A stretch of DNA of 64,000 nucleotides from an uncultured Aquimarina sp. (GCA_947498935.1 CANMMM010000004.1:62001-126000), one strand, 5' to 3'. Counted from the first letter of the stretch, positions 1-64,000 are shown. Notes: a model not told the origin generated them from the letters alone. Made by a program: numbers and translations.

Positions 1-747
1 ATGCTGTCAGAAGATATTGCACCAAATCGATTAGAAAAATCAAAGCAATTGGTCTCTCAGATCATCAATAAACTGGCGAGTGATAGAATAGGAATTATAG
101 CATATGCTGCAAGCGCTTTTCCGCAGTTGCCAATTACTACAGACTATGGTTCTGCTAAAATGTTCTTGCAATCGATGAATACAGATATGCTATCATCACA
201 AGGAACAGCGATTAACGAAGCTATCGAACTGGCCACTACTTTTTATGATGATGAAGAGCAAACCAATCGAGTATTGATTATCATCAGTGATGGAGAAGAT
301 CATGAGGGCGATGGTACTTCGCTAGCAGAAGCCGCAGCCAAAGAAGGGATTAAAATATTTACGATAGGTGTCGGAACTGCTAAAGGAGGCCCTATACCTA
401 TAAAACGTAATGGCATCGTACAGCGCTACAAAAAGAATAGTCAAGGCGAAACAGTGATTACAAAACTAAATCCTACGATATTACAAGAAATCGCTAAAGA
501 AGCTAATGGCTCTTATATAGATGGAACGAATACAAGTGTGGTAGTAGATAGTGTGACAGAGTTATTACAGGGAATGAATAAAAAAGAATTTGAAGCAAAG
601 CAGTTTGCCGATTTTAAAGACCGATTCCAATGGTTTCTCGGAGCGGCTTTGTTGCTACTATTTATAGATATGTTTTTGTTAGAAAGAAAAACATCTTGGT
701 TGCAGAAATTAAACCTTTTTAATGAGGAGTCATCCGTATCTAAATAG
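1..747 (+). CDS. batB: VWA-domain protein, BatB-like (5'-truncated by window edge), Bat aerotolerance operon
   Basis: The reading frame is open at the window start. Motifs 'MLSEDIAPNRLEKSKQ', 'GTAINEAIELA', 'IIISDGEDHEGD' are typical of VWA/BatA-BatB proteins, with a C-terminal TM segment. It is followed by TPR, BatD-like and TPR/SH3 genes. Confidence 0.85.
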   Translation: MLSEDIAPNRLEKSKQLVSQIINKLASDRIGIIAYAASAFPQLPITTDYGSAKMFLQSMNTDMLSSQGTAINEAIELATTFYDDEEQTNRVLIIISDGEDHEGDGTSLAEAAAKEGIKIFTIGVGTAKGGPIPIKRNGIVQRYKKNSQGETVITKLNPTILQEIAKEANGSYIDGTNTSVVVDSVTELLQGMNKKEFEAKQFADFKDRFQWFLGAALLLLFIDMFLLERKTSWLQKLNLFNEESSVSK

Positions 748-825
748 AGTGTTAGTATATAGAAAGCTATAGATGATAGAGGGTTGGTGAGTAGTAGCTC
801 ACAGCTGAAAGAATACGATAAAGAC

Positions 826-1746
826 ATGAAAAGAAAAAATATACAATTCAGGACGTTACTGATCTGTTGTGGTATGATACTACGAATAGGGATTGTGTTT
901 GCACAGCAAGAAACAATGGAAGAACGTGCCAATGCAGCGACTGCTTTTACTGCCAAAGGGAATGAGATATTGGTAAAAGAAGGGAATTTTCCTAAAGCAG
1001 AAGGAGAATACCGTAAAGCAATAGCCAAAAATCCAATCGATATTATTCCTACATACAATCTAGCAAATGCGTATTACGCTACCAAAAAATACGATGAGGC
1101 TACCCAGCGGTATACCGAAACTATCGAAAAAGCTACTTCTAAGATAGAAAAGCATCAGATATACCACAATCAGGGGAATACATTTATGGAGCAAAAGCAA
1201 TATGAAAAAGCTGTGGAGGCGTATAAAAATGCATTGCGTAACAATCCAAAAGATAATGAAACACGCTATAATCTAGCACTGGCCAAAGAATTGTTGAAGA
1301 AACAGCAAGAACAGGACGAGCAGAATAAAGATCAAAACCAAGATAATAAAGATAACAAGGATCAGAATAAAGACCAGAAAGATCAAAATAAAGATAATAA
1401 GGATCAGGAAGGCGATAATAAAGACGATCAAAAAGAAGGCGGGGACAAAGACAAAGACCAAAAAGAAGGCGGCGATAAGGAGAAAGAAGATCAGAAAGGG
1501 AAAGAGAACGAAGATCAAAAGGATAAGTCTGGTGAGCAAGGTGATAAAGAAAAAGAAGATAATAAGCAGGGAGATGGAAAACCAAAAGAACAACCGCAAA
1601 CGCCTAAACGAGTACAAGGACAATTATCACCACAGCAAGTAAAAAGCCTGCTAGAAGCCATGAATAACGAAGAGAAAAAGGTGCAGGATAAAATGAATGC
1701 TAAAAAAGTGAAAGGAGCGCCTGTAAAAACGGACAAAGACTGGTAA
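826..1746 (+). CDS. batC: TPR-repeat protein, BatC-like, with long K/D/Q/E/N low-complexity tail
   Basis: TPR motifs (AEGEYRKAIAKNPIDIIPTYNLANAYYATKKYDEA). Lies between batB-like and batD-like genes. The provided ORF starts at a TTG at 784; ATG 826 gives a better signal peptide. Confidence 0.8.
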   Translation: MKRKNIQFRTLLICCGMILRIGIVFAQQETMEERANAATAFTAKGNEILVKEGNFPKAEGEYRKAIAKNPIDIIPTYNLANAYYATKKYDEATQRYTETIEKATSKIEKHQIYHNQGNTFMEQKQYEKAVEAYKNALRNNPKDNETRYNLALAKELLKKQQEQDEQNKDQNQDNKDNKDQNKDQKDQNKDNKDQEGDNKDDQKEGGDKDKDQKEGGDKEKEDQKGKENEDQKDKSGEQGDKEKEDNKQGDGKPKEQPQTPKRVQGQLSPQQVKSLLEAMNNEEKKVQDKMNAKKVKGAPVKTDKDW

Positions 1747-1882
1747 ATTGCAATAGTGTTATAATACGGTCGGCATACATAAAAACAGAATAGAGAATGA
1801 AATGAGGTATCGGAGCTATTAGCCGCTAGCTAAACTGATCAAATGCTACATTTCATAAGACATATAAAACAAGAGTAACGAC

Positions 1883-3649
1883 ATGAAATTAAAATTCATT
1901 TTTCTATCACTTTTACTGGTTATTGCAGGAGTAAGCAATGCCCAAGTAAAGTTCGAAGCAAAATTGAGTAAAAGCAAGCTAGGGATTAATGAGCGATTGC
2001 GTGTTAATTTTGAAATGAATCAGGATGGAGATAACTTTACGCCTCCTTCTTTTAAGGGGTTTACGGTAGTCGGAGGGCCTAACCAATCCATTAGTAACTC
2101 TTGGCGGAATGGAAAAAGATCCTATTCCAAGTCGTTTAGCTACTTTTTGTCTCCCACCAAAAAAGGAAAATTCTCGATTGGCCAAGCTACCATACAAATC
2201 GATGGACAAACGTATAAAACACTGCCTGTAAAAGTAGAAGTCACTGCCGCAGTAGATAAACCAAAAGACGGTAATAATGCCGATTATGTAGCGAGTGAAA
2301 ACTTACATTTAGTGGCAGAAGTTTCCAATACGAATCCGTATCTAAATCAAGCCATTACTGTCGTTTATAAGCTGTACGCAAGTCCAAAAATACAGATTAG
2401 CAATCTTAGAGAATTGGATAATCCAAAATACAGCGATTTTTGGAGTCAATCGGTCAAAATTGGACAACTCAAAGTAGAAAGAGGCACCTACAAGGGGGAG
2501 CCATATAACTTTGTGGTTTGTGGAAAAACAGTCTTATATCCTCAGAAAACAGGTAAATTAGCCATCGAGCCGCTAACCTTGTCTATCGCAGTAGATGTGC
2601 CTACCAATCGACGAGATTTTTTTGGAGGTAGAATGTATACCACCGTTAACAAAACAGTAGCAGCAGGTACTAGAACCATAAATGTAAAACCACTTCCTTC
2701 AACAGGAAGGCCTGCTGATTTTACAGGTGCTGTGGGCTCCTTTAACTTTAAAGTAATCCCTAGTAAAACTTCTTTAGATGCTACGGAATCCTTAGATACC
2801 AAAGTCATTGTTTCTGGAAATGGAAATCTAAAACTCTTTGACCTTCCAAAACTCACCGTACCCAATGGATTAGAGCAGTATGAACCAGAACACAAAGAAG
2901 GCGTGAGAACAACACTAAGGGGTATGAGCGGAAATATTTCTGATACCTATACATTAGTACCCCAGTTCAAAGGAACCTATCCGATACCCCCCATTTCATT
3001 TTCATATTTTGATTTAAAAACAGAAACCTATAAAACAATTACATCCCAAGAAATTGTAATCGATGTAAAAAATGGACCAGATAATACTACAATTGCTCCT
3101 GTAACGACCAATGGAGGAACGCTAAAACAAGCCGTTGTACAGACAGGAAACCAATTTCGTTTCTTAAAACTCAATGCCAATTTAGCCCCAATCACAAAAA
3201 CTCACTTTTTTAAGAGTACAGAGTATTGGGTAGCACTCACCACACCATTATTAGCCATTCCATTGCTGTTGTTTTTTGGCAAAAAGCGCAAAGAACGCCT
3301 GAATGATGTAAGTGGTAATAGAGTGCGTAAAGCAGATAAGCTAGCCAGAAAATATCTATCAGAAGCCAAAAAGAATTTAGGAGATCAAAAAGAATTCTAC
3401 ATCGCTATGGAGCGTGCGCTGCATAATTATTTAAAAGCGAAACTGAATATTCAGACCAGCGATATGAGCAAAGATCGAATCCAACGCCTGCTAGAAGAAA
3501 AAGAAGTAGCCAGCCCTACTGTTACAGAATTTATAGCCCTTTTAGAGAGTTGCGAGTTTGCACGATATACGCCTTCCTCTACATCGGCTATGCAACAAGA
3601 CTATGAAAAAGCATCTAGTGTAATAGCTGCTATTGACAAACAATTATAA
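1883..3649 (+). CDS. batD: BatD-like oxygen-tolerance protein
   Basis: Signal peptide, 'VKFEAKLSKSKLGINERLRVNFEMN', C-terminal TM and cytoplasmic domain; operon position. Confidence 0.85.
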   Translation: MKLKFIFLSLLLVIAGVSNAQVKFEAKLSKSKLGINERLRVNFEMNQDGDNFTPPSFKGFTVVGGPNQSISNSWRNGKRSYSKSFSYFLSPTKKGKFSIGQATIQIDGQTYKTLPVKVEVTAAVDKPKDGNNADYVASENLHLVAEVSNTNPYLNQAITVVYKLYASPKIQISNLRELDNPKYSDFWSQSVKIGQLKVERGTYKGEPYNFVVCGKTVLYPQKTGKLAIEPLTLSIAVDVPTNRRDFFGGRMYTTVNKTVAAGTRTINVKPLPSTGRPADFTGAVGSFNFKVIPSKTSLDATESLDTKVIVSGNGNLKLFDLPKLTVPNGLEQYEPEHKEGVRTTLRGMSGNISDTYTLVPQFKGTYPIPPISFSYFDLKTETYKTITSQEIVIDVKNGPDNTTIAPVTTNGGTLKQAVVQTGNQFRFLKLNANLAPITKTHFFKSTEYWVALTTPLLAIPLLLFFGKKRKERLNDVSGNRVRKADKLARKYLSEAKKNLGDQKEFYIAMERALHNYLKAKLNIQTSDMSKDRIQRLLEEKEVASPTVTEFIALLESCEFARYTPSSTSAMQQDYEKASSVIAAIDKQL

Positions 3650-3660
3650 AATATTATCCC

Positions 3661-4413
3661 GTGAAGTATCTAAGTATTGTAATTGTAGCACTTATCTATA
3701 ATTGGACAGCAATTGCCCAACCAGAAACTATTTTCGAAAAGGCAAACGAATTATATAATCAAGAAAAATATCAAGAAGCTATTACAGCTTATCTGTCTAT
3801 TATAGAGCAGGGGCAGGCATCAGAATCTGTGTACTATAATTTAGGAAATGCCTACTATAAAATGAGCAATATAGGGCCTAGTATTTTTTATTATGAAAAA
3901 GCATTGACATTAGCCCCGAATGATGCAGATATAAAAAATAACTTAGCCTTTGCTAAAAATGCTACAGTGGATGCTATAGACATCATGCCAGAGAGTATTG
4001 TAACCCGTATTTTTAATGGATTAGTCAATCTATTTAGTTTCGATACATGGGCATGGATATCAATACTTGGGATCATACTATTCGTGATATTGTTTATTCT
4101 GTACTATTACGCACAGTTATCCACCAAAAAACGATTGTTTTTTATCACTTCATGGATTGCTTTTAGCATTGCGTTAGGCAGTGTTTTCCTTGCCTTTAAG
4201 CAGCATGACTTAGTAACGAACACACAATATGCGATTGTTTTTGCACAAGAAACCACCATAAAAAGTGAACCCAATCTTCGTAGTGAAGTCATTTTTGAAT
4301 TACATGAAGGTACCAAAGTAGAGATCAAAGAAGCGGTAAACGATTGGCGAAAGATCAAACTAGCAGATGGTAAAATAGGGTGGATACCCGTAGCAGATAT
4401 CAAAGTATTATGA
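3661..4413 (+). CDS. batE: TPR + SH3-like domain membrane protein, BatE-like
   Basis: TPR region (YYNLGNAYYKMSNIGPSIFYYEKALTLAPNDADIKNNLAFAK), two TM helices, C-terminal SH3b-like 'VIFELHEGTKVEIKEAVNDWRKIKLADGKIGWIP'. GTG start. Confidence 0.8.
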   Translation: MKYLSIVIVALIYNWTAIAQPETIFEKANELYNQEKYQEAITAYLSIIEQGQASESVYYNLGNAYYKMSNIGPSIFYYEKALTLAPNDADIKNNLAFAKNATVDAIDIMPESIVTRIFNGLVNLFSFDTWAWISILGIILFVILFILYYYAQLSTKKRLFFITSWIAFSIALGSVFLAFKQHDLVTNTQYAIVFAQETTIKSEPNLRSEVIFELHEGTKVEIKEAVNDWRKIKLADGKIGWIPVADIKVL

Positions 4414-4506
4414 TGTAAATCAGGTGGTGAGCATCCTAATTTTATAATTCATTTAACATTTTTTTAATAGTTTTACTGTTATTTTTGGAATAGACACATT
4501 CTATGT

Positions 4507-4830
4507 ATGACATTCCAAAGAAAAATAGCAAAATATGTATTCCTATTCGGTTTACTGATGAATCTAGGGAATTATGCTATACAACTTGCCGCATTGTATC
4601 ATGCTCATACCGATAGTGTATTCACGATGGCAGATGTTCTTGACGAAAATTTAGAGCACAAAGAAAAAGAGAATACCGAAAAAGAAGACAGCAAAGAAAA
4701 AATTACCCATAATTACGAAGACAATCTACTTGCAGCACTTCATACTAAAGCCAATAGTTATCCAGAGCGAAGCCTCTATAAGCTACCAGTATATCTAGAA
4801 TATACAACTCCACCTCCAGAACATATATAA
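4507..4830 (+). CDS. Small membrane/secreted hypothetical protein with charged E/K region
   Basis: 107 aa ORF with N-terminal hydrophobic segment and an EHKEKENTEKEDSKEK stretch. No family recognised. Confidence 0.5.
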   Translation: MTFQRKIAKYVFLFGLLMNLGNYAIQLAALYHAHTDSVFTMADVLDENLEHKEKENTEKEDSKEKITHNYEDNLLAALHTKANSYPERSLYKLPVYLEYTTPPPEHI

Positions 4831-4991
4831 TGATATTATAGGGTATGGTTATGTTCAATACATAAAGACGTATATACTTTTTTCAGCCTATACGCTATTC
4901 ATAGCACCTATTCAGTACCATACATGATGCGGCGGCATACACAGCTGTGTCTTCATAAATTATCACCTTAACCTATTTAAAAAATAAGCAT

Positions 4992-6542
4992 ATGTTTAAA
5001 CAAATTAAAAGTGATTTTCCCGCCAGTATTGTTGTATTTTTTGTAGCCTTGCCTCTGTGTTTAGGAATTGCTTTGGCTAGTGGAGCTCCTCTCTTTGCAG
5101 GACTCATCGCAGGGATCGTAGGAGGGATCGTAGTAGGTATTATTAGTGGTTCACAAATCGGAGTTAGTGGGCCCGCAGCAGGACTAGCAGCCATCGTATT
5201 GAGTGCTATTGGAGCACTCGGAGGATATGAAAATTTTTTAGTAGCAGTCGTACTAGGAGGGGTCATTCAATTGCTTTTCGGAGTATTAAAAGCAGGAGTT
5301 ATTGGTTATTATTTTCCATCCTCTGTCATCAAAGGAATGCTCACAGGTATCGGAATTATCATTATCCTTAAACAAATCCCCTATTTCTTTGGGTATATCG
5401 CCCCAAAAGGAGAAGGAACCTATACACAAATATTCAAATCCTTTACCAATCTTAACCTAGGAAGTACCATTGTAGCCGTTGTAGGGTTAGCGATTCTATT
5501 ACTATGGGCTAATGTATTATCTAAGAAAGGAAGGATTTTTCAACTCGTACAAGGCCCTTTGGTTGCCGTTATTGTGGGGATTGTATTCTATGTAGTATTC
5601 GGTGATTCGCCAACAGTAGGCATTGCCAAAGAAAACTTAGTAAGTGTACCAGTGCCCGATAGTTTCTCCTCCTTTACCAACCAATTTAGGTTTCCTAATT
5701 TTGCAGTTATTACGCAAGTCGATATTTGGATAACTGCCTTTACCATCGCATTAGTAGCCAGTTTAGAAACACTATTATGTGTAGAAGCTACAGATAAACT
5801 AGATCCCCAAAAAAGAGTCACGCCCACCAATAGAGAACTCCTAGCACAGGGAACTGGAAACATCATTTCAGGGCTCATCGGAGGGCTGCCTATTACCCAA
5901 GTAATCGTGCGAAGTTCTGCAAATATACAATCAGGAGGAAAAACCAAAATGTCAGCCATCATTCATGGATTTTTATTACTCATCTCCATCATCGCCATTC
6001 CTACCTTATTAAATATGATTCCACTATCCGTATTAGCAGCGGTACTACTTATTGTAGGCTACAAATTAGCCAAGCCTGCATTATTCCTCAAAATGTTTCA
6101 ATCAGGATGGAAGCAATTTGTACCATTTATAGTCACAGTTATAGGTATTGTAGCCATCGATCTATTATGGGGTATTGCCCTCGGACTACTAGTTGGTATC
6201 GTTATCATATTGATCAAGAGTTATCAGAATTCACACTTTTTGAATAAAGAAGCAAATAATGATGGAAAACCGAATATAAAAATGACATTAGCAGAAGAAG
6301 TTACCTTTTTTAATAAAGGAGCTATTTTAAAAGAACTAGATGGTCTAGAAGAAAATACATATCTTACGCTAGATGTAAGAAAAACAAGGTATTTAGATAA
6401 TGATATTATTGAAATCTTAGAAGATTTTTCTACCAAAGCTGCCAATAGAAACATAGATATTCAATTAATTTCTGAAAGAGGCATCGTAGAAAATCCAGAT
6501 AGTTACATACAGTTTTTTAAATTGCGCCCTAAAAAAGCATAA
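4992..6542 (+). CDS. SulP family inorganic anion transporter (with C-terminal STAS-like region)
   Basis: 'FPASIVVFFVALPLCLGIALASGAPLFAGLIAGIVGGIVVG..SGSQIGVSGPAAGL' SulP signature; C-terminal 'TYLTLDVRKTRYLDNDIIEIL' STAS-like. Confidence 0.92.
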   Translation: MFKQIKSDFPASIVVFFVALPLCLGIALASGAPLFAGLIAGIVGGIVVGIISGSQIGVSGPAAGLAAIVLSAIGALGGYENFLVAVVLGGVIQLLFGVLKAGVIGYYFPSSVIKGMLTGIGIIIILKQIPYFFGYIAPKGEGTYTQIFKSFTNLNLGSTIVAVVGLAILLLWANVLSKKGRIFQLVQGPLVAVIVGIVFYVVFGDSPTVGIAKENLVSVPVPDSFSSFTNQFRFPNFAVITQVDIWITAFTIALVASLETLLCVEATDKLDPQKRVTPTNRELLAQGTGNIISGLIGGLPITQVIVRSSANIQSGGKTKMSAIIHGFLLLISIIAIPTLLNMIPLSVLAAVLLIVGYKLAKPALFLKMFQSGWKQFVPFIVTVIGIVAIDLLWGIALGLLVGIVIILIKSYQNSHFLNKEANNDGKPNIKMTLAEEVTFFNKGAILKELDGLEENTYLTLDVRKTRYLDNDIIEILEDFSTKAANRNIDIQLISERGIVENPDSYIQFFKLRPKKA

Positions 6543-6563
6543 CCATTAAAAAATCATAAGAGC

Positions 6564-7196
6564 ATGAAAGCGCATACAAAAGTAACACAAGCAGCCATCA
6601 CTCCGCAATTAGCCTTGCAATTGCTCAAAGATGGAAACGAACGATTTGTAAACAGCAACCAAGTAGGTAGAGACCTATTAGATCAGGTAAAAGATACCCA
6701 GAGCGGGCAATATCCATTTGCTACGATCTTGAGTTGTATAGACTCTAGAGTATCTTCAGAATTGATTTTCGATCAAGGAATTGGAGACATTTTTAGTGCC
6801 AGAGTAGCAGGAAACTTCGTTAATGAAGATATTTTAGGAAGTATGGAATTTGCATGCAAATTAGCAGGTACAAAACTCGTATTAGTATTAGGGCATACAA
6901 GCTGCGGAGCTGTTAAAGGTGCCTGTGATGATGCTAAGATGGGGAACCTTACAGCCTTGCTCAGCAAAATCAAACCAGCCGTAAATGCAGTAGCAGAACC
7001 AGCTGATCAAGCATTAAGAAACTCTAAGAATATTGATTTTGTCAATGAAGTAGCCGTAAAAAATGTGCACATGACTATAGAAGCGATCCGAGCGCAAAGC
7101 GAAGTGCTAAAACAAATGGAAGATGACAAAGAAATTCTAATTCTAGGAGGAATGTACCATATCGATAGTGGAAAAGTAACATTTTTTGAAGAGTAG
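6564..7196 (+). CDS. Beta-carbonic anhydrase
   Basis: 'SCIDSRVSSELIFDQGIGDIFSARVAGN' and 'LVLGHTSCGAVKGAC' Zn-binding motifs. Confidence 0.95.
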   Translation: MKAHTKVTQAAITPQLALQLLKDGNERFVNSNQVGRDLLDQVKDTQSGQYPFATILSCIDSRVSSELIFDQGIGDIFSARVAGNFVNEDILGSMEFACKLAGTKLVLVLGHTSCGAVKGACDDAKMGNLTALLSKIKPAVNAVAEPADQALRNSKNIDFVNEVAVKNVHMTIEAIRAQSEVLKQMEDDKEILILGGMYHIDSGKVTFFEE

Positions 7197-7208
7197 TTAA
7201 GGTATTGA

Positions 7209-7300
7209 GGGCGTTACCCTAAGGGGTCGGGCTATCCGTTGCAATTCCTCGCTCCTCCTAAGGTCGGGCTGTGGGATTTCCACTGCTATCCCTAACGCAA
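7209..7300 (-). repeat. Family B modular palindromic intergenic repeat, copy B1
   Basis: gggcgttaccctaaggggtcgggctatccgttgcaattcctcgctcctcctaaggtcgggctgtgggatttccactgctatccctaacgcaa; shares ends and core with five other copies in this window. Confidence 0.85.
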
Positions 7301-7350
7301 AAAAACAGCTACATAACAGTAATATAGTTAGCCATTAACAGAATACTAAA

Positions 7351-7384
7351 AAAAACCGATGATTAAAGACCATCGGTTTTTTTT
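7351..7384 (+). terminator. Intrinsic terminator
   Basis: aaaaccgatg-attaaagac-catcggttttttttg: stem plus T-run. Confidence 0.8.
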
Positions 7385-7454
7385 GTTGTGTAATTATTTA
7401 TAATTTCCCAAAAGCAAATCATACATACATGAGATGAGTACATTTCATGTAATT

Positions 7455-7614
7455 GAAGTGATTTAAACTTTTTTGATTTCAGCGAAAAACCAAGATTTTG
7501 TGATCAAATACAGCAATTTTTTAGTTGCATAGCAGCGCTACGGAACTTAAAAATTGCAAAATTTGAGTGCAAATGATCGTTTTTATAGCAAATTGAAAAA
7601 AGCTTCAACCACTT
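7455..7614 (+). repeat. Family A long-palindrome intergenic repeat, copy A1
   Basis: gaagtgatttaaacttttttgatttcagcgaaaa...gttgcatagcagcgctacggaac...gcaaattgaaaaaagcttcaaccactt; full-length homology to copies at 16532, 18169 and 27912 (inverted). Confidence 0.9.
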
Positions 7615-7642
7615 AATTATTAAAAAAACAGAGCACATACAG

Positions 7643-9484
7643 ATGAAAGATCTATTTAAGCACCTAAAAGGAGACGTATTCGGAGGAATCACCTCAGGAA
7701 TCGTAGCACTACCACTCGCATTAGCCTTTGGAGTTTCATCGGGTTTAGGCCCTAGTGCAGGGTTGTATGGAGCGATTTTTATTAGCTTTTTTGCGGCATT
7801 ATTTGGTGGAACCAATACCCAAATATCAGGTCCCACTGCACCAATGACCGCAGTCAGTATGGTAGTGATCGCAGGAATTATAGCAGTAAATGACGGAGAT
7901 GTAGAAAAAGCCCTGCCCGCCATCCTTACCATATTTCTATTAGCAGGATTGATGCAAGTAGGATTAGGAGCTTTAGGATTAGGTCGTTATATAAAATACA
8001 TGCCTTATCCAGTAGTATCTGGATTTATGACCGCCATTGGAGTGATTATATTACTTACCCAAGTACTACCTTCTGTAGGATACTATCCAAAAGAGGACGA
8101 AACATTCGTAAGTCAATTTCAGACAGAAGCCCAAGAAGTATTACTCCATAAAATAGTAAATGATCAAGCGGCAGACGGATTAGAAGTCGCTGATTTTGCT
8201 ACCGCTACGACCCAAGCACAAGGACTTTCCACAGCAGAAATCCAAAAAGAAGCCACAACATTAGCGGGTAAAAAAGCATCTGGAGCCCTCGGTGCCATTC
8301 GTTTATTTCCTAGAGCATTACAGCAGATCAATTACTTAGAATTACTACTCGCTTTAGGGACGATACTCATCATTTATGGTTTTAAGCGTATCACTACCAA
8401 AATTCCTAGTACGCTAGTAGCCTTAGTCGTTATGACAGGCATTGCTTATGGGTTTAAATTGCAGTACAGACCCATCGAAGCTATTCCTACAGGAATTCCA
8501 ATACCCAAATGGGAAATATTTTCAGACTTTAACCTGAGTGCTATTGTCCCCTATTTTTTTACAGCCCTTACGCTTGCCCTATTAGGAGCCATCGATTCAT
8601 TGCTTACTAGTATTGTAGCAGATAACATGACCAAAACAAGACACAAACCCAATAGAGAGCTCGTAGGACAAGGGATAGGAAACAGTATTGCTGCTTTTTT
8701 CGGAGGAATTCCAGGAGCAGGTGCTACTATTAGAACCGTAGTAAATATCAATGCAGGAGGTAAAACCAAGCTATCCGGTATGATTACAGGAGTCATTCTA
8801 TTAATTATCATGTTAGGACTAGGAGGAGTAGCATCCAAAATTCCAGCAGCCGTACTCGCAGGAATATTAATTACAGTAGGAATAGGAGTGATGGATTATA
8901 AAGGACTAAAAGCCATTGCCTCCTTACCACGCGGTAGTCAATTAGGACCTATTCGATTTAACTCAGATATCCTGATTATGCTCATCGTATTGGTATTATC
9001 TACCTTCTGGAATTTAGTATATGCAGTAGGAATAGGGTTAGTGATTGCTTCTTTATTCTTCATGAAAAAAATGGGAGAGGTCACCAAAAGAAAATCTGAT
9101 GTCAAACCACTCAAAGAAGAAGCATGGAAGGATGAAAAAGGATTTCCAGAAACCTTGTTACAAACCGTATTTATCAAACACCTCAAAGGACCTTTGTTCT
9201 TTGGGTTTACAAGTGATTTTCAGGAATTAGCCGCACAGATACCCGATACAGCAACAACGGTGATTATGCGATTAGAAAGAATGCAGTATATGGATCAATC
9301 AGGATTATATGCTATGGAAGAAATGATATTAGACTTAGACAAAAAAGGAATTGATATCCTATTTGTAGGATTGACCAAACAGCCTAAGTACATGATGCAG
9401 CGTTTAGACATTATCCCAGCCTTAGTACCAGAAGCTGCGATTTTCGAAACATTCGATACATGTATGCAATCCTTAAAAAAATAA
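7643..9484 (+). CDS. SulP family inorganic anion transporter with STAS domain
   Basis: 'GDVFGGITSGIVALPLALAFGVSSGLGPSAGLYGAIFISFFAALFGGTNTQISGPTAPMT'; C-terminal STAS 'VIMRLERMQYMDQSGLYAMEEMILDL'. Confidence 0.93.
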   Translation: MKDLFKHLKGDVFGGITSGIVALPLALAFGVSSGLGPSAGLYGAIFISFFAALFGGTNTQISGPTAPMTAVSMVVIAGIIAVNDGDVEKALPAILTIFLLAGLMQVGLGALGLGRYIKYMPYPVVSGFMTAIGVIILLTQVLPSVGYYPKEDETFVSQFQTEAQEVLLHKIVNDQAADGLEVADFATATTQAQGLSTAEIQKEATTLAGKKASGALGAIRLFPRALQQINYLELLLALGTILIIYGFKRITTKIPSTLVALVVMTGIAYGFKLQYRPIEAIPTGIPIPKWEIFSDFNLSAIVPYFFTALTLALLGAIDSLLTSIVADNMTKTRHKPNRELVGQGIGNSIAAFFGGIPGAGATIRTVVNINAGGKTKLSGMITGVILLIIMLGLGGVASKIPAAVLAGILITVGIGVMDYKGLKAIASLPRGSQLGPIRFNSDILIMLIVLVLSTFWNLVYAVGIGLVIASLFFMKKMGEVTKRKSDVKPLKEEAWKDEKGFPETLLQTVFIKHLKGPLFFGFTSDFQELAAQIPDTATTVIMRLERMQYMDQSGLYAMEEMILDLDKKGIDILFVGLTKQPKYMMQRLDIIPALVPEAAIFETFDTCMQSLKK

Positions 9485-9496
9485 ATAGAAAAGGCG

Positions 9497-10009
9497 CTAT
9501 TCAGAGGTGTCAGTTGATTCGCTAGTATCTTTTTTTAGAATCTTAGGCAATAGCATAGGCGCTAGTTTTTTTATAGGCGCATAGAGCACAGAAGATGTTA
9601 GCGTATCTTGTTTGATGATACGCAATGATTTATTACCTGCATCTACAAACATAATCAATACACTAGCGATGAATGCAAATTTCAAGAAGCCAAAAGCAGC
9701 GCCTAATAATTTGTTTAGCAGACCAAGTGCTGCAAAATCTGCAATTTTAGTAAGGATTTTACCAGCTAGTGAAACCAGTATTACGACTATGATAAATGTA
9801 ATAGCAAAGGCAGTCAATCGAATCGTATTGTCATTCCAAGAAAACTGTTGCTGTAAATAATCACCTACGATATGCGAAAAATGAACTGCAAAATAAATAC
9901 CAGCCACCAAAGCGATCAAGGAAGCCAATGATACAAATAATCCTTTGCCAAACCCTCTGATCAATCCCCACAGCAGTGGAATTCCTAAAATAATGTCTAC
10001 ATAATTCAT
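9497..10009 (-). CDS. CvpA family membrane protein
   Basis: 'NYVDIILGIPLLWGLIRGFGKGLFVSLASLIALVAGIYFAVHFS' CvpA-like N-terminus with 4 TM helices. Confidence 0.88.
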   Translation of the reverse strand: MNYVDIILGIPLLWGLIRGFGKGLFVSLASLIALVAGIYFAVHFSHIVGDYLQQQFSWNDNTIRLTAFAITFIIVVILVSLAGKILTKIADFAALGLLNKLLGAAFGFLKFAFIASVLIMFVDAGNKSLRIIKQDTLTSSVLYAPIKKLAPMLLPKILKKDTSESTDTSE

Positions 10010-10168
10010 AATACATACTATTTATATGCCAAGATAACATTTTAAATAATAGCATCAGAAATCATTTCATAAGTGATGCATTTATGTGCTTTTTTGTAGG
10101 ATCATACGATACAAGTGTAGCGTCTTTGATACAATTCGTATGTTTGTATTCTTAAAAAAAATAAAGTC

Positions 10169-10525
10169 ATGGCCAGAGATGCGCAATTAAAAGAACGATG
10201 GGAAACACTAGTGCAGCGATTATCTGCTCAATTCGCAGATGGAGATGAGCTAGACTTAGACGGGATAATCTATTTAATAGGCTTACAGGAACTAGGACAA
10301 TTGCATCGAAGCTTTAAAAAAGATGAAAAAATAGATCTAATGCATATCGCGATTTGTCGATTATTAGAACCCTATGGGTATTACGAATTCGATTTTTTTG
10401 ATGAGCAGGGATGGCCACATTACAAGGTCAAAGAACAATTGCCTAATCTCAAAGCAGGAGAACAATCCGTACTGATGAAAGAAGCCATTGTCGCGTACTT
10501 TCTAGAGAATGAGTACATCCAATAA
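10169..10525 (+). CDS. Conserved hypothetical protein
   Basis: 118 aa ORF between cvpA-like and pheS; good coding composition. Confidence 0.75.
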   Translation: MARDAQLKERWETLVQRLSAQFADGDELDLDGIIYLIGLQELGQLHRSFKKDEKIDLMHIAICRLLEPYGYYEFDFFDEQGWPHYKVKEQLPNLKAGEQSVLMKEAIVAYFLENEYIQ

Positions 10526-10645
10526 TAAGATAAGATCTGTAACAGCTTGTTTGTAGAATACAGTCAGCCTCAAAAATGTCGAATTTTTAATGTTTTTTGT
10601 CGTATTATCTAGTAAATTTGCTCTCCTATTTTTAAGAACAAGCTC

Positions 10646-11665
10646 ATGATCGATAAGATTAAAGAATATATAGCAGAAGTAGAAGAGTTTTCGGCAAAAA
10701 CGAAAGAAGAAGTAGAAGCCTTTCGAATTAAGTTTTCTGGTAAAAAAGGGTTAATTAATGACTTTTTTGCAGAATTTAAAAATGTTGCCGCCGATCAGAA
10801 GCGAGAATTTGGTCAGACTGTAAATGCTTTAAAAAATGCAGCAGAACAAAAAGTAAAAGCCTTAAAAGAAGAACTAGAATCTAAGGAAGATGACAAAGGA
10901 ACTTATGGAGATCTTACCAGACCTGCATCACCCGTAGCGTTAGGAGCTAGACATCCAATATCTTTAGTCAAAAATCAAATTATCGATATCTTTTCGCGCA
11001 TAGGATTTAATGTTAGCGAAGGGCCAGAAATAGAAGACGATTGGCATAACTTTACAGCACTTAATTTGCCAGAATACCATCCTGCCAGAGATATGCAGGA
11101 TACCTTTTTTATTCAGACCAATCCAGATATTTTATTGCGTACCCATACATCATCAGTACAAGTGCGCTATATGGAAGAAAATAAACCTCCTATTCGTACC
11201 ATTTCTCCAGGGAGAGTATTTAGAAACGAAGCTATTTCAGCACGTTCACACTGTTTCTTTCATCAAGTAGAAGGGTTGTATATAGATAAAGATGTATCAT
11301 TTGCAGATTTAAAGCAAACATTGCAATATTTTACAACAGAGATGTTTGGGAAATCTAAAATCCGTCTTAGACCTTCTTATTTTCCATTTACAGAACCTAG
11401 CGCAGAAGTAGATGTATACTGGGGTTTAGAAACAGAGACAGATTATAAAATGACCAAGGGAACAGGTTGGTTAGAAATCATGGGATGCGGAATGGTAGAT
11501 CCTAACGTATTAAAAAACTGTGATATCGATCCAGAAGAATACAGTGGTTTTGCTTTCGGAATGGGAATCGATCGTATCGCACTATTATTATACGGAGTAT
11601 CAGATATTAGAATGCTTAGTGAAAATGACGTACGTTTCTTAGAGCAGTTTACAGCCTCGTTATAA
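10646..11665 (+). CDS. pheS: Phenylalanine--tRNA ligase alpha subunit
   Basis: 'ALGARHPISLVKNQIIDIFSRIGFNVSEGPEIEDDWHNFTALNLPEYHPARDMQDTFF', 'GFAFGMGIDRIALLLYGVSDIRMLSENDVRFLEQF'. Confidence 0.97.
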   Translation: MIDKIKEYIAEVEEFSAKTKEEVEAFRIKFSGKKGLINDFFAEFKNVAADQKREFGQTVNALKNAAEQKVKALKEELESKEDDKGTYGDLTRPASPVALGARHPISLVKNQIIDIFSRIGFNVSEGPEIEDDWHNFTALNLPEYHPARDMQDTFFIQTNPDILLRTHTSSVQVRYMEENKPPIRTISPGRVFRNEAISARSHCFFHQVEGLYIDKDVSFADLKQTLQYFTTEMFGKSKIRLRPSYFPFTEPSAEVDVYWGLETETDYKMTKGTGWLEIMGCGMVDPNVLKNCDIDPEEYSGFAFGMGIDRIALLLYGVSDIRMLSENDVRFLEQFTASL

Positions 11666-11679
11666 TAGACTATCCAGCT

Positions 11680-12075
11680 TTGAAAAAAGATATTGAAATA
11701 CCCGTAGTAGAAAATGTATATGTAGCAGTGGTCAAAGAACTCAATGAAGAGTTTGGTGTAGACGATTGGAACTCTTACATTATTAATGACCAAGACCATG
11801 CTATAGAAATGGTATTAGTGGTGACCAAAGGATACAATGATACCAAAAAAACATCCTTATTACGACACGGACTTGGCACCGTAGCTGCCAAGTCATTTGC
11901 TAAAATCGAATTGTTACAAGAAGCGCTTTTCGAGATGAATAATGAGTTTGCGATTACGTTCTTTGCAGATGGTAAGATGTATGATAAAAAATACGTTTTT
12001 AGGACGAATACCATCAATGAGCGCGCATTCCAGGAGATTCCAGTATTAGGAAAAAGAGGAGTGCTAGCAAAATAA
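11680..12075 (+). CDS. Conserved hypothetical protein downstream of pheS
   Basis: 131 aa ORF (TTG start) closely following pheS. Confidence 0.7.
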   Translation: MKKDIEIPVVENVYVAVVKELNEEFGVDDWNSYIINDQDHAIEMVLVVTKGYNDTKKTSLLRHGLGTVAAKSFAKIELLQEALFEMNNEFAITFFADGKMYDKKYVFRTNTINERAFQEIPVLGKRGVLAK

Positions 12076-12112
12076 AAAAAATGATTACTGCTGTTTTAAG
12101 CGTATTGATGTA

Positions 12113-12130
12113 AAGAAGTTTAAATCACTT
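12113..12130 (+). repeat. Solo right-end fragment of family A repeat
   Basis: aagaagtttaaatcactt matches the right terminus of copy A2 (aaaaagtttaaatcactt) but has no body. Confidence 0.5.
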
Positions 12131-12173
12131 AAAAAAAAAGGAATGCAATAAAATTATGTGCATTCCTTTTTTT
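12131..12173. terminator. Bidirectional intrinsic terminator between convergent 11680 CDS and trpS
   Basis: aaaaaaaaaggaatgcaataaaattatgtgcattccttttttt: 11-bp stem with A and T runs on both sides. Confidence 0.85.
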
Positions 12174-12202
12174 GTGTCGTATAAAGAGCAAAATCACTTC
12201 TA

Positions 12203-13171
12203 TTAATAGCCAATTTTTGTACGTAGGCGTGTTAATACATCATTGGCAACTGTGCTTGCTTTTTCAGCTCCAATAGCTAGTGCTTTGTCGATTTCTTCTA
12301 AGTTATTCATGTAATATTGAAAACGCTCACGCTCAGTAGCGAATTTCTCTATCAGTAACTCAAACAAAGCTTGTTTGGCATGTCCATATCCATAATTACC
12401 CCCTAAGTAGTTGGCACGCATTTCCGCAATTTGTGTTTCACTAGCCATAAGTTGGTATAGCGCAAAAACATTGCAAGTATCCGGATCTTTTGGGTCTTCT
12501 AATGGTGTGCTATCAGTTTGTACCCCCATCACTGCCTTTCGCAGTTTTTTGTCAGGTAAGAATAAGTTAATGGTATTGCCTTTGGATTTACTCATCTTAG
12601 CACCATCTGTACCAGGTACATGCATGGTTTCGGTTCTGAATTTCGCTTTGGGTAATACAAATATTTCTCCCACCTTATTATGAATACGATCTGCAACATC
12701 TCTAGTAAACTCTAAATGTTGCTCTTGATCTTTACCCACAGGTACGATTTCTGCATCGTATAATAAAATATCAGCAGCCATTAGCATTGGATATGTGAAT
12801 AAACCTGCATTCACATCTTCTAATCGATCTGCTTTGTCCTTAAATGAATGTGCTAATTTTAAGCGTTGGTACGGAAAAAAACAATTTAAGTACCATGCTA
12901 ACTCCGTTACTTGTGGAATATCACTCTGTCTGTAGAAAACTGTTTTTTCTATATCTAGTCCAAAAGCTAGCCAAGTTGCAGCAGTTGCATAGGTGTTTTC
13001 TCTTAGTGTCGTCGCATCTTTGATTTGTGTGAGTGAATGCATATCGGCAATAAAAAGAAAGGACTCGTTGGCTGGCTCATTAGCCATTTCTATAGCTGGG
13101 ATAATAGCGCCTAATAAGTTTCCTAGGTGTGGCGTACCTGTACTTTGTACACCCGTTAGAATTCTAGACAT
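12203..13171 (-). CDS. trpS: Tryptophan--tRNA ligase
   Basis: 'MSRILTGVQSTGTPHLGNLLGAIIPA', 'GAKMSKSKGNTINLF' KMSKS motif. The start is taken as the internal Met, not the upstream ORF start. Confidence 0.96.
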   Translation of the reverse strand: MSRILTGVQSTGTPHLGNLLGAIIPAIEMANEPANESFLFIADMHSLTQIKDATTLRENTYATAATWLAFGLDIEKTVFYRQSDIPQVTELAWYLNCFFPYQRLKLAHSFKDKADRLEDVNAGLFTYPMLMAADILLYDAEIVPVGKDQEQHLEFTRDVADRIHNKVGEIFVLPKAKFRTETMHVPGTDGAKMSKSKGNTINLFLPDKKLRKAVMGVQTDSTPLEDPKDPDTCNVFALYQLMASETQIAEMRANYLGGNYGYGHAKQALFELLIEKFATERERFQYYMNNLEEIDKALAIGAEKASTVANDVLTRLRTKIGY

Positions 13172-13249
13172 AGTAATCTGTGTTATTTTGTGCGGCAAAG
13201 GTACTTTTTTTGCTCAGATAGCTCAAACCAATTGTGTATTTTTACAAAG

Positions 13250-13990
13250 ATGAGACTTCTAAAATACATATTGATTTTATGCTGGCGTATTTGGTTTTAT
13301 ATAATGGTCGCCATACCGATCGTATTGATGTTTCCTATATTGCTAATACTAACGGCAAAGGAGCGCTGGTATCCTGCCTTTTTTGCAGTAGCTAGAGCTT
13401 GGGCCAAGATTGTTTTATACGGGTCGGGTTTGATTCCTAAAGTGCGTAAACAAGCAATTGTAGATACTAGAAAGAGTTACATGTTTGTAGCGAATCATAC
13501 TTCTATGGCTGATATTATGCTGATGCTGTATGCGGTAAAAAACCCCTTTGTATTTGTGGGTAAAAAAGAACTCACCAAGATTCCTGTTTTTGGATTTTTC
13601 TTTAAGCGTACTTGTATTGTAGTAGACAGAAGTAGTCAACAAAGTAGAAAAGAAGTATTTGCTAGTGCGCAAGCACGACTACAATCAGGAACAAGTATTT
13701 GTATTTTCCCAGAAGGAGGCGTGCCTGATGATGAATCTATCATTTTAGATGTATTTAAGGACGGAGCATTTCGATTGGCTATAACGCATCAAATACCCAT
13801 TGTGCCGCTTACTTTTTTAGACAATAAAAAACGAATGTCATATACTTTCTTTAGTGGTAGTCCAGGGGTTACCAGAGCTTACGTGCATAAAGAAGTGTCA
13901 ACTGACGGACTAACACTAGCAGATAAGAAAACATTAAAGGATACTGTGTATAATATCATTTATCAAAAATTACAAATGGCTACCTTTTAG
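13250..13990 (+). CDS. plsC: 1-acyl-sn-glycerol-3-phosphate acyltransferase (PlsC family)
   Basis: 'FVANHTSMADIMLM' (NHxxxxD) and 'FPEGGVPDD' motifs; start chosen at MRLLKYILILC. Confidence 0.88.
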   Translation: MRLLKYILILCWRIWFYIMVAIPIVLMFPILLILTAKERWYPAFFAVARAWAKIVLYGSGLIPKVRKQAIVDTRKSYMFVANHTSMADIMLMLYAVKNPFVFVGKKELTKIPVFGFFFKRTCIVVDRSSQQSRKEVFASAQARLQSGTSICIFPEGGVPDDESIILDVFKDGAFRLAITHQIPIVPLTFLDNKKRMSYTFFSGSPGVTRAYVHKEVSTDGLTLADKKTLKDTVYNIIYQKLQMATF

Positions 13991-14122
13991 TCAGAAAGTG
14001 ATCCATCATATAAGTGATCGTTCGTAATGCTTAGAAGTGGATTGTGTTTATAAACACAAAAGCTGCTTCTTCCCCAGAAACAGCTTTGTGATCATTGCTT
14101 TGCAGCAATCATTTTCCCCGAA

Positions 14123-15691
14123 CTAAAAATTAAAATTCACTCCCGTGTAAATTCCAAAATAATAAGGTTTAAAGTCTTGTGCGCTATTTTTAAAACCATT
14201 GAATTGGTACTTAATAGTCGGTTCCATACTTAGTTGGAACTGCTTTGATAATTGGTAGTATATACCCAAACCAAGATTACCACTAAAACTGACATCCTGT
14301 ACCGTATCTTCTTTTTCTATATTGCTATTTTCAAAACTTCCAGCGATAATCGATACATTTTCATTGTCTAAGAATAAAGTGCTTACGCCTCCAATCATAT
14401 GTATGCCCAGTGTTTTATTGGTAATTGCATAGCTGATTTCTATAGGAATCTCTATGTAATCTAAATTATGATTCAATAATCCGGGATTTTGTGATCTAAA
14501 TAAACTCGTATCATTGGTATTTATTAGGGCCTCCCTAGATCTATCCGGTGTAAAATCAGAGACAGCAATGGATTTGATGTCGTTTAGGTCTGGAACTGCT
14601 TCACTAGTGATGTCATTCGTGGCAAATTCTGTAATACCAAAACCTACATTTTCCGTATTATAAGAAAGTGCTACTTTGTTTACACCAGAGCGAATACTTA
14701 ATTTGTCATTGATATTACAAGCAATACGCACACCATAGCTCATGTTTACTTCTCCTTGTTTTTCATTATCAGCAAATTTCGTATCGATAGAAGAACCTTC
14801 TCCTACAGATCCATAATACACAGGAGCAATGACAGGGGCAATATTCCATCGTTTTGTATTTGGAGTAGGAGTTTCTTTTTTTGTTTTTGCTTCTTGTTGT
14901 GCTATGGCAGCTTCTAGTATTGATTTTTTTGTAGTGGGTACTTCATCAGTGGTCGTTAATGAAGTATCTTCTTTGGGTATCGGATGCTCACTACTTACAG
15001 GTTGTTTAGCAATCTCATTGTCTGTGTTTTTTTGGTGATGCGCTATCTTATCTTCTTTGCTACTTGTGTCCTTAGCAATGCTGTTGTCCTCATGTACAAT
15101 GATGCTGTTGGGTACTCTTTTTTCAGGAGTTTTTGAAGCGATGCTAGAAGAAGATTGCTGTGTTGCCGCTACTTGATCAGTATTAGAATGATCAGCTGTA
15201 GTAACTATTGTATTAGAAGGGTGTTCTTTTTGGGCGGTATGAATAGAATTTTGCGTTGTTCCTGAAGTATTTTGAACCAAACGTTTTTTTGTGCCTGTTG
15301 GAATAACAGTGTGAGGAGTCACCACAGTGTTACTCCTATTTCTAGTTTCTTCTTGGCTGTTATGATCAGCTTCCACTACCTGTGTTGAAGGTGTTTGTTT
15401 ATTAGGACTAGCCTCTTTTTTATTCTGTAGTGTAGCAGGAGTGTTATTGTTTACAATCGGATTAGCATGTTGGGACTCATTGGTCAGCCAAGTAGTGCCA
15501 GCTGTAAATAATAGTGCGATTAATGCAGCAATTCCTCCCACTTTATACCATAATGGAATTAAAACGCGTTTGCGTTTTTGCTGTTGTTGTGCTTTGATTT
15601 TTTCCCATACCGCATCAGAAGGAGTTGCTTCAAAATCTTTGAATTTCTCCTGAAACAGGCGGTCTATATTTTTCTTTTCATTCATCTTCAT
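14123..15691 (-). CDS. Trans-envelope protein: N-terminal cytoplasmic region, TM, S/T-rich linker, C-terminal outer-membrane beta-barrel-like domain
   Basis: 'DRLFQEKFKDFEATPSDAVWEKIKAQQQQKRKR' then TM 'VGGIAALIALLFTAGTTWL', long low-complexity linker, C-terminus ending 'YYFGIYTGVNFNF'. Overlaps the upstream ECF sigma gene by 4 nt. Confidence 0.75.
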   Translation of the reverse strand: MKMNEKKNIDRLFQEKFKDFEATPSDAVWEKIKAQQQQKRKRVLIPLWYKVGGIAALIALLFTAGTTWLTNESQHANPIVNNNTPATLQNKKEASPNKQTPSTQVVEADHNSQEETRNRSNTVVTPHTVIPTGTKKRLVQNTSGTTQNSIHTAQKEHPSNTIVTTADHSNTDQVAATQQSSSSIASKTPEKRVPNSIIVHEDNSIAKDTSSKEDKIAHHQKNTDNEIAKQPVSSEHPIPKEDTSLTTTDEVPTTKKSILEAAIAQQEAKTKKETPTPNTKRWNIAPVIAPVYYGSVGEGSSIDTKFADNEKQGEVNMSYGVRIACNINDKLSIRSGVNKVALSYNTENVGFGITEFATNDITSEAVPDLNDIKSIAVSDFTPDRSREALINTNDTSLFRSQNPGLLNHNLDYIEIPIEISYAITNKTLGIHMIGGVSTLFLDNENVSIIAGSFENSNIEKEDTVQDVSFSGNLGLGIYYQLSKQFQLSMEPTIKYQFNGFKNSAQDFKPYYFGIYTGVNFNF

Positions 15692-16236
15692 CCTTCAATT
15701 GACTTCATTATTTGTGGTACTTGATTGGTTTCTATTTTTTCTTTTAAAATCTTTCGAGCTCTTGCCAAGTTCGATTTAGAAGTTCCCGTAGAAATAGCTA
15801 GCATTTCCGAAATCTCTTTATGAGAAAACCCGTCTAAAACATACAAGTTGAACACCAAACGATACCTATCTGGTAATTGTTGTATGAGTTCCAAAAGATA
15901 GTCTAATGAAACGGTTTCTTCGTCGATGTCTACTTCTACTTCTTCCAATTGCTCTTCGCTAATGATATCAAATACTTTTTGCTTTCGGAATTTCTGCAGT
16001 GCCGTATTGATTGTAATTCGTTTCATCCAGCCTTCGAAAGACCCTTTTCCTTTGTACTGCTTTATCTTATCAAAGATGGTGATAAATGAGTCTTGCAGGG
16101 TGTCTTCGGCATTGGCGTAGTTGTTAGAGTATTTTAAGCAAATAGAAAACAGCTTGCTACCATACAGTCGATACAGTTGCTCCTGTGCTTTCGGATGTTG
16201 CTTTTTACACTCTTTTATAAGTTGTTCTACGCTCAC
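15688..16236 (-). CDS. ECF-type RNA polymerase sigma factor
   Basis: 'YRLYGSKLFSICLKYSNNYANAEDTLQDSFITIFDKIKQYKGKGSFEGWMKRITINTALQKFRKQK', region 4 'LPDRYRLVFNLYVLDGFSHKEISEML'. Confidence 0.93.
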   Translation of the reverse strand: MSVEQLIKECKKQHPKAQEQLYRLYGSKLFSICLKYSNNYANAEDTLQDSFITIFDKIKQYKGKGSFEGWMKRITINTALQKFRKQKVFDIISEEQLEEVEVDIDEETVSLDYLLELIQQLPDRYRLVFNLYVLDGFSHKEISEMLAISTGTSKSNLARARKILKEKIETNQVPQIMKSIEG

Positions 16237-16484
16237 TTACAGTTTTTTGATTGATTAGTTGATGATTGTTAATTAGTTTCAGAATGGTTGCGATCTTTGA
16301 TTGTTTTACGCACGTTTTTGCAGGCTAAAGTATACGATTCTTTTTATATCTCCTCAATAATGCCATCTAAAAATAGCCATAACATTTTAAGTTTAATATG
16401 TAGAGAATGTACACTACAATAATATGTAGTTGCTACCATCTGTAAGGTAGATGTGATAGTTTGTATAGGGTTGCGTGTAGTCAT

Positions 16485-16519
16485 AAAAAAATCCCGAAAT
16501 TATTTTTCGGGATTTTTTT
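16485..16519 (-). terminator. Intrinsic terminator, probably for recA
   Basis: aaaaaaatcccgaaattatttttcgggattttttta: strong stem with T/A runs. Confidence 0.8.
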
Positions 16520-16531
16520 ATAGGTTATAAT

Positions 16532-16690
16532 GAAGTGGTTTGAACTTTTTTGATTTCAACGAACATCGTAAGATTTTATGGCCAAATGCAGTGATTTTTT
16601 TGTTGCATAGCAGTGCTACGAAACCCAAAAATTGCAAAATTTGGGTGCAAAAAATTGCTTTTTAGTCAATTGAAAAAGTTTAAATCACTT
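16532..16690 (+). repeat. Family A long-palindrome repeat, copy A2 (between recA stop and its terminator)
   Basis: gaagtggtttgaacttttttgatttcaacgaacatcg...gttgcatagcagtgctacgaaac...caattgaaaaagtttaaatcactt. Confidence 0.88.
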
Positions 16691-16698
16691 TTATTAGA

Positions 16699-17712
16699 TT
16701 ATTCAGCTACAACTTTGATAGCGTCTGTAATTTTAGTCTCTAGTTCTTCCATGAGTTCAGGGTTGTCGTTTAGTAGTTTTTTAACAGCATCACGTCCTTG
16801 CCCTAATTTAGTGTCTTCATAGCTAAACCATGAACCACTTTTCTTGATGATTTCGTAATTTACACCTATGTCAATCACCTCACCAGTTTTAGAAATACCT
16901 GTACCATACATAATATCAAATTCTGCGGTTCTGAATGGAGGGGCTACTTTGTTTTTTACGATTTTTACACGGGTTTTATTTCCTTGTACTTCGCTATTAC
17001 TATCTTTAATCTGTGTAGATCTTCTAATGTCTAAACGTACAGAAGCATAGAACTTTAATGCATTACCTCCAGTGGTTGTTTCAGGATTTCCAAACATAAC
17101 TCCAATTTTTTCTCGAAGCTGGTTGATAAAAATCACCGTACAGTTTGTTTTGCTAATCGAACTAGTCAGTTTTCTAAGTGCTTGAGACATCAATCGTGCA
17201 TGTAATCCCATTTTAGAATCTCCCATTTCTCCTTCGATTTCACTTTTTGGAGTCAATGCCGCCACAGAGTCTATCACTATAATATCGATAGCACCAGATC
17301 GGATCAAGTTATCAGTAATTTCTAAGGCTTGCTCTCCATGATCAGGTTGTGATATAATCAAGTTATCAATTTCTACACCTAATTTTTCAGCATAAAAACG
17401 ATCAAAAGCATGCTCGGCATCAATAAAAGCAGCAATACCTCCTGCTTTTTGTGCTTGCGCAATTGCATGCAGTGTAAGTGTCGTTTTACCTGAGGATTCA
17501 GGACCGAAAATTTCTACGATTCTTCCTCTAGGATAACCGCCTACACCCAATGCCAAGTCTAAACCTAATGATCCCGTAGAAATCACTTCTACTTCTTGCA
17601 CGGCATCGTCACTCATTTTCATCACCGTACCCTTGCCATAGGCCTTATCTAGCTTATCTAACGTAAGTTTTAACGCTTTTAATTTTGCTTCTTTTTCTTT
17701 ATCAGTACTCAT
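16699..17712 (-). CDS. recA: Recombinase RecA
   Basis: '[30 protein letters not shown]', '[38 protein letters not shown]'-type sequence. Confidence 0.98.
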
Positions 17713-17776
17713 GGCGTTTCTTTCTTTTGTAAATGATTTTGGCTAAAATACTACAAGTTTTTTGTATACACATTTA

Positions 17777-17795
17777 GAAGTGGTTTAAACTTTTT
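17777..17795 (+). repeat. Solo left-end fragment of family A repeat upstream of recA
   Basis: gaagtggtttaaacttttt matches the family A terminus exactly; no body follows. Confidence 0.6.
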
Positions 17796-18046
17796 AGATC
17801 TGTTCAAAAAAGTCTGTAGTCTACAATAGCAAAGTGTTGTTATTGCTATGTGAATGTTACAATGAGAAATTATTGAGTGTAACTAGTAATTGGTAGGTAC
17901 GCAACCTTTTAGTGTGGATTGTATCTATAGTATAAAAGCAATATTGAACAGCGTAAGAGCGATGATGATGTAACAGTAGTTCTTAAAAGCGTTGGATCTC
18001 ACTGTAGTGTTATTACTATTGATGCTATGAGGAAGTGAGTGCATGA

Positions 18047-18077
18047 AAATGCCCCTATCATAGTTAGGGGTGTTTTT
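18047..18077 (+). terminator. Hairpin with T-run (possible terminator)
   Basis: aaatgcccctatcatagttaggggtgttttt. Confidence 0.55.
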
Positions 18078-18168
18078 GTGTAAAAGTTTGTTTTTATAAA
18101 TAGGATCGTGTTTGTGTGAGTTCTATCCGTTTTTTTAAGTATTTTTGCACTTTTAAACAGTATTCTTT

Positions 18169-18328
18169 GAAGTGATTTAAATTTTTCGATTTCAGCGAAA
18201 ATCGAAAATTTTGTGACCAAATGAAGTAATTTTTTTGTTGCATAGCAGCGCTACGGAACTAAAAAATTGCAAAATTTGGGTGCAAAAGATCGTTTTTATA
18301 GCAAATTATAAAAAGTTTAAACCACTTC
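18169..18328 (+). repeat. Family A long-palindrome repeat, copy A3
   Basis: gaagtgatttaaatttttcgatttcagcgaaaatcg...gttgcatagcagcgctacggaac...agcaaattataaaaagtttaaaccacttc; ends ~25 bp before the trhO start. Confidence 0.9.
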
Positions 18329-18352
18329 TTTAACTTAAACTATTGGTATAGC

Positions 18353-19384
18353 ATGCAACTGTACAATAAACTAAGTGCAAAAGAAAGAGCGGCTTTGATT
18401 GATGAAGCAGGAACAGATCGTTTAACGCTGTCTTTCTATAAATATGCACATATAGGGAACACCGAAATCTTTAGAAACCATTTATTCATTCATTGGGATG
18501 CGTTAGACGTTTTAGGGCGTATTTATGTAGCTAGTGAAGGAATCAACGGACAACTTTCAGTACCAGCGCCCAATTTCGAGGCTTTTAAAAAACATCTAGA
18601 CAGTATTTCTTTTTTAGAAAATGTACGGTTGAACATTGCCAGAGAGCAAGATGTCAAATCATTTTTAAAACTAAAGGTCAAGGTGCGACACAAGATTGTA
18701 GCAGATGGTCTCAATGATACAAACTTTGATGTAACCAATAAAGGAAAGCATGTAGATGCAAAAGCCTTTAATGAATTGATAGAAGATCCGAACACTGTTT
18801 TGGTAGATATGCGCAACCATTACGAAAGTGAAATAGGACACTTCAAAGGAGCAGTTACACCAGATGTAGATACATTTAGAGACTCATTAGATATTATCGA
18901 GGAAGATCTAAAAGAGCATAAAGAAGATAAGAAACTAGTAATGTACTGTACAGGTGGAATTCGATGCGAAAAAGCCAGTGCCTATTATAAGCATAAAGGC
19001 TTTAAAAATGTGTTTCAGCTCGAAGGAGGAATCATAGAATATGCTAGGCAAGTAGAAGCAGAAGGATTGGAGAATAAATTTTTAGGTAAGAATTTTGTTT
19101 TTGATCACAGAAGATCCGAGCGTATCAGTAATGATGTAATTTCTAATTGTCATCAGTGTGGAAAACCATGTGATACACATGTAAATTGTAGTAACGAAGC
19201 CTGTCATTTATTGTTTATACAATGCGAAGAATGTGCCACTGCTATGGATAGTTGCTGTTCTACGGAGTGCAAAGAAATCGTAGCATTGCCGTACGAAGAA
19301 CAAAAAGCTTTGCGCAAAGGGAAAGGGAATAGTAATAAAATCTTTAAAAAAGGAAGATCCGAAGTGCTGAAATTCAAGCAGTAG
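18353..19384 (+). CDS. trhO: Rhodanese-domain tRNA uridine hydroxylase (TrhO/YceA, UPF0176 family)
   Basis: 'YVASEGINGQLSVP', rhodanese 'VMYCTGGIRCEKASAYYKHKGFKNVFQLEGGIIEYA', C-terminal Cys-rich region. Confidence 0.92.
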   Translation: MQLYNKLSAKERAALIDEAGTDRLTLSFYKYAHIGNTEIFRNHLFIHWDALDVLGRIYVASEGINGQLSVPAPNFEAFKKHLDSISFLENVRLNIAREQDVKSFLKLKVKVRHKIVADGLNDTNFDVTNKGKHVDAKAFNELIEDPNTVLVDMRNHYESEIGHFKGAVTPDVDTFRDSLDIIEEDLKEHKEDKKLVMYCTGGIRCEKASAYYKHKGFKNVFQLEGGIIEYARQVEAEGLENKFLGKNFVFDHRRSERISNDVISNCHQCGKPCDTHVNCSNEACHLLFIQCEECATAMDSCCSTECKEIVALPYEEQKALRKGKGNSNKIFKKGRSEVLKFKQ

Positions 19385-19535
19385 GATTAAAATGGAGGTG
19401 TATGCTATGGTATTACGAGAAATCATAGTATATTTATCAATTAGGATGCGGCTCTAAACAAGAGTTCGTATAGAGTAAGAATCATATTTGTAGGTGTCTT
19501 TACAGGTAGCTGCAAATTGCAATATAAAACAGGAT

Positions 19536-20894
19536 ATGGGGTGTAGTAGTTGTTCTTCCGCTAAAGACGGACAACCTAAAGGATGTAAGAATAACGGGAC
19601 ATGTGGAACGGACGGTTGTAATAAACTCACTGTTTTTGATTGGTTATCTAATATGTCATTGCCAAGTGGCATGAAACCATTTAATTGTGTAGAAGTTCGT
19701 TTTAAAAACGGAAGAAAAGCATTCTTTAAAAAGCCAGACAATTTATCGCTAAGTATAGGAGATATTGTGGCTACAGAAGTGTCGCCAGGACACGATGTAG
19801 GTATTGTATCGCTCACTGGAGAACTAGTGAAAATACAAATGAAGCGCAAAAAAGTAGCGGTTGATAGCGAAGATGTAAAAAAGATATACAGAAAAGCCAC
19901 TCAAAAAGATATTGATATTTGGCAAAGAGCTCGTGACCGAGAAAAAGGGATACAAGTGCGTTCTAGAGAAATTGCAATTAAATTGCAATTGCAGATGAAA
20001 ATATCAGATATAGAATTCCAAGGAGATGGATCTAAGTGTACATTTTATTATACAGCAGAAGATCGAGTAGATTTTAGACAGTTGATCAAAGAATTTGCCA
20101 AAGAATTCAGTACACGAATAGAAATGCGTCAAATAGGGTTCCGACAAGAAGCAGCTAGATTAGGAGGCGTAGGATCTTGTGGTCGAGAATTATGTTGCTC
20201 TACTTGGCTTACCGATTTTAGATCTGTAAATACAAGCGCAGCTAGATACCAACAGCTTTCTTTGAATCCACAAAAATTAGCAGGACAGTGCGGAAAACTA
20301 AAATGCTGTCTTAATTATGAGTTGGATGCTTATATAGATGCGCTCAAAGCCTTTCCTAAATCAGAAATAAAACTACATACAGAAAAAGGAACTGCCGTAT
20401 GCCAGAAAATAGATATTTTCAAAGGGCATATGTGGTATGCGTATGAAGGGGAGTGGATGAACTGGCATAAAATTTCTACAGAACATGCTAATGAAATCAT
20501 AGAGGCTAATAAAAGTGATGTAAAAGTACCCAGCATAGAAGAATTTGCATCAGAATTATTACATGATGCGAAGGTAGATTTCGAAAATGTAGTTGGGCAG
20601 GATAGTCTTACGCGATTCGATAAACCAAAACCAAGCAGAAGAAGACGAAAGAAAGGAAAAGGTAAAGCGGGCAATAAACCCCAAGCAAAAGGAACAACTG
20701 TCGAAAAACAAAAAAGGACGGCAGTAAAAAGTAAGGCTACTCAAGACCAAAAGGACAAAACGAATGGTAAGCAAGGTGAAGGTGCTAAAAACACCAAAAA
20801 GCCTGTGAATAAAAACAATTCGAATCGAAAAAATAACCAACGCAATAGAAAAAGAAAACCACAACAGCGAAAGACAAATAATGATAAGAGTTAA
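19536..20894 (+). CDS. PSP1-domain protein, RicT-like, with N-terminal Cys cluster and basic C-terminal tail
   Basis: 'GGVGSCGRELCCSTWLTDF...AGQCGKLKCCLNYELDAY' PSP1/RicT motif. Start taken at ATG 19536 (MGCSSCSS). Confidence 0.88.
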   Translation: MGCSSCSSAKDGQPKGCKNNGTCGTDGCNKLTVFDWLSNMSLPSGMKPFNCVEVRFKNGRKAFFKKPDNLSLSIGDIVATEVSPGHDVGIVSLTGELVKIQMKRKKVAVDSEDVKKIYRKATQKDIDIWQRARDREKGIQVRSREIAIKLQLQMKISDIEFQGDGSKCTFYYTAEDRVDFRQLIKEFAKEFSTRIEMRQIGFRQEAARLGGVGSCGRELCCSTWLTDFRSVNTSAARYQQLSLNPQKLAGQCGKLKCCLNYELDAYIDALKAFPKSEIKLHTEKGTAVCQKIDIFKGHMWYAYEGEWMNWHKISTEHANEIIEANKSDVKVPSIEEFASELLHDAKVDFENVVGQDSLTRFDKPKPSRRRRKKGKGKAGNKPQAKGTTVEKQKRTAVKSKATQDQKDKTNGKQGEGAKNTKKPVNKNNSNRKNNQRNRKRKPQQRKTNNDKS

Positions 20895-21372
20895 AATTTT
20901 AGCATTTTTTTTTCTGTATATTAGCTTTGTATCATGCGATAACAAACAATTATTTGACGAGTACAAAACGGTGGCAGGAGCGTGGGATGCCAATGAGCAA
21001 ATGACGTTTGTATTGCCTGAATTAGATAGCATAGAACCGTATAATTTATTTATTAATATCAGAAATACAAATGCGTATCGATACAGTAATTTGTTTTTGA
21101 TTAGTAGTATGCATTTTCCAAACGGAAAAATCGTGACAGATACCTTAGAGTATGAAATGGCAGCACCCAGTGGAAAATGGTTAGGTACAGGATTTACAGA
21201 TACCAAAGAAAGTAAACTGTGGTACAAAGAAAAGGTACAATTTTTTGAAAAAGGAGCCTATAAAGTCCAATTACAACATGCGATGCGAAAAAATGGAGAA
21301 ACCTCAGGGATTCATAGCTTAGAAGGAATTACAGATGTAGGTTTTAGAATTGAGTACGCACAAAACCCTTAG
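20881..21372 (+). CDS. gldH: Gliding motility lipoprotein GldH
   Basis: Signal/lipobox 'FFLYISFVSCDNKQLFDEYKTV'; position between ricT-like and PBP1A genes; overlaps the upstream CDS by 14 nt. Confidence 0.8.
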   Translation: MIRVKILAFFFLYISFVSCDNKQLFDEYKTVAGAWDANEQMTFVLPELDSIEPYNLFINIRNTNAYRYSNLFLISSMHFPNGKIVTDTLEYEMAAPSGKWLGTGFTDTKESKLWYKEKVQFFEKGAYKVQLQHAMRKNGETSGIHSLEGITDVGFRIEYAQNP

Positions 21373-21374
21373 AA

Positions 21375-23717
21375 ATGGCTAAAGCAACACCTAAACCAAG
21401 AAAGAAAAAAGCAAAAGCTACCCCTCCAAAATTTACTGTATTTACCTATATTAAATGGTTCTGGATTACCTTTTTGGCTGGAATTGCTTGTGTAGCCCTA
21501 TTGTTTTTATTAGCGAGTTGGGAACTGTTTGGTTCAATGCCAGATTTTAAAGATTTAGAAAATCCGCAAAATGATTTAGCGACTCAAATCATCTCATCTG
21601 ATGGAAAACAAATAGGTACTTTTTTTAAAGAAAATAGAACGCCTGTAAATTTTGAAGACTTACCTAAGCATTTGGTAGATGCACTTGTAGCTACAGAAGA
21701 TGCACGCTATTATGAGCATTCGGGGATTGATGCTAGAGGTACACTTAGGGCCTTTGTCTTTTTAGGAAAAAAAGGAGGAGCGAGTACGATCACGCAGCAA
21801 TTAGCAAAGCTATTGTTTCATGGAGAGCGTGCTAAAGGGTGGAGTAAGTATACCCAGAAAATCAAAGAATGGGTGATTGCTACACGTTTAGAACGGCAAT
21901 ATACCAAAGATGAAATCATGGCTATGTATCTAAATAAGCAAGATTTTATTTTTCAGGCTATAGGTATCAGTTCTGCTTCTAGAATTTATTTTAATAAAAA
22001 TGTAAGTGATCTAAAAATTGAAGAAGCTGCGGTATTAGTAGCGATGCTAAAAAACCCAAGGCAATTTAACCCTAATCGAGAAGTCTCTAAAAAGAAATCA
22101 CTAGCGAGGCGTAATGTCGTATTTAGCCAAATGGAAAAATACGGATACATATCAGCTGCAGCAAAAGATAGTCTACAGCAATTACCGCTGAAGTTAGATT
22201 ATTCTCCAGAAGGACACTCAGATGGGATAGCTACTTATTTTAGAGAATATGTAAGAAGTTGGATGCGTAAATGGGTGAAAAAGAATCCTAAGAGACAGAA
22301 TCAAGACGGCGAAGACGAATATTACGATATTTACAGAGATGGATTGCGTATCAATGTTACGATCGATTCTCGTATGCAACAATATGCAGAAGCCGCAGTA
22401 CATGACCATATGTCGAATTTGCAAAAAGAATTTGACAAACAAGAAAAGGATAATAAAACCAGTCCTTTTAGAGATTTAAGTCAGGCAGAGGTAGATGGCA
22501 TTATCCGTAGAGCTATCAGAAGTTCTGCACGAAGAAAGAAAATGCTCCGAATGGGCAAAAGTGAAAAAGAGATCATCGCATCTTTTGATCAAAAAACGGA
22601 GATGAAAATATTTTCCTGGAAAGGGTATATCGATACCATTATGACCCCAAAAGACTCTATTTATTATTACAAGCGATTTCTGCGATCAGGTATGCTGTCT
22701 ATGGAACCACAAACAGGTCATGTAAAAGCATGGGTAGGAGGTGTAGATATTAAGCATTTCCAATACGATCATGTATATCAAGGCGCTAGGCAAGTAGGGT
22801 CTACTTTTAAGCCTTTTGTATATGCTACTGCCATAGATCAGTTAAAATTATCACCATGTGATACATTGCCAATGTCGCAAATTACGATCCCAGCAGGAAC
22901 ACATGGAGTAACTGATGATTGGACACCAAAAAATAGTGATGGGAAGTATACAGGATATTATAGTTTAAAGAAAGCACTTGCACAATCGGTAAATACGATT
23001 TCGGCTCGTTTGATGGATCGAATTGGTCCCAAGCCAATTGTCCGTTTGGCAAAGAAATCGGGAGTCACTTCAGAGATTATAGAGGTAGCTTCTATCGCAT
23101 TGGGTTCTGTAGATCTAAAATTAATAGAGATGGTAGGCGCTTACAGTACCTTTGCTAATGAAGGCGTGTATAATAAGCCTGTAATGATCACTAGTATAGA
23201 GGATAAAAACGGAACAACATTATACCAATTCGAACCTGAAACCTTAGATGTGATTAGTAAAGAGGCTGCGTATGTGACCCTAAATCTAATGGAAGGGGTA
23301 ACCCAATCAGGCTCAGGTGCGCGATTGAGAAGTGGACCGTCTAACCGATATGATTATAAAAATGTAGTGACAGGCTATCCCTATCAATTTACAAATCCTA
23401 TTGCAGGAAAAACAGGAACGACACAAAATCAAAGTGATGGGTGGTTTATGGGTATTGTGCCTAACTTGTGTACAGGAGTATGGGTTGGAGGCGATGATCG
23501 AGCAACTCATTTTAGTACTACACGATTCGGACAAGGAGCAGCGATGGCGTTACCTATTTGGGCGCTGTATATGAAAAGCTGTTATAATGATAAAACACTA
23601 AAAGTTTCTAAAAGCGCGTTTAAAAAACCAGAAGTCCTAACAATTGAGACTGATTGTAGCGAGTATAAAAAAAACAGACCTGTAGAAACAGAAGAGGATG
23701 ATGAGTTAGGTTTCTAG
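21375..23717 (+). CDS. Penicillin-binding protein 1A (transglycosylase/transpeptidase), paralog 1
   Basis: GT51 'ATEDARYYEHSGIDARGTLRAF...GGASTITQQLAKLLF'; transpeptidase 'RQVGSTFKPFVYATAID', 'AGKTGTTQNQSDGWF'. Confidence 0.95.
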   Translation: MAKATPKPRKKKAKATPPKFTVFTYIKWFWITFLAGIACVALLFLLASWELFGSMPDFKDLENPQNDLATQIISSDGKQIGTFFKENRTPVNFEDLPKHLVDALVATEDARYYEHSGIDARGTLRAFVFLGKKGGASTITQQLAKLLFHGERAKGWSKYTQKIKEWVIATRLERQYTKDEIMAMYLNKQDFIFQAIGISSASRIYFNKNVSDLKIEEAAVLVAMLKNPRQFNPNREVSKKKSLARRNVVFSQMEKYGYISAAAKDSLQQLPLKLDYSPEGHSDGIATYFREYVRSWMRKWVKKNPKRQNQDGEDEYYDIYRDGLRINVTIDSRMQQYAEAAVHDHMSNLQKEFDKQEKDNKTSPFRDLSQAEVDGIIRRAIRSSARRKKMLRMGKSEKEIIASFDQKTEMKIFSWKGYIDTIMTPKDSIYYYKRFLRSGMLSMEPQTGHVKAWVGGVDIKHFQYDHVYQGARQVGSTFKPFVYATAIDQLKLSPCDTLPMSQITIPAGTHGVTDDWTPKNSDGKYTGYYSLKKALAQSVNTISARLMDRIGPKPIVRLAKKSGVTSEIIEVASIALGSVDLKLIEMVGAYSTFANEGVYNKPVMITSIEDKNGTTLYQFEPETLDVISKEAAYVTLNLMEGVTQSGSGARLRSGPSNRYDYKNVVTGYPYQFTNPIAGKTGTTQNQSDGWFMGIVPNLCTGVWVGGDDRATHFSTTRFGQGAAMALPIWALYMKSCYNDKTLKVSKSAFKKPEVLTIETDCSEYKKNRPVETEEDDELGF

Positions 23718-23750
23718 TGTTTTAGAAGTGATAAATAATCGTTTTACATA

Positions 23751-26039
23751 GTGGATTTTAGGAAGGCGTATCGTGATCATGCATTGTACATTAGATGCTT
23801 TTGGAGTGTTTTTATAGGAGCTACTATTGGAGTAGTAGTACTATTTTATTACACTAGTATTGGTGGTTTAGGCACGATGCCTACCTTCGATGAATTAGAA
23901 AACCCAAGAACGGATCTTGCGGCGCGAATTATTGCCGCAGATGGGGTGCAATTAGGCACTATTTTTAGGGCTAATCAAAATCGAACGTCTATATCTTATA
24001 AAGAAATCCCTCAGCATGTAATAGATGCATTAGTGGCTACGGAGGATATTCGGTTTTATGAACATTCGGGAGTAGATGTGAGAGGTACATTGAGAGCGGT
24101 ATGCTTTATGGGGACTAAAGGAGGTGCTAGTACCTTGACCCAGCAATTGGCCAAACAATTATTTACAGGAGGCTCTAAGAGTTTTCTAAAGCGAATGCAG
24201 CAAAAACTCAAAGAATGGGTTATCGCTATACGATTAGAAAGGCAGTATACTAAAAATGAGATCATAGCCATGTATCTCAATAAATATGACTTTTTATATC
24301 AAGCTATTGGGATCAATTCCGCATCACGAATCTATTTTGGCAAAAAAACAGAAGCATTATTAGTAGAAGAAGCAGCAGTATTAGTGGGTATGCTAAAAAG
24401 TGCTACTATATACAATCCCAGAAGAAATCCTAAGGGCGCATTACAAAGGCGCAATGTAGTGTTAGCTCAAATGGCCAAGTATGGGTATATTACCCCCCAA
24501 GTAAAAGATAGTTTACAGCAATTACCAATTCAGCTTCATTTTACCAAAGAAGGGTATACTAGCGGTAGTGCTACTTATGTGCGTAAGTATATTAAAACAT
24601 GGGTAGAAGACTGGATTAAGAAACATCCTAAGGGATATGATGCCGTAGGAAAACCAATTTTGTATGATATTTATGGAGATGGACTAAAAATTAATGTAAC
24701 TATAGATGCACGCATGCAGCGATACGCAGAGGGGGCGGTAAAAAAGCATTTGTCTAATTTACAACAGCATTTTAACGGGCAAGAGCAGTACAATCCTACA
24801 GCTCCTTATAGAGGTATCAATGACCAACAAATCAATGCCATTGTAGAAAGCGCAATGCGTTCTTCTGAGCGGTGGCGTGTACTACGCAAAAAGGGAGTGG
24901 CAGAAGATGAAATTCGTGCCTCTTTTGATCAGAAAGTACGTATGCAAGTCTTTTCATGGAATGGAGTAAAGGATACATTGATGACTCCTATAGATTCCAT
25001 ACGATATTACCATCAATTTTTGCATGCAGGCCTACTTTCTATAGCATCAGAGACAGGAGCCATCAAGGCATGGGTAGGAGGTATTGATTATAAGTACTTT
25101 AAATACGATCATGTATCCCAAGCCAAACGACAAGTAGGTTCTACCTTTAAACCGTTTGTATATGCCACTGCGATTGACCAGCTAAAATTATCCCCATGTC
25201 ACCAAGAGCCAAAATCAAAAGTGACGATCCCTGTAGGCAGACATGGCGTATCTGGTAGTGATTGGACGCCTACCAATACAGATAATGATTACAAAGGTAC
25301 GATGACGCTCAAAAAAGCCTTGGCTACTTCTGTAAATACTGTTACAGCTAGATTGATGGATAAGATAGGTCCAACTACTATCATTCGATTAGCAAAAAGG
25401 ATGGGAGTGCGATCTGAAATAGCGCCTGTAGCTTCTATTTGTTTAGGTACAGAAGCACTATCATTGTCCGAAATGGTGGGAGCGTATAGTACTTTTGTGA
25501 ATAAAGGAGTGTATACCGAGCCTATGCTAATCAGTAGTATAGAGGATAAAAATGGAACGCTGTTATATCAGCATATGGTATCTCAAAGAGATGTGTTAAG
25601 CAAGGAGTCTGCCTATACGACACTTAACCTTATGGAAGGGGTAACAAAATTCGGATCAGGAAAGCGATTGCGGACTCATGCCAAAGGAATGCACACGGCA
25701 GTAACGGGCTATCCATACCAATTTACAAATCCGATAGCAGGAAAAACAGGGACCACACAAAATCATAGCGATGGATGGTTTATCGGAATGGTGCCTAATC
25801 TGATTACGGGAGTATGGGTAGGAGCTACGCACCGCGCTACACACTTTCGCGATATTAGTGAAGGGCAGGGCGCCACTATGGCCTTGCCTATATGGGCATT
25901 ATACATGCAGCAGTGTTATCAAGATACTGCATTAGGAATTTCTGATCAGGTTTTTGAATCACCAACCGAGTATACCACGGTTATAGATTGTGAGCAATAC
26001 CAACAGCAGCAAACTACTGATAATGAATTTATTTTTTAG
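23751..26039 (+). CDS. Penicillin-binding protein 1A, paralog 2 (tandem duplicate)
   Basis: Same motifs as the preceding gene ('ATEDIRFYEHSGVDVRGTLRAV', 'GGASTLTQQLAKQLF', 'AGKTGTTQNHSDGWF'); GTG start. Confidence 0.94.
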   Translation: MDFRKAYRDHALYIRCFWSVFIGATIGVVVLFYYTSIGGLGTMPTFDELENPRTDLAARIIAADGVQLGTIFRANQNRTSISYKEIPQHVIDALVATEDIRFYEHSGVDVRGTLRAVCFMGTKGGASTLTQQLAKQLFTGGSKSFLKRMQQKLKEWVIAIRLERQYTKNEIIAMYLNKYDFLYQAIGINSASRIYFGKKTEALLVEEAAVLVGMLKSATIYNPRRNPKGALQRRNVVLAQMAKYGYITPQVKDSLQQLPIQLHFTKEGYTSGSATYVRKYIKTWVEDWIKKHPKGYDAVGKPILYDIYGDGLKINVTIDARMQRYAEGAVKKHLSNLQQHFNGQEQYNPTAPYRGINDQQINAIVESAMRSSERWRVLRKKGVAEDEIRASFDQKVRMQVFSWNGVKDTLMTPIDSIRYYHQFLHAGLLSIASETGAIKAWVGGIDYKYFKYDHVSQAKRQVGSTFKPFVYATAIDQLKLSPCHQEPKSKVTIPVGRHGVSGSDWTPTNTDNDYKGTMTLKKALATSVNTVTARLMDKIGPTTIIRLAKRMGVRSEIAPVASICLGTEALSLSEMVGAYSTFVNKGVYTEPMLISSIEDKNGTLLYQHMVSQRDVLSKESAYTTLNLMEGVTKFGSGKRLRTHAKGMHTAVTGYPYQFTNPIAGKTGTTQNHSDGWFIGMVPNLITGVWVGATHRATHFRDISEGQGATMALPIWALYMQQCYQDTALGISDQVFESPTEYTTVIDCEQYQQQQTTDNEFIF

Positions 26040-26084
26040 GAGTGTGTTTTATGTTTTAGAAGGTTGTTATTCCAAATAATCTTT

Positions 26085-26174
26085 TTGCGTTAGGGATAGG
26101 AACGGCATCCTTTTTTGTTTTTTTTTCAAACAAAAAAGATACAGTGGATAGCCCGACCCCTTAGGGTAACGCCC
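26085..26174 (+). repeat. Family B repeat, copy B2 (variant with A/T-rich internal hairpin)
   Basis: ttgcgttagggataggaacggcatccttttttgtttttttttcaaacaaaaaagatacagtggatagcccgaccccttagggtaacgccc. Confidence 0.85.
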
Positions 26175-26255
26175 AAGGAATTGTAAAACTCTTTATTTTT
26201 TTACAACGTTTTCGTGCTGATTTTTACTATTTTTAGAAGGTAAAAACAGATACTT

Positions 26256-26954
26256 ATGATTCGAAAAAATGTCCAAGGAGTTACCGAAGCTTTAGAAGGG
26301 GTGACAGACGGAATGACTCTGATGTTAGGAGGTTTTGGTCTATGCGGAATCCCTGAGAACGCGATTACGGCTTTGGTAGATAAGAATGTAAAAGGATTGA
26401 CCTGTATTTCTAATAACGCGGGAGTTGATGATTTTGGACTAGGACTGTTATTACAGCGGCATCAGATACAGAAAATGATTTCTTCGTATGTGGGAGAGAA
26501 TGACGAGTTCGAGAGACAAATGCTCAGTGGTGCTCTAGAAGTAGAATTGGTGCCACAGGGGACATTGGCAGAACGATGCAGAGCAGCACAAGCGGGGTTC
26601 CCAGCATTTTATACCCCGGCAGGATATGGTACCGAAGTAGCAGAAGGAAAAGAAGCTAGAGCGTTTAACGGAAAAATGTATGTGCTGGAGCATGCTTTCG
26701 AAGCAGATTTTGCATTTGTAAAAGCGTGGAAAGGTGATGAAGCAGGAAATTTGATTTTTAAAGGTACTGCTAGAAACTTTAACCCATGTATGTGCGGTGC
26801 AGCTAAGATTACAGTAGCGGAAGTAGAAGAGCTACTGCCAGCGGGTAGTTTAGATCCTAATGAAATTCATATCCCAGGGATTTTTGTACAGCGTATTTTT
26901 CAGGGAACAGCCTATGAAAAAAGAATAGAGCAGCGTACTGTGCGTAAAAAATAA
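26256..26954 (+). CDS. scoA: 3-oxoacid CoA-transferase subunit A
   Basis: '[22 protein letters not shown]', '[25 protein letters not shown]'-type motif '[44 protein letters not shown]'. Confidence 0.93.
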
Positions 26955-27076
26955 GCTATAAAATCGACAGGTTTTGTAAAGAAGTCTGTCTCATCAAGAC
27001 AAAAACAATGAATTCCTCTTTTAGAAAATAAGTCAAGAGGAGTTCAATATCAAAACATTTAAAACTTACAAAAATT

Positions 27077-27718
27077 ATGGCAATTCTAAGATTAGGAGAT
27101 CAAGCTCCAAATTTCAAAGCACAAACGACAGAAGGAACAATAGATTTTCATGATTGGTTAGGCGATGCATGGGGAGTGTTGTTTTCGCACCCAGCAGATT
27201 ATACCCCTGTATGTACTACTGAATTGGGTACTGTAGCAAAGTATACAGAAGAATTCTCAAAACGAAATGTAAAGGTAGCAGCACTGAGTGTAGACGGTTT
27301 GGAATCACACCACGGTTGGATAAAGGATATTAACGAAACCCAAAAGACTACGGTTAATTTTCCTATTATAGCGGATGAAGATCGCAAGGTTTCGGAACTA
27401 TACGATATGATTCATCCTAATGCCGATAGTAAGCTGACGGTACGTTCGGTATTCGTGGTTGACCCTGATAGGAAAATAAAATTAATTATTACATATCCTG
27501 CTTCTACAGGAAGAAATTTTGACGAATTGATTCGTGTGATTGATTCATTGCAGCTTACAGCCTATCATAAGGTGGCTACGCCTGCTAATTGGAATCAAGG
27601 CGATGACTGTGTAATTGTGCCTGCTGTAAAAGATGAGCAAATCGCTGCTTTATTCCCTAAAGGACATACAGAAGTAAAACCATATTTGAGACTCACGCCA
27701 CAACCGAATTTGAATTAA
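27077..27718 (+). CDS. Peroxiredoxin (1-Cys Prx6-like)
   Basis: 'LGDQAPNFKAQTTEGTIDFHDWLGDAWGVLFSHPADYTPVCTTELG'. Confidence 0.95.
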   Translation: MAILRLGDQAPNFKAQTTEGTIDFHDWLGDAWGVLFSHPADYTPVCTTELGTVAKYTEEFSKRNVKVAALSVDGLESHHGWIKDINETQKTTVNFPIIADEDRKVSELYDMIHPNADSKLTVRSVFVVDPDRKIKLIITYPASTGRNFDELIRVIDSLQLTAYHKVATPANWNQGDDCVIVPAVKDEQIAALFPKGHTEVKPYLRLTPQPNLN

Positions 27719-27730
27719 TAGTGATATGTA

Positions 27731-27820
27731 GGGCGTTTCCCTGCGGGTCAGGCTATCCGTTGCAATTCCTCGCACTCCTAAGGTCGTGCTATGGGATTTC
27801 CACTCCTATCCTTAACGCAA
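27731..27820 (-). repeat. Family B repeat, copy B3
   Basis: gggcgtttccctgcgggtcaggctatccgttgcaattcctcgcactcctaaggtcgtgctatgggatttccactcctatccttaacgcaa. Confidence 0.85.
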
Positions 27821-27911
27821 AAAAATGGATGTAGTATTAGGTAACGAAATAGCTCTAAAAATGTAAAAGTATTTTCTCTCTATAATGGATAGGTATAGAG
27901 AGAATCTTTAT

Positions 27912-28072
27912 GAAGTGGTTTAAACTTTTTTCAATTTGCTATAAAAACGATCTTTTGCACTCAAATTTTGCGGTTTTTGAGTTCCGTAGCGCTGCTATAC
28001 AACTAAAAAATCACTGTATTTGATCACAAAATCTTGGTTTTTCGCTGAAATCAAAAAAGTTTAAACCACTTC
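27912..28072 (-). repeat. Family A long-palindrome repeat, copy A4 (inverted relative to A1-A3)
   Basis: gaagtggtttaaacttttttcaatttgctataaaaacgatc...gttccgtagcgctgctatacaac...tttttcgctgaaatcaaaaaagtttaaaccacttc. Confidence 0.9.
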
Positions 28073-28113
28073 TATAAATAGTTTTAAGAAATAATGTATT
28101 AAAAAGAGGTACA

Positions 28114-28770
28114 ATGCTAGATAAAAATGGAATTGCCAAGCGTATTGCACAGGAACTAAAAGATGGGTACTATGTCAATTTAGGGATTGGTATACCTACG
28201 CTGGTAGCCAATCATGTACCAGAGGGAATTGCAGTAGAGTTTCAGAGTGAAAACGGAGTTTTGGGAATGGGGCCTTTTCCTGTAGAGGGTACAGAAGATG
28301 CGGATATTATCAATGCAGGTAAGCAGACTATTACGACCATGCCGGGAGCTTCTTTTTTTGATTCAGCCACTAGTTTTAGTATGATACGAGGGCAACACAT
28401 CGATCTTACCATTCTTGGGGCGATGCAGGTATCTGAAAGTGGCGATATTGCTAATTGGAAAATTCCAGGAAAAATGGTAAAAGGGATGGGAGGTGCTATG
28501 GATTTAGTGGCAAGCGCTCAACAGATTATCGTAGCTATGATGCATACAAATAAGGCAGGTATTTCTAAACTAATGCAAAAATGTTCGTTACCTTTGACAG
28601 GTGTGCATTGTGTAAAAAAGATAGTGACTAACCTAGCTGTGATAGATATCGTACCAGAAGGTTTTAGACTTTTAGAACGTGCCCCAGGGGTTTCTGTTCG
28701 GGAAATACAAAATGCTACAGATGGGCACTTAATTGTGGGAAAAAATACACCCGAAATGCTATTAAGTTAG
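28114..28770 (+). CDS. scoB: 3-oxoacid CoA-transferase subunit B
   Basis: 'DGYYVNLGIGIPTLVANHVPEGIAVEFQSENGVLGMGPFP', 'GAMQVSESGDIANWKIPGKMVKGMGGAMDLV'. Confidence 0.95.
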   Translation: MLDKNGIAKRIAQELKDGYYVNLGIGIPTLVANHVPEGIAVEFQSENGVLGMGPFPVEGTEDADIINAGKQTITTMPGASFFDSATSFSMIRGQHIDLTILGAMQVSESGDIANWKIPGKMVKGMGGAMDLVASAQQIIVAMMHTNKAGISKLMQKCSLPLTGVHCVKKIVTNLAVIDIVPEGFRLLERAPGVSVREIQNATDGHLIVGKNTPEMLLS

Positions 28771-29116
28771 CAAAAACGAATTCTTCTACAAATACGACAC
28801 TTTTAATTCTTCATCCGACGAATACTAATCAAAATAAAACAACGTTGTATATAAAAGCAAGCAATATTTGATAAAAAAGAAAGAAAAGGATTACAATAGG
28901 TGTTTCAAACTAGTACTATTAAACCTTTACTTTAACCCTAAAAAGGGACATTATCGATGCAATTGTTAAAATTTAGTGTATTTCGTCTATTTATTTTGTA
29001 TTTAAACGTGTTTTCGATTTTTTTTTATGATATTAGCTACGCTTTAAAACATCAAAAAGCCTTGGTGTAAAAGTGTTAATTTTAGAATTATTAATCCCTT
29101 ATACAGCCCTCTCATT

Positions 29117-29215
29117 ATGAAAAAGCGTATCAACCGCATCCAAAAATCAGTGAAACCTACTATCGAATTGATATCTAACTGTATGTATTTGGCCAAGAAA
29201 ATATTTCTGTTCTAA
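29117..29215 (+). CDS. Possible small ORF (32 aa, basic)
   Basis: ATG-initiated MKKRINRIQKSVKPTIELISNCMYLAKKIFLF in an otherwise gene-poor 850-bp interval. No other support. Confidence 0.2.
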   Translation: MKKRINRIQKSVKPTIELISNCMYLAKKIFLF

Positions 29216-29624
29216 TACAGTATTAAACGAAATACTATAACAATGCGTACGTACAATTATCCAGTATGCGATTGTTTGGCTATTTTATTTTCCATTTGTT
29301 TGTAGTTGCTTCGTTGATAAGTACTACAATTTAATATCGATGCTTTTTTATTAAGTAAAGAGAGCCGATACTCCTGCACTTGTGAGCATTTTCCGTTGTC
29401 ATGTAAAGATTGCTTAACAAATATATATTCTTTATAATTCTGCTTTACTGACATTATGTGTATGTTTGACTGCTATGCTGACATATGTATATCTTTCCTT
29501 TTTTTCTGCTACTTTATTGATGCTTTGGCATTATCATTGTCTATGCTTATAACCAGAAATAAAACCCTATTTTTGTCTGCAATTTCCTTTTGTAAAAGGA
29601 GGGGTGAAATCGTATATATAAGCA

Positions 29625-31454
29625 ATGAATTATTTAAAAAAGTTAGCGCACTTTATCGTGCCGTATAAAAAGTATGCAATACTAAATATTATTTGTAATG
29701 TTTTTTATGCGTTATTCAGTACACTGGCTATGGTGTCTGTAATGCCTATGATCAATGTATTATTTGGTGAGAGCGAGAAAATATGTGAGAAACCTACCTA
29801 TGATACATTTAGTTTCGACGGAATTAAGGCGTATGTAGTGGATTCTCTAAATTATTTTATCACTTCGGTATCGGAGAATGATGGCCCGCAAAAAACACTA
29901 ATGTATATGGTTATACTCATCATTAGTTTGTTTCTATTGAAGAATTTGTTTGGGTATCTGGCAGTGTTCTTTATTACCTACCTTAGAAACGGGGTGCTTA
30001 AAGATTTGAGAAATAGCATTTATGATAAATTACTAAACCTGCCTATTTCTTATTATTCCGAAAAAAGAAAAGGGGATATGATAGCTCGTATTTCTGGAGA
30101 TGTGAATGAGGTGCAGGTGTCTTTATTGTCTGTGCTAGAGTTGATCGTTAGAGAGCCTTTGACGATTATTTTTGCTATTATTACGATGTTTCTGACCAGT
30201 GTGAAGCTTACGATTTTTGTGTTTTTGTTTATACCTGTTGCGGGTTTTATTATTTCATATATCGGAAAAAAATTAAAAAAACATTCGCAAAAAGTACAGC
30301 AAGAGCAAGGAACATTTTTATCTACATTAGAGGAAACGCTCAGTGGATTGCGGGTAATTAAAGGATTTAATTCAGAGGGGCATTTTAATGAGAAGTTTCA
30401 GGAATCTACGGATCGATTTTTTGAATATTCTAATACACTCGGACATCGACAAAATTTAGCGTCTCCTACGAGTGAGTTTTTAGGGATTGTTACGATTGCG
30501 ACACTGTTATGGTATGGTGGTGTGATGGTATTGATCGATCATTCGCTTTCAGGGGGTGCGTTTATAGGATATATGGGATTGGCATATCAGATACTTACGC
30601 CAGCCAAGGCGATTAGTAAGGCGAGTTATAAGGTCAAAGCAGGAAATGCTGCTGCTGATCGTATTTTAGAGGTGCTTCAGACTGCTTCCCCATTAGCAGA
30701 TACTACTGAGGCAATGAAACTACAAGGATTCGAAAAAGAAATTACCTTTGATAAGGTTTCTTTTAAATATAAAGACGATTACGTGCTTAAGGATTTTTCG
30801 CTTACTATTCCTAAAGGAAAAACAGTGGCACTAGTAGGGCAATCAGGAAGTGGAAAGTCTACGATTGCCAACCTGATCACGCGTTTTTATGATGTAAATA
30901 AAGGAAGTGTGCAGCTTGATGGACATGAGATCAAACAAGTAACAAAACACTCTCTTAGGGCATTGATTGGTTTGGTGACTCAGGAGTCTATTTTGTTTAA
31001 TGATACGGTAAAAAGTAATGTGTTATTGGGTAAAAAAGATGCTACAGATGAAGAGGTAGTTGAGGCACTAAAAGTGGCTAACGCTTGGGAGTTTGTAAAG
31101 GAGCTACCAGATGGAATATATACAAATATTGGTGATGCTGGTGGTAAACTTTCTGGTGGGCAAAAACAGCGACTTAATATTGCGAGAGCGGTGCTTAAAA
31201 ATCCTCCAATTATGGTATTGGATGAGGCGACTTCTGCTTTGGATACAGAGAGCGAACGCGTGGTGCAGGATGCACTAGAGAAAATGATGCAGCATAGGAC
31301 TTCTATCGTAATTGCGCATCGATTGTCTACCATTCAAAATGCAGATCTGATTGTGGTGATGCAAAAAGGTCAGATTGTAGAACAAGGTACTCATGAGCAA
31401 CTGTTAGCTAAAGAGGGCATGTATAATAAATTAGTACATATGCAGGCATTGTAG
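29625..31454 (+). CDS. ABC transporter, fused permease/ATP-binding (MsbA-like)
   Basis: Walker A 'GQSGSGKSTIANLI', signature 'LSGGQKQRLNIARA', Walker B 'IMVLDEATSALD', six-TM N-terminus. Confidence 0.95.
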   Translation: MNYLKKLAHFIVPYKKYAILNIICNVFYALFSTLAMVSVMPMINVLFGESEKICEKPTYDTFSFDGIKAYVVDSLNYFITSVSENDGPQKTLMYMVILIISLFLLKNLFGYLAVFFITYLRNGVLKDLRNSIYDKLLNLPISYYSEKRKGDMIARISGDVNEVQVSLLSVLELIVREPLTIIFAIITMFLTSVKLTIFVFLFIPVAGFIISYIGKKLKKHSQKVQQEQGTFLSTLEETLSGLRVIKGFNSEGHFNEKFQESTDRFFEYSNTLGHRQNLASPTSEFLGIVTIATLLWYGGVMVLIDHSLSGGAFIGYMGLAYQILTPAKAISKASYKVKAGNAAADRILEVLQTASPLADTTEAMKLQGFEKEITFDKVSFKYKDDYVLKDFSLTIPKGKTVALVGQSGSGKSTIANLITRFYDVNKGSVQLDGHEIKQVTKHSLRALIGLVTQESILFNDTVKSNVLLGKKDATDEEVVEALKVANAWEFVKELPDGIYTNIGDAGGKLSGGQKQRLNIARAVLKNPPIMVLDEATSALDTESERVVQDALEKMMQHRTSIVIAHRLSTIQNADLIVVMQKGQIVEQGTHEQLLAKEGMYNKLVHMQAL

Positions 31455-31550
31455 ACAATGTTTTTCGTCTTGTGCTAACACTTTTCGTTATGAAGGGGGG
31501 CTGATGTTTTCTAGATGTTGGCATGGTATTATTTTAGTCAATCATGTGAA

Positions 31551-31590
31551 AAAAAAATACCCTCTCAAGTCACGACACTTAAGAGGGTAC
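31551..31590 (-). terminator. Intrinsic terminator of the first S8 protease gene
   Basis: aaaaaaataccctctcaagtcacgacacttaagagggta; T-run on the minus strand. Confidence 0.75.
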
Positions 31591-31638
31591 TAAAGGGGTT
31601 TCCTTTATAAAAGAAAACTCAAAGAATAGTGTGTTTTG

Positions 31639-34600
31639 TTATTTGATTACAAAACGCGTAGTTTGTGTACCAACTTTCAGTAGATACATACCTTTTCCTA
31701 ATTGATAGGTGTCTATGGTTTCTGTGTAGCTACCTTGTTGAATAATCTTTCCTAATACATCTAAGATTTGATACGGTTGTGCCACCTCTTGTGTTAGGTT
31801 TACCTTAAGGAGGTTTCCTGATTGTATAGGATTCGGATATACGGATAATTGATCGTTTACTGGTGGACCTTGTACTAATTCATCGGTACGTGTAGTGAAT
31901 GATGAAGTTGTGCCACATGGGCCAATGAGTTTCCATCCGCCCAGGACCTTTTCGTATAAATTTCCTTGGTAAACAACAGTGCTTCCTCTTGGGTATACCT
32001 TAGAACTACTCCAAGCGGGTACTCCTTGGCAAATATCTGTGCTAGGCTTGCTGTCGCTTAGTCGTAAGTTGTCTATAGCGATATCAGCTTTCCATGTATT
32101 GCCTGTTACTCTGTTAAAACGAAGTTTTATGCTTTGTCCAGCGTATGTACTGATGTCTAAGCTAGCAGTTAACCAGCTATTTTGTTTTGTGCCAGTTTCT
32201 CTCCATATACTCGTCCATGTGCCTCCATTATCATTACTGATTTCTAGTGCTATGCTTCCCATATTGTTGTCTCCATGCATGTGGTAGTCAAAAGAGAAGG
32301 TCGCTTTGGTAAGTCCTGATAGGTCATAACAAGGTGAATTTAGGATTGCTTGCTTGTTAGGGAATCCTACATTGCTTCCAGAAGCTTCTACGTAGATGTA
32401 ATAAGATCCTTGGTTAGCGCCAGAAGGTCCTGTGCCATTAGAAGGGGTTCCTCTGCTGCTTACTGTCCAGTCGATATCATCTGCTGTGGATTGTGTCCAT
32501 GTGCCTAGTGTGTTTTCAAACCCTTGTGCGTACGGGAATGATGCTATTCCAGATGTGCAGGTGCTGTTTCCTGCGGTTGTTACTGTTACTACATTACTGG
32601 CTCCGGATAAATTTCCTGCAGCATCTATTGCTTTAATGCTAAATTGATAGGTAGTGCTGGCGGTTAATTGATTAACAATTGCAGATGTGCCATCTAGTGA
32701 CCCTATTCTGTCTGCTCCTTGATATACGATATATTCGGTAACACCTACATTGTCTGTGGCAGCATTCCATGATAGGGATACTTGATTTTTTTCGATGTTA
32801 GAAGCGGTAAGGTTTGTTGGTGTAGTCGGTGCTTGGGTGTCTGCTCCTGTGCTGCCAATCGATACAGTATAGTCTTCTACTTCTCCGTATTGGAAAGATT
32901 CGCAACTAGAAGGAATTGCATTGTATTTCATTGATACACGCATTCTAGTGCTGCCATCGATGGCTTGATTAGGTATTGTAAATGTACCGCTTACGCTGCT
33001 ACTTCTGGTTGGTGATTGTGACCATACCAGCTCTCCTGCGTCGATGAAATCACCATCTTTATTGTAATCAATCCATACGGCATATCCTTCGTTGTATACC
33101 GAGCCTGTCCATCTTGGTGTAATGGTAATTGTGTTTTCACTTCCTTTGGTTAGTGTGGCTATAGCGCCTGTAAAGTCTGCGTATCCGTTACTACTTGCGC
33201 CAGAGGTGTTGTCTATCTCTGCTAGTTTTACGTTCTGGATATATTCGTCAGTAACGCTTTGTCCGTTAGAGGAACAGTAGCTAATTTGCTGGTCAGTAGT
33301 GGTAATGTTGGTGCTGCTGCTGAATGCAGATGCTGTACCATTACTACACAGGCTTCTTACTTGTGCTTCGTAAGCTGTGTTGGGAGATAATCCGCTAATA
33401 GAATAGGTGTTAGAAGCTGCGGCTTTTGTAGTCCATGAAGTAGCTCCAGATTGTCGGTATCTAACTTCGTAAGTAGTACCTGTTACAACATCCCAATCTA
33501 TAGTGGCGCTAGTAGCCGAGATGCTTGATGTTCTAACATTGCTAGGAGTATCAGCAGTACATACTGTAGTTGTCGGTGTAAGTCCTGTAATGATTAGTGA
33601 AAAGTTTTGACTTCCTCCGTTAAGGCTTCCTTTGTGTGTTACAGTGATAGTGTATGTTCCAGAAGCGTTACCAATATCTATCCTTTCATAAGGATCTACT
33701 TTGTTGTCTCCTTTTCCATTGCTGTTTACTCCTGTTAATCTATATGGTGTATATGTTGTTCCATTTTTGGTTACTCTGATGTCTAGGTCATTAACTAATA
33801 CAGGAGTGCTGGAGTTGGTTGCTGATGTAGCGCTACCAGGCCTGTCAGTCCATGAGATAGATGCTAGTAATGGGCTACTGCCGTCTGAAGTAACATTGAT
33901 TGTGTAGCTCTGTCCATTGGCTATGGTTAATTCATCTACGATGGATTGGTTTCCGCTATTAGAGATGGTAGTTGCGGCTGCTTTAGCATTTAATAATCCC
34001 CATCCGTGTACTGCATCTGGTCCAGAGGGGCCTATGTCGTCTGCTGTATGCAGTGCTACTCCTTTGAGTGTGGCAGCTCTCATAAAATTACCATTGATGT
34101 TATTGTAGTGCTGTTGTAACAGTAACAGTGATCCACTTACGTTTGGAGAGGCCATGGATGTGCCTGTAATGCTTGCATAGTCAGTGTCACTACCCTCGTA
34201 CGTAGAATATAGTCCTGTTCCATTACCTGTAATATCTGGTTTGATTCTGAAATCATCTGTAGGTCCTTCGCTACTAGAGCTGTTAATGGTAACTGAAATT
34301 AAATCTCCATTGGCGGCTACATTAGCATCTTGTGCATTGGCTACTACTAAATTGTTTTTAGAGGTGGAATGTCCTGTGAGTTTATCGAATTTAGAGTTTC
34401 CGCTTAATGGGGCTGCGTTGTACTCATCTCTGTTACCATCGTTTCCTGCAGCTACGACCATGAGGTAATACGGTGCATTAAACATGATTCTATCCCAAGA
34501 AGCAGATGTGGTAATGTAGGCTCCAAAATACTGATCAGGAACAAGGTCTCCTCTGAATCCGTAGGAATGATTGGAAATAAGCATTCCGTCAGCTGCCGCA

Positions 34601-35271
34601 GCGGTAGCTTCGGATACATCGTTATTCCACATATAGCATCTAGCTTTGGCTTGTGGTGCCATTCCTTTAGCAGCTGACTGTACACCAGAGGCCATAATGG
34701 TACCTGTTACGTGCGCTGCATGAAAGTTTAGTTTAACACCTCCTTCGGAATTTGCATCTCTAACAGATACTCTGTTGTTGCCACCAGGTCCATCGTATTC
34801 TTGGTGTGATGCTCTGGGGTGTCCTCCATCCCAAACATGGGCAGTCATGTTCTGTCCGTCTAGATTGAGACCGAGAGAGCCTCCAATGTTTAGGTGATTA
34901 GTTCTGGTAGAGGCTGCCGCATCTGTGTTATACGTGGTGTAATAGATGGGGCTCCCGTCTGCTGCAATAGATTGTAGTTCTGAAAAACTTCCGTCGTCTC
35001 CGTACACTTGTAAATCCCAGCCATTACTTGTAGCTACTGTCATAGCTTCTTTTTTGGATTGTGCGGCCTTTTCATTACTTATTTTTGCTAATTGTCTTAG
35101 CTTGTAGGTGTTGCTTTGTTGCTGGATTGCTTTTTGTTGGTTAGTAGTCTGTGCAGTTAGACTCGTTGAGATTGTAAAAACTGTTGCAATAACAAATAGG
35201 TAGGTTTGGGGTGTAAAACCCTTGCTCAATAGGAATACTATCCTATTGAGGAGTAAGTTGTTTTTTTTCAT
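31639..35271 (-). CDS. T9SS-secreted subtilisin-like (S8) protease with FN3 (x2), GEVED-type, MAM-like, CBM5/12-like domains and C-terminal T9SS sorting domain
   Basis: 'VWDGGHPRASHQEYDG', 'NFHAAHVTGTIMASG', 'SITGTSMASPNVSGSLLLLQQHY' catalytic motifs; 'FQYGEVEDYTV'; 'CQGVPAWSSSKVYPRGSTVVYQGNLYE'; CTD 'VYPNPIQSGNLLKVNL...GKGMYLLKVGTQTTRFVIK'. Confidence 0.92.
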   Translation of the reverse strand: MKKNNLLLNRIVFLLSKGFTPQTYLFVIATVFTISTSLTAQTTNQQKAIQQQSNTYKLRQLAKISNEKAAQSKKEAMTVATSNGWDLQVYGDDGSFSELQSIAADGSPIYYTTYNTDAAASTRTNHLNIGGSLGLNLDGQNMTAHVWDGGHPRASHQEYDGPGGNNRVSVRDANSEGGVKLNFHAAHVTGTIMASGVQSAAKGMAPQAKARCYMWNNDVSEATAAAADGMLISNHSYGFRGDLVPDQYFGAYITTSASWDRIMFNAPYYLMVVAAGNDGNRDEYNAAPLSGNSKFDKLTGHSTSKNNLVVANAQDANVAANGDLISVTINSSSSEGPTDDFRIKPDITGNGTGLYSTYEGSDTDYASITGTSMASPNVSGSLLLLQQHYNNINGNFMRAATLKGVALHTADDIGPSGPDAVHGWGLLNAKAAATTISNSGNQSIVDELTIANGQSYTINVTSDGSSPLLASISWTDRPGSATSATNSSTPVLVNDLDIRVTKNGTTYTPYRLTGVNSNGKGDNKVDPYERIDIGNASGTYTITVTHKGSLNGGSQNFSLIITGLTPTTTVCTADTPSNVRTSSISATSATIDWDVVTGTTYEVRYRQSGATSWTTKAAASNTYSISGLSPNTAYEAQVRSLCSNGTASAFSSSTNITTTDQQISYCSSNGQSVTDEYIQNVKLAEIDNTSGASSNGYADFTGAIATLTKGSENTITITPRWTGSVYNEGYAVWIDYNKDGDFIDAGELVWSQSPTRSSSVSGTFTIPNQAIDGSTRMRVSMKYNAIPSSCESFQYGEVEDYTVSIGSTGADTQAPTTPTNLTASNIEKNQVSLSWNAATDNVGVTEYIVYQGADRIGSLDGTSAIVNQLTASTTYQFSIKAIDAAGNLSGASNVVTVTTAGNSTCTSGIASFPYAQGFENTLGTWTQSTADDIDWTVSSRGTPSNGTGPSGANQGSYYIYVEASGSNVGFPNKQAILNSPCYDLSGLTKATFSFDYHMHGDNNMGSIALEISNDNGGTWTSIWRETGTKQNSWLTASLDISTYAGQSIKLRFNRVTGNTWKADIAIDNLRLSDSKPSTDICQGVPAWSSSKVYPRGSTVVYQGNLYEKVLGGWKLIGPCGTTSSFTTRTDELVQGPPVNDQLSVYPNPIQSGNLLKVNLTQEVAQPYQILDVLGKIIQQGSYTETIDTYQLGKGMYLLKVGTQTTRFVIK

Positions 35272-35575
35272 TTGTTTGAGTTTGTGTTAGAGTTTTTAGC
35301 TAGTTCGGCTAAAATACTTTTCTAAAACTCTTAAAAAAATCAAAAAAATAAAAATAAAATCGATGAAGGTGTGAAAAAAATCTTTAAAGAGTGATAATTT
35401 TAAGGTTAATTGTGCTAAAATTATTGTTTTTTTAATTTTTTTTGACTAAAAATTATTATGTAAAGGATGTGATTAAAATGATCAAAAAGCTTAATTTTTT
35501 GCAAATGTGAGTGTTAGGTGGTGTTCGGATGCTTGTGAAAAATTTGAGATAATGTATGTTGTATTCTTATAGGAG

Positions 35576-35675
35576 GAAGTGGTTTCAACTTTTTATAATT
35601 TGCTATAAAAACAATTTTTTGCGCTCATAGTTTGCAATTTTTGAGTTCTATGGCGCTGTTTTGCAACTAAAAAAT
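35576..35675 (-). repeat. Truncated family A repeat, copy A5, abutting the downstream terminator
   Basis: gaagtggtttcaactttttataatttgctataaaaacaattttttgcgctcatagtttgcaatttttgagttctatggcgctgttttgcaactaaaaaa; the distal arm is missing. Confidence 0.75.
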
Positions 35676-35683
35676 GAGTTTTT

Positions 35684-35727
35684 TATAAAAAATCCCTTCT
35701 TAAACATAATGTCTAAGAAGGGATTTA
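35684..35727 (-). terminator. Intrinsic terminator of the second S8 protease gene
   Basis: ttataaaaaatcccttcttaaacataatgtctaagaagggattt. Confidence 0.75.
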
Positions 35728-35782
35728 GTGGCTTTCTTTATAAATAGAAAGCGTAAGGTGTTTTTAGGTGTTCTCAGTGAGA

Positions 35783-38700
35783 CTATTTAACAACAAAACG
35801 CGTTGTTTGTGTGCCTACTTTTAAGATGTACATACCTTTGCCTAGTTGATCAGTACTTATAGATTCTGTATAACTACCTTGTTTGATGATTTTTCCTAAT
35901 ACATCTAAGATTTGATATGGTTGTAATTCTTGTTGTGTTAGGCTTACCTTGAGTATAGCTCCTGATTGTACTGGGTTTGGATATACAAATAGTTGATCAT
36001 TTGTTGGAGGTCCTTGTGCAAGTTCATCAGCACGTGTAGTGAGTAATGAAGTTTTTCCACATGCTCCTATAGATTGCCATTCTCCTTGAGCTCTTTCGTA
36101 TAAATTACCTTGGTAAATAACAAGGTCTCCTGTCTGATAAATTTGGCGGGAGTTCCAAGAAGGGACTCCTTCACAAAGATTACTAGTAGCTTCGCTTTGG
36201 CTAAGTTGTAAATTGTCTATAGCAATATCTGCTTTCCATGTACCACCTGTTATTCTGTTAAAACGAAGTTTAATACTTTGTCCTGCGTATGCACTAAGGT
36301 CTAGGCTAGCAGTCAGCCAGCTATTTTGTTTGGTGCCAGTTTCGCTCCACATGCTAGTCCATGTAGCTCCATTGTCATTACTAATTTCGAGTGCTATACT
36401 TCCCATATTGTTGTCTCCATACATGTGGTAGTTAAAGGAGAAAGTCGCTTTAGAAAGTCCAGAAAGGTCATAACAGGGAGAGTTTAAGACAGCTTGCTTG
36501 TTAGGGAATCCTACATTGTTTCCAGAAGCCTCTACGTATATGTAATACGATCCTTGGCTAGCACTAGAAGGTCCTGTGCCATTAGAAGGTGTTTCTCCGC
36601 TACTAACTGTCCAATCAATATCATCTGCTGAAGATTGTGTCCATGCACCTAGTGTGTTTTCAAACCCTTGGGTGTATGGGAATGATGATATTCCTGATGT
36701 GCAAGTGCTATTTCCTGCGGCTGTTACTGTTACAGTGTAATCCTCTACTTCTCCATATTGAAAGGATTCACAGTTAGATGGAATACCATTATACTTCATC
36801 GATACACGCATTCTAGTGCTACCTTCGATGGCTTGATTAGGTATTGTAAATGTACCACTTACACTGGTATTTCTAGTAGGAGATTGTGACCATACGAGTT
36901 CATCTGCATCTGTGAAATCACCATCTTTGTTATAGTCAATCCATACGGCATATCCTTCGTTGTATACAGTACCTGTCCATCTAGGAGTGATCGTAATTGT
37001 ATTTTCACTTCCTTTGGATAGTGTAGTGCTGGTGCCTGTGAAGTCTGCGTATCCATTACTACTCGCGCCAGAGGCGTTATCTATCTCTGCTAGCTTAACA
37101 TTTTGAATGTATTCATCAGCAACGCTTTGTCCATTAGAAGGGCAGTAGCTTATTTGTTGGTCTGTAGTGGTGAAGTTGGTGCTGCTGCTAAAAGAAGATG
37201 CTGTACCGTCACTACACAGGCTTCTTACTTGTGCTTCGTAAGCTGTGTTGGGAGATAATCCGCTGATAGCATAAGTGTTAGAGTTTATGGCTTGTGTAGT
37301 CCATGAAGTGGCTCCAGATTGTCTGTATCGAACCTCGTAGCTAGCTCCTGCCACAGCATCCCAAGCTATAGTAGTGTTAGTGGCACCTATGTTTGATGTT
37401 CTAAGGTTGCTAGGGGTGTTAGCAGTACATACTGTAGCTGTGGGTGTAAGTCCTGTAACGATTAATGAGAAGTTTTGACTTCCTCCGCTAAGGCTTCCTT
37501 TATGAGTAACGGTAATGGTATATGTTCCAGAAGCATTAGCAACATCCACTCTTTCATAAGGGTCTACTTTGTTATCTCCTTTTCCATTGCTATTCACTCC
37601 TGTTAATCTGTATGGTGAGTATGTTGTTCCGTTTTGGGTGACTCTGATATCTAAATCATTAATTAATACAGGGGTATTGGAGTTGGTTGCTGTTGTAGCG
37701 CTACCAGGTCTGTCTGTCCATGAGATGGATGCTAGTAATGGACTGCTACCATCTGAAGTAACATCGATCGTGTAGCTCTGCCCGTTGGCTAAGTTTAATT
37801 CATCTGCGATGGATTGGTTTCCGCTGTTGGAGATAGTAGTTGCAGCTGCTTTGGCATTTAATAATCCCCATCCGTGTACTGCATCTGGTCCAGAGGGGCC
37901 TATGTCGTCTGCTGTATGCAGTGCTACTCCTTTGAGCGTGGCAGCTCTCATGAAGTTGCCATTGATGTTATTGTAGTGCTGTTGTAATAGTAGTAGTGAT
38001 CCACTTACGTTTGGAGAGGCCATGGATGTACCTGTAATGCTTGCATAATCAGTATTGCTACCTTCATATGTAGAATAAAGTCCTGTTCCATTACCTGTAA
38101 TATCTGGTTTGATTCTGAAATCATCTGTAGGCCCTTCGCTACTAGAGCTGTTAATAGTAACTGAAATTAGATCTCCATTGGCAGCTACATTAGCATCTTG
38201 TGCATTGGCTACTACTAGATTGTTTTTAGAAGTAGAGTGTCCTGTAAGTTTATCAAATTGAGAATTGCCATTTAATGGGGCAGCATTGTACTCATCTCTG
38301 TTGCCATCGTTTCCTGCAGCTACAACCATGAGGTAATAAGGCGCATTAAACATAACTCCATCCCAAGAGGCAGATTCGTTTATGTATGCTCCAAAATACT
38401 GATCAGGAACAAGATCTCCTCTGAATCCATAGGAATGATTGGAAATAAGCATTCCGTCAGCTGCCGCAGCGGTAGCTTCGGATACATCGTTATTCCACAT
38501 GTAGCATCTAGCTTTGGCTTGTGGAGCCATTCCTTTAGCAGCTGGTTGTACGCCAGAGGCCATAATGGTACCTGTTACGTGTGCTGCATGAAAGTTTAAT
38601 CGAACACCTCCTTCGGAATTTGCATCTCTAACAGATACTCTGTTGTTGCCACCAGGTCCATCGTATTCTTGGTGTGATGCTCTGGGGTGTCCTCCATCCC

Positions 38701-39139
38701 AAACATGGGCAGTCATGTTCTGTCCGTCTAGATTGAGACCGAGTGATCCTCCAATGTTTAGGTGATTAGTTCTGGTAGAGGCTGCCGCATCTGTGTTATA
38801 CGTGGTGTAATAGATGGGACTCCCGTCTGCTGCAATAGATTGTAGTTCTGAAAAACTTCCGTCGTCTCCATAAACCTGTATATCCCAGCCATTACTTGTA
38901 GCTACTGCTATAGCTTCTTTTTTGGATTGTATGGCCTTTTCGTTACTTGTTTTTGCTAATTGCTTTAGCTTGTCGGTGTTACTTTGTTGCTGGATTGCTT
39001 TTCGTTGATTAGTAGTCTGTGCAGTTAGACTAGTTGAAAGTGTGAGAATTGCTACGATTGCAAATAGATGGGTTTGGTGTACAAGACCCTTGCTCAGTAG
39101 GAATACTATCCTACTGAGTAGTAAGTTGGTTTTTTTCAT
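35783..39139 (-). CDS. T9SS-secreted subtilisin-like (S8) protease, tandem paralog of 31639..35271 lacking one FN3 domain
   Basis: Near-identical catalytic domain to the neighbour; C-terminal T9SS domain 'VYPNPVQSGAILKVSL...GKGMYILKVGTQTTRFVVK'. Confidence 0.92.
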   Translation of the reverse strand: MKKTNLLLSRIVFLLSKGLVHQTHLFAIVAILTLSTSLTAQTTNQRKAIQQQSNTDKLKQLAKTSNEKAIQSKKEAIAVATSNGWDIQVYGDDGSFSELQSIAADGSPIYYTTYNTDAAASTRTNHLNIGGSLGLNLDGQNMTAHVWDGGHPRASHQEYDGPGGNNRVSVRDANSEGGVRLNFHAAHVTGTIMASGVQPAAKGMAPQAKARCYMWNNDVSEATAAAADGMLISNHSYGFRGDLVPDQYFGAYINESASWDGVMFNAPYYLMVVAAGNDGNRDEYNAAPLNGNSQFDKLTGHSTSKNNLVVANAQDANVAANGDLISVTINSSSSEGPTDDFRIKPDITGNGTGLYSTYEGSNTDYASITGTSMASPNVSGSLLLLQQHYNNINGNFMRAATLKGVALHTADDIGPSGPDAVHGWGLLNAKAAATTISNSGNQSIADELNLANGQSYTIDVTSDGSSPLLASISWTDRPGSATTATNSNTPVLINDLDIRVTQNGTTYSPYRLTGVNSNGKGDNKVDPYERVDVANASGTYTITVTHKGSLSGGSQNFSLIVTGLTPTATVCTANTPSNLRTSNIGATNTTIAWDAVAGASYEVRYRQSGATSWTTQAINSNTYAISGLSPNTAYEAQVRSLCSDGTASSFSSSTNFTTTDQQISYCPSNGQSVADEYIQNVKLAEIDNASGASSNGYADFTGTSTTLSKGSENTITITPRWTGTVYNEGYAVWIDYNKDGDFTDADELVWSQSPTRNTSVSGTFTIPNQAIEGSTRMRVSMKYNGIPSNCESFQYGEVEDYTVTVTAAGNSTCTSGISSFPYTQGFENTLGAWTQSSADDIDWTVSSGETPSNGTGPSSASQGSYYIYVEASGNNVGFPNKQAVLNSPCYDLSGLSKATFSFNYHMYGDNNMGSIALEISNDNGATWTSMWSETGTKQNSWLTASLDLSAYAGQSIKLRFNRITGGTWKADIAIDNLQLSQSEATSNLCEGVPSWNSRQIYQTGDLVIYQGNLYERAQGEWQSIGACGKTSLLTTRADELAQGPPTNDQLFVYPNPVQSGAILKVSLTQQELQPYQILDVLGKIIKQGSYTESISTDQLGKGMYILKVGTQTTRFVVK

Positions 39140-39488
39140 TTGTTTGAGTTTGTGTTATATTTTTAGCCTATTTAGACTAAAATGCTTTCTTAAAGTTGAT
39201 GAAAAAATCAAAAAAATAAAAATATAATCGATGAAGTGATAAAAAAATCTTTAAAGAGTAATGGCATTGAATTTAATTGTATGAAAAATATTGTTTTTTT
39301 AAGATTTTATGAGTATACGATGCTGTTGTAAAGACGTAATTAAATTAATTTAAAAACGTAACTTGATATAAACATAGAGATAATTAGAGTTCATATGTTT
39401 ATAAAAAACAGAGATTTAAGGGGCTTATTTTGTGAAGATAAGCTTGAAAAATATATGAAGTGTTCGATTTTTGATAGCTATAATGGAT

Positions 39489-39591
39489 TTGCGTTAGGGA
39501 TAGTAGCGGCATCCTTTTTTGGTTTCTTAAAAAACCAAAAAAGATACAGCGGATAGCCCGACTCCACGACTTTAGGAGTGGGGGAACGCCC
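39489..39591 (+). repeat. Family B repeat, copy B4 (A/T-rich internal hairpin plus extended 3' hairpin)
   Basis: ttgcgttagggatagtagcggcatccttttttggtttcttaaaaaaccaaaaaagatacagcggatagcccgactccacgactttaggagtgggggaacgccc. Confidence 0.85.
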
Positions 39592-39682
39592 TGATAGTTA
39601 TTGCTAAACTTTATGCAAAGCTGGTAGGTGCCTAGAGGCTATTTTGTATTTTTATGGGATTATAATATAATCATTAAAAAAT

Positions 39683-40159
39683 ATGTATTTAAAGGAATTT
39701 GAAATTCGATGGAATGATATTGATGCGAATAGGCATTTGGCTAATAAGGCATATATAGAGTATGCAGCTCATACACGTATGTCGTTTTTAACGGAGTATG
39801 GTTTTGATTATAAGACGCTACAGAAGCATGATATTGGTCCTATCGTATTTTATGAGCATATGTATTATTTTAAAGAAGTGTTTGCGGGGAAACCTGTACG
39901 AGTATCACTAGAATTGTCTGGGTTGAGTGAGGATGGTAAGTTTTTTGAGTTTACACATAATTTTTATGATCACAAGGGAGGGAATTTTGCACATTGCGAA
40001 ATGATGGGAGCTTGGATCGATTTAAAAACCCGTAAATTAATTGCATTGCCTGTAGAAATGATGGAGTTATTGAATGTGGTAGAAAAGGCTTCTTATTATA
40101 GAGTACTGACGAAAGAGGATACGCGAAGGTTTGCGAAACAGCCTGTAGATTTAGGTTGA
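39683..40159 (+). CDS. Acyl-CoA thioesterase (hotdog fold, 4HBT-like)
   Basis: 'FEIRWNDIDANRHLANKAYIEYAAHTRMSFLTEYG' hotdog thioesterase signature. Confidence 0.88.
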   Translation: MYLKEFEIRWNDIDANRHLANKAYIEYAAHTRMSFLTEYGFDYKTLQKHDIGPIVFYEHMYYFKEVFAGKPVRVSLELSGLSEDGKFFEFTHNFYDHKGGNFAHCEMMGAWIDLKTRKLIALPVEMMELLNVVEKASYYRVLTKEDTRRFAKQPVDLG

Positions 40160-41044
40160 TGTAGTGGTTTTTTTGGTTACAAGATATACACCGATGAATA
40201 CGAATGCTGCTGATAGAGTTTTGACCATATTCATGCTATCTGCTCCCATTAGTGTGGCAAAAACAATCGCTAATAAGGGTTGTAAATAAATAAAGGCGCC
40301 TAGTGTAGAGGCTTTAAGGGTCTTTAGAGCGAAAATGTTTAGTAGGTAGGTGAGAAAAGTGGTGCATACTACAACAAAGGCCATTTTAAGGAGTACATCT
40401 ACAGGTAGGTCGTGCCATTGAACTTCTATGAATTCATGTAATGTAATAGGAGCGTTGATGATTACTCCCATTAAAAATAACCATTTCATGAGTGTAAATA
40501 AATGGTATTTGGCAGTTAATGGCTTGATAAGGATAAGGTACACGGCGTAGCAAGCACCATTAATGATAAAAAAACTATTGCCTAGCGGTATGTTGGGAGC
40601 ATCTTGTCTGATTTCTTTGCCAAATAGAATAAGACCGAGTGCTCCTCCAAAGCCTAGTAGGATACCAATGATGCGTAGTAAGGTGATTTTTTCTTTCAGA
40701 AAAAAGGCGGATAATATGAATACCATAATTGGAGCGATGGTGATCATAACAGAGCTATTGATGGGGGTAGACAGTTCTAATCCCTTAAAAAACATAAGCA
40801 TGTTGATGACCATGCCAAAAATGGCACAGCCTAAAAAACGAAGCCAGTCTTTTCGGTCAATACGTTCGCGAGGTGCCCAAATTGAGGCGATCCAAAATAA
40901 AATGCTAGCGCCAATGACGCGTAGAAAAATAAAACCAAATGGTTTTATATAAGTAGGCATTACCCCTTTGGCAATCGTATGATTGATGGCGTATATCAAA
41001 CTGGCGCCAAAAGCTGCAAGAAAAGCAAGGGTTCTTTTATCCAT
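40151..41044 (-). CDS. EamA/DMT family transporter
   Basis: Ten hydrophobic segments, 'ASLIYAINHTIAKGVMPTYIKPFGFIFLRVIGASILFW'; start taken at MDKRTLAF. Confidence 0.88.
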   Translation of the reverse strand: MDKRTLAFLAAFGASLIYAINHTIAKGVMPTYIKPFGFIFLRVIGASILFWIASIWAPRERIDRKDWLRFLGCAIFGMVINMLMFFKGLELSTPINSSVMITIAPIMVFILSAFFLKEKITLLRIIGILLGFGGALGLILFGKEIRQDAPNIPLGNSFFIINGACYAVYLILIKPLTAKYHLFTLMKWLFLMGVIINAPITLHEFIEVQWHDLPVDVLLKMAFVVVCTTFLTYLLNIFALKTLKASTLGAFIYLQPLLAIVFATLMGADSMNMVKTLSAAFVFIGVYLVTKKTTTST

Positions 41045-41390
41045 GCAGTGCAGTATTAGCAGCAGCAATTGTTTTTTTGCTATTACCAATAAATATCTGA
41101 TTTTGCCATAGTAGTACTGGACGCTTTAAGAAAGTGTAGTGTTCTAGAATGAGGTTTTTGTAGTCTTCTTCTGTTAGAGATTGGTTTTTTAGGTCTCGCT
41201 CTTTATAAAGTCTTGCTCTTTTGCTAAACAGTGCTTCGTAGCTTCCTGCTATTGCATGCATTTCTTCGATTTGATCTGTGGTGATAGGGGTGGTTTTGAT
41301 ATCTTGTAAAGCAACGTCATCAGGTAGATGAAGCTCGTTGATAATACGTTTGCAAGTGTCGCAAGTAGAGAGGTAGTATAGTTTTTTCAC
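41037..41390 (-). CDS. ArsC/Spx-family (arsenate reductase-like) protein
   Basis: 'LYYLSTCDTCKRIINEL', 'SLTEEDYKNLILEHYTFLKRPVLLWQNQIFIGNS'; ATGGATAA overlap with the EamA gene. Confidence 0.88.
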   Translation of the reverse strand: MKKLYYLSTCDTCKRIINELHLPDDVALQDIKTTPITTDQIEEMHAIAGSYEALFSKRARLYKERDLKNQSLTEEDYKNLILEHYTFLKRPVLLWQNQIFIGNSKKTIAAANTALHG

Positions 41391-41492
41391 GTGGTTCAGT
41401 TTTAAAATGCTAAAATCGCTACAAAGGAAATCCTTTTCAGAATGAAAAGATATATTTTTGGGTAAAAATTATAAACCTTCACTAATCACATC

Positions 41493-41948
41493 ATGAAGTA
41501 TCAATTAGAAGTAACAAGAACAAATAGAAGAATACTGGAAAAAATGATTAATAGCATTCCGTTGGAGACATTGAATCGTGTTCCAGAGGGTTTTTCTAAT
41601 TCGATTATCTGGAATATTGCCCATGTGGTGGTAACACAGCAATTATTGGTCTATAAATTAAGTGGGTTGCCTACTCTGGTTAGCGACGAGATGATCGAAA
41701 GGTATAGAAAGGGAACGAAAACAGAACATGCTGTTACGGAAGAGGAATTAGAAATGGTCAAGACGCTATTGCACAGTACGATCGATCAGACAGAGAAGGA
41801 TATGGATGCGAATGTATTCGAGAATTACCAAGAATATCCTACGAGTACGGGTTTTGTGTTAAAATCTCTGGCAGATGCAGTGGCTTTTAATAATTTTCAT
41901 GAGGGAATTCACTTAGGGTATATCATGGCTATGAAAAAGGCGTTATAA
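41493..41948 (+). CDS. DinB-family protein
   Basis: 'SNSIIWNIAHVVVTQQLLVYKLSGLP' and 'FNNFHEGIHLGYIMAMKKAL' DinB-like helices and His positions. Confidence 0.8.
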   Translation: MKYQLEVTRTNRRILEKMINSIPLETLNRVPEGFSNSIIWNIAHVVVTQQLLVYKLSGLPTLVSDEMIERYRKGTKTEHAVTEEELEMVKTLLHSTIDQTEKDMDANVFENYQEYPTSTGFVLKSLADAVAFNNFHEGIHLGYIMAMKKAL

Positions 41949-41969
41949 ATCACTACATAAACAAAGGCG

Positions 41970-43112
41970 ATGAAATTTAATACAAAAACAATACATGGAG
42001 GGCAATCTCATGATCCTGCATACGGGGCAGTGATGCCTCCAATATATCAGACTTCTACCTATGCCCAGTCGACACCAGGTGGGCATAAGGGATATGAATA
42101 CAGTAGAACGCATAATCCTACGCGTAGTGCATTGGAAAAAGCATTAGCAAGTATTGAGAATGGAACGTATGGATTGGCATTTGGTTCTGGATTGGCAGCT
42201 ATAGATGCAGTGATAAAATTGCTAAAACCAGGTGATGAAGTAATTTCTACGAGTGATCTCTATGGAGGTACTTATAGGATCTTCACTAAAATATTTGAAG
42301 GTTTTGGGATTAAATTCCACTTTGTAGGAATGGAAAGCGCAGCCGAGGTTGCAAAACACATTAATGCGAATACAAAATTGATATGGGTGGAAACGCCTAC
42401 GAATCCTATGATGAATGTCATAGATATCAAAGCAGTAGCAGCGGTGGCAAAACAGCATGAATTGTTGCTGGCAGTAGATAATACGTTTGCAACTCCGTAT
42501 CTACAACGCCCTTTAGATTTAGGGGCAGACATCGTGATGCATAGTGCTACGAAATATATTGGTGGTCATAGTGATTTAGTGATGGGCGCATTGATCGTAA
42601 AAGATGAGGTGCTAGCAGATCGATTGTATTTTATACAAAACGCAAGTGGTGCGGTTTGTGGCCCTCAGGACAGTTTTTTGGCATTGCGAGGGATCAAAAC
42701 ATTGCATGTGCGTATGCAAAGACATTGCGAAAATGGAAGGGCTATTGCTAGGTATTTAGAATCGCATCCGCAAATAGAAAAGGTGTATTGGCCAGGTTTG
42801 GAGTCGCATCCGAATCATGCTATTGCAGCAGCGCAGATGGATGATTTCGGCGGAATGATTTCGTTTGTAACCAAGGGTAATGATTATCAAAAAGCGATAC
42901 AAATCGTAGAGCGATTGCAGATTTTTACCTTAGCAGAATCTTTAGGGGGTGTCGAAAGTCTAGCGGGACATCCTGCAAGTATGACGCATGCTTCGATTCC
43001 TAAAGAAGAGCGTGAAAAGACGGGAGTGGTGGATTCATTGATCCGCCTAAGTGTAGGGATAGAGGACGTAGCAGATTTAATTGCAGATTTAGAGCAGGCT
43101 ATCGGTTCGTAA
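41970..43112 (+). CDS. Cystathionine gamma-synthase/lyase (PLP-dependent, Cys/Met metabolism)
   Basis: 'YEYSRTHNPTRSALEKALASIENG', 'MHSATKYIGGHSDLVMGALIV' PLP-lysine motif. Confidence 0.95.
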   Translation: MKFNTKTIHGGQSHDPAYGAVMPPIYQTSTYAQSTPGGHKGYEYSRTHNPTRSALEKALASIENGTYGLAFGSGLAAIDAVIKLLKPGDEVISTSDLYGGTYRIFTKIFEGFGIKFHFVGMESAAEVAKHINANTKLIWVETPTNPMMNVIDIKAVAAVAKQHELLLAVDNTFATPYLQRPLDLGADIVMHSATKYIGGHSDLVMGALIVKDEVLADRLYFIQNASGAVCGPQDSFLALRGIKTLHVRMQRHCENGRAIARYLESHPQIEKVYWPGLESHPNHAIAAAQMDDFGGMISFVTKGNDYQKAIQIVERLQIFTLAESLGGVESLAGHPASMTHASIPKEEREKTGVVDSLIRLSVGIEDVADLIADLEQAIGS

Positions 43113-43180
43113 GTGATGGGTATACGATGCTGATACGTATTATTAATTTGGCAAAATTAAAGATTTGTTTTTGAGAATAG

Positions 43181-44587
<1,407 letters not shown>

Positions 44588-44611
44588 CCCAATTGCTATA
44601 TGATATGATAC

Positions 44612-44648
44612 AAAGCCGTTCTGTAGATGATATAGAACGGCTTTTTTA
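44612..44648 (+). terminator. Intrinsic terminator of gdhA
   Basis: aaagccgttctgtagatgatatagaacggcttttttag. Confidence 0.88.
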
Positions 44649-44715
44649 GTTATTTGAGCGCAATAATTACTATTTTAGCATGTTATCAAAGCGTAGTTAT
44701 AGACACTCATACATC

Positions 44716-46995
44716 ATGCATTATTACAAATATTTATTCTTATTATTTTTACCATTTTGTGTGGTTGCACAAGATTTTTCGAAGCAATGGACAGGTCATT
44801 TTTCCTATTTTAAGATCAATGATGTATATGCAGAGGAGAATATGGTATATGCTGTTTCAGACAATTCCATGTTTGTGTACGATACAGATAATAATGCTTC
44901 TAAAGTAGTGTCTACAGTAGAAGGATTGTCTGGGGAGTTGATCTCTGCCGTATATCACAGCACAGCATTTGATATCACATTAATAGGCTATGAAAATGGT
45001 TTGTTAGAATTGGTGATTGGCAATACAGTGCGAACTTTTGTAGATATTGTAGACAAGCCTACGATTCAGCCTACTGCTAAGCGAATTAATCATTTTTTTG
45101 AGTACGAAGATCAGGTGTTTATTGCTACGGGATTTGGTGTAGTAGCTTTTAATTTAGAAAAAATAGAATTTGGCGATACATTCTTCATCGGAGCTGGAGG
45201 TTCGCAGGTAGCAGTCACCAGTACTGCGGTGTTAAACGATACGCTATATGCGAGTACACGTTCTATAGGATTGTTATCAGCACCTGTAGCAAGCACGAAC
45301 TTAGTAGATTTTTCTCAGTGGACGACTGTAACCACAGGAGTTTTTAATGGTCTTACTGTTTTTGATGATCAATTATTGATTTGGGAAGGTACTGATAGTA
45401 TCAAGCGCTTAGAAGCAGGAGCGTTAACTACTGTGTTGACTGCCCCAAGAACTATCAAGAAAATAGATAGTAGTTCAGATCATTTGACACTTACTGTTGC
45501 TGAAGGTGCATTGGTATATGATACGAGTTTACAACAAACACATACGACACTCAGTACCTCAGAAGATGCTTTTATAGCCAATGCAGCAGTTACACTAGCA
45601 GATAATCTGTATCTAGCCACCAATACGCAAGGGTTATTGCGTATAGCACTCGATGCGAATACTAGGGAGTCTATTAGTCCTCAAGGGCCTTTACTAAACA
45701 GTGTGTTTCGAGTAGAGGCGCAAAATGGTGCTTTATGGACGGTGTTTGGAGAGTATGATATTGATTACAATCCGTTTCCGTTTTCAAATAGAGATAGAGG
45801 TGTAAGCAAACTTACTGCAGAAGGATGGTTTCATATCCCTAAGGAAGAAGTGTTAGGAGCAGCAGCACTTTCGCATATTACGATTAATCCTAAGAATGAA
45901 GATCAGGTATTTATCAGCAGTTTTAATCATGGACTATTAGAAATCAATGACAATGAAGTCACAAATTTACATACACAGGGTAATAGTGGTTTTGAAACCT
46001 TGGTGCCTGATAGTGTAATTATTTTTGTCAATGGATCTGTATTTGATAAAAATGGAGATTTATGGATTGTAAATTCTAGAAGTGATAATGGATTAAAGCG
46101 GTTTAATACAGAAGATGCTACTACCTTTGATGTCGATCTTTCTACGGTGATCAATGCTCCTGTTTCTAACCTTGGATTTTCTGATGCTGTACTCGATAGA
46201 AATGGTAATGTGTTTTTTGGGTCACAAAAATTTGGTGTCATTGGATACAATCCAGAAACCAGACGATTGATACGTATCAGTGGAAAAGGGGAAGGAGCAA
46301 ACTTACCGAGTGATAATGTTATTGCTTTAGAAATGGATCATAATAATCAGCTATGGATCGGAACTTTTAGAGGGATACGTGTGCTGTTTAATGTATCGAA
46401 TGTCTTTCAGCAAACAAATCCGCAAACGAATCAAATTATTATTACGGATGATGAAGGGGTGCCACAAGAATTGTTATTTGATCTAACGATTACAGATATA
46501 GAAGTGGATGGGGCTAATAATAAATGGGTTGCTACAGCATCTTCAGGAGTGTTTTACCTTTCGGCAGATGGAAGAGAAACGTTAGCACATTTTACCAAAG
46601 CTAATTCTCCATTACCTACTAATAATGTATTGGATATTACAGTAGATGATAGCACTGGTGTTGTGTACTTTGCCACAGGATTGGGTATGCTATCTTATAA
46701 AGGTACAGCTACAGGTCCTAAGGCGAATTTAAACAATGTTTTTGCATTTCCAAATCCTGTAAAACCTAGTTTTAATGGAAATGTAGTGATCCGAGGGTTG
46801 ACCAATAATGCCAATGTGAAAATCACTGATATTGAAGGGAATTTGGTGCATGAAGTGGTGAGTCAGGGAGGAAGTATTCAGTGGGATACTAGAGCTTTTG
46901 GTAGGCATGAAGTAGCTTCTGGAGTGTATCTTATTTTGGTAACAGCCGAGGATGCTGTAGAAACTACAGTCACTAAGCTTTTGATTGTGCGCTAA
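44716..46995 (+). CDS. porZ: Two-component-regulator-propeller protein with T9SS C-terminal domain, PorZ-like
   Basis: Signal peptide, repeated propeller blades ('NNQLWIGTFRGIRVLF', 'NNKWVATASSGVFYL'), CTD 'AFPNPVKPSFNGNVVIRGLTNNANVKITDIEGN'; overlaps recO (TAATG). Confidence 0.72.
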   Translation: MHYYKYLFLLFLPFCVVAQDFSKQWTGHFSYFKINDVYAEENMVYAVSDNSMFVYDTDNNASKVVSTVEGLSGELISAVYHSTAFDITLIGYENGLLELVIGNTVRTFVDIVDKPTIQPTAKRINHFFEYEDQVFIATGFGVVAFNLEKIEFGDTFFIGAGGSQVAVTSTAVLNDTLYASTRSIGLLSAPVASTNLVDFSQWTTVTTGVFNGLTVFDDQLLIWEGTDSIKRLEAGALTTVLTAPRTIKKIDSSSDHLTLTVAEGALVYDTSLQQTHTTLSTSEDAFIANAAVTLADNLYLATNTQGLLRIALDANTRESISPQGPLLNSVFRVEAQNGALWTVFGEYDIDYNPFPFSNRDRGVSKLTAEGWFHIPKEEVLGAAALSHITINPKNEDQVFISSFNHGLLEINDNEVTNLHTQGNSGFETLVPDSVIIFVNGSVFDKNGDLWIVNSRSDNGLKRFNTEDATTFDVDLSTVINAPVSNLGFSDAVLDRNGNVFFGSQKFGVIGYNPETRRLIRISGKGEGANLPSDNVIALEMDHNNQLWIGTFRGIRVLFNVSNVFQQTNPQTNQIIITDDEGVPQELLFDLTITDIEVDGANNKWVATASSGVFYLSADGRETLAHFTKANSPLPTNNVLDITVDDSTGVVYFATGLGMLSYKGTATGPKANLNNVFAFPNPVKPSFNGNVVIRGLTNNANVKITDIEGNLVHEVVSQGGSIQWDTRAFGRHEVASGVYLILVTAEDAVETTVTKLLIVR

Positions 46996-47717
46996 TGATT
47001 GTACAAACCGAAGCTATTGTCATTCATTCATTACGCTATGGAGAAAATGACTTGATCGTTTCTTTGCTCACCAAAAAAAGTGGTTTAAAATCCTACTTAC
47101 TCAAAGGAGTGTTGAAATCAAAACGCGCTAAAATCAGAGCGTCATTGTTTCAGCCATTGTCACTACTGGAAATAGAAGCTGCTCATAAAAATAAAGGGAA
47201 TCTGGAGCGTATACGCGAGGCAAAATTATTGGTTCCTTATACTTCATTACATACAGATATACACAAGAGTGCTATTGTTTTTTTTCTTTCAGAGGTCTTA
47301 CATCATGCAATAAAAGAAGAGGCTGTTGTAGATACAGCATTGTTCGAGTTCTTGCAATCAGCGTTTATTTGGTTAGATACGCATAACGAAATAGGTAATT
47401 TTCATATCGTATTTTTGATAAGACTTACACAATATTTAGGATTTTATCCCGATATATCGTCATTGTCTTTTCCTTATTTTAATATGTTAGAAGGTTGTTT
47501 TCAGGTAGTAGATTCCAATCGGTATTGCGTAATGGGAGTACATATAGAGCAATTGAAAGCGTTTTTAGGCACGACATTTGATTACAGTATTCAAATTAGC
47601 CTGTCGCGAAGTATAAGAAAGGATATTCTAGATGCTATATTAGTATATTTTGAGCTACATTTGCACAGTTTTAAAAAACCGAAATCATTATCGGTTTTGA
47701 ATGAAATTTTTAGTTAA
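46995..47717 (+). CDS. recO: DNA repair protein RecO
   Basis: 'TEAIVIHSLRYGENDLIVSLLTKKSGLKSYLLKGVLKSK' RecO N-terminal OB fold. Confidence 0.93.
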   Translation: MIVQTEAIVIHSLRYGENDLIVSLLTKKSGLKSYLLKGVLKSKRAKIRASLFQPLSLLEIEAAHKNKGNLERIREAKLLVPYTSLHTDIHKSAIVFFLSEVLHHAIKEEAVVDTALFEFLQSAFIWLDTHNEIGNFHIVFLIRLTQYLGFYPDISSLSFPYFNMLEGCFQVVDSNRYCVMGVHIEQLKAFLGTTFDYSIQISLSRSIRKDILDAILVYFELHLHSFKKPKSLSVLNEIFS

Positions 47718-47720
47718 GAA

Positions 47721-50132
47721 ATGCGATTTATTATAGTTGTTTTGGTAACCTTGGTTACTGTTTTTATTGGTACGGCTCAGAAGATTACCGTCCTAAGTGG
47801 TGCCAATCATCAACCCATTCCTGATGTAGCTGTCTATAATAAGGCAAAGACCAAGGTGCTAGCTACTGATTTTGATGGAGAGGTGGATATTTCGTCATTT
47901 TCACCCAATGAAGTATTGTTTTTTCAGCATATTTCTCATGTAGAAAAAAGCGTAGTAAAAGCTAAAATCACTAAGAAAAAGAAAAGAATAGTGTATTTGT
48001 CTGTAAATGACAACTCCTTATCGGAGGTATTGATTTCTGTTTCTAAGTGGGAACAAGATAAAAAAGAAATCACTCATAAAGTGGTGAGTATTTCTGCAGA
48101 CGAAATCGCATTAGCTACTCCTCAAACATCAGCTGATTTATTACAGAGCAGTGGTCAGGTGTTTATTCAAAAAAGCCAATTAGGAGGCGGAAGTCCAATT
48201 ATCCGAGGGTTTTCTACCAATCGATTGTTACTTACAGTAGATGGAGTACGTATGAATACAGCAATTTTTAGAGGAGGTAATGTGCAGAATGTAATTTCTG
48301 TAGATCCATTTACGGTAGATAGAACCGAAGTATTATTAGGACCTGGTTCGGTAGTGTATGGTAGTGATGCTGTAGGAGGTGTGATGAATTTTTATACCAA
48401 GCAACCTAGTTTTGCGATCAGTGGCAAGCATAAAGTAAGTGGGCATGCGATTGCTCGGTATGCCAGTGCTAGTAATGAAACTACGGGTCATGTAGATATT
48501 AATATAGGACTAGAGAAATGGGCGTTTCTCAGTAGTGTGAGTTATACCAATTTCGATGATTTAAAAATGGGAAGTCGCGGGCCTGATGATTATCTGCGTA
48601 CAGAATTTGTGCAGCGCATTGATGGAGTCGATACAATAGTGGCTAATGATGATCCCGAATTACAGGTTTCTACAGGATATGATCAGGTGAATTTTTTACA
48701 AAAAGTTCGTTTTTCGCCCAATGATGTATGGGATATAGACGCAGGTTTTATTTATACTGCTTCTTCGGACTACCCGAGGTATGATCGGTTGATTAGAAAA
48801 AGAAATGGTACTCTTCGATCTGCAGAATGGTATTACGGTCCGCAGCAATGGTTAATGAGTAATTTGCAATTGACACATAAGGCTAAGAATACATTGTATG
48901 ATAAGATGAAACTAACCTTAGCGTATCAGAATTTTAAAGAAAGTAGGAATGATCGGAATTTTGGAAGTACAGTGCTTTCTAGAACCCGCGAAGATTTAGA
49001 TGCTTATTCAGGAAATATCGATTTTGAGAAGAAAATCAAACCCAAAACGACTTTGTATTATGGGTTGGAATACATTTTGAATCAGGTGCATTCCGAGGGT
49101 TCTGAAGAGGATATAGAAACTCGTACAGTAGTAGCAGCTCCTTCTAGGTATCCGGATGGTGCGACATGGCAATCCATCGCTGCATATGCCAGTCTAAAAG
49201 CACATCTCAGTGAGCAACTTCGATTTCAGGGCGGGTTGCGCTACAATCGGATCATTCTGTTTGCTGATTTTGATGATCAGTTTTTTGATTTTCCGTTTAC
49301 GAATGCCAATATCGATACCGAGGCAGTCACAGGAACTGCAGGTTTTAGCTGGTTTCCAAATGAGATATTGCAATGGAAATTGAATTTTTCGACCGCCTTT
49401 AGAGCGCCTAATATAGATGATGTAGGTAAGATTTTTGATTCAGAACCAGGAGCAGTGGTAGTTCCCAATCCAGCGATAGAACCCGAATATGCTTATAATG
49501 GCGAGCTAGGGCTAACAGCTACCATATCTAAACAACTAAAAATCGATTTGGCTACGTATTATACCAAGTTAGATAATGCCTTGGTGCGAAGAGATTTTGC
49601 ACTCAATGGAGAGCAACAGATTGAATTTGGCGGTGAATTAAGTACCGTACAGGCAATACAAAATGCTGCTGAAGCACGGATTTATGGTTTTGAGATGGGA
49701 ATGCAGTATGATTTTATGCGTAATTTTCAGTTACGTACCCATTATACATTTACAGGAGGGCAAGAAGAACTAGATGATGGGACTGTGTCTCCCTCTAGAC
49801 ATGTAGCTCCTCAGTTCGGAGCGAGTCACGTGACGTATACCAATGAAAAATGGTTTATAGATGCTTTTGCGCAATACAGTGGTACGTTTGATTTCGAAGA
49901 TCTAGCACCTTCTCAGCAAAACAATGCTTTTTTATATGCTACGGATGCCAATGGCAATCCATTTTCACCCTCTTGGTATACGCTTAATTTGCGTACGAAA
50001 TACCAGTTTACCAAAAATTTGGAAGGTACTTTTGCGATCGAAAATATCACGGATCAGCGGTATCGCCCGTATTCCTCTGGAATAGCAGGAGCAGGTCGTA
50101 ATTTTATTGTATCTCTTAAATACGTATTATAA
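47721..50132 (+). CDS. TonB-dependent outer-membrane receptor
   Basis: Plug 'SGQVFIQKSQLGGGSPIIRGFSTNRLLLTVDGVRMNTAIFRGGNVQNVISVDPFTVDRTEVLLGPGSVVYGSDAVGGVMNF' and C-terminal beta-barrel. Confidence 0.95.
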   Translation: MRFIIVVLVTLVTVFIGTAQKITVLSGANHQPIPDVAVYNKAKTKVLATDFDGEVDISSFSPNEVLFFQHISHVEKSVVKAKITKKKKRIVYLSVNDNSLSEVLISVSKWEQDKKEITHKVVSISADEIALATPQTSADLLQSSGQVFIQKSQLGGGSPIIRGFSTNRLLLTVDGVRMNTAIFRGGNVQNVISVDPFTVDRTEVLLGPGSVVYGSDAVGGVMNFYTKQPSFAISGKHKVSGHAIARYASASNETTGHVDINIGLEKWAFLSSVSYTNFDDLKMGSRGPDDYLRTEFVQRIDGVDTIVANDDPELQVSTGYDQVNFLQKVRFSPNDVWDIDAGFIYTASSDYPRYDRLIRKRNGTLRSAEWYYGPQQWLMSNLQLTHKAKNTLYDKMKLTLAYQNFKESRNDRNFGSTVLSRTREDLDAYSGNIDFEKKIKPKTTLYYGLEYILNQVHSEGSEEDIETRTVVAAPSRYPDGATWQSIAAYASLKAHLSEQLRFQGGLRYNRIILFADFDDQFFDFPFTNANIDTEAVTGTAGFSWFPNEILQWKLNFSTAFRAPNIDDVGKIFDSEPGAVVVPNPAIEPEYAYNGELGLTATISKQLKIDLATYYTKLDNALVRRDFALNGEQQIEFGGELSTVQAIQNAAEARIYGFEMGMQYDFMRNFQLRTHYTFTGGQEELDDGTVSPSRHVAPQFGASHVTYTNEKWFIDAFAQYSGTFDFEDLAPSQQNNAFLYATDANGNPFSPSWYTLNLRTKYQFTKNLEGTFAIENITDQRYRPYSSGIAGAGRNFIVSLKYVL

Positions 50133-50143
50133 TTCTATAGATT

Positions 50144-50806
50144 TTGAATACGACACTATATATTTTTGATATCGATGGCACACTTACAGACAGTGTGCCG
50201 ATGTATCTAATGTCAGTTACACAAGCCATGCAACGTATGGGGATTGCCGACATTGATACCGATTATACCCATTATAAGCACCATACCGATAGTTATGCGT
50301 TTCGGTATAACTACGAGCGCAATACAACTGAGCCGTATAACAGTGAATTATTAGTGCAATTAGAAGAAGAATTGCTTGTGCAGATGAATACATTTGCCCC
50401 CGTTTCCGAGATTTTGGGAGCTAAAGCATTGATTGATTTTATGAGAGCCCATGCCATTCCCTTTTGTTTTGCCACAGGCGCTTTGCCTAAACCTGCCATG
50501 CAAAAACTACAACAATGTGATATATGGTATGATCCAGCACTGATTGCTACTTCCAAAACACATGAAACAAGAGTAGGTTTTGTACAAGAAGCCATAGAAA
50601 GAGCCAAATCATATTACAAGCAAACTGATTTTGAGCAGATCATTTCAGTAGGCGACGGACTATGGGATCTAAAAACAGCGCAAGCCTTGTCTTTAGAATT
50701 TGTAGGCATAGGAGAGCGACATAAAGAGGCATTGCTAGCGCATGGAGCAACACGTTGTTATACAGACATAGCGAGTTTTCATCGCGAGATATCTACTACC
50801 TTGTAA
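50144..50806 (+). CDS. HAD-family hydrolase
   Basis: 'LYIFDIDGTLTDSVPMY', 'ISVGDGLWDLKTAQAL'. TTG start. Confidence 0.9.
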   Translation: MNTTLYIFDIDGTLTDSVPMYLMSVTQAMQRMGIADIDTDYTHYKHHTDSYAFRYNYERNTTEPYNSELLVQLEEELLVQMNTFAPVSEILGAKALIDFMRAHAIPFCFATGALPKPAMQKLQQCDIWYDPALIATSKTHETRVGFVQEAIERAKSYYKQTDFEQIISVGDGLWDLKTAQALSLEFVGIGERHKEALLAHGATRCYTDIASFHREISTTL

Positions 50807-50815
50807 GAGCGATCA

Positions 50816-51391
50816 CTAATCATCTGAAGAGATCGTTGTTGCCGTAGAATCCTTTAGAATTTCGTTATCCCGTAACAGTTCTTTTTCGATATTATCGGGG
50901 ATGGCTAGTGATAATTCATTGAGTTGTATGATCAGGCTATTATATGCGGTAATCAATCGATCATTAGCTGCCATTAGTTTGTCTGCAGTATAATGCTCAG
51001 AATTTACTAATTGAGTTAGAAGTCCTGTTTCGGTAGTCAACACTGCAATTCTAGATTGGATAGGATTGGTTTTTAGATCTGAAGTAAGATTTTCTTTCAG
51101 GTTTTGTACCAATAGATAGGCACTGTCTGCATGTTTGTATACTTGGTGTGCATTAGCAGTATGCAGGCTTTTGATCAAGTTTCTTAAATGTTCAAAATCA
51201 TCGTAGCCCTCCATTTCTTTGCTAGACGCTGTAGATAATTCTAATAATGTCGTTTTTATCTTTTCTTTAGAAAGACTATCCAATACTACAGTAGTAGCTG
51301 TTTGGGAAACCACCGTTTGTTTTTTACTACATCCTATGATAGTGATCATGGCTAGTAATAGGATGCTCGATATTCGTATGCTCATATTCAT
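50816..51391 (-). CDS. Hypothetical lipoprotein
   Basis: Lipobox 'ISSILLLAMITIIGCSKKQ'. Confidence 0.7.
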   Translation of the reverse strand: MNMSIRISSILLLAMITIIGCSKKQTVVSQTATTVVLDSLSKEKIKTTLLELSTASSKEMEGYDDFEHLRNLIKSLHTANAHQVYKHADSAYLLVQNLKENLTSDLKTNPIQSRIAVLTTETGLLTQLVNSEHYTADKLMAANDRLITAYNSLIIQLNELSLAIPDNIEKELLRDNEILKDSTATTISSDD

Positions 51392-51481
51392 TGTTTAAAC
51401 AACAGACCAAAAATAGCGATTATCGTTGCAACTAAAAATTATAAATACGAATTCGCGGCAGTATATTGTTGCTATTTAGTG

Positions 51482-51571
51482 GGGCGTTCCCCAAGGGTCG
51501 GGCTCTTCGTTCCAATTCCTCGCACCTCCTATCGTCGGGCTGTGGGATTTCCCCTGCGATCCCTAACGCAA
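51482..51571 (-). repeat. Family B repeat, copy B5 (inverted partner of B6)
   Basis: gggcgttccccaagggtcgggctcttcgttccaattcctcgcacctcctatcgtcgggctgtgggatttcccctgcgatccctaacgcaa. Confidence 0.88.
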
Positions 51572-51632
51572 AAAATGACAGTGTTTTGGCAGCTGTTTTT
51601 GGAACTTTTAGAGAAAAGGATGTTATAAATAC

Positions 51633-51667
51633 AAAGCCTTTCTCTATTGCTAAAGAAAGGCTTTTGA
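51633..51667 (-). terminator. Hairpin, probable terminator for 51704..53029
   Basis: aaagcctttctctattgctaaagaaaggctttt perfect stem. Confidence 0.6.
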
Positions 51668-51703
51668 GTATATATAGTATAGGTGTTTTACTTGTAGTGC
51701 TTC

Positions 51704-53029
51704 TTAATTAAGTCTAAAAATCAGCGTTCCTACACCTCTATCAGCGTTCTGATGTGTTTTTACTTCTATATAATAGGTACCTGGCTCAATATATCCAGTA
51801 ATTTCCCAGTAAGTACTACTATTAATTAACGTTCCATCAGCATTATATAAATAAACTCCCTGATTAAAAGAGTCATCGATACTATCAAAATAATAAAAAG
51901 CCTCTTCAGTTATTGTAAAGTTGTAACGGATGGCTCCATCATCTTTTTTACTGGTGTCAAAGGTAAACGTATCGTCTAATGGAAGCGTTGTAGTATCTAC
52001 ATCACGATCTGATATGTCAATATCTTCTATAACTAATCTAAAACTTCCATTAAGATTAGGTTTTGAATCATTATCAATCAATTTTAAGGTATATTTTCCA
52101 GGATCAATAGATACTACCGATAGTTGGTTGTATTCAGCCGCGATTTCATTGTTGAATTCATCAAATAATTTAAAATTTACTCCATAGTTATTAGTTACGT
52201 CTACAATTTCTAATCCAGCGGTTTTCGTAATTTCAAAATGATAATCAATCTCACGATCGATTTCAGTTTGTAGTAATGAAAAATTAAAAGTTTCGCTATA
52301 AGGAGTGGTAGTAGACCCAACCTCTACATCTGTTGCTGCAAAGTTAAAGTCTTTAGTGATTTCGGTTTCTCCTCCCGTACGATCGTTGGCTACAATTTTA
52401 ATTGTAAACTCTTTCTCTAGGTATGCAGCAAATCGTTTGTCGATGATTGTGGTTCCTACCACATCATTGCTACCTATTACGTAGTCTAAGGTCACAATTT
52501 TATCATTGATATACACATCATACGATAATACGTCTCTGTCTTCATCAAAAGCAGGATACCAGTTTACTCGTAGTTCAGAATTAGGAAATGTATTTATAAA
52601 TTCTACATCACCAAATTGGAAATCACTAGGAGCTCTGTTAAAAAGTAGGTTTTGTGATACAACAGCATCTTTACTCACCATATCATCGGTGTCAAAGGCT
52701 TTGATGGTGATCGTTACTCCAGCCTGAAATCCTTTAGAAAGATTTTGTCCAAGTTTGCTTACTAAATCAGTTGCGTCATACACCAATGATGTCTCACTAA
52801 TCTTACTAGCAATCTCTAGGTTATTGAGGGAGACGCTATAAGTTACTTCGTCGCCATTCGCATCTTCAGCAGCATTCCAGCTAATTTCTAGCGTAGCTCC
52901 ATCGACTACATTTGTCTGAATACCTGTTACGGGATCTGGTGCTACGTTAGGCATTTGATCATCATCATTTCCACAGGATACTGCCAATCCTGCACATACT
53001 AATGCTATTCCGTGTAAAAATTTTCTCAT
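51704..53029 (-). CDS. Lipoprotein with FN3-like and pre-peptidase C-terminal-like domains
   Basis: Lipobox 'LVCAGLAVSCGNDDD', FN3 'DPVTGIQTNVVDGATLEISWNAAEDANGDEVTYSVSLN', C-terminal 'GYIEPGTYYIEVKTHQNADRGVGTLIFRLN'. Confidence 0.75.
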   Translation of the reverse strand: MRKFLHGIALVCAGLAVSCGNDDDQMPNVAPDPVTGIQTNVVDGATLEISWNAAEDANGDEVTYSVSLNNLEIASKISETSLVYDATDLVSKLGQNLSKGFQAGVTITIKAFDTDDMVSKDAVVSQNLLFNRAPSDFQFGDVEFINTFPNSELRVNWYPAFDEDRDVLSYDVYINDKIVTLDYVIGSNDVVGTTIIDKRFAAYLEKEFTIKIVANDRTGGETEITKDFNFAATDVEVGSTTTPYSETFNFSLLQTEIDREIDYHFEITKTAGLEIVDVTNNYGVNFKLFDEFNNEIAAEYNQLSVVSIDPGKYTLKLIDNDSKPNLNGSFRLVIEDIDISDRDVDTTTLPLDDTFTFDTSKKDDGAIRYNFTITEEAFYYFDSIDDSFNQGVYLYNADGTLINSSTYWEITGYIEPGTYYIEVKTHQNADRGVGTLIFRLN

Positions 53030-53253
53030 TCTTTATTGTTTTAATTTTAACTATTTGAGTTTATCCAAAGTATAGTGTCAAATAGCGTATAGATGTTACC
53101 TTCTAAAAATGTTAAAAAAATCAAAATATTTTTATAGTTTTGATTTTCATTGAATTGAGAAAGGGTTGTGTTTTGTGACTTTCCTTATAAAACTCAGAAA
53201 TATCTTGTTATAGAAAATAGGTTATCCTTGTAGTGAATATAAACGTTAAGAAC

Positions 53254-53469
53254 ATGGGTTTAAAAACTGCTTTAAACAAGTATGTTACAGTATCTCCTGA
53301 AGTTTTAGTGGTGAGTGCCTGTATTTAGAAATACCAGAGTTCCTGTGAAAATATCCAAGATTTTTTGGAGAATTACCCGACTGTAGAAAAAAGATTTGCT
53401 CAAAAAGTATTAGAGTTACTGGCTCTTTATGTAATCGAAATAGAGACTGATAATGACGCTGCTGCTTGA
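53254..53469 (+). pseudogene. Degraded DUF433-type antitoxin gene (in-frame stop)
   Basis: Frame from ATG 53254: GLKTALNKYVTVSPEVLVVSACI*KYQSSCENIQDFLENYPTVEKRFAQKVLELLALYVIEIETDNDAAA*. It resembles the DUF433 pattern (…P.V..G.PCI.GTRI.V…DFLENYP…). In-frame TAG at 53326-53328. Confidence 0.6.
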
Positions 53470-53560
53470 CGAAAATCTTCCTAGAAAATTAAAATACCGT
53501 TTTAGTGATGTTTACGAAGTATTAACCGTTCCTGAGATGGGTTGGTTCCCTATAAAGTAA
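53453..53560 (+). pseudogene. Truncated DUF5615-type (PIN-like) toxin gene overlapping the DUF433-like remnant
   Basis: MTLLLDENLPRKLKYRFSDVYEVLTVPEMGWFPIK*: the 'LLDENLP.KL...F....V.TV.EMGW' motif of DUF5615, stopping after 35 aa; 17-nt overlap with the upstream frame. Confidence 0.65.
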
Positions 53561-53616
53561 GCCAGTTGCATTGATTTTTGTAGCTGGTTTTATGATTTTC
53601 ATCAATGTTGCTTCAT

Positions 53617-55008
53617 TTACAAATTACCAGTTATCCATTGCTCGAAAGGAATGTGTATTGCTACAGTGGGTGGAATTGTATGTGTTGCTAAGTCTTCTTG
53701 TAATTGTCGAAAAGCGGCTTTCTTTTGATCATTTGGCAAGTCGATGGTTTTGGATAAAAATCGAAAAAGGATGCGTTCGTAGCTTTCTATGTTTTTTGAT
53801 TTTTTGATATGTTTTTTTGCATCGCTACTGTATGTGCGTATGGCTGGTTTGTCTTGTCGTCGGTATGCGATTAATAAATGCAGCCAATACGTATTGGTGA
53901 TGTGTGTTGGATCGTCTTTTTTGGTGTATCGGTCGATGATATGCTGCGACCAATAGTGGGCTTGGAGGTCTTCGTTTTTCTGATAGTGCAGGAGCGCGAA
54001 TTGGAATCGAAAGGCTAACCAGCGTTCTTGTGGGATGAGTTGTTGGTGGCGTTCTACAAAGGCTTGTATGTTGGCAATCGTAGGCTTGGAATTGTGCAAA
54101 TCGCTTAGTTTTTGGTGGATTTGTATTTCTGTGGCATAGAGTTTTAAGATTTCCTTGATTAGGGCTACGGAAGTGGTGTTGATGGTTTCGATCTTTTGTT
54201 TGAGCAGTAGAATGCGTACAAAGGCTTCTTTGTGCATTTTTTGATGCATTAAATACTCCAAATGGTGGTTGCATACCGAGAAATAACGTGCAAAATATTC
54301 TTTGAGTAATTCTGGATGTTGTTCCCATTCTTTGACAAGGCTCTCGATAGCTTGTCGGGCTTTTTCTGTTCTGTTGCCTGCTAGTAGTTTTTTGAACTGA
54401 TGGAGTGTCTGTAGTGTGCTGTTATGTAGTTGGTGTGTTTTTTTAGTAGAGGTGCTGAAATTAGTGGGGTCTGTGTTGACGAGTAGTAAGTTGGTGTATT
54501 CTTGGGTAACGGTCAGTGCTTCTTGCTGAGCTTCGATGATATGGCTAATGGTAGCGGTATCATGCGGATGTGTAGCTTGGTGTACTTTTCGTTTCCAGTC
54601 TTTGATCTGAAACAGCAATACGTCCTGCTGGTAATGAGTCGCTTTTTTTTCGGCACGTTTGAGTTCGCTATTGCAGATGGTGTAGAGTCCTTTGTGAAAT
54701 AGGATTTCTATATTACGTATGATATCGATCAATTCTGCCTGTACAGAAATCTTGGCATGATAGCAGCGTAATGCTTGTAAAATACGATGCTTTAGGTAGT
54801 TCTTGATAGTGGTGAGTTGGTTGATAAATGCTTTGTCTTGGAATTGGGTTTTGATGGCGGCTTCGTCGTATGTTTTTTGGGCTTCGATGGCGTTGAATAA
54901 CAATAGGTATTCTGCTTCGTCACTTCCTTGGCTACTGAGTTTGAAATAGCGCTTTTCACTTTTGCTAAGGGATTGGATGAGGTAGAATAGTTCTTCGCTT
55001 TTTTTCAT
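53617..55008 (-). CDS. Conserved-looking hypothetical protein, alpha-helical/TPR-like
   Basis: MKKSEELFYLIQSLSKSEKRYFKLSSQGSDEAEYLLLFNAIEAQ...; helical throughout. ATG 55008 preferred over the ORF-track start inside the B6 repeat. Confidence 0.75.
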   Translation of the reverse strand: MKKSEELFYLIQSLSKSEKRYFKLSSQGSDEAEYLLLFNAIEAQKTYDEAAIKTQFQDKAFINQLTTIKNYLKHRILQALRCYHAKISVQAELIDIIRNIEILFHKGLYTICNSELKRAEKKATHYQQDVLLFQIKDWKRKVHQATHPHDTATISHIIEAQQEALTVTQEYTNLLLVNTDPTNFSTSTKKTHQLHNSTLQTLHQFKKLLAGNRTEKARQAIESLVKEWEQHPELLKEYFARYFSVCNHHLEYLMHQKMHKEAFVRILLLKQKIETINTTSVALIKEILKLYATEIQIHQKLSDLHNSKPTIANIQAFVERHQQLIPQERWLAFRFQFALLHYQKNEDLQAHYWSQHIIDRYTKKDDPTHITNTYWLHLLIAYRRQDKPAIRTYSSDAKKHIKKSKNIESYERILFRFLSKTIDLPNDQKKAAFRQLQEDLATHTIPPTVAIHIPFEQWITGNL

Positions 55009-55125
55009 CGATGCGTAGTTTTTAGTTGGGTATTTGTAGGTTTTTTTAGAGATTTGTTTGAATGAAACCTTAAGATAGAAACCTATGTTTTTTGTAAAAA
55101 TAGTATTTTTTATTGGAACATGAAA

Positions 55126-55215
55126 TTGCGTTAGGGATAGCAGTGGAAATCCCACAGCCCGACGATAGGAGGTGCGAGGAATTGGAACGGATAGCCCGAC
55201 CCTTGGGGAACGCCC
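55126..55215 (+). repeat. Family B repeat, copy B6
   Basis: ttgcgttagggatagcagtggaaatcccacagcccgacgataggaggtgcgaggaattggaacggatagcccgacccttggggaacgccc; reverse complement of B5 with only a few substitutions. Confidence 0.88.
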
Positions 55216-55373
55216 AAATTATACAGATACAGTTGCTTATAGATGATAGAGTTTGTAGTATGAGGAAACCTATAATGAGAAAAAGGGAGTTTTTATGGTG
55301 CAGAATGACGGTAAAAGCGTAAAAAATAGGTGAATTTTAGTATTATTGTTCTACACAATTAGAATTGAGGCTT

Positions 55374-57605
55374 ATGGGGTATATGCATTTTCCAAATTAT
55401 GTAATGAGAGTTCCTACATTCTCTTTTTCTACGTACCAATCATTGACCAAAGAGGGCATAGTGACTGAGGATGCGCTGCGTACATTAGCAATGGATGCTG
55501 TGCTTAAAGAAGCATTGTTTCTGGCGTCTCCTGTTTTGTATAGTGAATTCGAAAAGTGGATGAAGGGCGACATAGAGGATGCTGCTGCGTCTGAGCGTTT
55601 GTTTTTTTCGGTACTAAAATATATGAGTAGAATGACCTCTCGGTGTACGCCTTTTGGGTTGTTTGCAGGGGTGAGTGTAGGCAGTTTTGGCGCCCAAACA
55701 GCTATCGAATTGGCTGCGCATACGGATCACAGTAGGGCTACGCGTTTGGATATGAATTATCTAGTGGCATTGTCGCTGGATCTGGCAAAACAAAAGTGGA
55801 TACGTGAGCAATTGGTATTTTATCCCAATACGAGTATGTATATGGTGGGGAAGCAATGGCGGTATGTAGAATATACGTATGTAAAGAGCAAGCGAGTGCA
55901 TCATGTGGTAGGAATTGAAGATGATACTTATATTCAAAAGGTGCTGAAACTTGCCAAAGAAGGGGCTACGATCGCAGCGATGGCTGAGGAATTGGTATGT
56001 GATGAGATTTCGTGTGAAGAAGCATCGGAATATATACATCAATTGATCGATTATCAGGTATTGGTGAGTGAGTTGGAGCCTTCGGTGTCAGGGGCTGTTT
56101 TTTTGGAGCAATTGGTAGCGGTTTTACGGCCATTGAAAGGAACGGAGCAGCTTGTACAACACTTAATGGCTATAGATAAGAAACTGTCGGAAATTGATAC
56201 AACCATGGGCAATGATCCTATGGTATATGAGGGATTGCGTACGTATTTGGAAGCGTTGGAGACGGATTTTGATCCGAAATTCTTGTTCCAGACAGATATG
56301 AATATTACTACACGACATAATACAATAGCACGTAGTACACTGCGGTCTGTGTATAGAGCGATGCGACTGCTGGCCAGAATAACGGAAGTAAAGGATACGT
56401 CTAAGTTGGCGGATTTTCAGAAAGCTTTTGAAGCGCGATATGAAGGTAGAGAAGTGCCACTGGCTAAGGTGCTGGATGTAGAATCGGGGATTGGTTTTTC
56501 TCAGCATCAGGGCGATAATGATGTAAGTGCGATTGTAGATGATTTGGTGTTGCCATTAAAAAAGCGTGCCACTACTTCTAAAACAGTTACTTGGTGGACT
56601 ATACATACGATTTTGCAAGAGAAACTACAGCAATTAGAAGACGGAGGTACTGTGATTCGGTTAGAAGATACGGATGTAAAGGATTTGGAGATGAATTTAG
56701 GGGACTTACCTGATACGATCTATACCATGCTATCGATGGCAGTATTGGAGGGTAAAGAGCAGGTAGTATTGAGTACGTTTAGCGGATCGAGTGGTGCGAA
56801 TTTGTTGGGGCGTTTCTGCCATGGTCATACAGCATTGCATGAACACACGGCTGCAATTGTAGCAAAAGAGGAAGCATTAGCCCCCGATGTATTAGTTGCA
56901 GAGATTGCACATTTGCCAGAGGCGAGAGTAGGGAATGTATTAATGCGACCCCGTTTGAGGAAATATGAGATTCCGTATTTGGCTACTTTTAGGGTGGCAC
57001 CAGAGGCGCAATTGCCTATAGATGATTTGATGTTATCCGTAAAGAATGGAAGACTGCGCATTCGATCTAAAAAGTATGATAAGGAGGTACAACCGAGATT
57101 GACCAATGCACATAATTATTCGTCGGGGCAGTTGCCGATTTATGAATTTTTAGCCCAGATGCAGACGTATAATAAGCGCCCAGGTATTTATTTTGATTGG
57201 GGCCCCCTGATTGATCAGTATACATATTTGCCGAGAGTGGTATATGATACTGTAATTCTGTCGGCGGCGCGTTGGCGATTTACAGCAGCAGCGCTCGAAC
57301 CTTTGTATGCGCACTCGACAGATGATCCGCAATGGGAAATAGCTGTAGACACATTTGTAAAAAAGCATGGACTGCCCCAATATGTGGTATTGGTAGAGGG
57401 GGATAATGAGTTGCTAATCGATATGCAGTGTCGTACTGTTGTACAGATGTTTCTGGCAACCGTAAAAAACAGAAAGCAGTGTTTGCTTAAGGAGTTTTTA
57501 CAGGCAGAAGGTGGGATTGTAAAACAAGGAGATGCGTCGTATACGAATCAGGTGATTGTGTCATTCTATAATGAAGATATGTATAAAAAATTAGCAGATG
57601 GATAA
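55374..57605 (+). CDS. Lantibiotic dehydratase N-terminal (glutamylation-type) domain protein, LanB-like
   Basis: 'VPTFSFSTYQSL', 'SERLFFSVLKYMSRMTSRCTPFGLFAGVSVGSFG' (the R-C-TPFGLFAG signature of LanB N-domains), 'NGRLRIRSKKYDKEVQPRLTNAHNYS'. Confidence 0.88.
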   Translation: MGYMHFPNYVMRVPTFSFSTYQSLTKEGIVTEDALRTLAMDAVLKEALFLASPVLYSEFEKWMKGDIEDAAASERLFFSVLKYMSRMTSRCTPFGLFAGVSVGSFGAQTAIELAAHTDHSRATRLDMNYLVALSLDLAKQKWIREQLVFYPNTSMYMVGKQWRYVEYTYVKSKRVHHVVGIEDDTYIQKVLKLAKEGATIAAMAEELVCDEISCEEASEYIHQLIDYQVLVSELEPSVSGAVFLEQLVAVLRPLKGTEQLVQHLMAIDKKLSEIDTTMGNDPMVYEGLRTYLEALETDFDPKFLFQTDMNITTRHNTIARSTLRSVYRAMRLLARITEVKDTSKLADFQKAFEARYEGREVPLAKVLDVESGIGFSQHQGDNDVSAIVDDLVLPLKKRATTSKTVTWWTIHTILQEKLQQLEDGGTVIRLEDTDVKDLEMNLGDLPDTIYTMLSMAVLEGKEQVVLSTFSGSSGANLLGRFCHGHTALHEHTAAIVAKEEALAPDVLVAEIAHLPEARVGNVLMRPRLRKYEIPYLATFRVAPEAQLPIDDLMLSVKNGRLRIRSKKYDKEVQPRLTNAHNYSSGQLPIYEFLAQMQTYNKRPGIYFDWGPLIDQYTYLPRVVYDTVILSAARWRFTAAALEPLYAHSTDDPQWEIAVDTFVKKHGLPQYVVLVEGDNELLIDMQCRTVVQMFLATVKNRKQCLLKEFLQAEGGIVKQGDASYTNQVIVSFYNEDMYKKLADG

Positions 57606-58485
57606 GATACAACGTTCTTTTATCGTTGGTGGTGAATGGCTGTATTATAAGTTATATACAGGTACGAAAACAGCAGATACAGTTTTGGTAGCTTGCATAC
57701 AGGCTATGGCAGCAGCGGCATACGAGGCAAAGTGGATTGATCGTTGGTTTTTTATACGGTATAATGACCCAGATTTCCACCTACGGATACGGTTTCATGT
57801 TACGGAATCAGAACATTTAGGCAAGATCATGCAGGCGATGTATACCGCTTTGACTCCGTATGTAGAAGAAGATTTGATCTGGAAATTACAGTTGGATACC
57901 TATCAACGAGAAATAGAACGCTACGGAGAGGCTACTATGGAGGCTTCTGAGACGGTGTTTTTTTATGATAGTGTAATGATCACTGAGTTGATTACATTAT
58001 TAGAAGATAGCGAAGAAGGGGAGGAGTTGCGCTGGTTAGCTGGATTGCGTGCGATTGATCAATTGCTTACAGATTTTGGATATACAGCGGATGCAAAGTT
58101 AGCATTGTTAGAGGGGTTAAAAACAGGTTTTGGAAAGGAGTTTGGAATGGATAAGTCCTTAAAAAAACAGCTGGATAAGAAATACCGAGAGCAGCAAGAA
58201 AAGATACAGCACTTTCTGAATCTAACACTAGATACTGCTGCTGAATATACACCGCTAGTAGGGTTGATCGATCAGAAAAGCAAAGCCATAGCGCAGGTCG
58301 TAGCACAGATACAGTCGCAGACTACGCAAAGGCGGTTGGATAATTTGTTACGAAGCTATATCCATATGCTGATGAATCGATTGTTTCGCTCTCAGAATCG
58401 ATTGCACGAAATGGTGTTGTACGATTTATTATACCGAGTGTATAAAAGAGATTGGGGTATTAGGATGTACAGCTCCCGCAAATAA
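57598..58485 (+). CDS. Thiopeptide-type bacteriocin biosynthesis / SpaB C-terminal (elimination-type) domain protein
   Basis: 'SFIVGGEWLYYKLYTGTKTADTVLV...WFFIRYNDPDFHLRIRFHV' SpaB_C signature; overlaps the LanB-like gene by 8 nt. Confidence 0.88.
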   Translation: MDKIQRSFIVGGEWLYYKLYTGTKTADTVLVACIQAMAAAAYEAKWIDRWFFIRYNDPDFHLRIRFHVTESEHLGKIMQAMYTALTPYVEEDLIWKLQLDTYQREIERYGEATMEASETVFFYDSVMITELITLLEDSEEGEELRWLAGLRAIDQLLTDFGYTADAKLALLEGLKTGFGKEFGMDKSLKKQLDKKYREQQEKIQHFLNLTLDTAAEYTPLVGLIDQKSKAIAQVVAQIQSQTTQRRLDNLLRSYIHMLMNRLFRSQNRLHEMVLYDLLYRVYKRDWGIRMYSSRK

Positions 58486-58494
58486 CAGTAGGGT

Positions 58495-59463
58495 TTATAC
58501 GAATACCTCTAGTAATTCTGCATGATTCGCTTTAATAGCTACCTGTGTAGCAGTAGCAGGGAGTAATAGCGTCTCTCCAGTAGCGATGGTTTCTGTATGA
58601 TTGTTGAGCGTAATTTCGGCACTTCCTTTGGTGCACATGTAGATTACGAAAGAGTCTATATTTTGATAATTCTTCTGTAGTGAATTAGTAGCCTTGATAA
58701 AATTGGTCGTAAAATAAGTAGAATCTACAATGGGAGAAGAAGCATTGGTATTTCTGTGGTAGGCTATTTTTTCGTTATTATGATTTTCAAAATCAATAGC
58801 GTCTAGTGCTAAATCCGTATGCAGTTCTCTACACTTTCCTTCGCTATTTTTTCTATCATAATCATATACTCTATAGGTAATATCAGAGGTTTGTTGGATT
58901 TCTGCGAGTAGAATCCCAGAACCAATGGCGTGAATTTGTCCAGCATTGATAAAGAATGCATCGCCTTCTGTGACCTTGTTATGATTTAGGATATGTTGGA
59001 TATTATTTTCTTGTACGTGGTATTGGTATTGTGCTTGGTTGATTTCTTGGTTAAATCCTACTACGATGTCTGCATCTTCATCGGCTTGCATGATATACCA
59101 CATTTCGGTTTTTCCGTAGGAATTATGACGTGCTTTAGCCAATGTATCATCTGGGTGTACTTGTATCGATAAATCTTCTTTGGCATCTATATACTTGATC
59201 AGTAGTGGAAAATCCGTGCCAAAAGTTGCATAATTAGCGGTTCCTACGAATTGAGAAGTATAGATTTGGATCAGTTCTTTAAGGTTCATGCCCTGTAATG
59301 CGCCGTTGGATACTACTGAGATGGTTTCTCCTACATCTGCAATTTCCCAGCTTTCGCCTACATTGGATTGGGTAGTGTCTTTATGTAATACGGTTTGTAA
59401 CTTGTTACCACCCCATATTTTTTCTTTTAAGATCGGTCTGAATTTTAATGGATAGTTCATCAT
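58495..59463 (-). CDS. manA: Mannose-6-phosphate isomerase, class I
   Basis: 'YPLKFRPILKEKIWGGNKL', 'PLLIKYIDAKEDLSIQVHPDDTLAKARHNSYGKTEMWYIM'. Confidence 0.94.
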   Translation of the reverse strand: MMNYPLKFRPILKEKIWGGNKLQTVLHKDTTQSNVGESWEIADVGETISVVSNGALQGMNLKELIQIYTSQFVGTANYATFGTDFPLLIKYIDAKEDLSIQVHPDDTLAKARHNSYGKTEMWYIMQADEDADIVVGFNQEINQAQYQYHVQENNIQHILNHNKVTEGDAFFINAGQIHAIGSGILLAEIQQTSDITYRVYDYDRKNSEGKCRELHTDLALDAIDFENHNNEKIAYHRNTNASSPIVDSTYFTTNFIKATNSLQKNYQNIDSFVIYMCTKGSAEITLNNHTETIATGETLLLPATATQVAIKANHAELLEVFV

Positions 59464-59501
59464 GAGTTCTAGGTTTTATAAGGGTGATACATGTTGTTAG
59501 A

Positions 59502-60320
59502 TTACGCTGCGATGGCAACAGAAGGGATTTCGTAAATTTCTGTGATAGGCTCTACTATGATTTGGTTTGCATTCTGTAATGTTTGTAGTACGTTATAGTT
59601 AACCCAGATAGAAAGTAATCTGAAAGGAATTTCTAAAGCGTCTTTCATACCTAATTTAGAGTCATCCATGTGTACCCATCTTTGTAAAGACTGCTCGTAT
59701 ATCTTAGTTAGCACAGCTGCTCTACCGTAGTGTTTTTTCATTCGTAAGAACATTTCTACGTCGAATAACCATCTGCTAAAGAAATTCTTTTCGAAAAGGA
59801 TGGGTACTAATGTAGCTCTAAATACTTTGGCACCACACTGTGTATCTTCGATAGGTAATCTAAGGATGAAGTACACTAACATTTTTATGATTTTAGAGAA
59901 CAACGCTCTTGTTGCATCTTTTTCTATATTTTCAGTGGCATTTTTAGCTCTAGAGCCAAATACCATGCTTAATTTACTATTGGTCTTTAATGTTTTTAAT
60001 AAACCATCAAAATCTTCGAAATCAGTAGAAAGGTCAGCATCGATAAATCCTATAAATTCGATATCGCCTCTGCTGTGTAAGTAACGTGCACCTACTCTTA
60101 CGGCTGATGCTTTACCAGCATTTTTCTTTACATCGATTACGCTTACCTTTGTAGGATTCACTTCTTGGATCGCTAATAATACATCAATTGTATTGTCTTT
60201 ACTTCCATCATTTACAAAACATAAATGAAAATCATTTTCTTTTTGTATAAAGCTGATAAAAGCATCTTTGTTAATTCTGTTTTCTTCGTTGTAGCAAGGG
60301 ATGATAATTCCAGTTTTCAT
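59502..60320 (-). CDS. Family 2 glycosyltransferase (dolichyl/polyprenyl-phosphate sugar synthase-like)
   Basis: 'GIIIPCYNEENRINKDAF', 'GFIDADLSTDFEDFDGLL', 'RLPIEDTQCGAKVFRA'. Confidence 0.9.
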   Translation of the reverse strand: MKTGIIIPCYNEENRINKDAFISFIQKENDFHLCFVNDGSKDNTIDVLLAIQEVNPTKVSVIDVKKNAGKASAVRVGARYLHSRGDIEFIGFIDADLSTDFEDFDGLLKTLKTNSKLSMVFGSRAKNATENIEKDATRALFSKIIKMLVYFILRLPIEDTQCGAKVFRATLVPILFEKNFFSRWLFDVEMFLRMKKHYGRAAVLTKIYEQSLQRWVHMDDSKLGMKDALEIPFRLLSIWVNYNVLQTLQNANQIIVEPITEIYEIPSVAIAA

Positions 60321-60486
60321 GATAGATTGTTTTTGATTTCTGTTTCAAAATTACCACGAGAACCCGCTGTAACTCCCTGATTTTCGATCACTAGAGGCTT
60401 GCTGTCGACGAATTGTTTTTATCGAAAGACAAACCATTGGTCGAATCAAAAACCTTTGTTGTATCTTTAAGTTATCAGAATCATAT

Positions 60487-63400
60487 ATGCAACTACACGG
60501 GGAAAATAGAACAAACAAGTATCTGATCACTGCACTACTGATAGGTGTGTTGTTTCATGGAACAACGATCTTCTTTACGCTAGAGACTACTTATGACGCA
60601 CTGATCCATCTCTTTTTTGCAGATCATTATGCGACGCACTGGTTCGAACCATGGAGTTATAGTTGGTATACAGGTTTTACTGTGATGGGGTATCCGCCAT
60701 TGGTACATCAGAGTATCGCACTGTTCTCAATGGTAGGAGGGCTTAAGTTTGGATTGTTTACCGTAGCACTGATTGCAATCATACTATTTATTACTGGCGT
60801 GTATCGGTTTAGTCTTTTACTCACAGGAAATCGAGATGTAGCGGGCTATGCTGCTGTACTGGCCGTATTTTCCTCTTCTTTCTTAGAAACCTTGCATATT
60901 TTTGGACAGTTACCCAGTATTGTAGGGATTTCAGTCTTAATGCATGCACTGCCAGAGATATATACTTGGATTAGAACAGGGAATTATAAATACCTGTGTA
61001 CCTCCTATAGTTTATTAGCTGTAACAGTTACCTCACATCATGTCACACCCATTTTTGGGATGGTCTTTTTTATCTTTCCATTGATCGGAATGGTGTTGAT
61101 GGATGTTGCGAAAGAGCGACAGGGCAGTTTCGAGAAAGTTACTTTTCTGATATTTGTCAATACACTATTCAGCTTACTCAAAAGAATCATTCTCTTTGGA
61201 ATGGGGTCTTTGGTACTGATTATCGTATGTATTTTACCCTATTGGATCAATACCAAAAATAATCCAATCACCCAAGTACCGATCCCTCATGGATCTAGAG
61301 ATCATTTTTTAGAGGTATTCTCATCAGGACTCGTTTTTTTCTTTATTCCTTGGGGCATCTTACTGTTCATCATGCCTTATATTTGGTATCGTTTCTTTAG
61401 TAAGCGGTATTTGTTTTTTGGACTCTCCTTTACATTATTAAGTGTATTGGGAACAGGAGGTACGACTCCTATTCCACGATTACTATTAGGGGATACAGCG
61501 TTTGATATCCTTACGTTAGACCGTTTTACACTATGGGCATCTATCATGGCATTGCCTATGTTTGGAGAATTTGTACATCGATTCGTAGTAGGAGATATCA
61601 AAACCGTATTTCAAGAAAACTACGGAGGTCTATACCACCGTATTATCGGAGGAGGATTGAGTATCTTTTATATTGCCTTTGCCGTTTTTACGATGAGCTT
61701 GGGCTATTTCAGACCTTCTCAGCCCCAAGAAATCAAAATGCTGCCCATTCTCAATTTTTTAAAACAAGATCAGCACGATCATTGGCGATACCTACCCTTA
61801 GGATTCGGAGATCAAATGGCATGGTTATCAGCACAGACCAATGCCATGACAGTAGATGGAAACTACCATTCTGCCAGAAGACTGCCAGAACTAACCAGTA
61901 AAGCCGTAGAACGCCTAGAGAATTCAAAATTTAGAGGGATCGAAGGCATTGGTTCATTACAGCAGTTTCTAACAGTACCCGAAAAATACCACCTTAAATA
62001 TGTGTTTTCTAATGATAAGTTTTACGACCCCATTTTGTACTTCTGTGGATGGCAGCGATTACGACAGTTGGAGAATGGTATCATGGTATGGGAAAAATTA
62101 AATATCCCTCCACTACCTACCATACTTCCCAAAGCAGACGTTCCTACTTTTCAGAAATTTATGTGGGGATTGATACCTGTACTCACCGTATTGATCGCCT
62201 TTGTAATGATGATACAATCGATGTGGTTTAGAGCCTTAAAAGCTAAAAAAATGGCATTGCCCATCTATGTAACAGTGGCGATTGCTTATAAAACAATGAC
62301 CAAACGGATAGTAGTTTTGCAACATATTTGGGCCATAGGATTACTACTTATTTTCGGGTATGGTCTCTACTTTTTTTATATGCAGAATGACAGTCAAGTA
62401 CGTCCTCAAAATGTCGTAACCGCTTATTATGACGCCTTAGATTTTAAAGAATTTAAGAAAGCACATTCTTTTTTAGATCCAGTACGTAAAAAAAGTATCG
62501 ATCAATATATGCTAGAAGTTGCAGTAACCGATGGATTGGTCAGCTCCTATGCCAAACTCGACGAAATGGAGGTTAGGCTATCAGCAGAGACTGATACTAC
62601 TGCAGTAGCACAAGTGCAAGCCAGTTGGATCACTCCATTAGAAAAAATAGAAAGAACCATGTACCATGATGTTATAAAAAGAGGAATGCGCTGGTATGTA
62701 AAGCCTGCAGGATATGACTTAGATATTCCACCAGACCAATTAATGGCCAATAATGCCACTATGTTTTACAATCATGGACGTCGTAGAATTACATCCGAAC
62801 AGACCTATCACGAAGATGTACTGAAACAGCCAGTTCTAGAAGTATTATCAGCTAAAATTGTACATAGAGATAGTGCGTATAGTATCATAGGAGAATTACA
62901 GAATGTAGATAATATCCCAGCCGATGTAGTAGTGAATGGTACATTATATACAGCGGCTAATGAAGAATTAGCAAGCTATAATGCCAAACACCAATTAAAG
63001 CACAAATTAGTACCGAAAGAAATCACTTCCTTTAAAATCGATTTTGAGGAAACCTCTTGGCTCGATATTGGCACACAGAAACCAACAGTTTTTGACCCCG
63101 ATGAATTTACAGCAGTACCATTTGATCACCAACCCACTATTTTTAATGTGCAATGTGCAGGTAATGTAGCTACCAAAGACTTGTATAAAGATGTAGCAGT
63201 AAGTCAATTGACCATAGAAAAAGAGCATATCTCTGGAGTATTGTTTAATACAGGGATCAAAGAAGTGACCATACCACAAGTATTAGTTTCCTTTTACACA
63301 GCGGCACATCAACTTATATGGGTAGATCATTTTTATTTACAAGAAGGAATTCGGTCTCAGCGCAAACAATATTTCGAATATCCCTTACCCGATCTAACCG

Positions 63401-63588
63401 ATGTGACACTGATCAAAGGACATACCGATGAAATATATGTCAATGGTTTAGCCAATAAAGAGATTAGTAAAAAAGTAGTGCCTAATCGCACCAAAGCACA
63501 TGAAAAAGCCTCTTTGCTAGCAGTAGACGGACTAGGGTATTGCTATATAAAAATAGAACTTAACGCATTTATAGGAGCTGTAGATTGA
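60487..63588 (+). CDS. Large polytopic membrane protein (GT-C-like / '6-pyruvoyl-tetrahydropterin synthase-related' type) with C-terminal extracytoplasmic domains
   Basis: Many TM helices, 'TYDALIHLFFADHYATHWFEPWSYSWYTGFTVMGYPPLVHQ', then ~400 aa soluble C-terminus after the last TM near 'IWAIGLLLIFGYGLYFFYMQND'. Confidence 0.7.
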   Translation: MQLHGENRTNKYLITALLIGVLFHGTTIFFTLETTYDALIHLFFADHYATHWFEPWSYSWYTGFTVMGYPPLVHQSIALFSMVGGLKFGLFTVALIAIILFITGVYRFSLLLTGNRDVAGYAAVLAVFSSSFLETLHIFGQLPSIVGISVLMHALPEIYTWIRTGNYKYLCTSYSLLAVTVTSHHVTPIFGMVFFIFPLIGMVLMDVAKERQGSFEKVTFLIFVNTLFSLLKRIILFGMGSLVLIIVCILPYWINTKNNPITQVPIPHGSRDHFLEVFSSGLVFFFIPWGILLFIMPYIWYRFFSKRYLFFGLSFTLLSVLGTGGTTPIPRLLLGDTAFDILTLDRFTLWASIMALPMFGEFVHRFVVGDIKTVFQENYGGLYHRIIGGGLSIFYIAFAVFTMSLGYFRPSQPQEIKMLPILNFLKQDQHDHWRYLPLGFGDQMAWLSAQTNAMTVDGNYHSARRLPELTSKAVERLENSKFRGIEGIGSLQQFLTVPEKYHLKYVFSNDKFYDPILYFCGWQRLRQLENGIMVWEKLNIPPLPTILPKADVPTFQKFMWGLIPVLTVLIAFVMMIQSMWFRALKAKKMALPIYVTVAIAYKTMTKRIVVLQHIWAIGLLLIFGYGLYFFYMQNDSQVRPQNVVTAYYDALDFKEFKKAHSFLDPVRKKSIDQYMLEVAVTDGLVSSYAKLDEMEVRLSAETDTTAVAQVQASWITPLEKIERTMYHDVIKRGMRWYVKPAGYDLDIPPDQLMANNATMFYNHGRRRITSEQTYHEDVLKQPVLEVLSAKIVHRDSAYSIIGELQNVDNIPADVVVNGTLYTAANEELASYNAKHQLKHKLVPKEITSFKIDFEETSWLDIGTQKPTVFDPDEFTAVPFDHQPTIFNVQCAGNVATKDLYKDVAVSQLTIEKEHISGVLFNTGIKEVTIPQVLVSFYTAAHQLIWVDHFYLQEGIRSQRKQYFEYPLPDLTDVTLIKGHTDEIYVNGLANKEISKKVVPNRTKAHEKASLLAVDGLGYCYIKIELNAFIGAVD

Positions 63589-64000
63589 TGTATGCATTAG
63601 AACAACATATCAGAAAAACCTTTCTACTATTGGGTATGAGTATAGCGACGATACTATGCGTTCATGGACAAGGCACTGCGCCTGTAACAGCCGTAAATTG
63701 CACACCAACCTCCATGTTTTATGCAGGCCAACAGATAGTACTCACCTTCGACACCAGCGTACCAGTAACTACCAAGCTATATCTCGATGCGTCGTGGGGG
63801 CAAACGCTATTGACATCCGATACAAGCACTTTTGAAATCCCTGAATTTATGAGTACACAAAAAGGGATCATCACCTATAGGCTGTTCTACGAACAGCAAT
63901 CCCTTGCACATGGACAACTCACTATTACAGCCAATCAGCAGAAAGCAGTAACCATTGCCTCCTACATCGGTCCGCCTAGTATCACAGCAGGAGGGCATGA
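63588..64000 (+). CDS. Secreted hypothetical protein, 3'-truncated by window edge
   Basis: ATG 63588 overlaps the preceding stop (TGATG). MYALEQHIRKTFLLLGMSIATILCVHGQGTAPVTAVNCTPTSMFYAGQQIVLTFDTSVPVTTKLYLDASWGQ..., open to the window end (absent from the supplied ORF list). Confidence 0.7.
   Translation, partial: MYALEQHIRKTFLLLGMSIATILCVHGQGTAPVTAVNCTPTSMFYAGQQIVLTFDTSVPVTTKLYLDASWGQTLLTSDTSTFEIPEFMSTQKGIITYRLFYEQQSLAHGQLTITANQQKAVTIASYIGPPSITAGGH

What the first reader, a model, noticed from the sequence alone, without database searches (positions are those of the whole stretch)
7455..35675. Family A: a dispersed ~160 bp long-palindrome repeat (4 full copies, 1 truncated, 2 solo ends in 28 kb)
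Seen directly: copies at 7455-7614, 16532-16690, 18169-18328 (one orientation), 27912-28072 (inverted) and a truncated one at 35576-35675. All begin GAAGTGRTTTRAAYTTTTT and end in its reverse complement. Each folds on itself along its whole length: arms TTTTGTGATCAAATACAGCAATTTTTTAG versus reverse complement of CTTAAAAATTGCAAAATTTGAGTGCAAAT, with apex GTTGCATAGC-AGC-GCTACGGAAC. Copies differ at many positions while the apex and termini stay conserved, so they are not recent identical copies. Every copy is intergenic. Inference: a MITE-like or REP/RAYT-like mobilised palindrome, or a structured RNA element. I do not recognise it as a named family.
Basis: partly seen in the sequence, partly recalled or inferred. 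Interest (0 to 1): 0.72.

Follow-up and report, generated by a model that had tools for sequence, protein, structure and literature searches.

The report
Hairpin mini-transposon of marine flavobacteria
The repeat is a 160-base hairpin-shaped mini-transposon with no gene of its own, present in hundreds of copies, very probably moved by the enzyme of a small IS5-family jumping element that has the same ends, and its inner hairpin appears to have been kept by evolution as an RNA rather than only as DNA.

Summary
Four full ~160-bp copies and one degenerate copy lie where stated. About 450 matches are estimated genome-wide (115 in 1.21 Mb), nearly all intergenic. It is a mobile element: full copies are flanked by an exact 3-bp target duplication (36 of 58, 6 expected), and the site at 16532 is empty in congeners. 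Its mobiliser was found. A 928-931-bp IS5-family insertion sequence in a relative and in congeners has the same 19-bp ends and 3-bp duplications. Cut-off pieces of it, with these ends, sit at contig ends of the host genome. The named ISBf6 of Bacteroides has the same first 16 bp. So it is a MITE; REP/RAYT is rejected. It is conserved across many Flavobacteriia genera at fixed length (160±2) and fixed apex offset (70±1), with strong compensatory change. Outside the terminal repeats, G·U replaces Watson-Crick pairs far more often than A·C does (stem 56 versus 23, terminal repeats 13 versus 13), without a matching mutational bias, so selection probably acted on one strand's RNA fold. The same hairpin carries at least two kinds of ends, matching sister IS elements. 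Kind: a hairpin MITE like ERIC, NEMIS or YPAL. It had no Rfam match and I found no report of it. Its RNA function is inferred, not shown.

The parts
7455..7615 (+). full copy A1, between carbonic anhydrase gene (6564-7196) and sulfate permease gene (7643-9484)
   Evidence: TSD ATT/ATT (7452-7454 / 7616-7618)
16532..16691 (+). full copy A2, between the stop codon of recA (16699-17712, - strand) and its terminator; this site is empty in congeners
   Evidence: flanks AAT/TAT (imperfect duplication)
18169..18328 (+). full copy A3, 24 bp upstream of a rhodanese-domain gene (18353-19384)
   Evidence: TSD TTT/TTT
27912..28072 (-). full copy A4 (closest to family consensus), between a peroxiredoxin gene (27077-27718) and a CoA-transferase gene (28114-28770)
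   Evidence: TSD ATA/ATA in the element's orientation
35576..35694 (-). degenerate copy, left arm lost or decayed, between two subtilase genes (31639-35271 and 35783-39139)
   Evidence: (34.7 bits, aligned to 35727)
17777..17811 (+). solo left end (GAAGTGGTTTAAACTTTTT...), remnant of a deleted copy
12113..12131 (-). possible solo end TAAGTGATTTAAACTTCTT (2 mismatches)

Best explanation
Family A is a non-autonomous transposable element (a MITE). Its ~19-bp terminal inverted repeats, GAAGTGRTTTRMACTTTTT, are recognised in trans by the DDE transposase of a ~930-bp IS5-family insertion sequence of the ISBf6 kind. That enzyme would excise or copy the element and insert it at an AT-rich 3-bp site (consensus T|ANT|A), which is duplicated. 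Between the ends it carries a foreign ~120-bp hairpin core, which belongs to a class-wide Flavobacteriia superfamily and also occurs with other ends (GAACTCRTTTAAAC, GAACTCATCTTGAC) that match sister IS5 elements. The core's fold is maintained in the spreading lineages by compensatory changes and by one-strand G-U tolerance. The most likely reason is that its transcript, produced when neighbouring genes read through it, folds into a long RNA hairpin that makes insertions next to genes tolerable or advantageous (mRNA stabilisation or RNase III processing, as in NEMIS/YPAL). Shown: mobility, TSD, matching IS ends, intergenic placement, covariation, strand asymmetry. Inferred: trans-mobilisation by this transposase, transcription, and the hairpin's benefit.
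For: Copy number: 115 matches in 1.21 Mb, 54 full-length at E < 1e-10, about 450 extrapolated to the genome. TSD: exactly 3 bp in 36 of 58 full copies against 6.1 expected (maximum 13 in 500 shuffles), with no excess at any other length; 48 of 67 in other genomes. Empty sites: no copy at the syntenic loci of 29 congeners, with a clean empty site for copy 16532. Mobiliser: three 928-929-bp IS copies in G125 with ends GAAGTGATTTAAACTTTTT / GAACTCATTTAAACTTTTT, TSD ATT in two of the three, one intact transposase. Pfam DUF4096 and DDE_Tnp_1, and NCBIfam IS5 equivalog NF033580. Congener copies, including two of 931 bp with TSD ATA. Host genome: transposase pieces at contig starts C20 and C30, next to exact family-A ends. 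ISBf6 has the same 16-bp TIR. MITE and IS share only the TIR. Covariation: 95.6% of cells paired, 19 pairs and 214 cells with double changes, 0 of 500 shuffles as high. Strand test: RNA fold lower on the + strand in 58 of 59 foreign copies and 52 of 58 own; others-only parsimony, stem WC->GU 56 vs WC->AC 23 (p=0.0003), TIR 13 vs 13; unpaired sites show no such bias, 69 vs 94.
Against: No complete IS copy is assembled in the host genome, only pieces at contig ends. Copies inside the host genome decay almost symmetrically (59 vs 43, p=0.14), so single copies are not under clear RNA selection. Sense orientation relative to tandem genes is only a 2:1 bias (57 vs 29). No expression data were available. 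Shortened 75-76-bp derivatives without the hairpin core also carry TSDs, so the core is not obviously needed for retention. The parsimony counts depend on one tree of short sequences.
Confidence: 0.85

Rival explanations
1. Plain DNA parasite: a MITE whose palindrome only reflects transposase or DNA-level constraints, with no selected RNA.
For: TIR, TSD, IS partner, near-neutral decay of copies within the host genome (59 vs 43), and core-less 75-76-bp derivatives with TSDs.
Against: Compensatory changes extend through the inner stem, far from the ends (columns 45-71 with 101-126). G-U is favoured over A-C on one strand only, and only outside the TIR. A DNA-level constraint would be symmetric, and unpaired sites show no matching mutation bias.
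Confidence: 0.3
2. REP/RAYT-type element moved by a Y1 tyrosine transposase as single-stranded DNA; the strand asymmetry would then reflect a folded single DNA strand.
For: Strand-asymmetric folding; one intact Y1_Tnp gene in the genome.
Against: A 3-bp target duplication, which Y1/RAYT mobilisation does not make (own knowledge); no element copy near the Y1 gene; an IS5 DDE element with identical ends exists.
Confidence: 0.03
3. A host-beneficial structured RNA or cis-regulatory element (terminator, mRNA stabiliser, RNase III site) that merely resembles a transposon.
For: Deep conservation, covariation, intergenic placement in 86 of 88 copies, and insertion between recA stop codon and terminator.
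Against: TSDs, empty sites, hundreds of copies in one species against 0-18 apex hits in its congeners, and IS-matching ends show it spreads as a mobile element. There is no U-run for a terminator (sequence).
Confidence: 0.12

Closest known systems
ISBf6-like IS5-family insertion sequences (named ISBf6 of Bacteroides fragilis)
   Same: TIR GAAGTGATTTAAACTT identical over 16 bp; transposase of the G125 IS is 62% identical to ISBf6; similar size; 3-bp TSD in the flavobacterial copies
   Different: The element encodes no protein and shares nothing with the IS beyond the ~19-bp ends
Bacterial hairpin MITEs: ERIC/IRU, NEMIS/Correia, YPAL, RUP (reviewed in PMC2229807)
   Same: 100-200 bp, intergenic, high copy number, folding along the whole length as RNA; RUP ends match IS630-Spn1 as these ends match an IS5 (PMC2229807)
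   Different: Unrelated sequence and host class; 3-bp rather than TA duplication; partner is IS5-family; here the mobiliser-matched ends differ between subfamilies while the apex stays the same; one-strand G-U selection measured here
Porphyromonas gingivalis MITEs/BrickBuilt with IS5-family (ISPg) TIRs (PMC4596501)
   Same: MITEs in Bacteroidota with TIRs of IS5-family elements and no transposase remnant inside
   Different: Different TIRs (GAGACC..., ACGTCAG...), a minisatellite interior in BrickBuilt, TSDs inconsistent in size there
MITECca01 of Cardinium (PMC9769881)
   Same: High-copy, mostly intergenic MITE in Bacteroidota kept by an intact parental IS
   Different: IS982-derived, 240 bp, unique to one strain; no cross-genus conservation

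Membership tests
MITE (non-autonomous miniature transposon) | Short, no coding capacity | tested here: met
   160 +/- 2 bp in 63 of 67 foreign copies
MITE (non-autonomous miniature transposon) | Terminal inverted repeats shared with an autonomous element | tested here: met
   19-bp ends identical to IS5-family copies in G125, congeners, and host contig ends
MITE (non-autonomous miniature transposon) | Target-site duplication of the same size as the partner IS | tested here: met
   3 bp in both
MITE (non-autonomous miniature transposon) | Empty sites in relatives | tested here: met
MITE (non-autonomous miniature transposon) | Moved in trans by the partner transposase | not testable with these tools
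   needs a transposition assay
IS5 family (for the partner IS) | DDE transposase of IS5 type | tested here: met
   Pfam PF13340, PF01609; NCBIfam NF033580 above its cut-off
IS5 family (for the partner IS) | Assignment to ISL2 or IS1031 subgroup | tested here: inconclusive
   ISL2-group elements of Amoebophilus have similar size (914-916 bp, 275 aa, PMC3196728); no ISfinder comparison possible
REP/RAYT | No target-site duplication | tested here: not met
REP/RAYT | Repeat copies flanking the RAYT gene | tested here: not met
Known Rfam RNA family | Match to a curated covariance model | tested here: not met
Structured RNA | Compensatory base changes above shuffled and slid controls | tested here: met
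Structured RNA | Strand-specific G-U tolerance | tested here: met
Structured RNA | Transcription of the element | not testable with these tools
   no RNA data

The most novel reading that the evidence does not exclude
The ~120-base hairpin core is a class-wide, independently conserved RNA that acts as a passenger. It has repeatedly acquired the ends of different IS5-family elements and spreads because its folded transcript does something for itself or the host, so mobility and RNA function are separate modules.
Probability: 0.3. Interest if true: 0.72.

Novelty: new member of a known kind. Interest (0 to 1): 0.47.

Why it matters
It names an abundant (about 450 matches per genome estimated, about 1.2% of the sampled DNA), apparently unreported repeat family of Flavobacteriia and identifies its likely mobiliser. 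Many bacterial hairpin MITEs still lack an experimentally confirmed one. The contrast between symmetric evolution at the ends and one-strand G-U tolerance in the stem gives a simple sequence test of whether a bacterial MITE is selected as DNA or as RNA. That question is long open for ERIC, NEMIS and YPAL.

Tried and rejected
REP/RAYT link: the one intact Y1 gene has no family-A copy near it. A PF01609 transposase cut at the end of C1 looked promising because of a nearby GAACTCTTCTTAG, but its real ends are TAATCCTACTTTGTCATCTTA. PF13359 found nothing in the host genome. No inward-facing end pair 0.3-4 kb apart with a convincing TSD in 1.2 Mb of host contigs. Phages, plasmids and IMG/VR: no real copies; the 8 TIR matches in viral contigs are chance. 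Rfam at E <= 5: only weak chance hits to the element. Bacteroidota promoter motif TAnnTTTG: not conserved in the element. Terminator function: no U-run follows the stem. A clean empty site for copy 18169 could not be drawn because the intergenic region is rearranged there.

Full report
Observation. Copy 27912-28072 folds as RNA to -50.8 kcal/mol, z -7.0. The window is part of a 4.77-Mb, 286-contig genome, placed in Flavobacteriaceae by inference from its relatives. That genome has 148 exact apex cores TAGCAGYGCTAC against 0 for the reversed control and 263 end motifs. In 1.21 Mb read in full there are 115 profile matches, 54 of them full-length with E < 1e-10, so roughly 450 genome-wide.

It is mobile. 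Across 58 full copies the flanks repeat exactly 3 bp in 36 cases (6.1 expected, maximum 13 in 500 shuffles); lengths 1, 2 and 4-9 show no excess. The target is AT-rich, consensus T|ANT|A. The syntenic loci in 29 congeners carry no copy. The site at 16532, between the recA stop codon and its terminator, is a clean empty site in the congeners aligned there, except one whose intergenic region differs. 86 of 88 copies avoid large ORFs although about 84% of the DNA is coding.

It is old and widespread. The left end with its sub-terminal stretch hits 48 loci in named genomes of Flavivirga, Arenibacter, Kordia, Croceitalea, Maribacter, Salegentibacter, Winogradskyella, Flaviramulus and several MAGs. 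The apex occurs in 15 of 300 genomes of the family and in 26 of 55 genomes of the genus, the host included, with 0-18 hits per congener against 160 in the host. Of 67 complete elements outside the narrow host set, 63 are 160 +/- 2 bp long and 66 have the apex at offset 70 +/- 1; 48 have the 3-bp duplication (three of these loci are host copies and one locus was read on both strands). Host versus foreign identity is about 70%. Viruses, phages and plasmids lack it.

The mobiliser. In the complete relative G125, ends spaced about 928 bp led to three nearly identical insertion sequences. They have ends GAAGTGATTTAAACTTTTT and GAACTCATTTAAACTTTTT, an ATT duplication in two of three, and one intact transposase. 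That protein matches DUF4096 and DDE_Tnp_1, and the NCBIfam IS5 equivalog above its cut-off. Homologues occur in 16 of 55 congeners, with full copies flanked by the same ends and 3-bp duplications (ATA, AGT, TAC). In the host itself the gene is seen only as pieces at the starts of contigs C20 and C30. Each piece is joined to an exact family-A end, which is what a collapsed repeat would look like. The closest named element found, ISBf6 of Bacteroides fragilis, has the same first 16 bp. The MITE and the IS share only these ends. A degenerate 913-bp IS in the same relative carries the other end type, GAAGTCATCTTGACTTTTT / GAACTCATCTTGACTTTTT.

One core, several ends. A second family in the host (GAACTCATCTTGACTTTTTGTTTTT...) has the same apex, ATAGCAGCGCTACGGA, and is found by the covariance model built on the first alignment with E down to about 1e-21 (that alignment includes two foreign elements with this end type). 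Two copies are chimeras, family-A left arm and family-B right arm joined at the apex, without TSD (C1:158282, C6:166188). These are best read as recombination between inserted copies.

Selection on the fold. On 70 sequences, 95.6% of cells pair, 19 pairs and 214 cells show changes on both sides, and no shuffle or slid register comes near. The + strand folds better as RNA than the - strand in 58 of 59 foreign copies and 52 of 58 own copies. Because a DNA palindrome is symmetric, a pair broken to G-U on one strand is A-C on the other, so G-U versus A-C separates RNA from DNA selection. Using a structure chosen on Watson-Crick pairs only, and counting events on a tree: all 70 sequences 115 versus 49. 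Foreign copies alone: stem 56 versus 23 (p = 0.0003), apex 13 versus 3, terminal repeats 13 versus 13. Unpaired sites show no matching mutation bias, 69 versus 94. Within the host genome the counts are 59 versus 43 on terminal branches, so inserted copies decay nearly neutrally. The constraint therefore acts mainly on the lineages that keep spreading.

Mechanism. Shown: a 3-bp-duplicating mobile element with IS5 ends and a conserved fold. Inferred: the IS5 transposase acts in trans; the transcript of the core, made by read-through from neighbours (sense:antisense 57:29 in tandem contexts), folds and makes insertions tolerable or useful, as proposed for NEMIS (RNase III) and YPAL (mRNA stability) (PMC2229807). 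Core-less 75-76-bp derivatives with duplications warn that the core is not essential for persistence.

Comparison and novelty. By its features it is a MITE of the hairpin type. REP/RAYT fails the no-duplication test. No Rfam family matches, and the papers searched describe other MITEs in Bacteroidota (PMC4596501, PMC9769881) but not this one; the library is incomplete. It is therefore a new member of a known kind, with the RNA-level constraint and the exchangeable ends as the interesting part.

Noticed in passing
window 26082-26162, 39486-39567 and about 27742-27823 (the last below the gathering score): Flavo-1 RNAs (RF01705), one of them just upstream of copy 27912.
   Followed up: no
L162, L167, L181, L126: Short CCTGCCTGCC...GGCAGGCAGG-type palindromes have inserted into loops of the element in several genomes, apparently a separate REP-like repeat of Flavobacteriia.
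   Followed up: no
host C1:158282 and C6:166188 (loci L070/L071 region and L091): Chimeric elements joining the left arm of one family to the right arm of another exactly at the shared apex, without target duplication; likely marks of genome rearrangement.
   Followed up: partly
L259:1498-1590, L274:1415-1500, L281 (start of host C20): The IS5 partner has a short GGGTTGC...GCAACCC inverted repeat just before the transposase start codon, which might limit translation from read-through transcripts.
   Followed up: no
L273:1980-2055, L158:4485-4559: Independent 75-76-bp internal-deletion derivatives, with intact ends and target duplications, in different genomes.
   Followed up: partly
L243, L245, L248, L251 (G302) and the end of host C1: A different multi-copy insertion sequence with ends TAATCCTACTTTGTCATCTTA and a 437-aa transposase; it breaks the host assembly at C1, C5 and C6.
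   Followed up: partly
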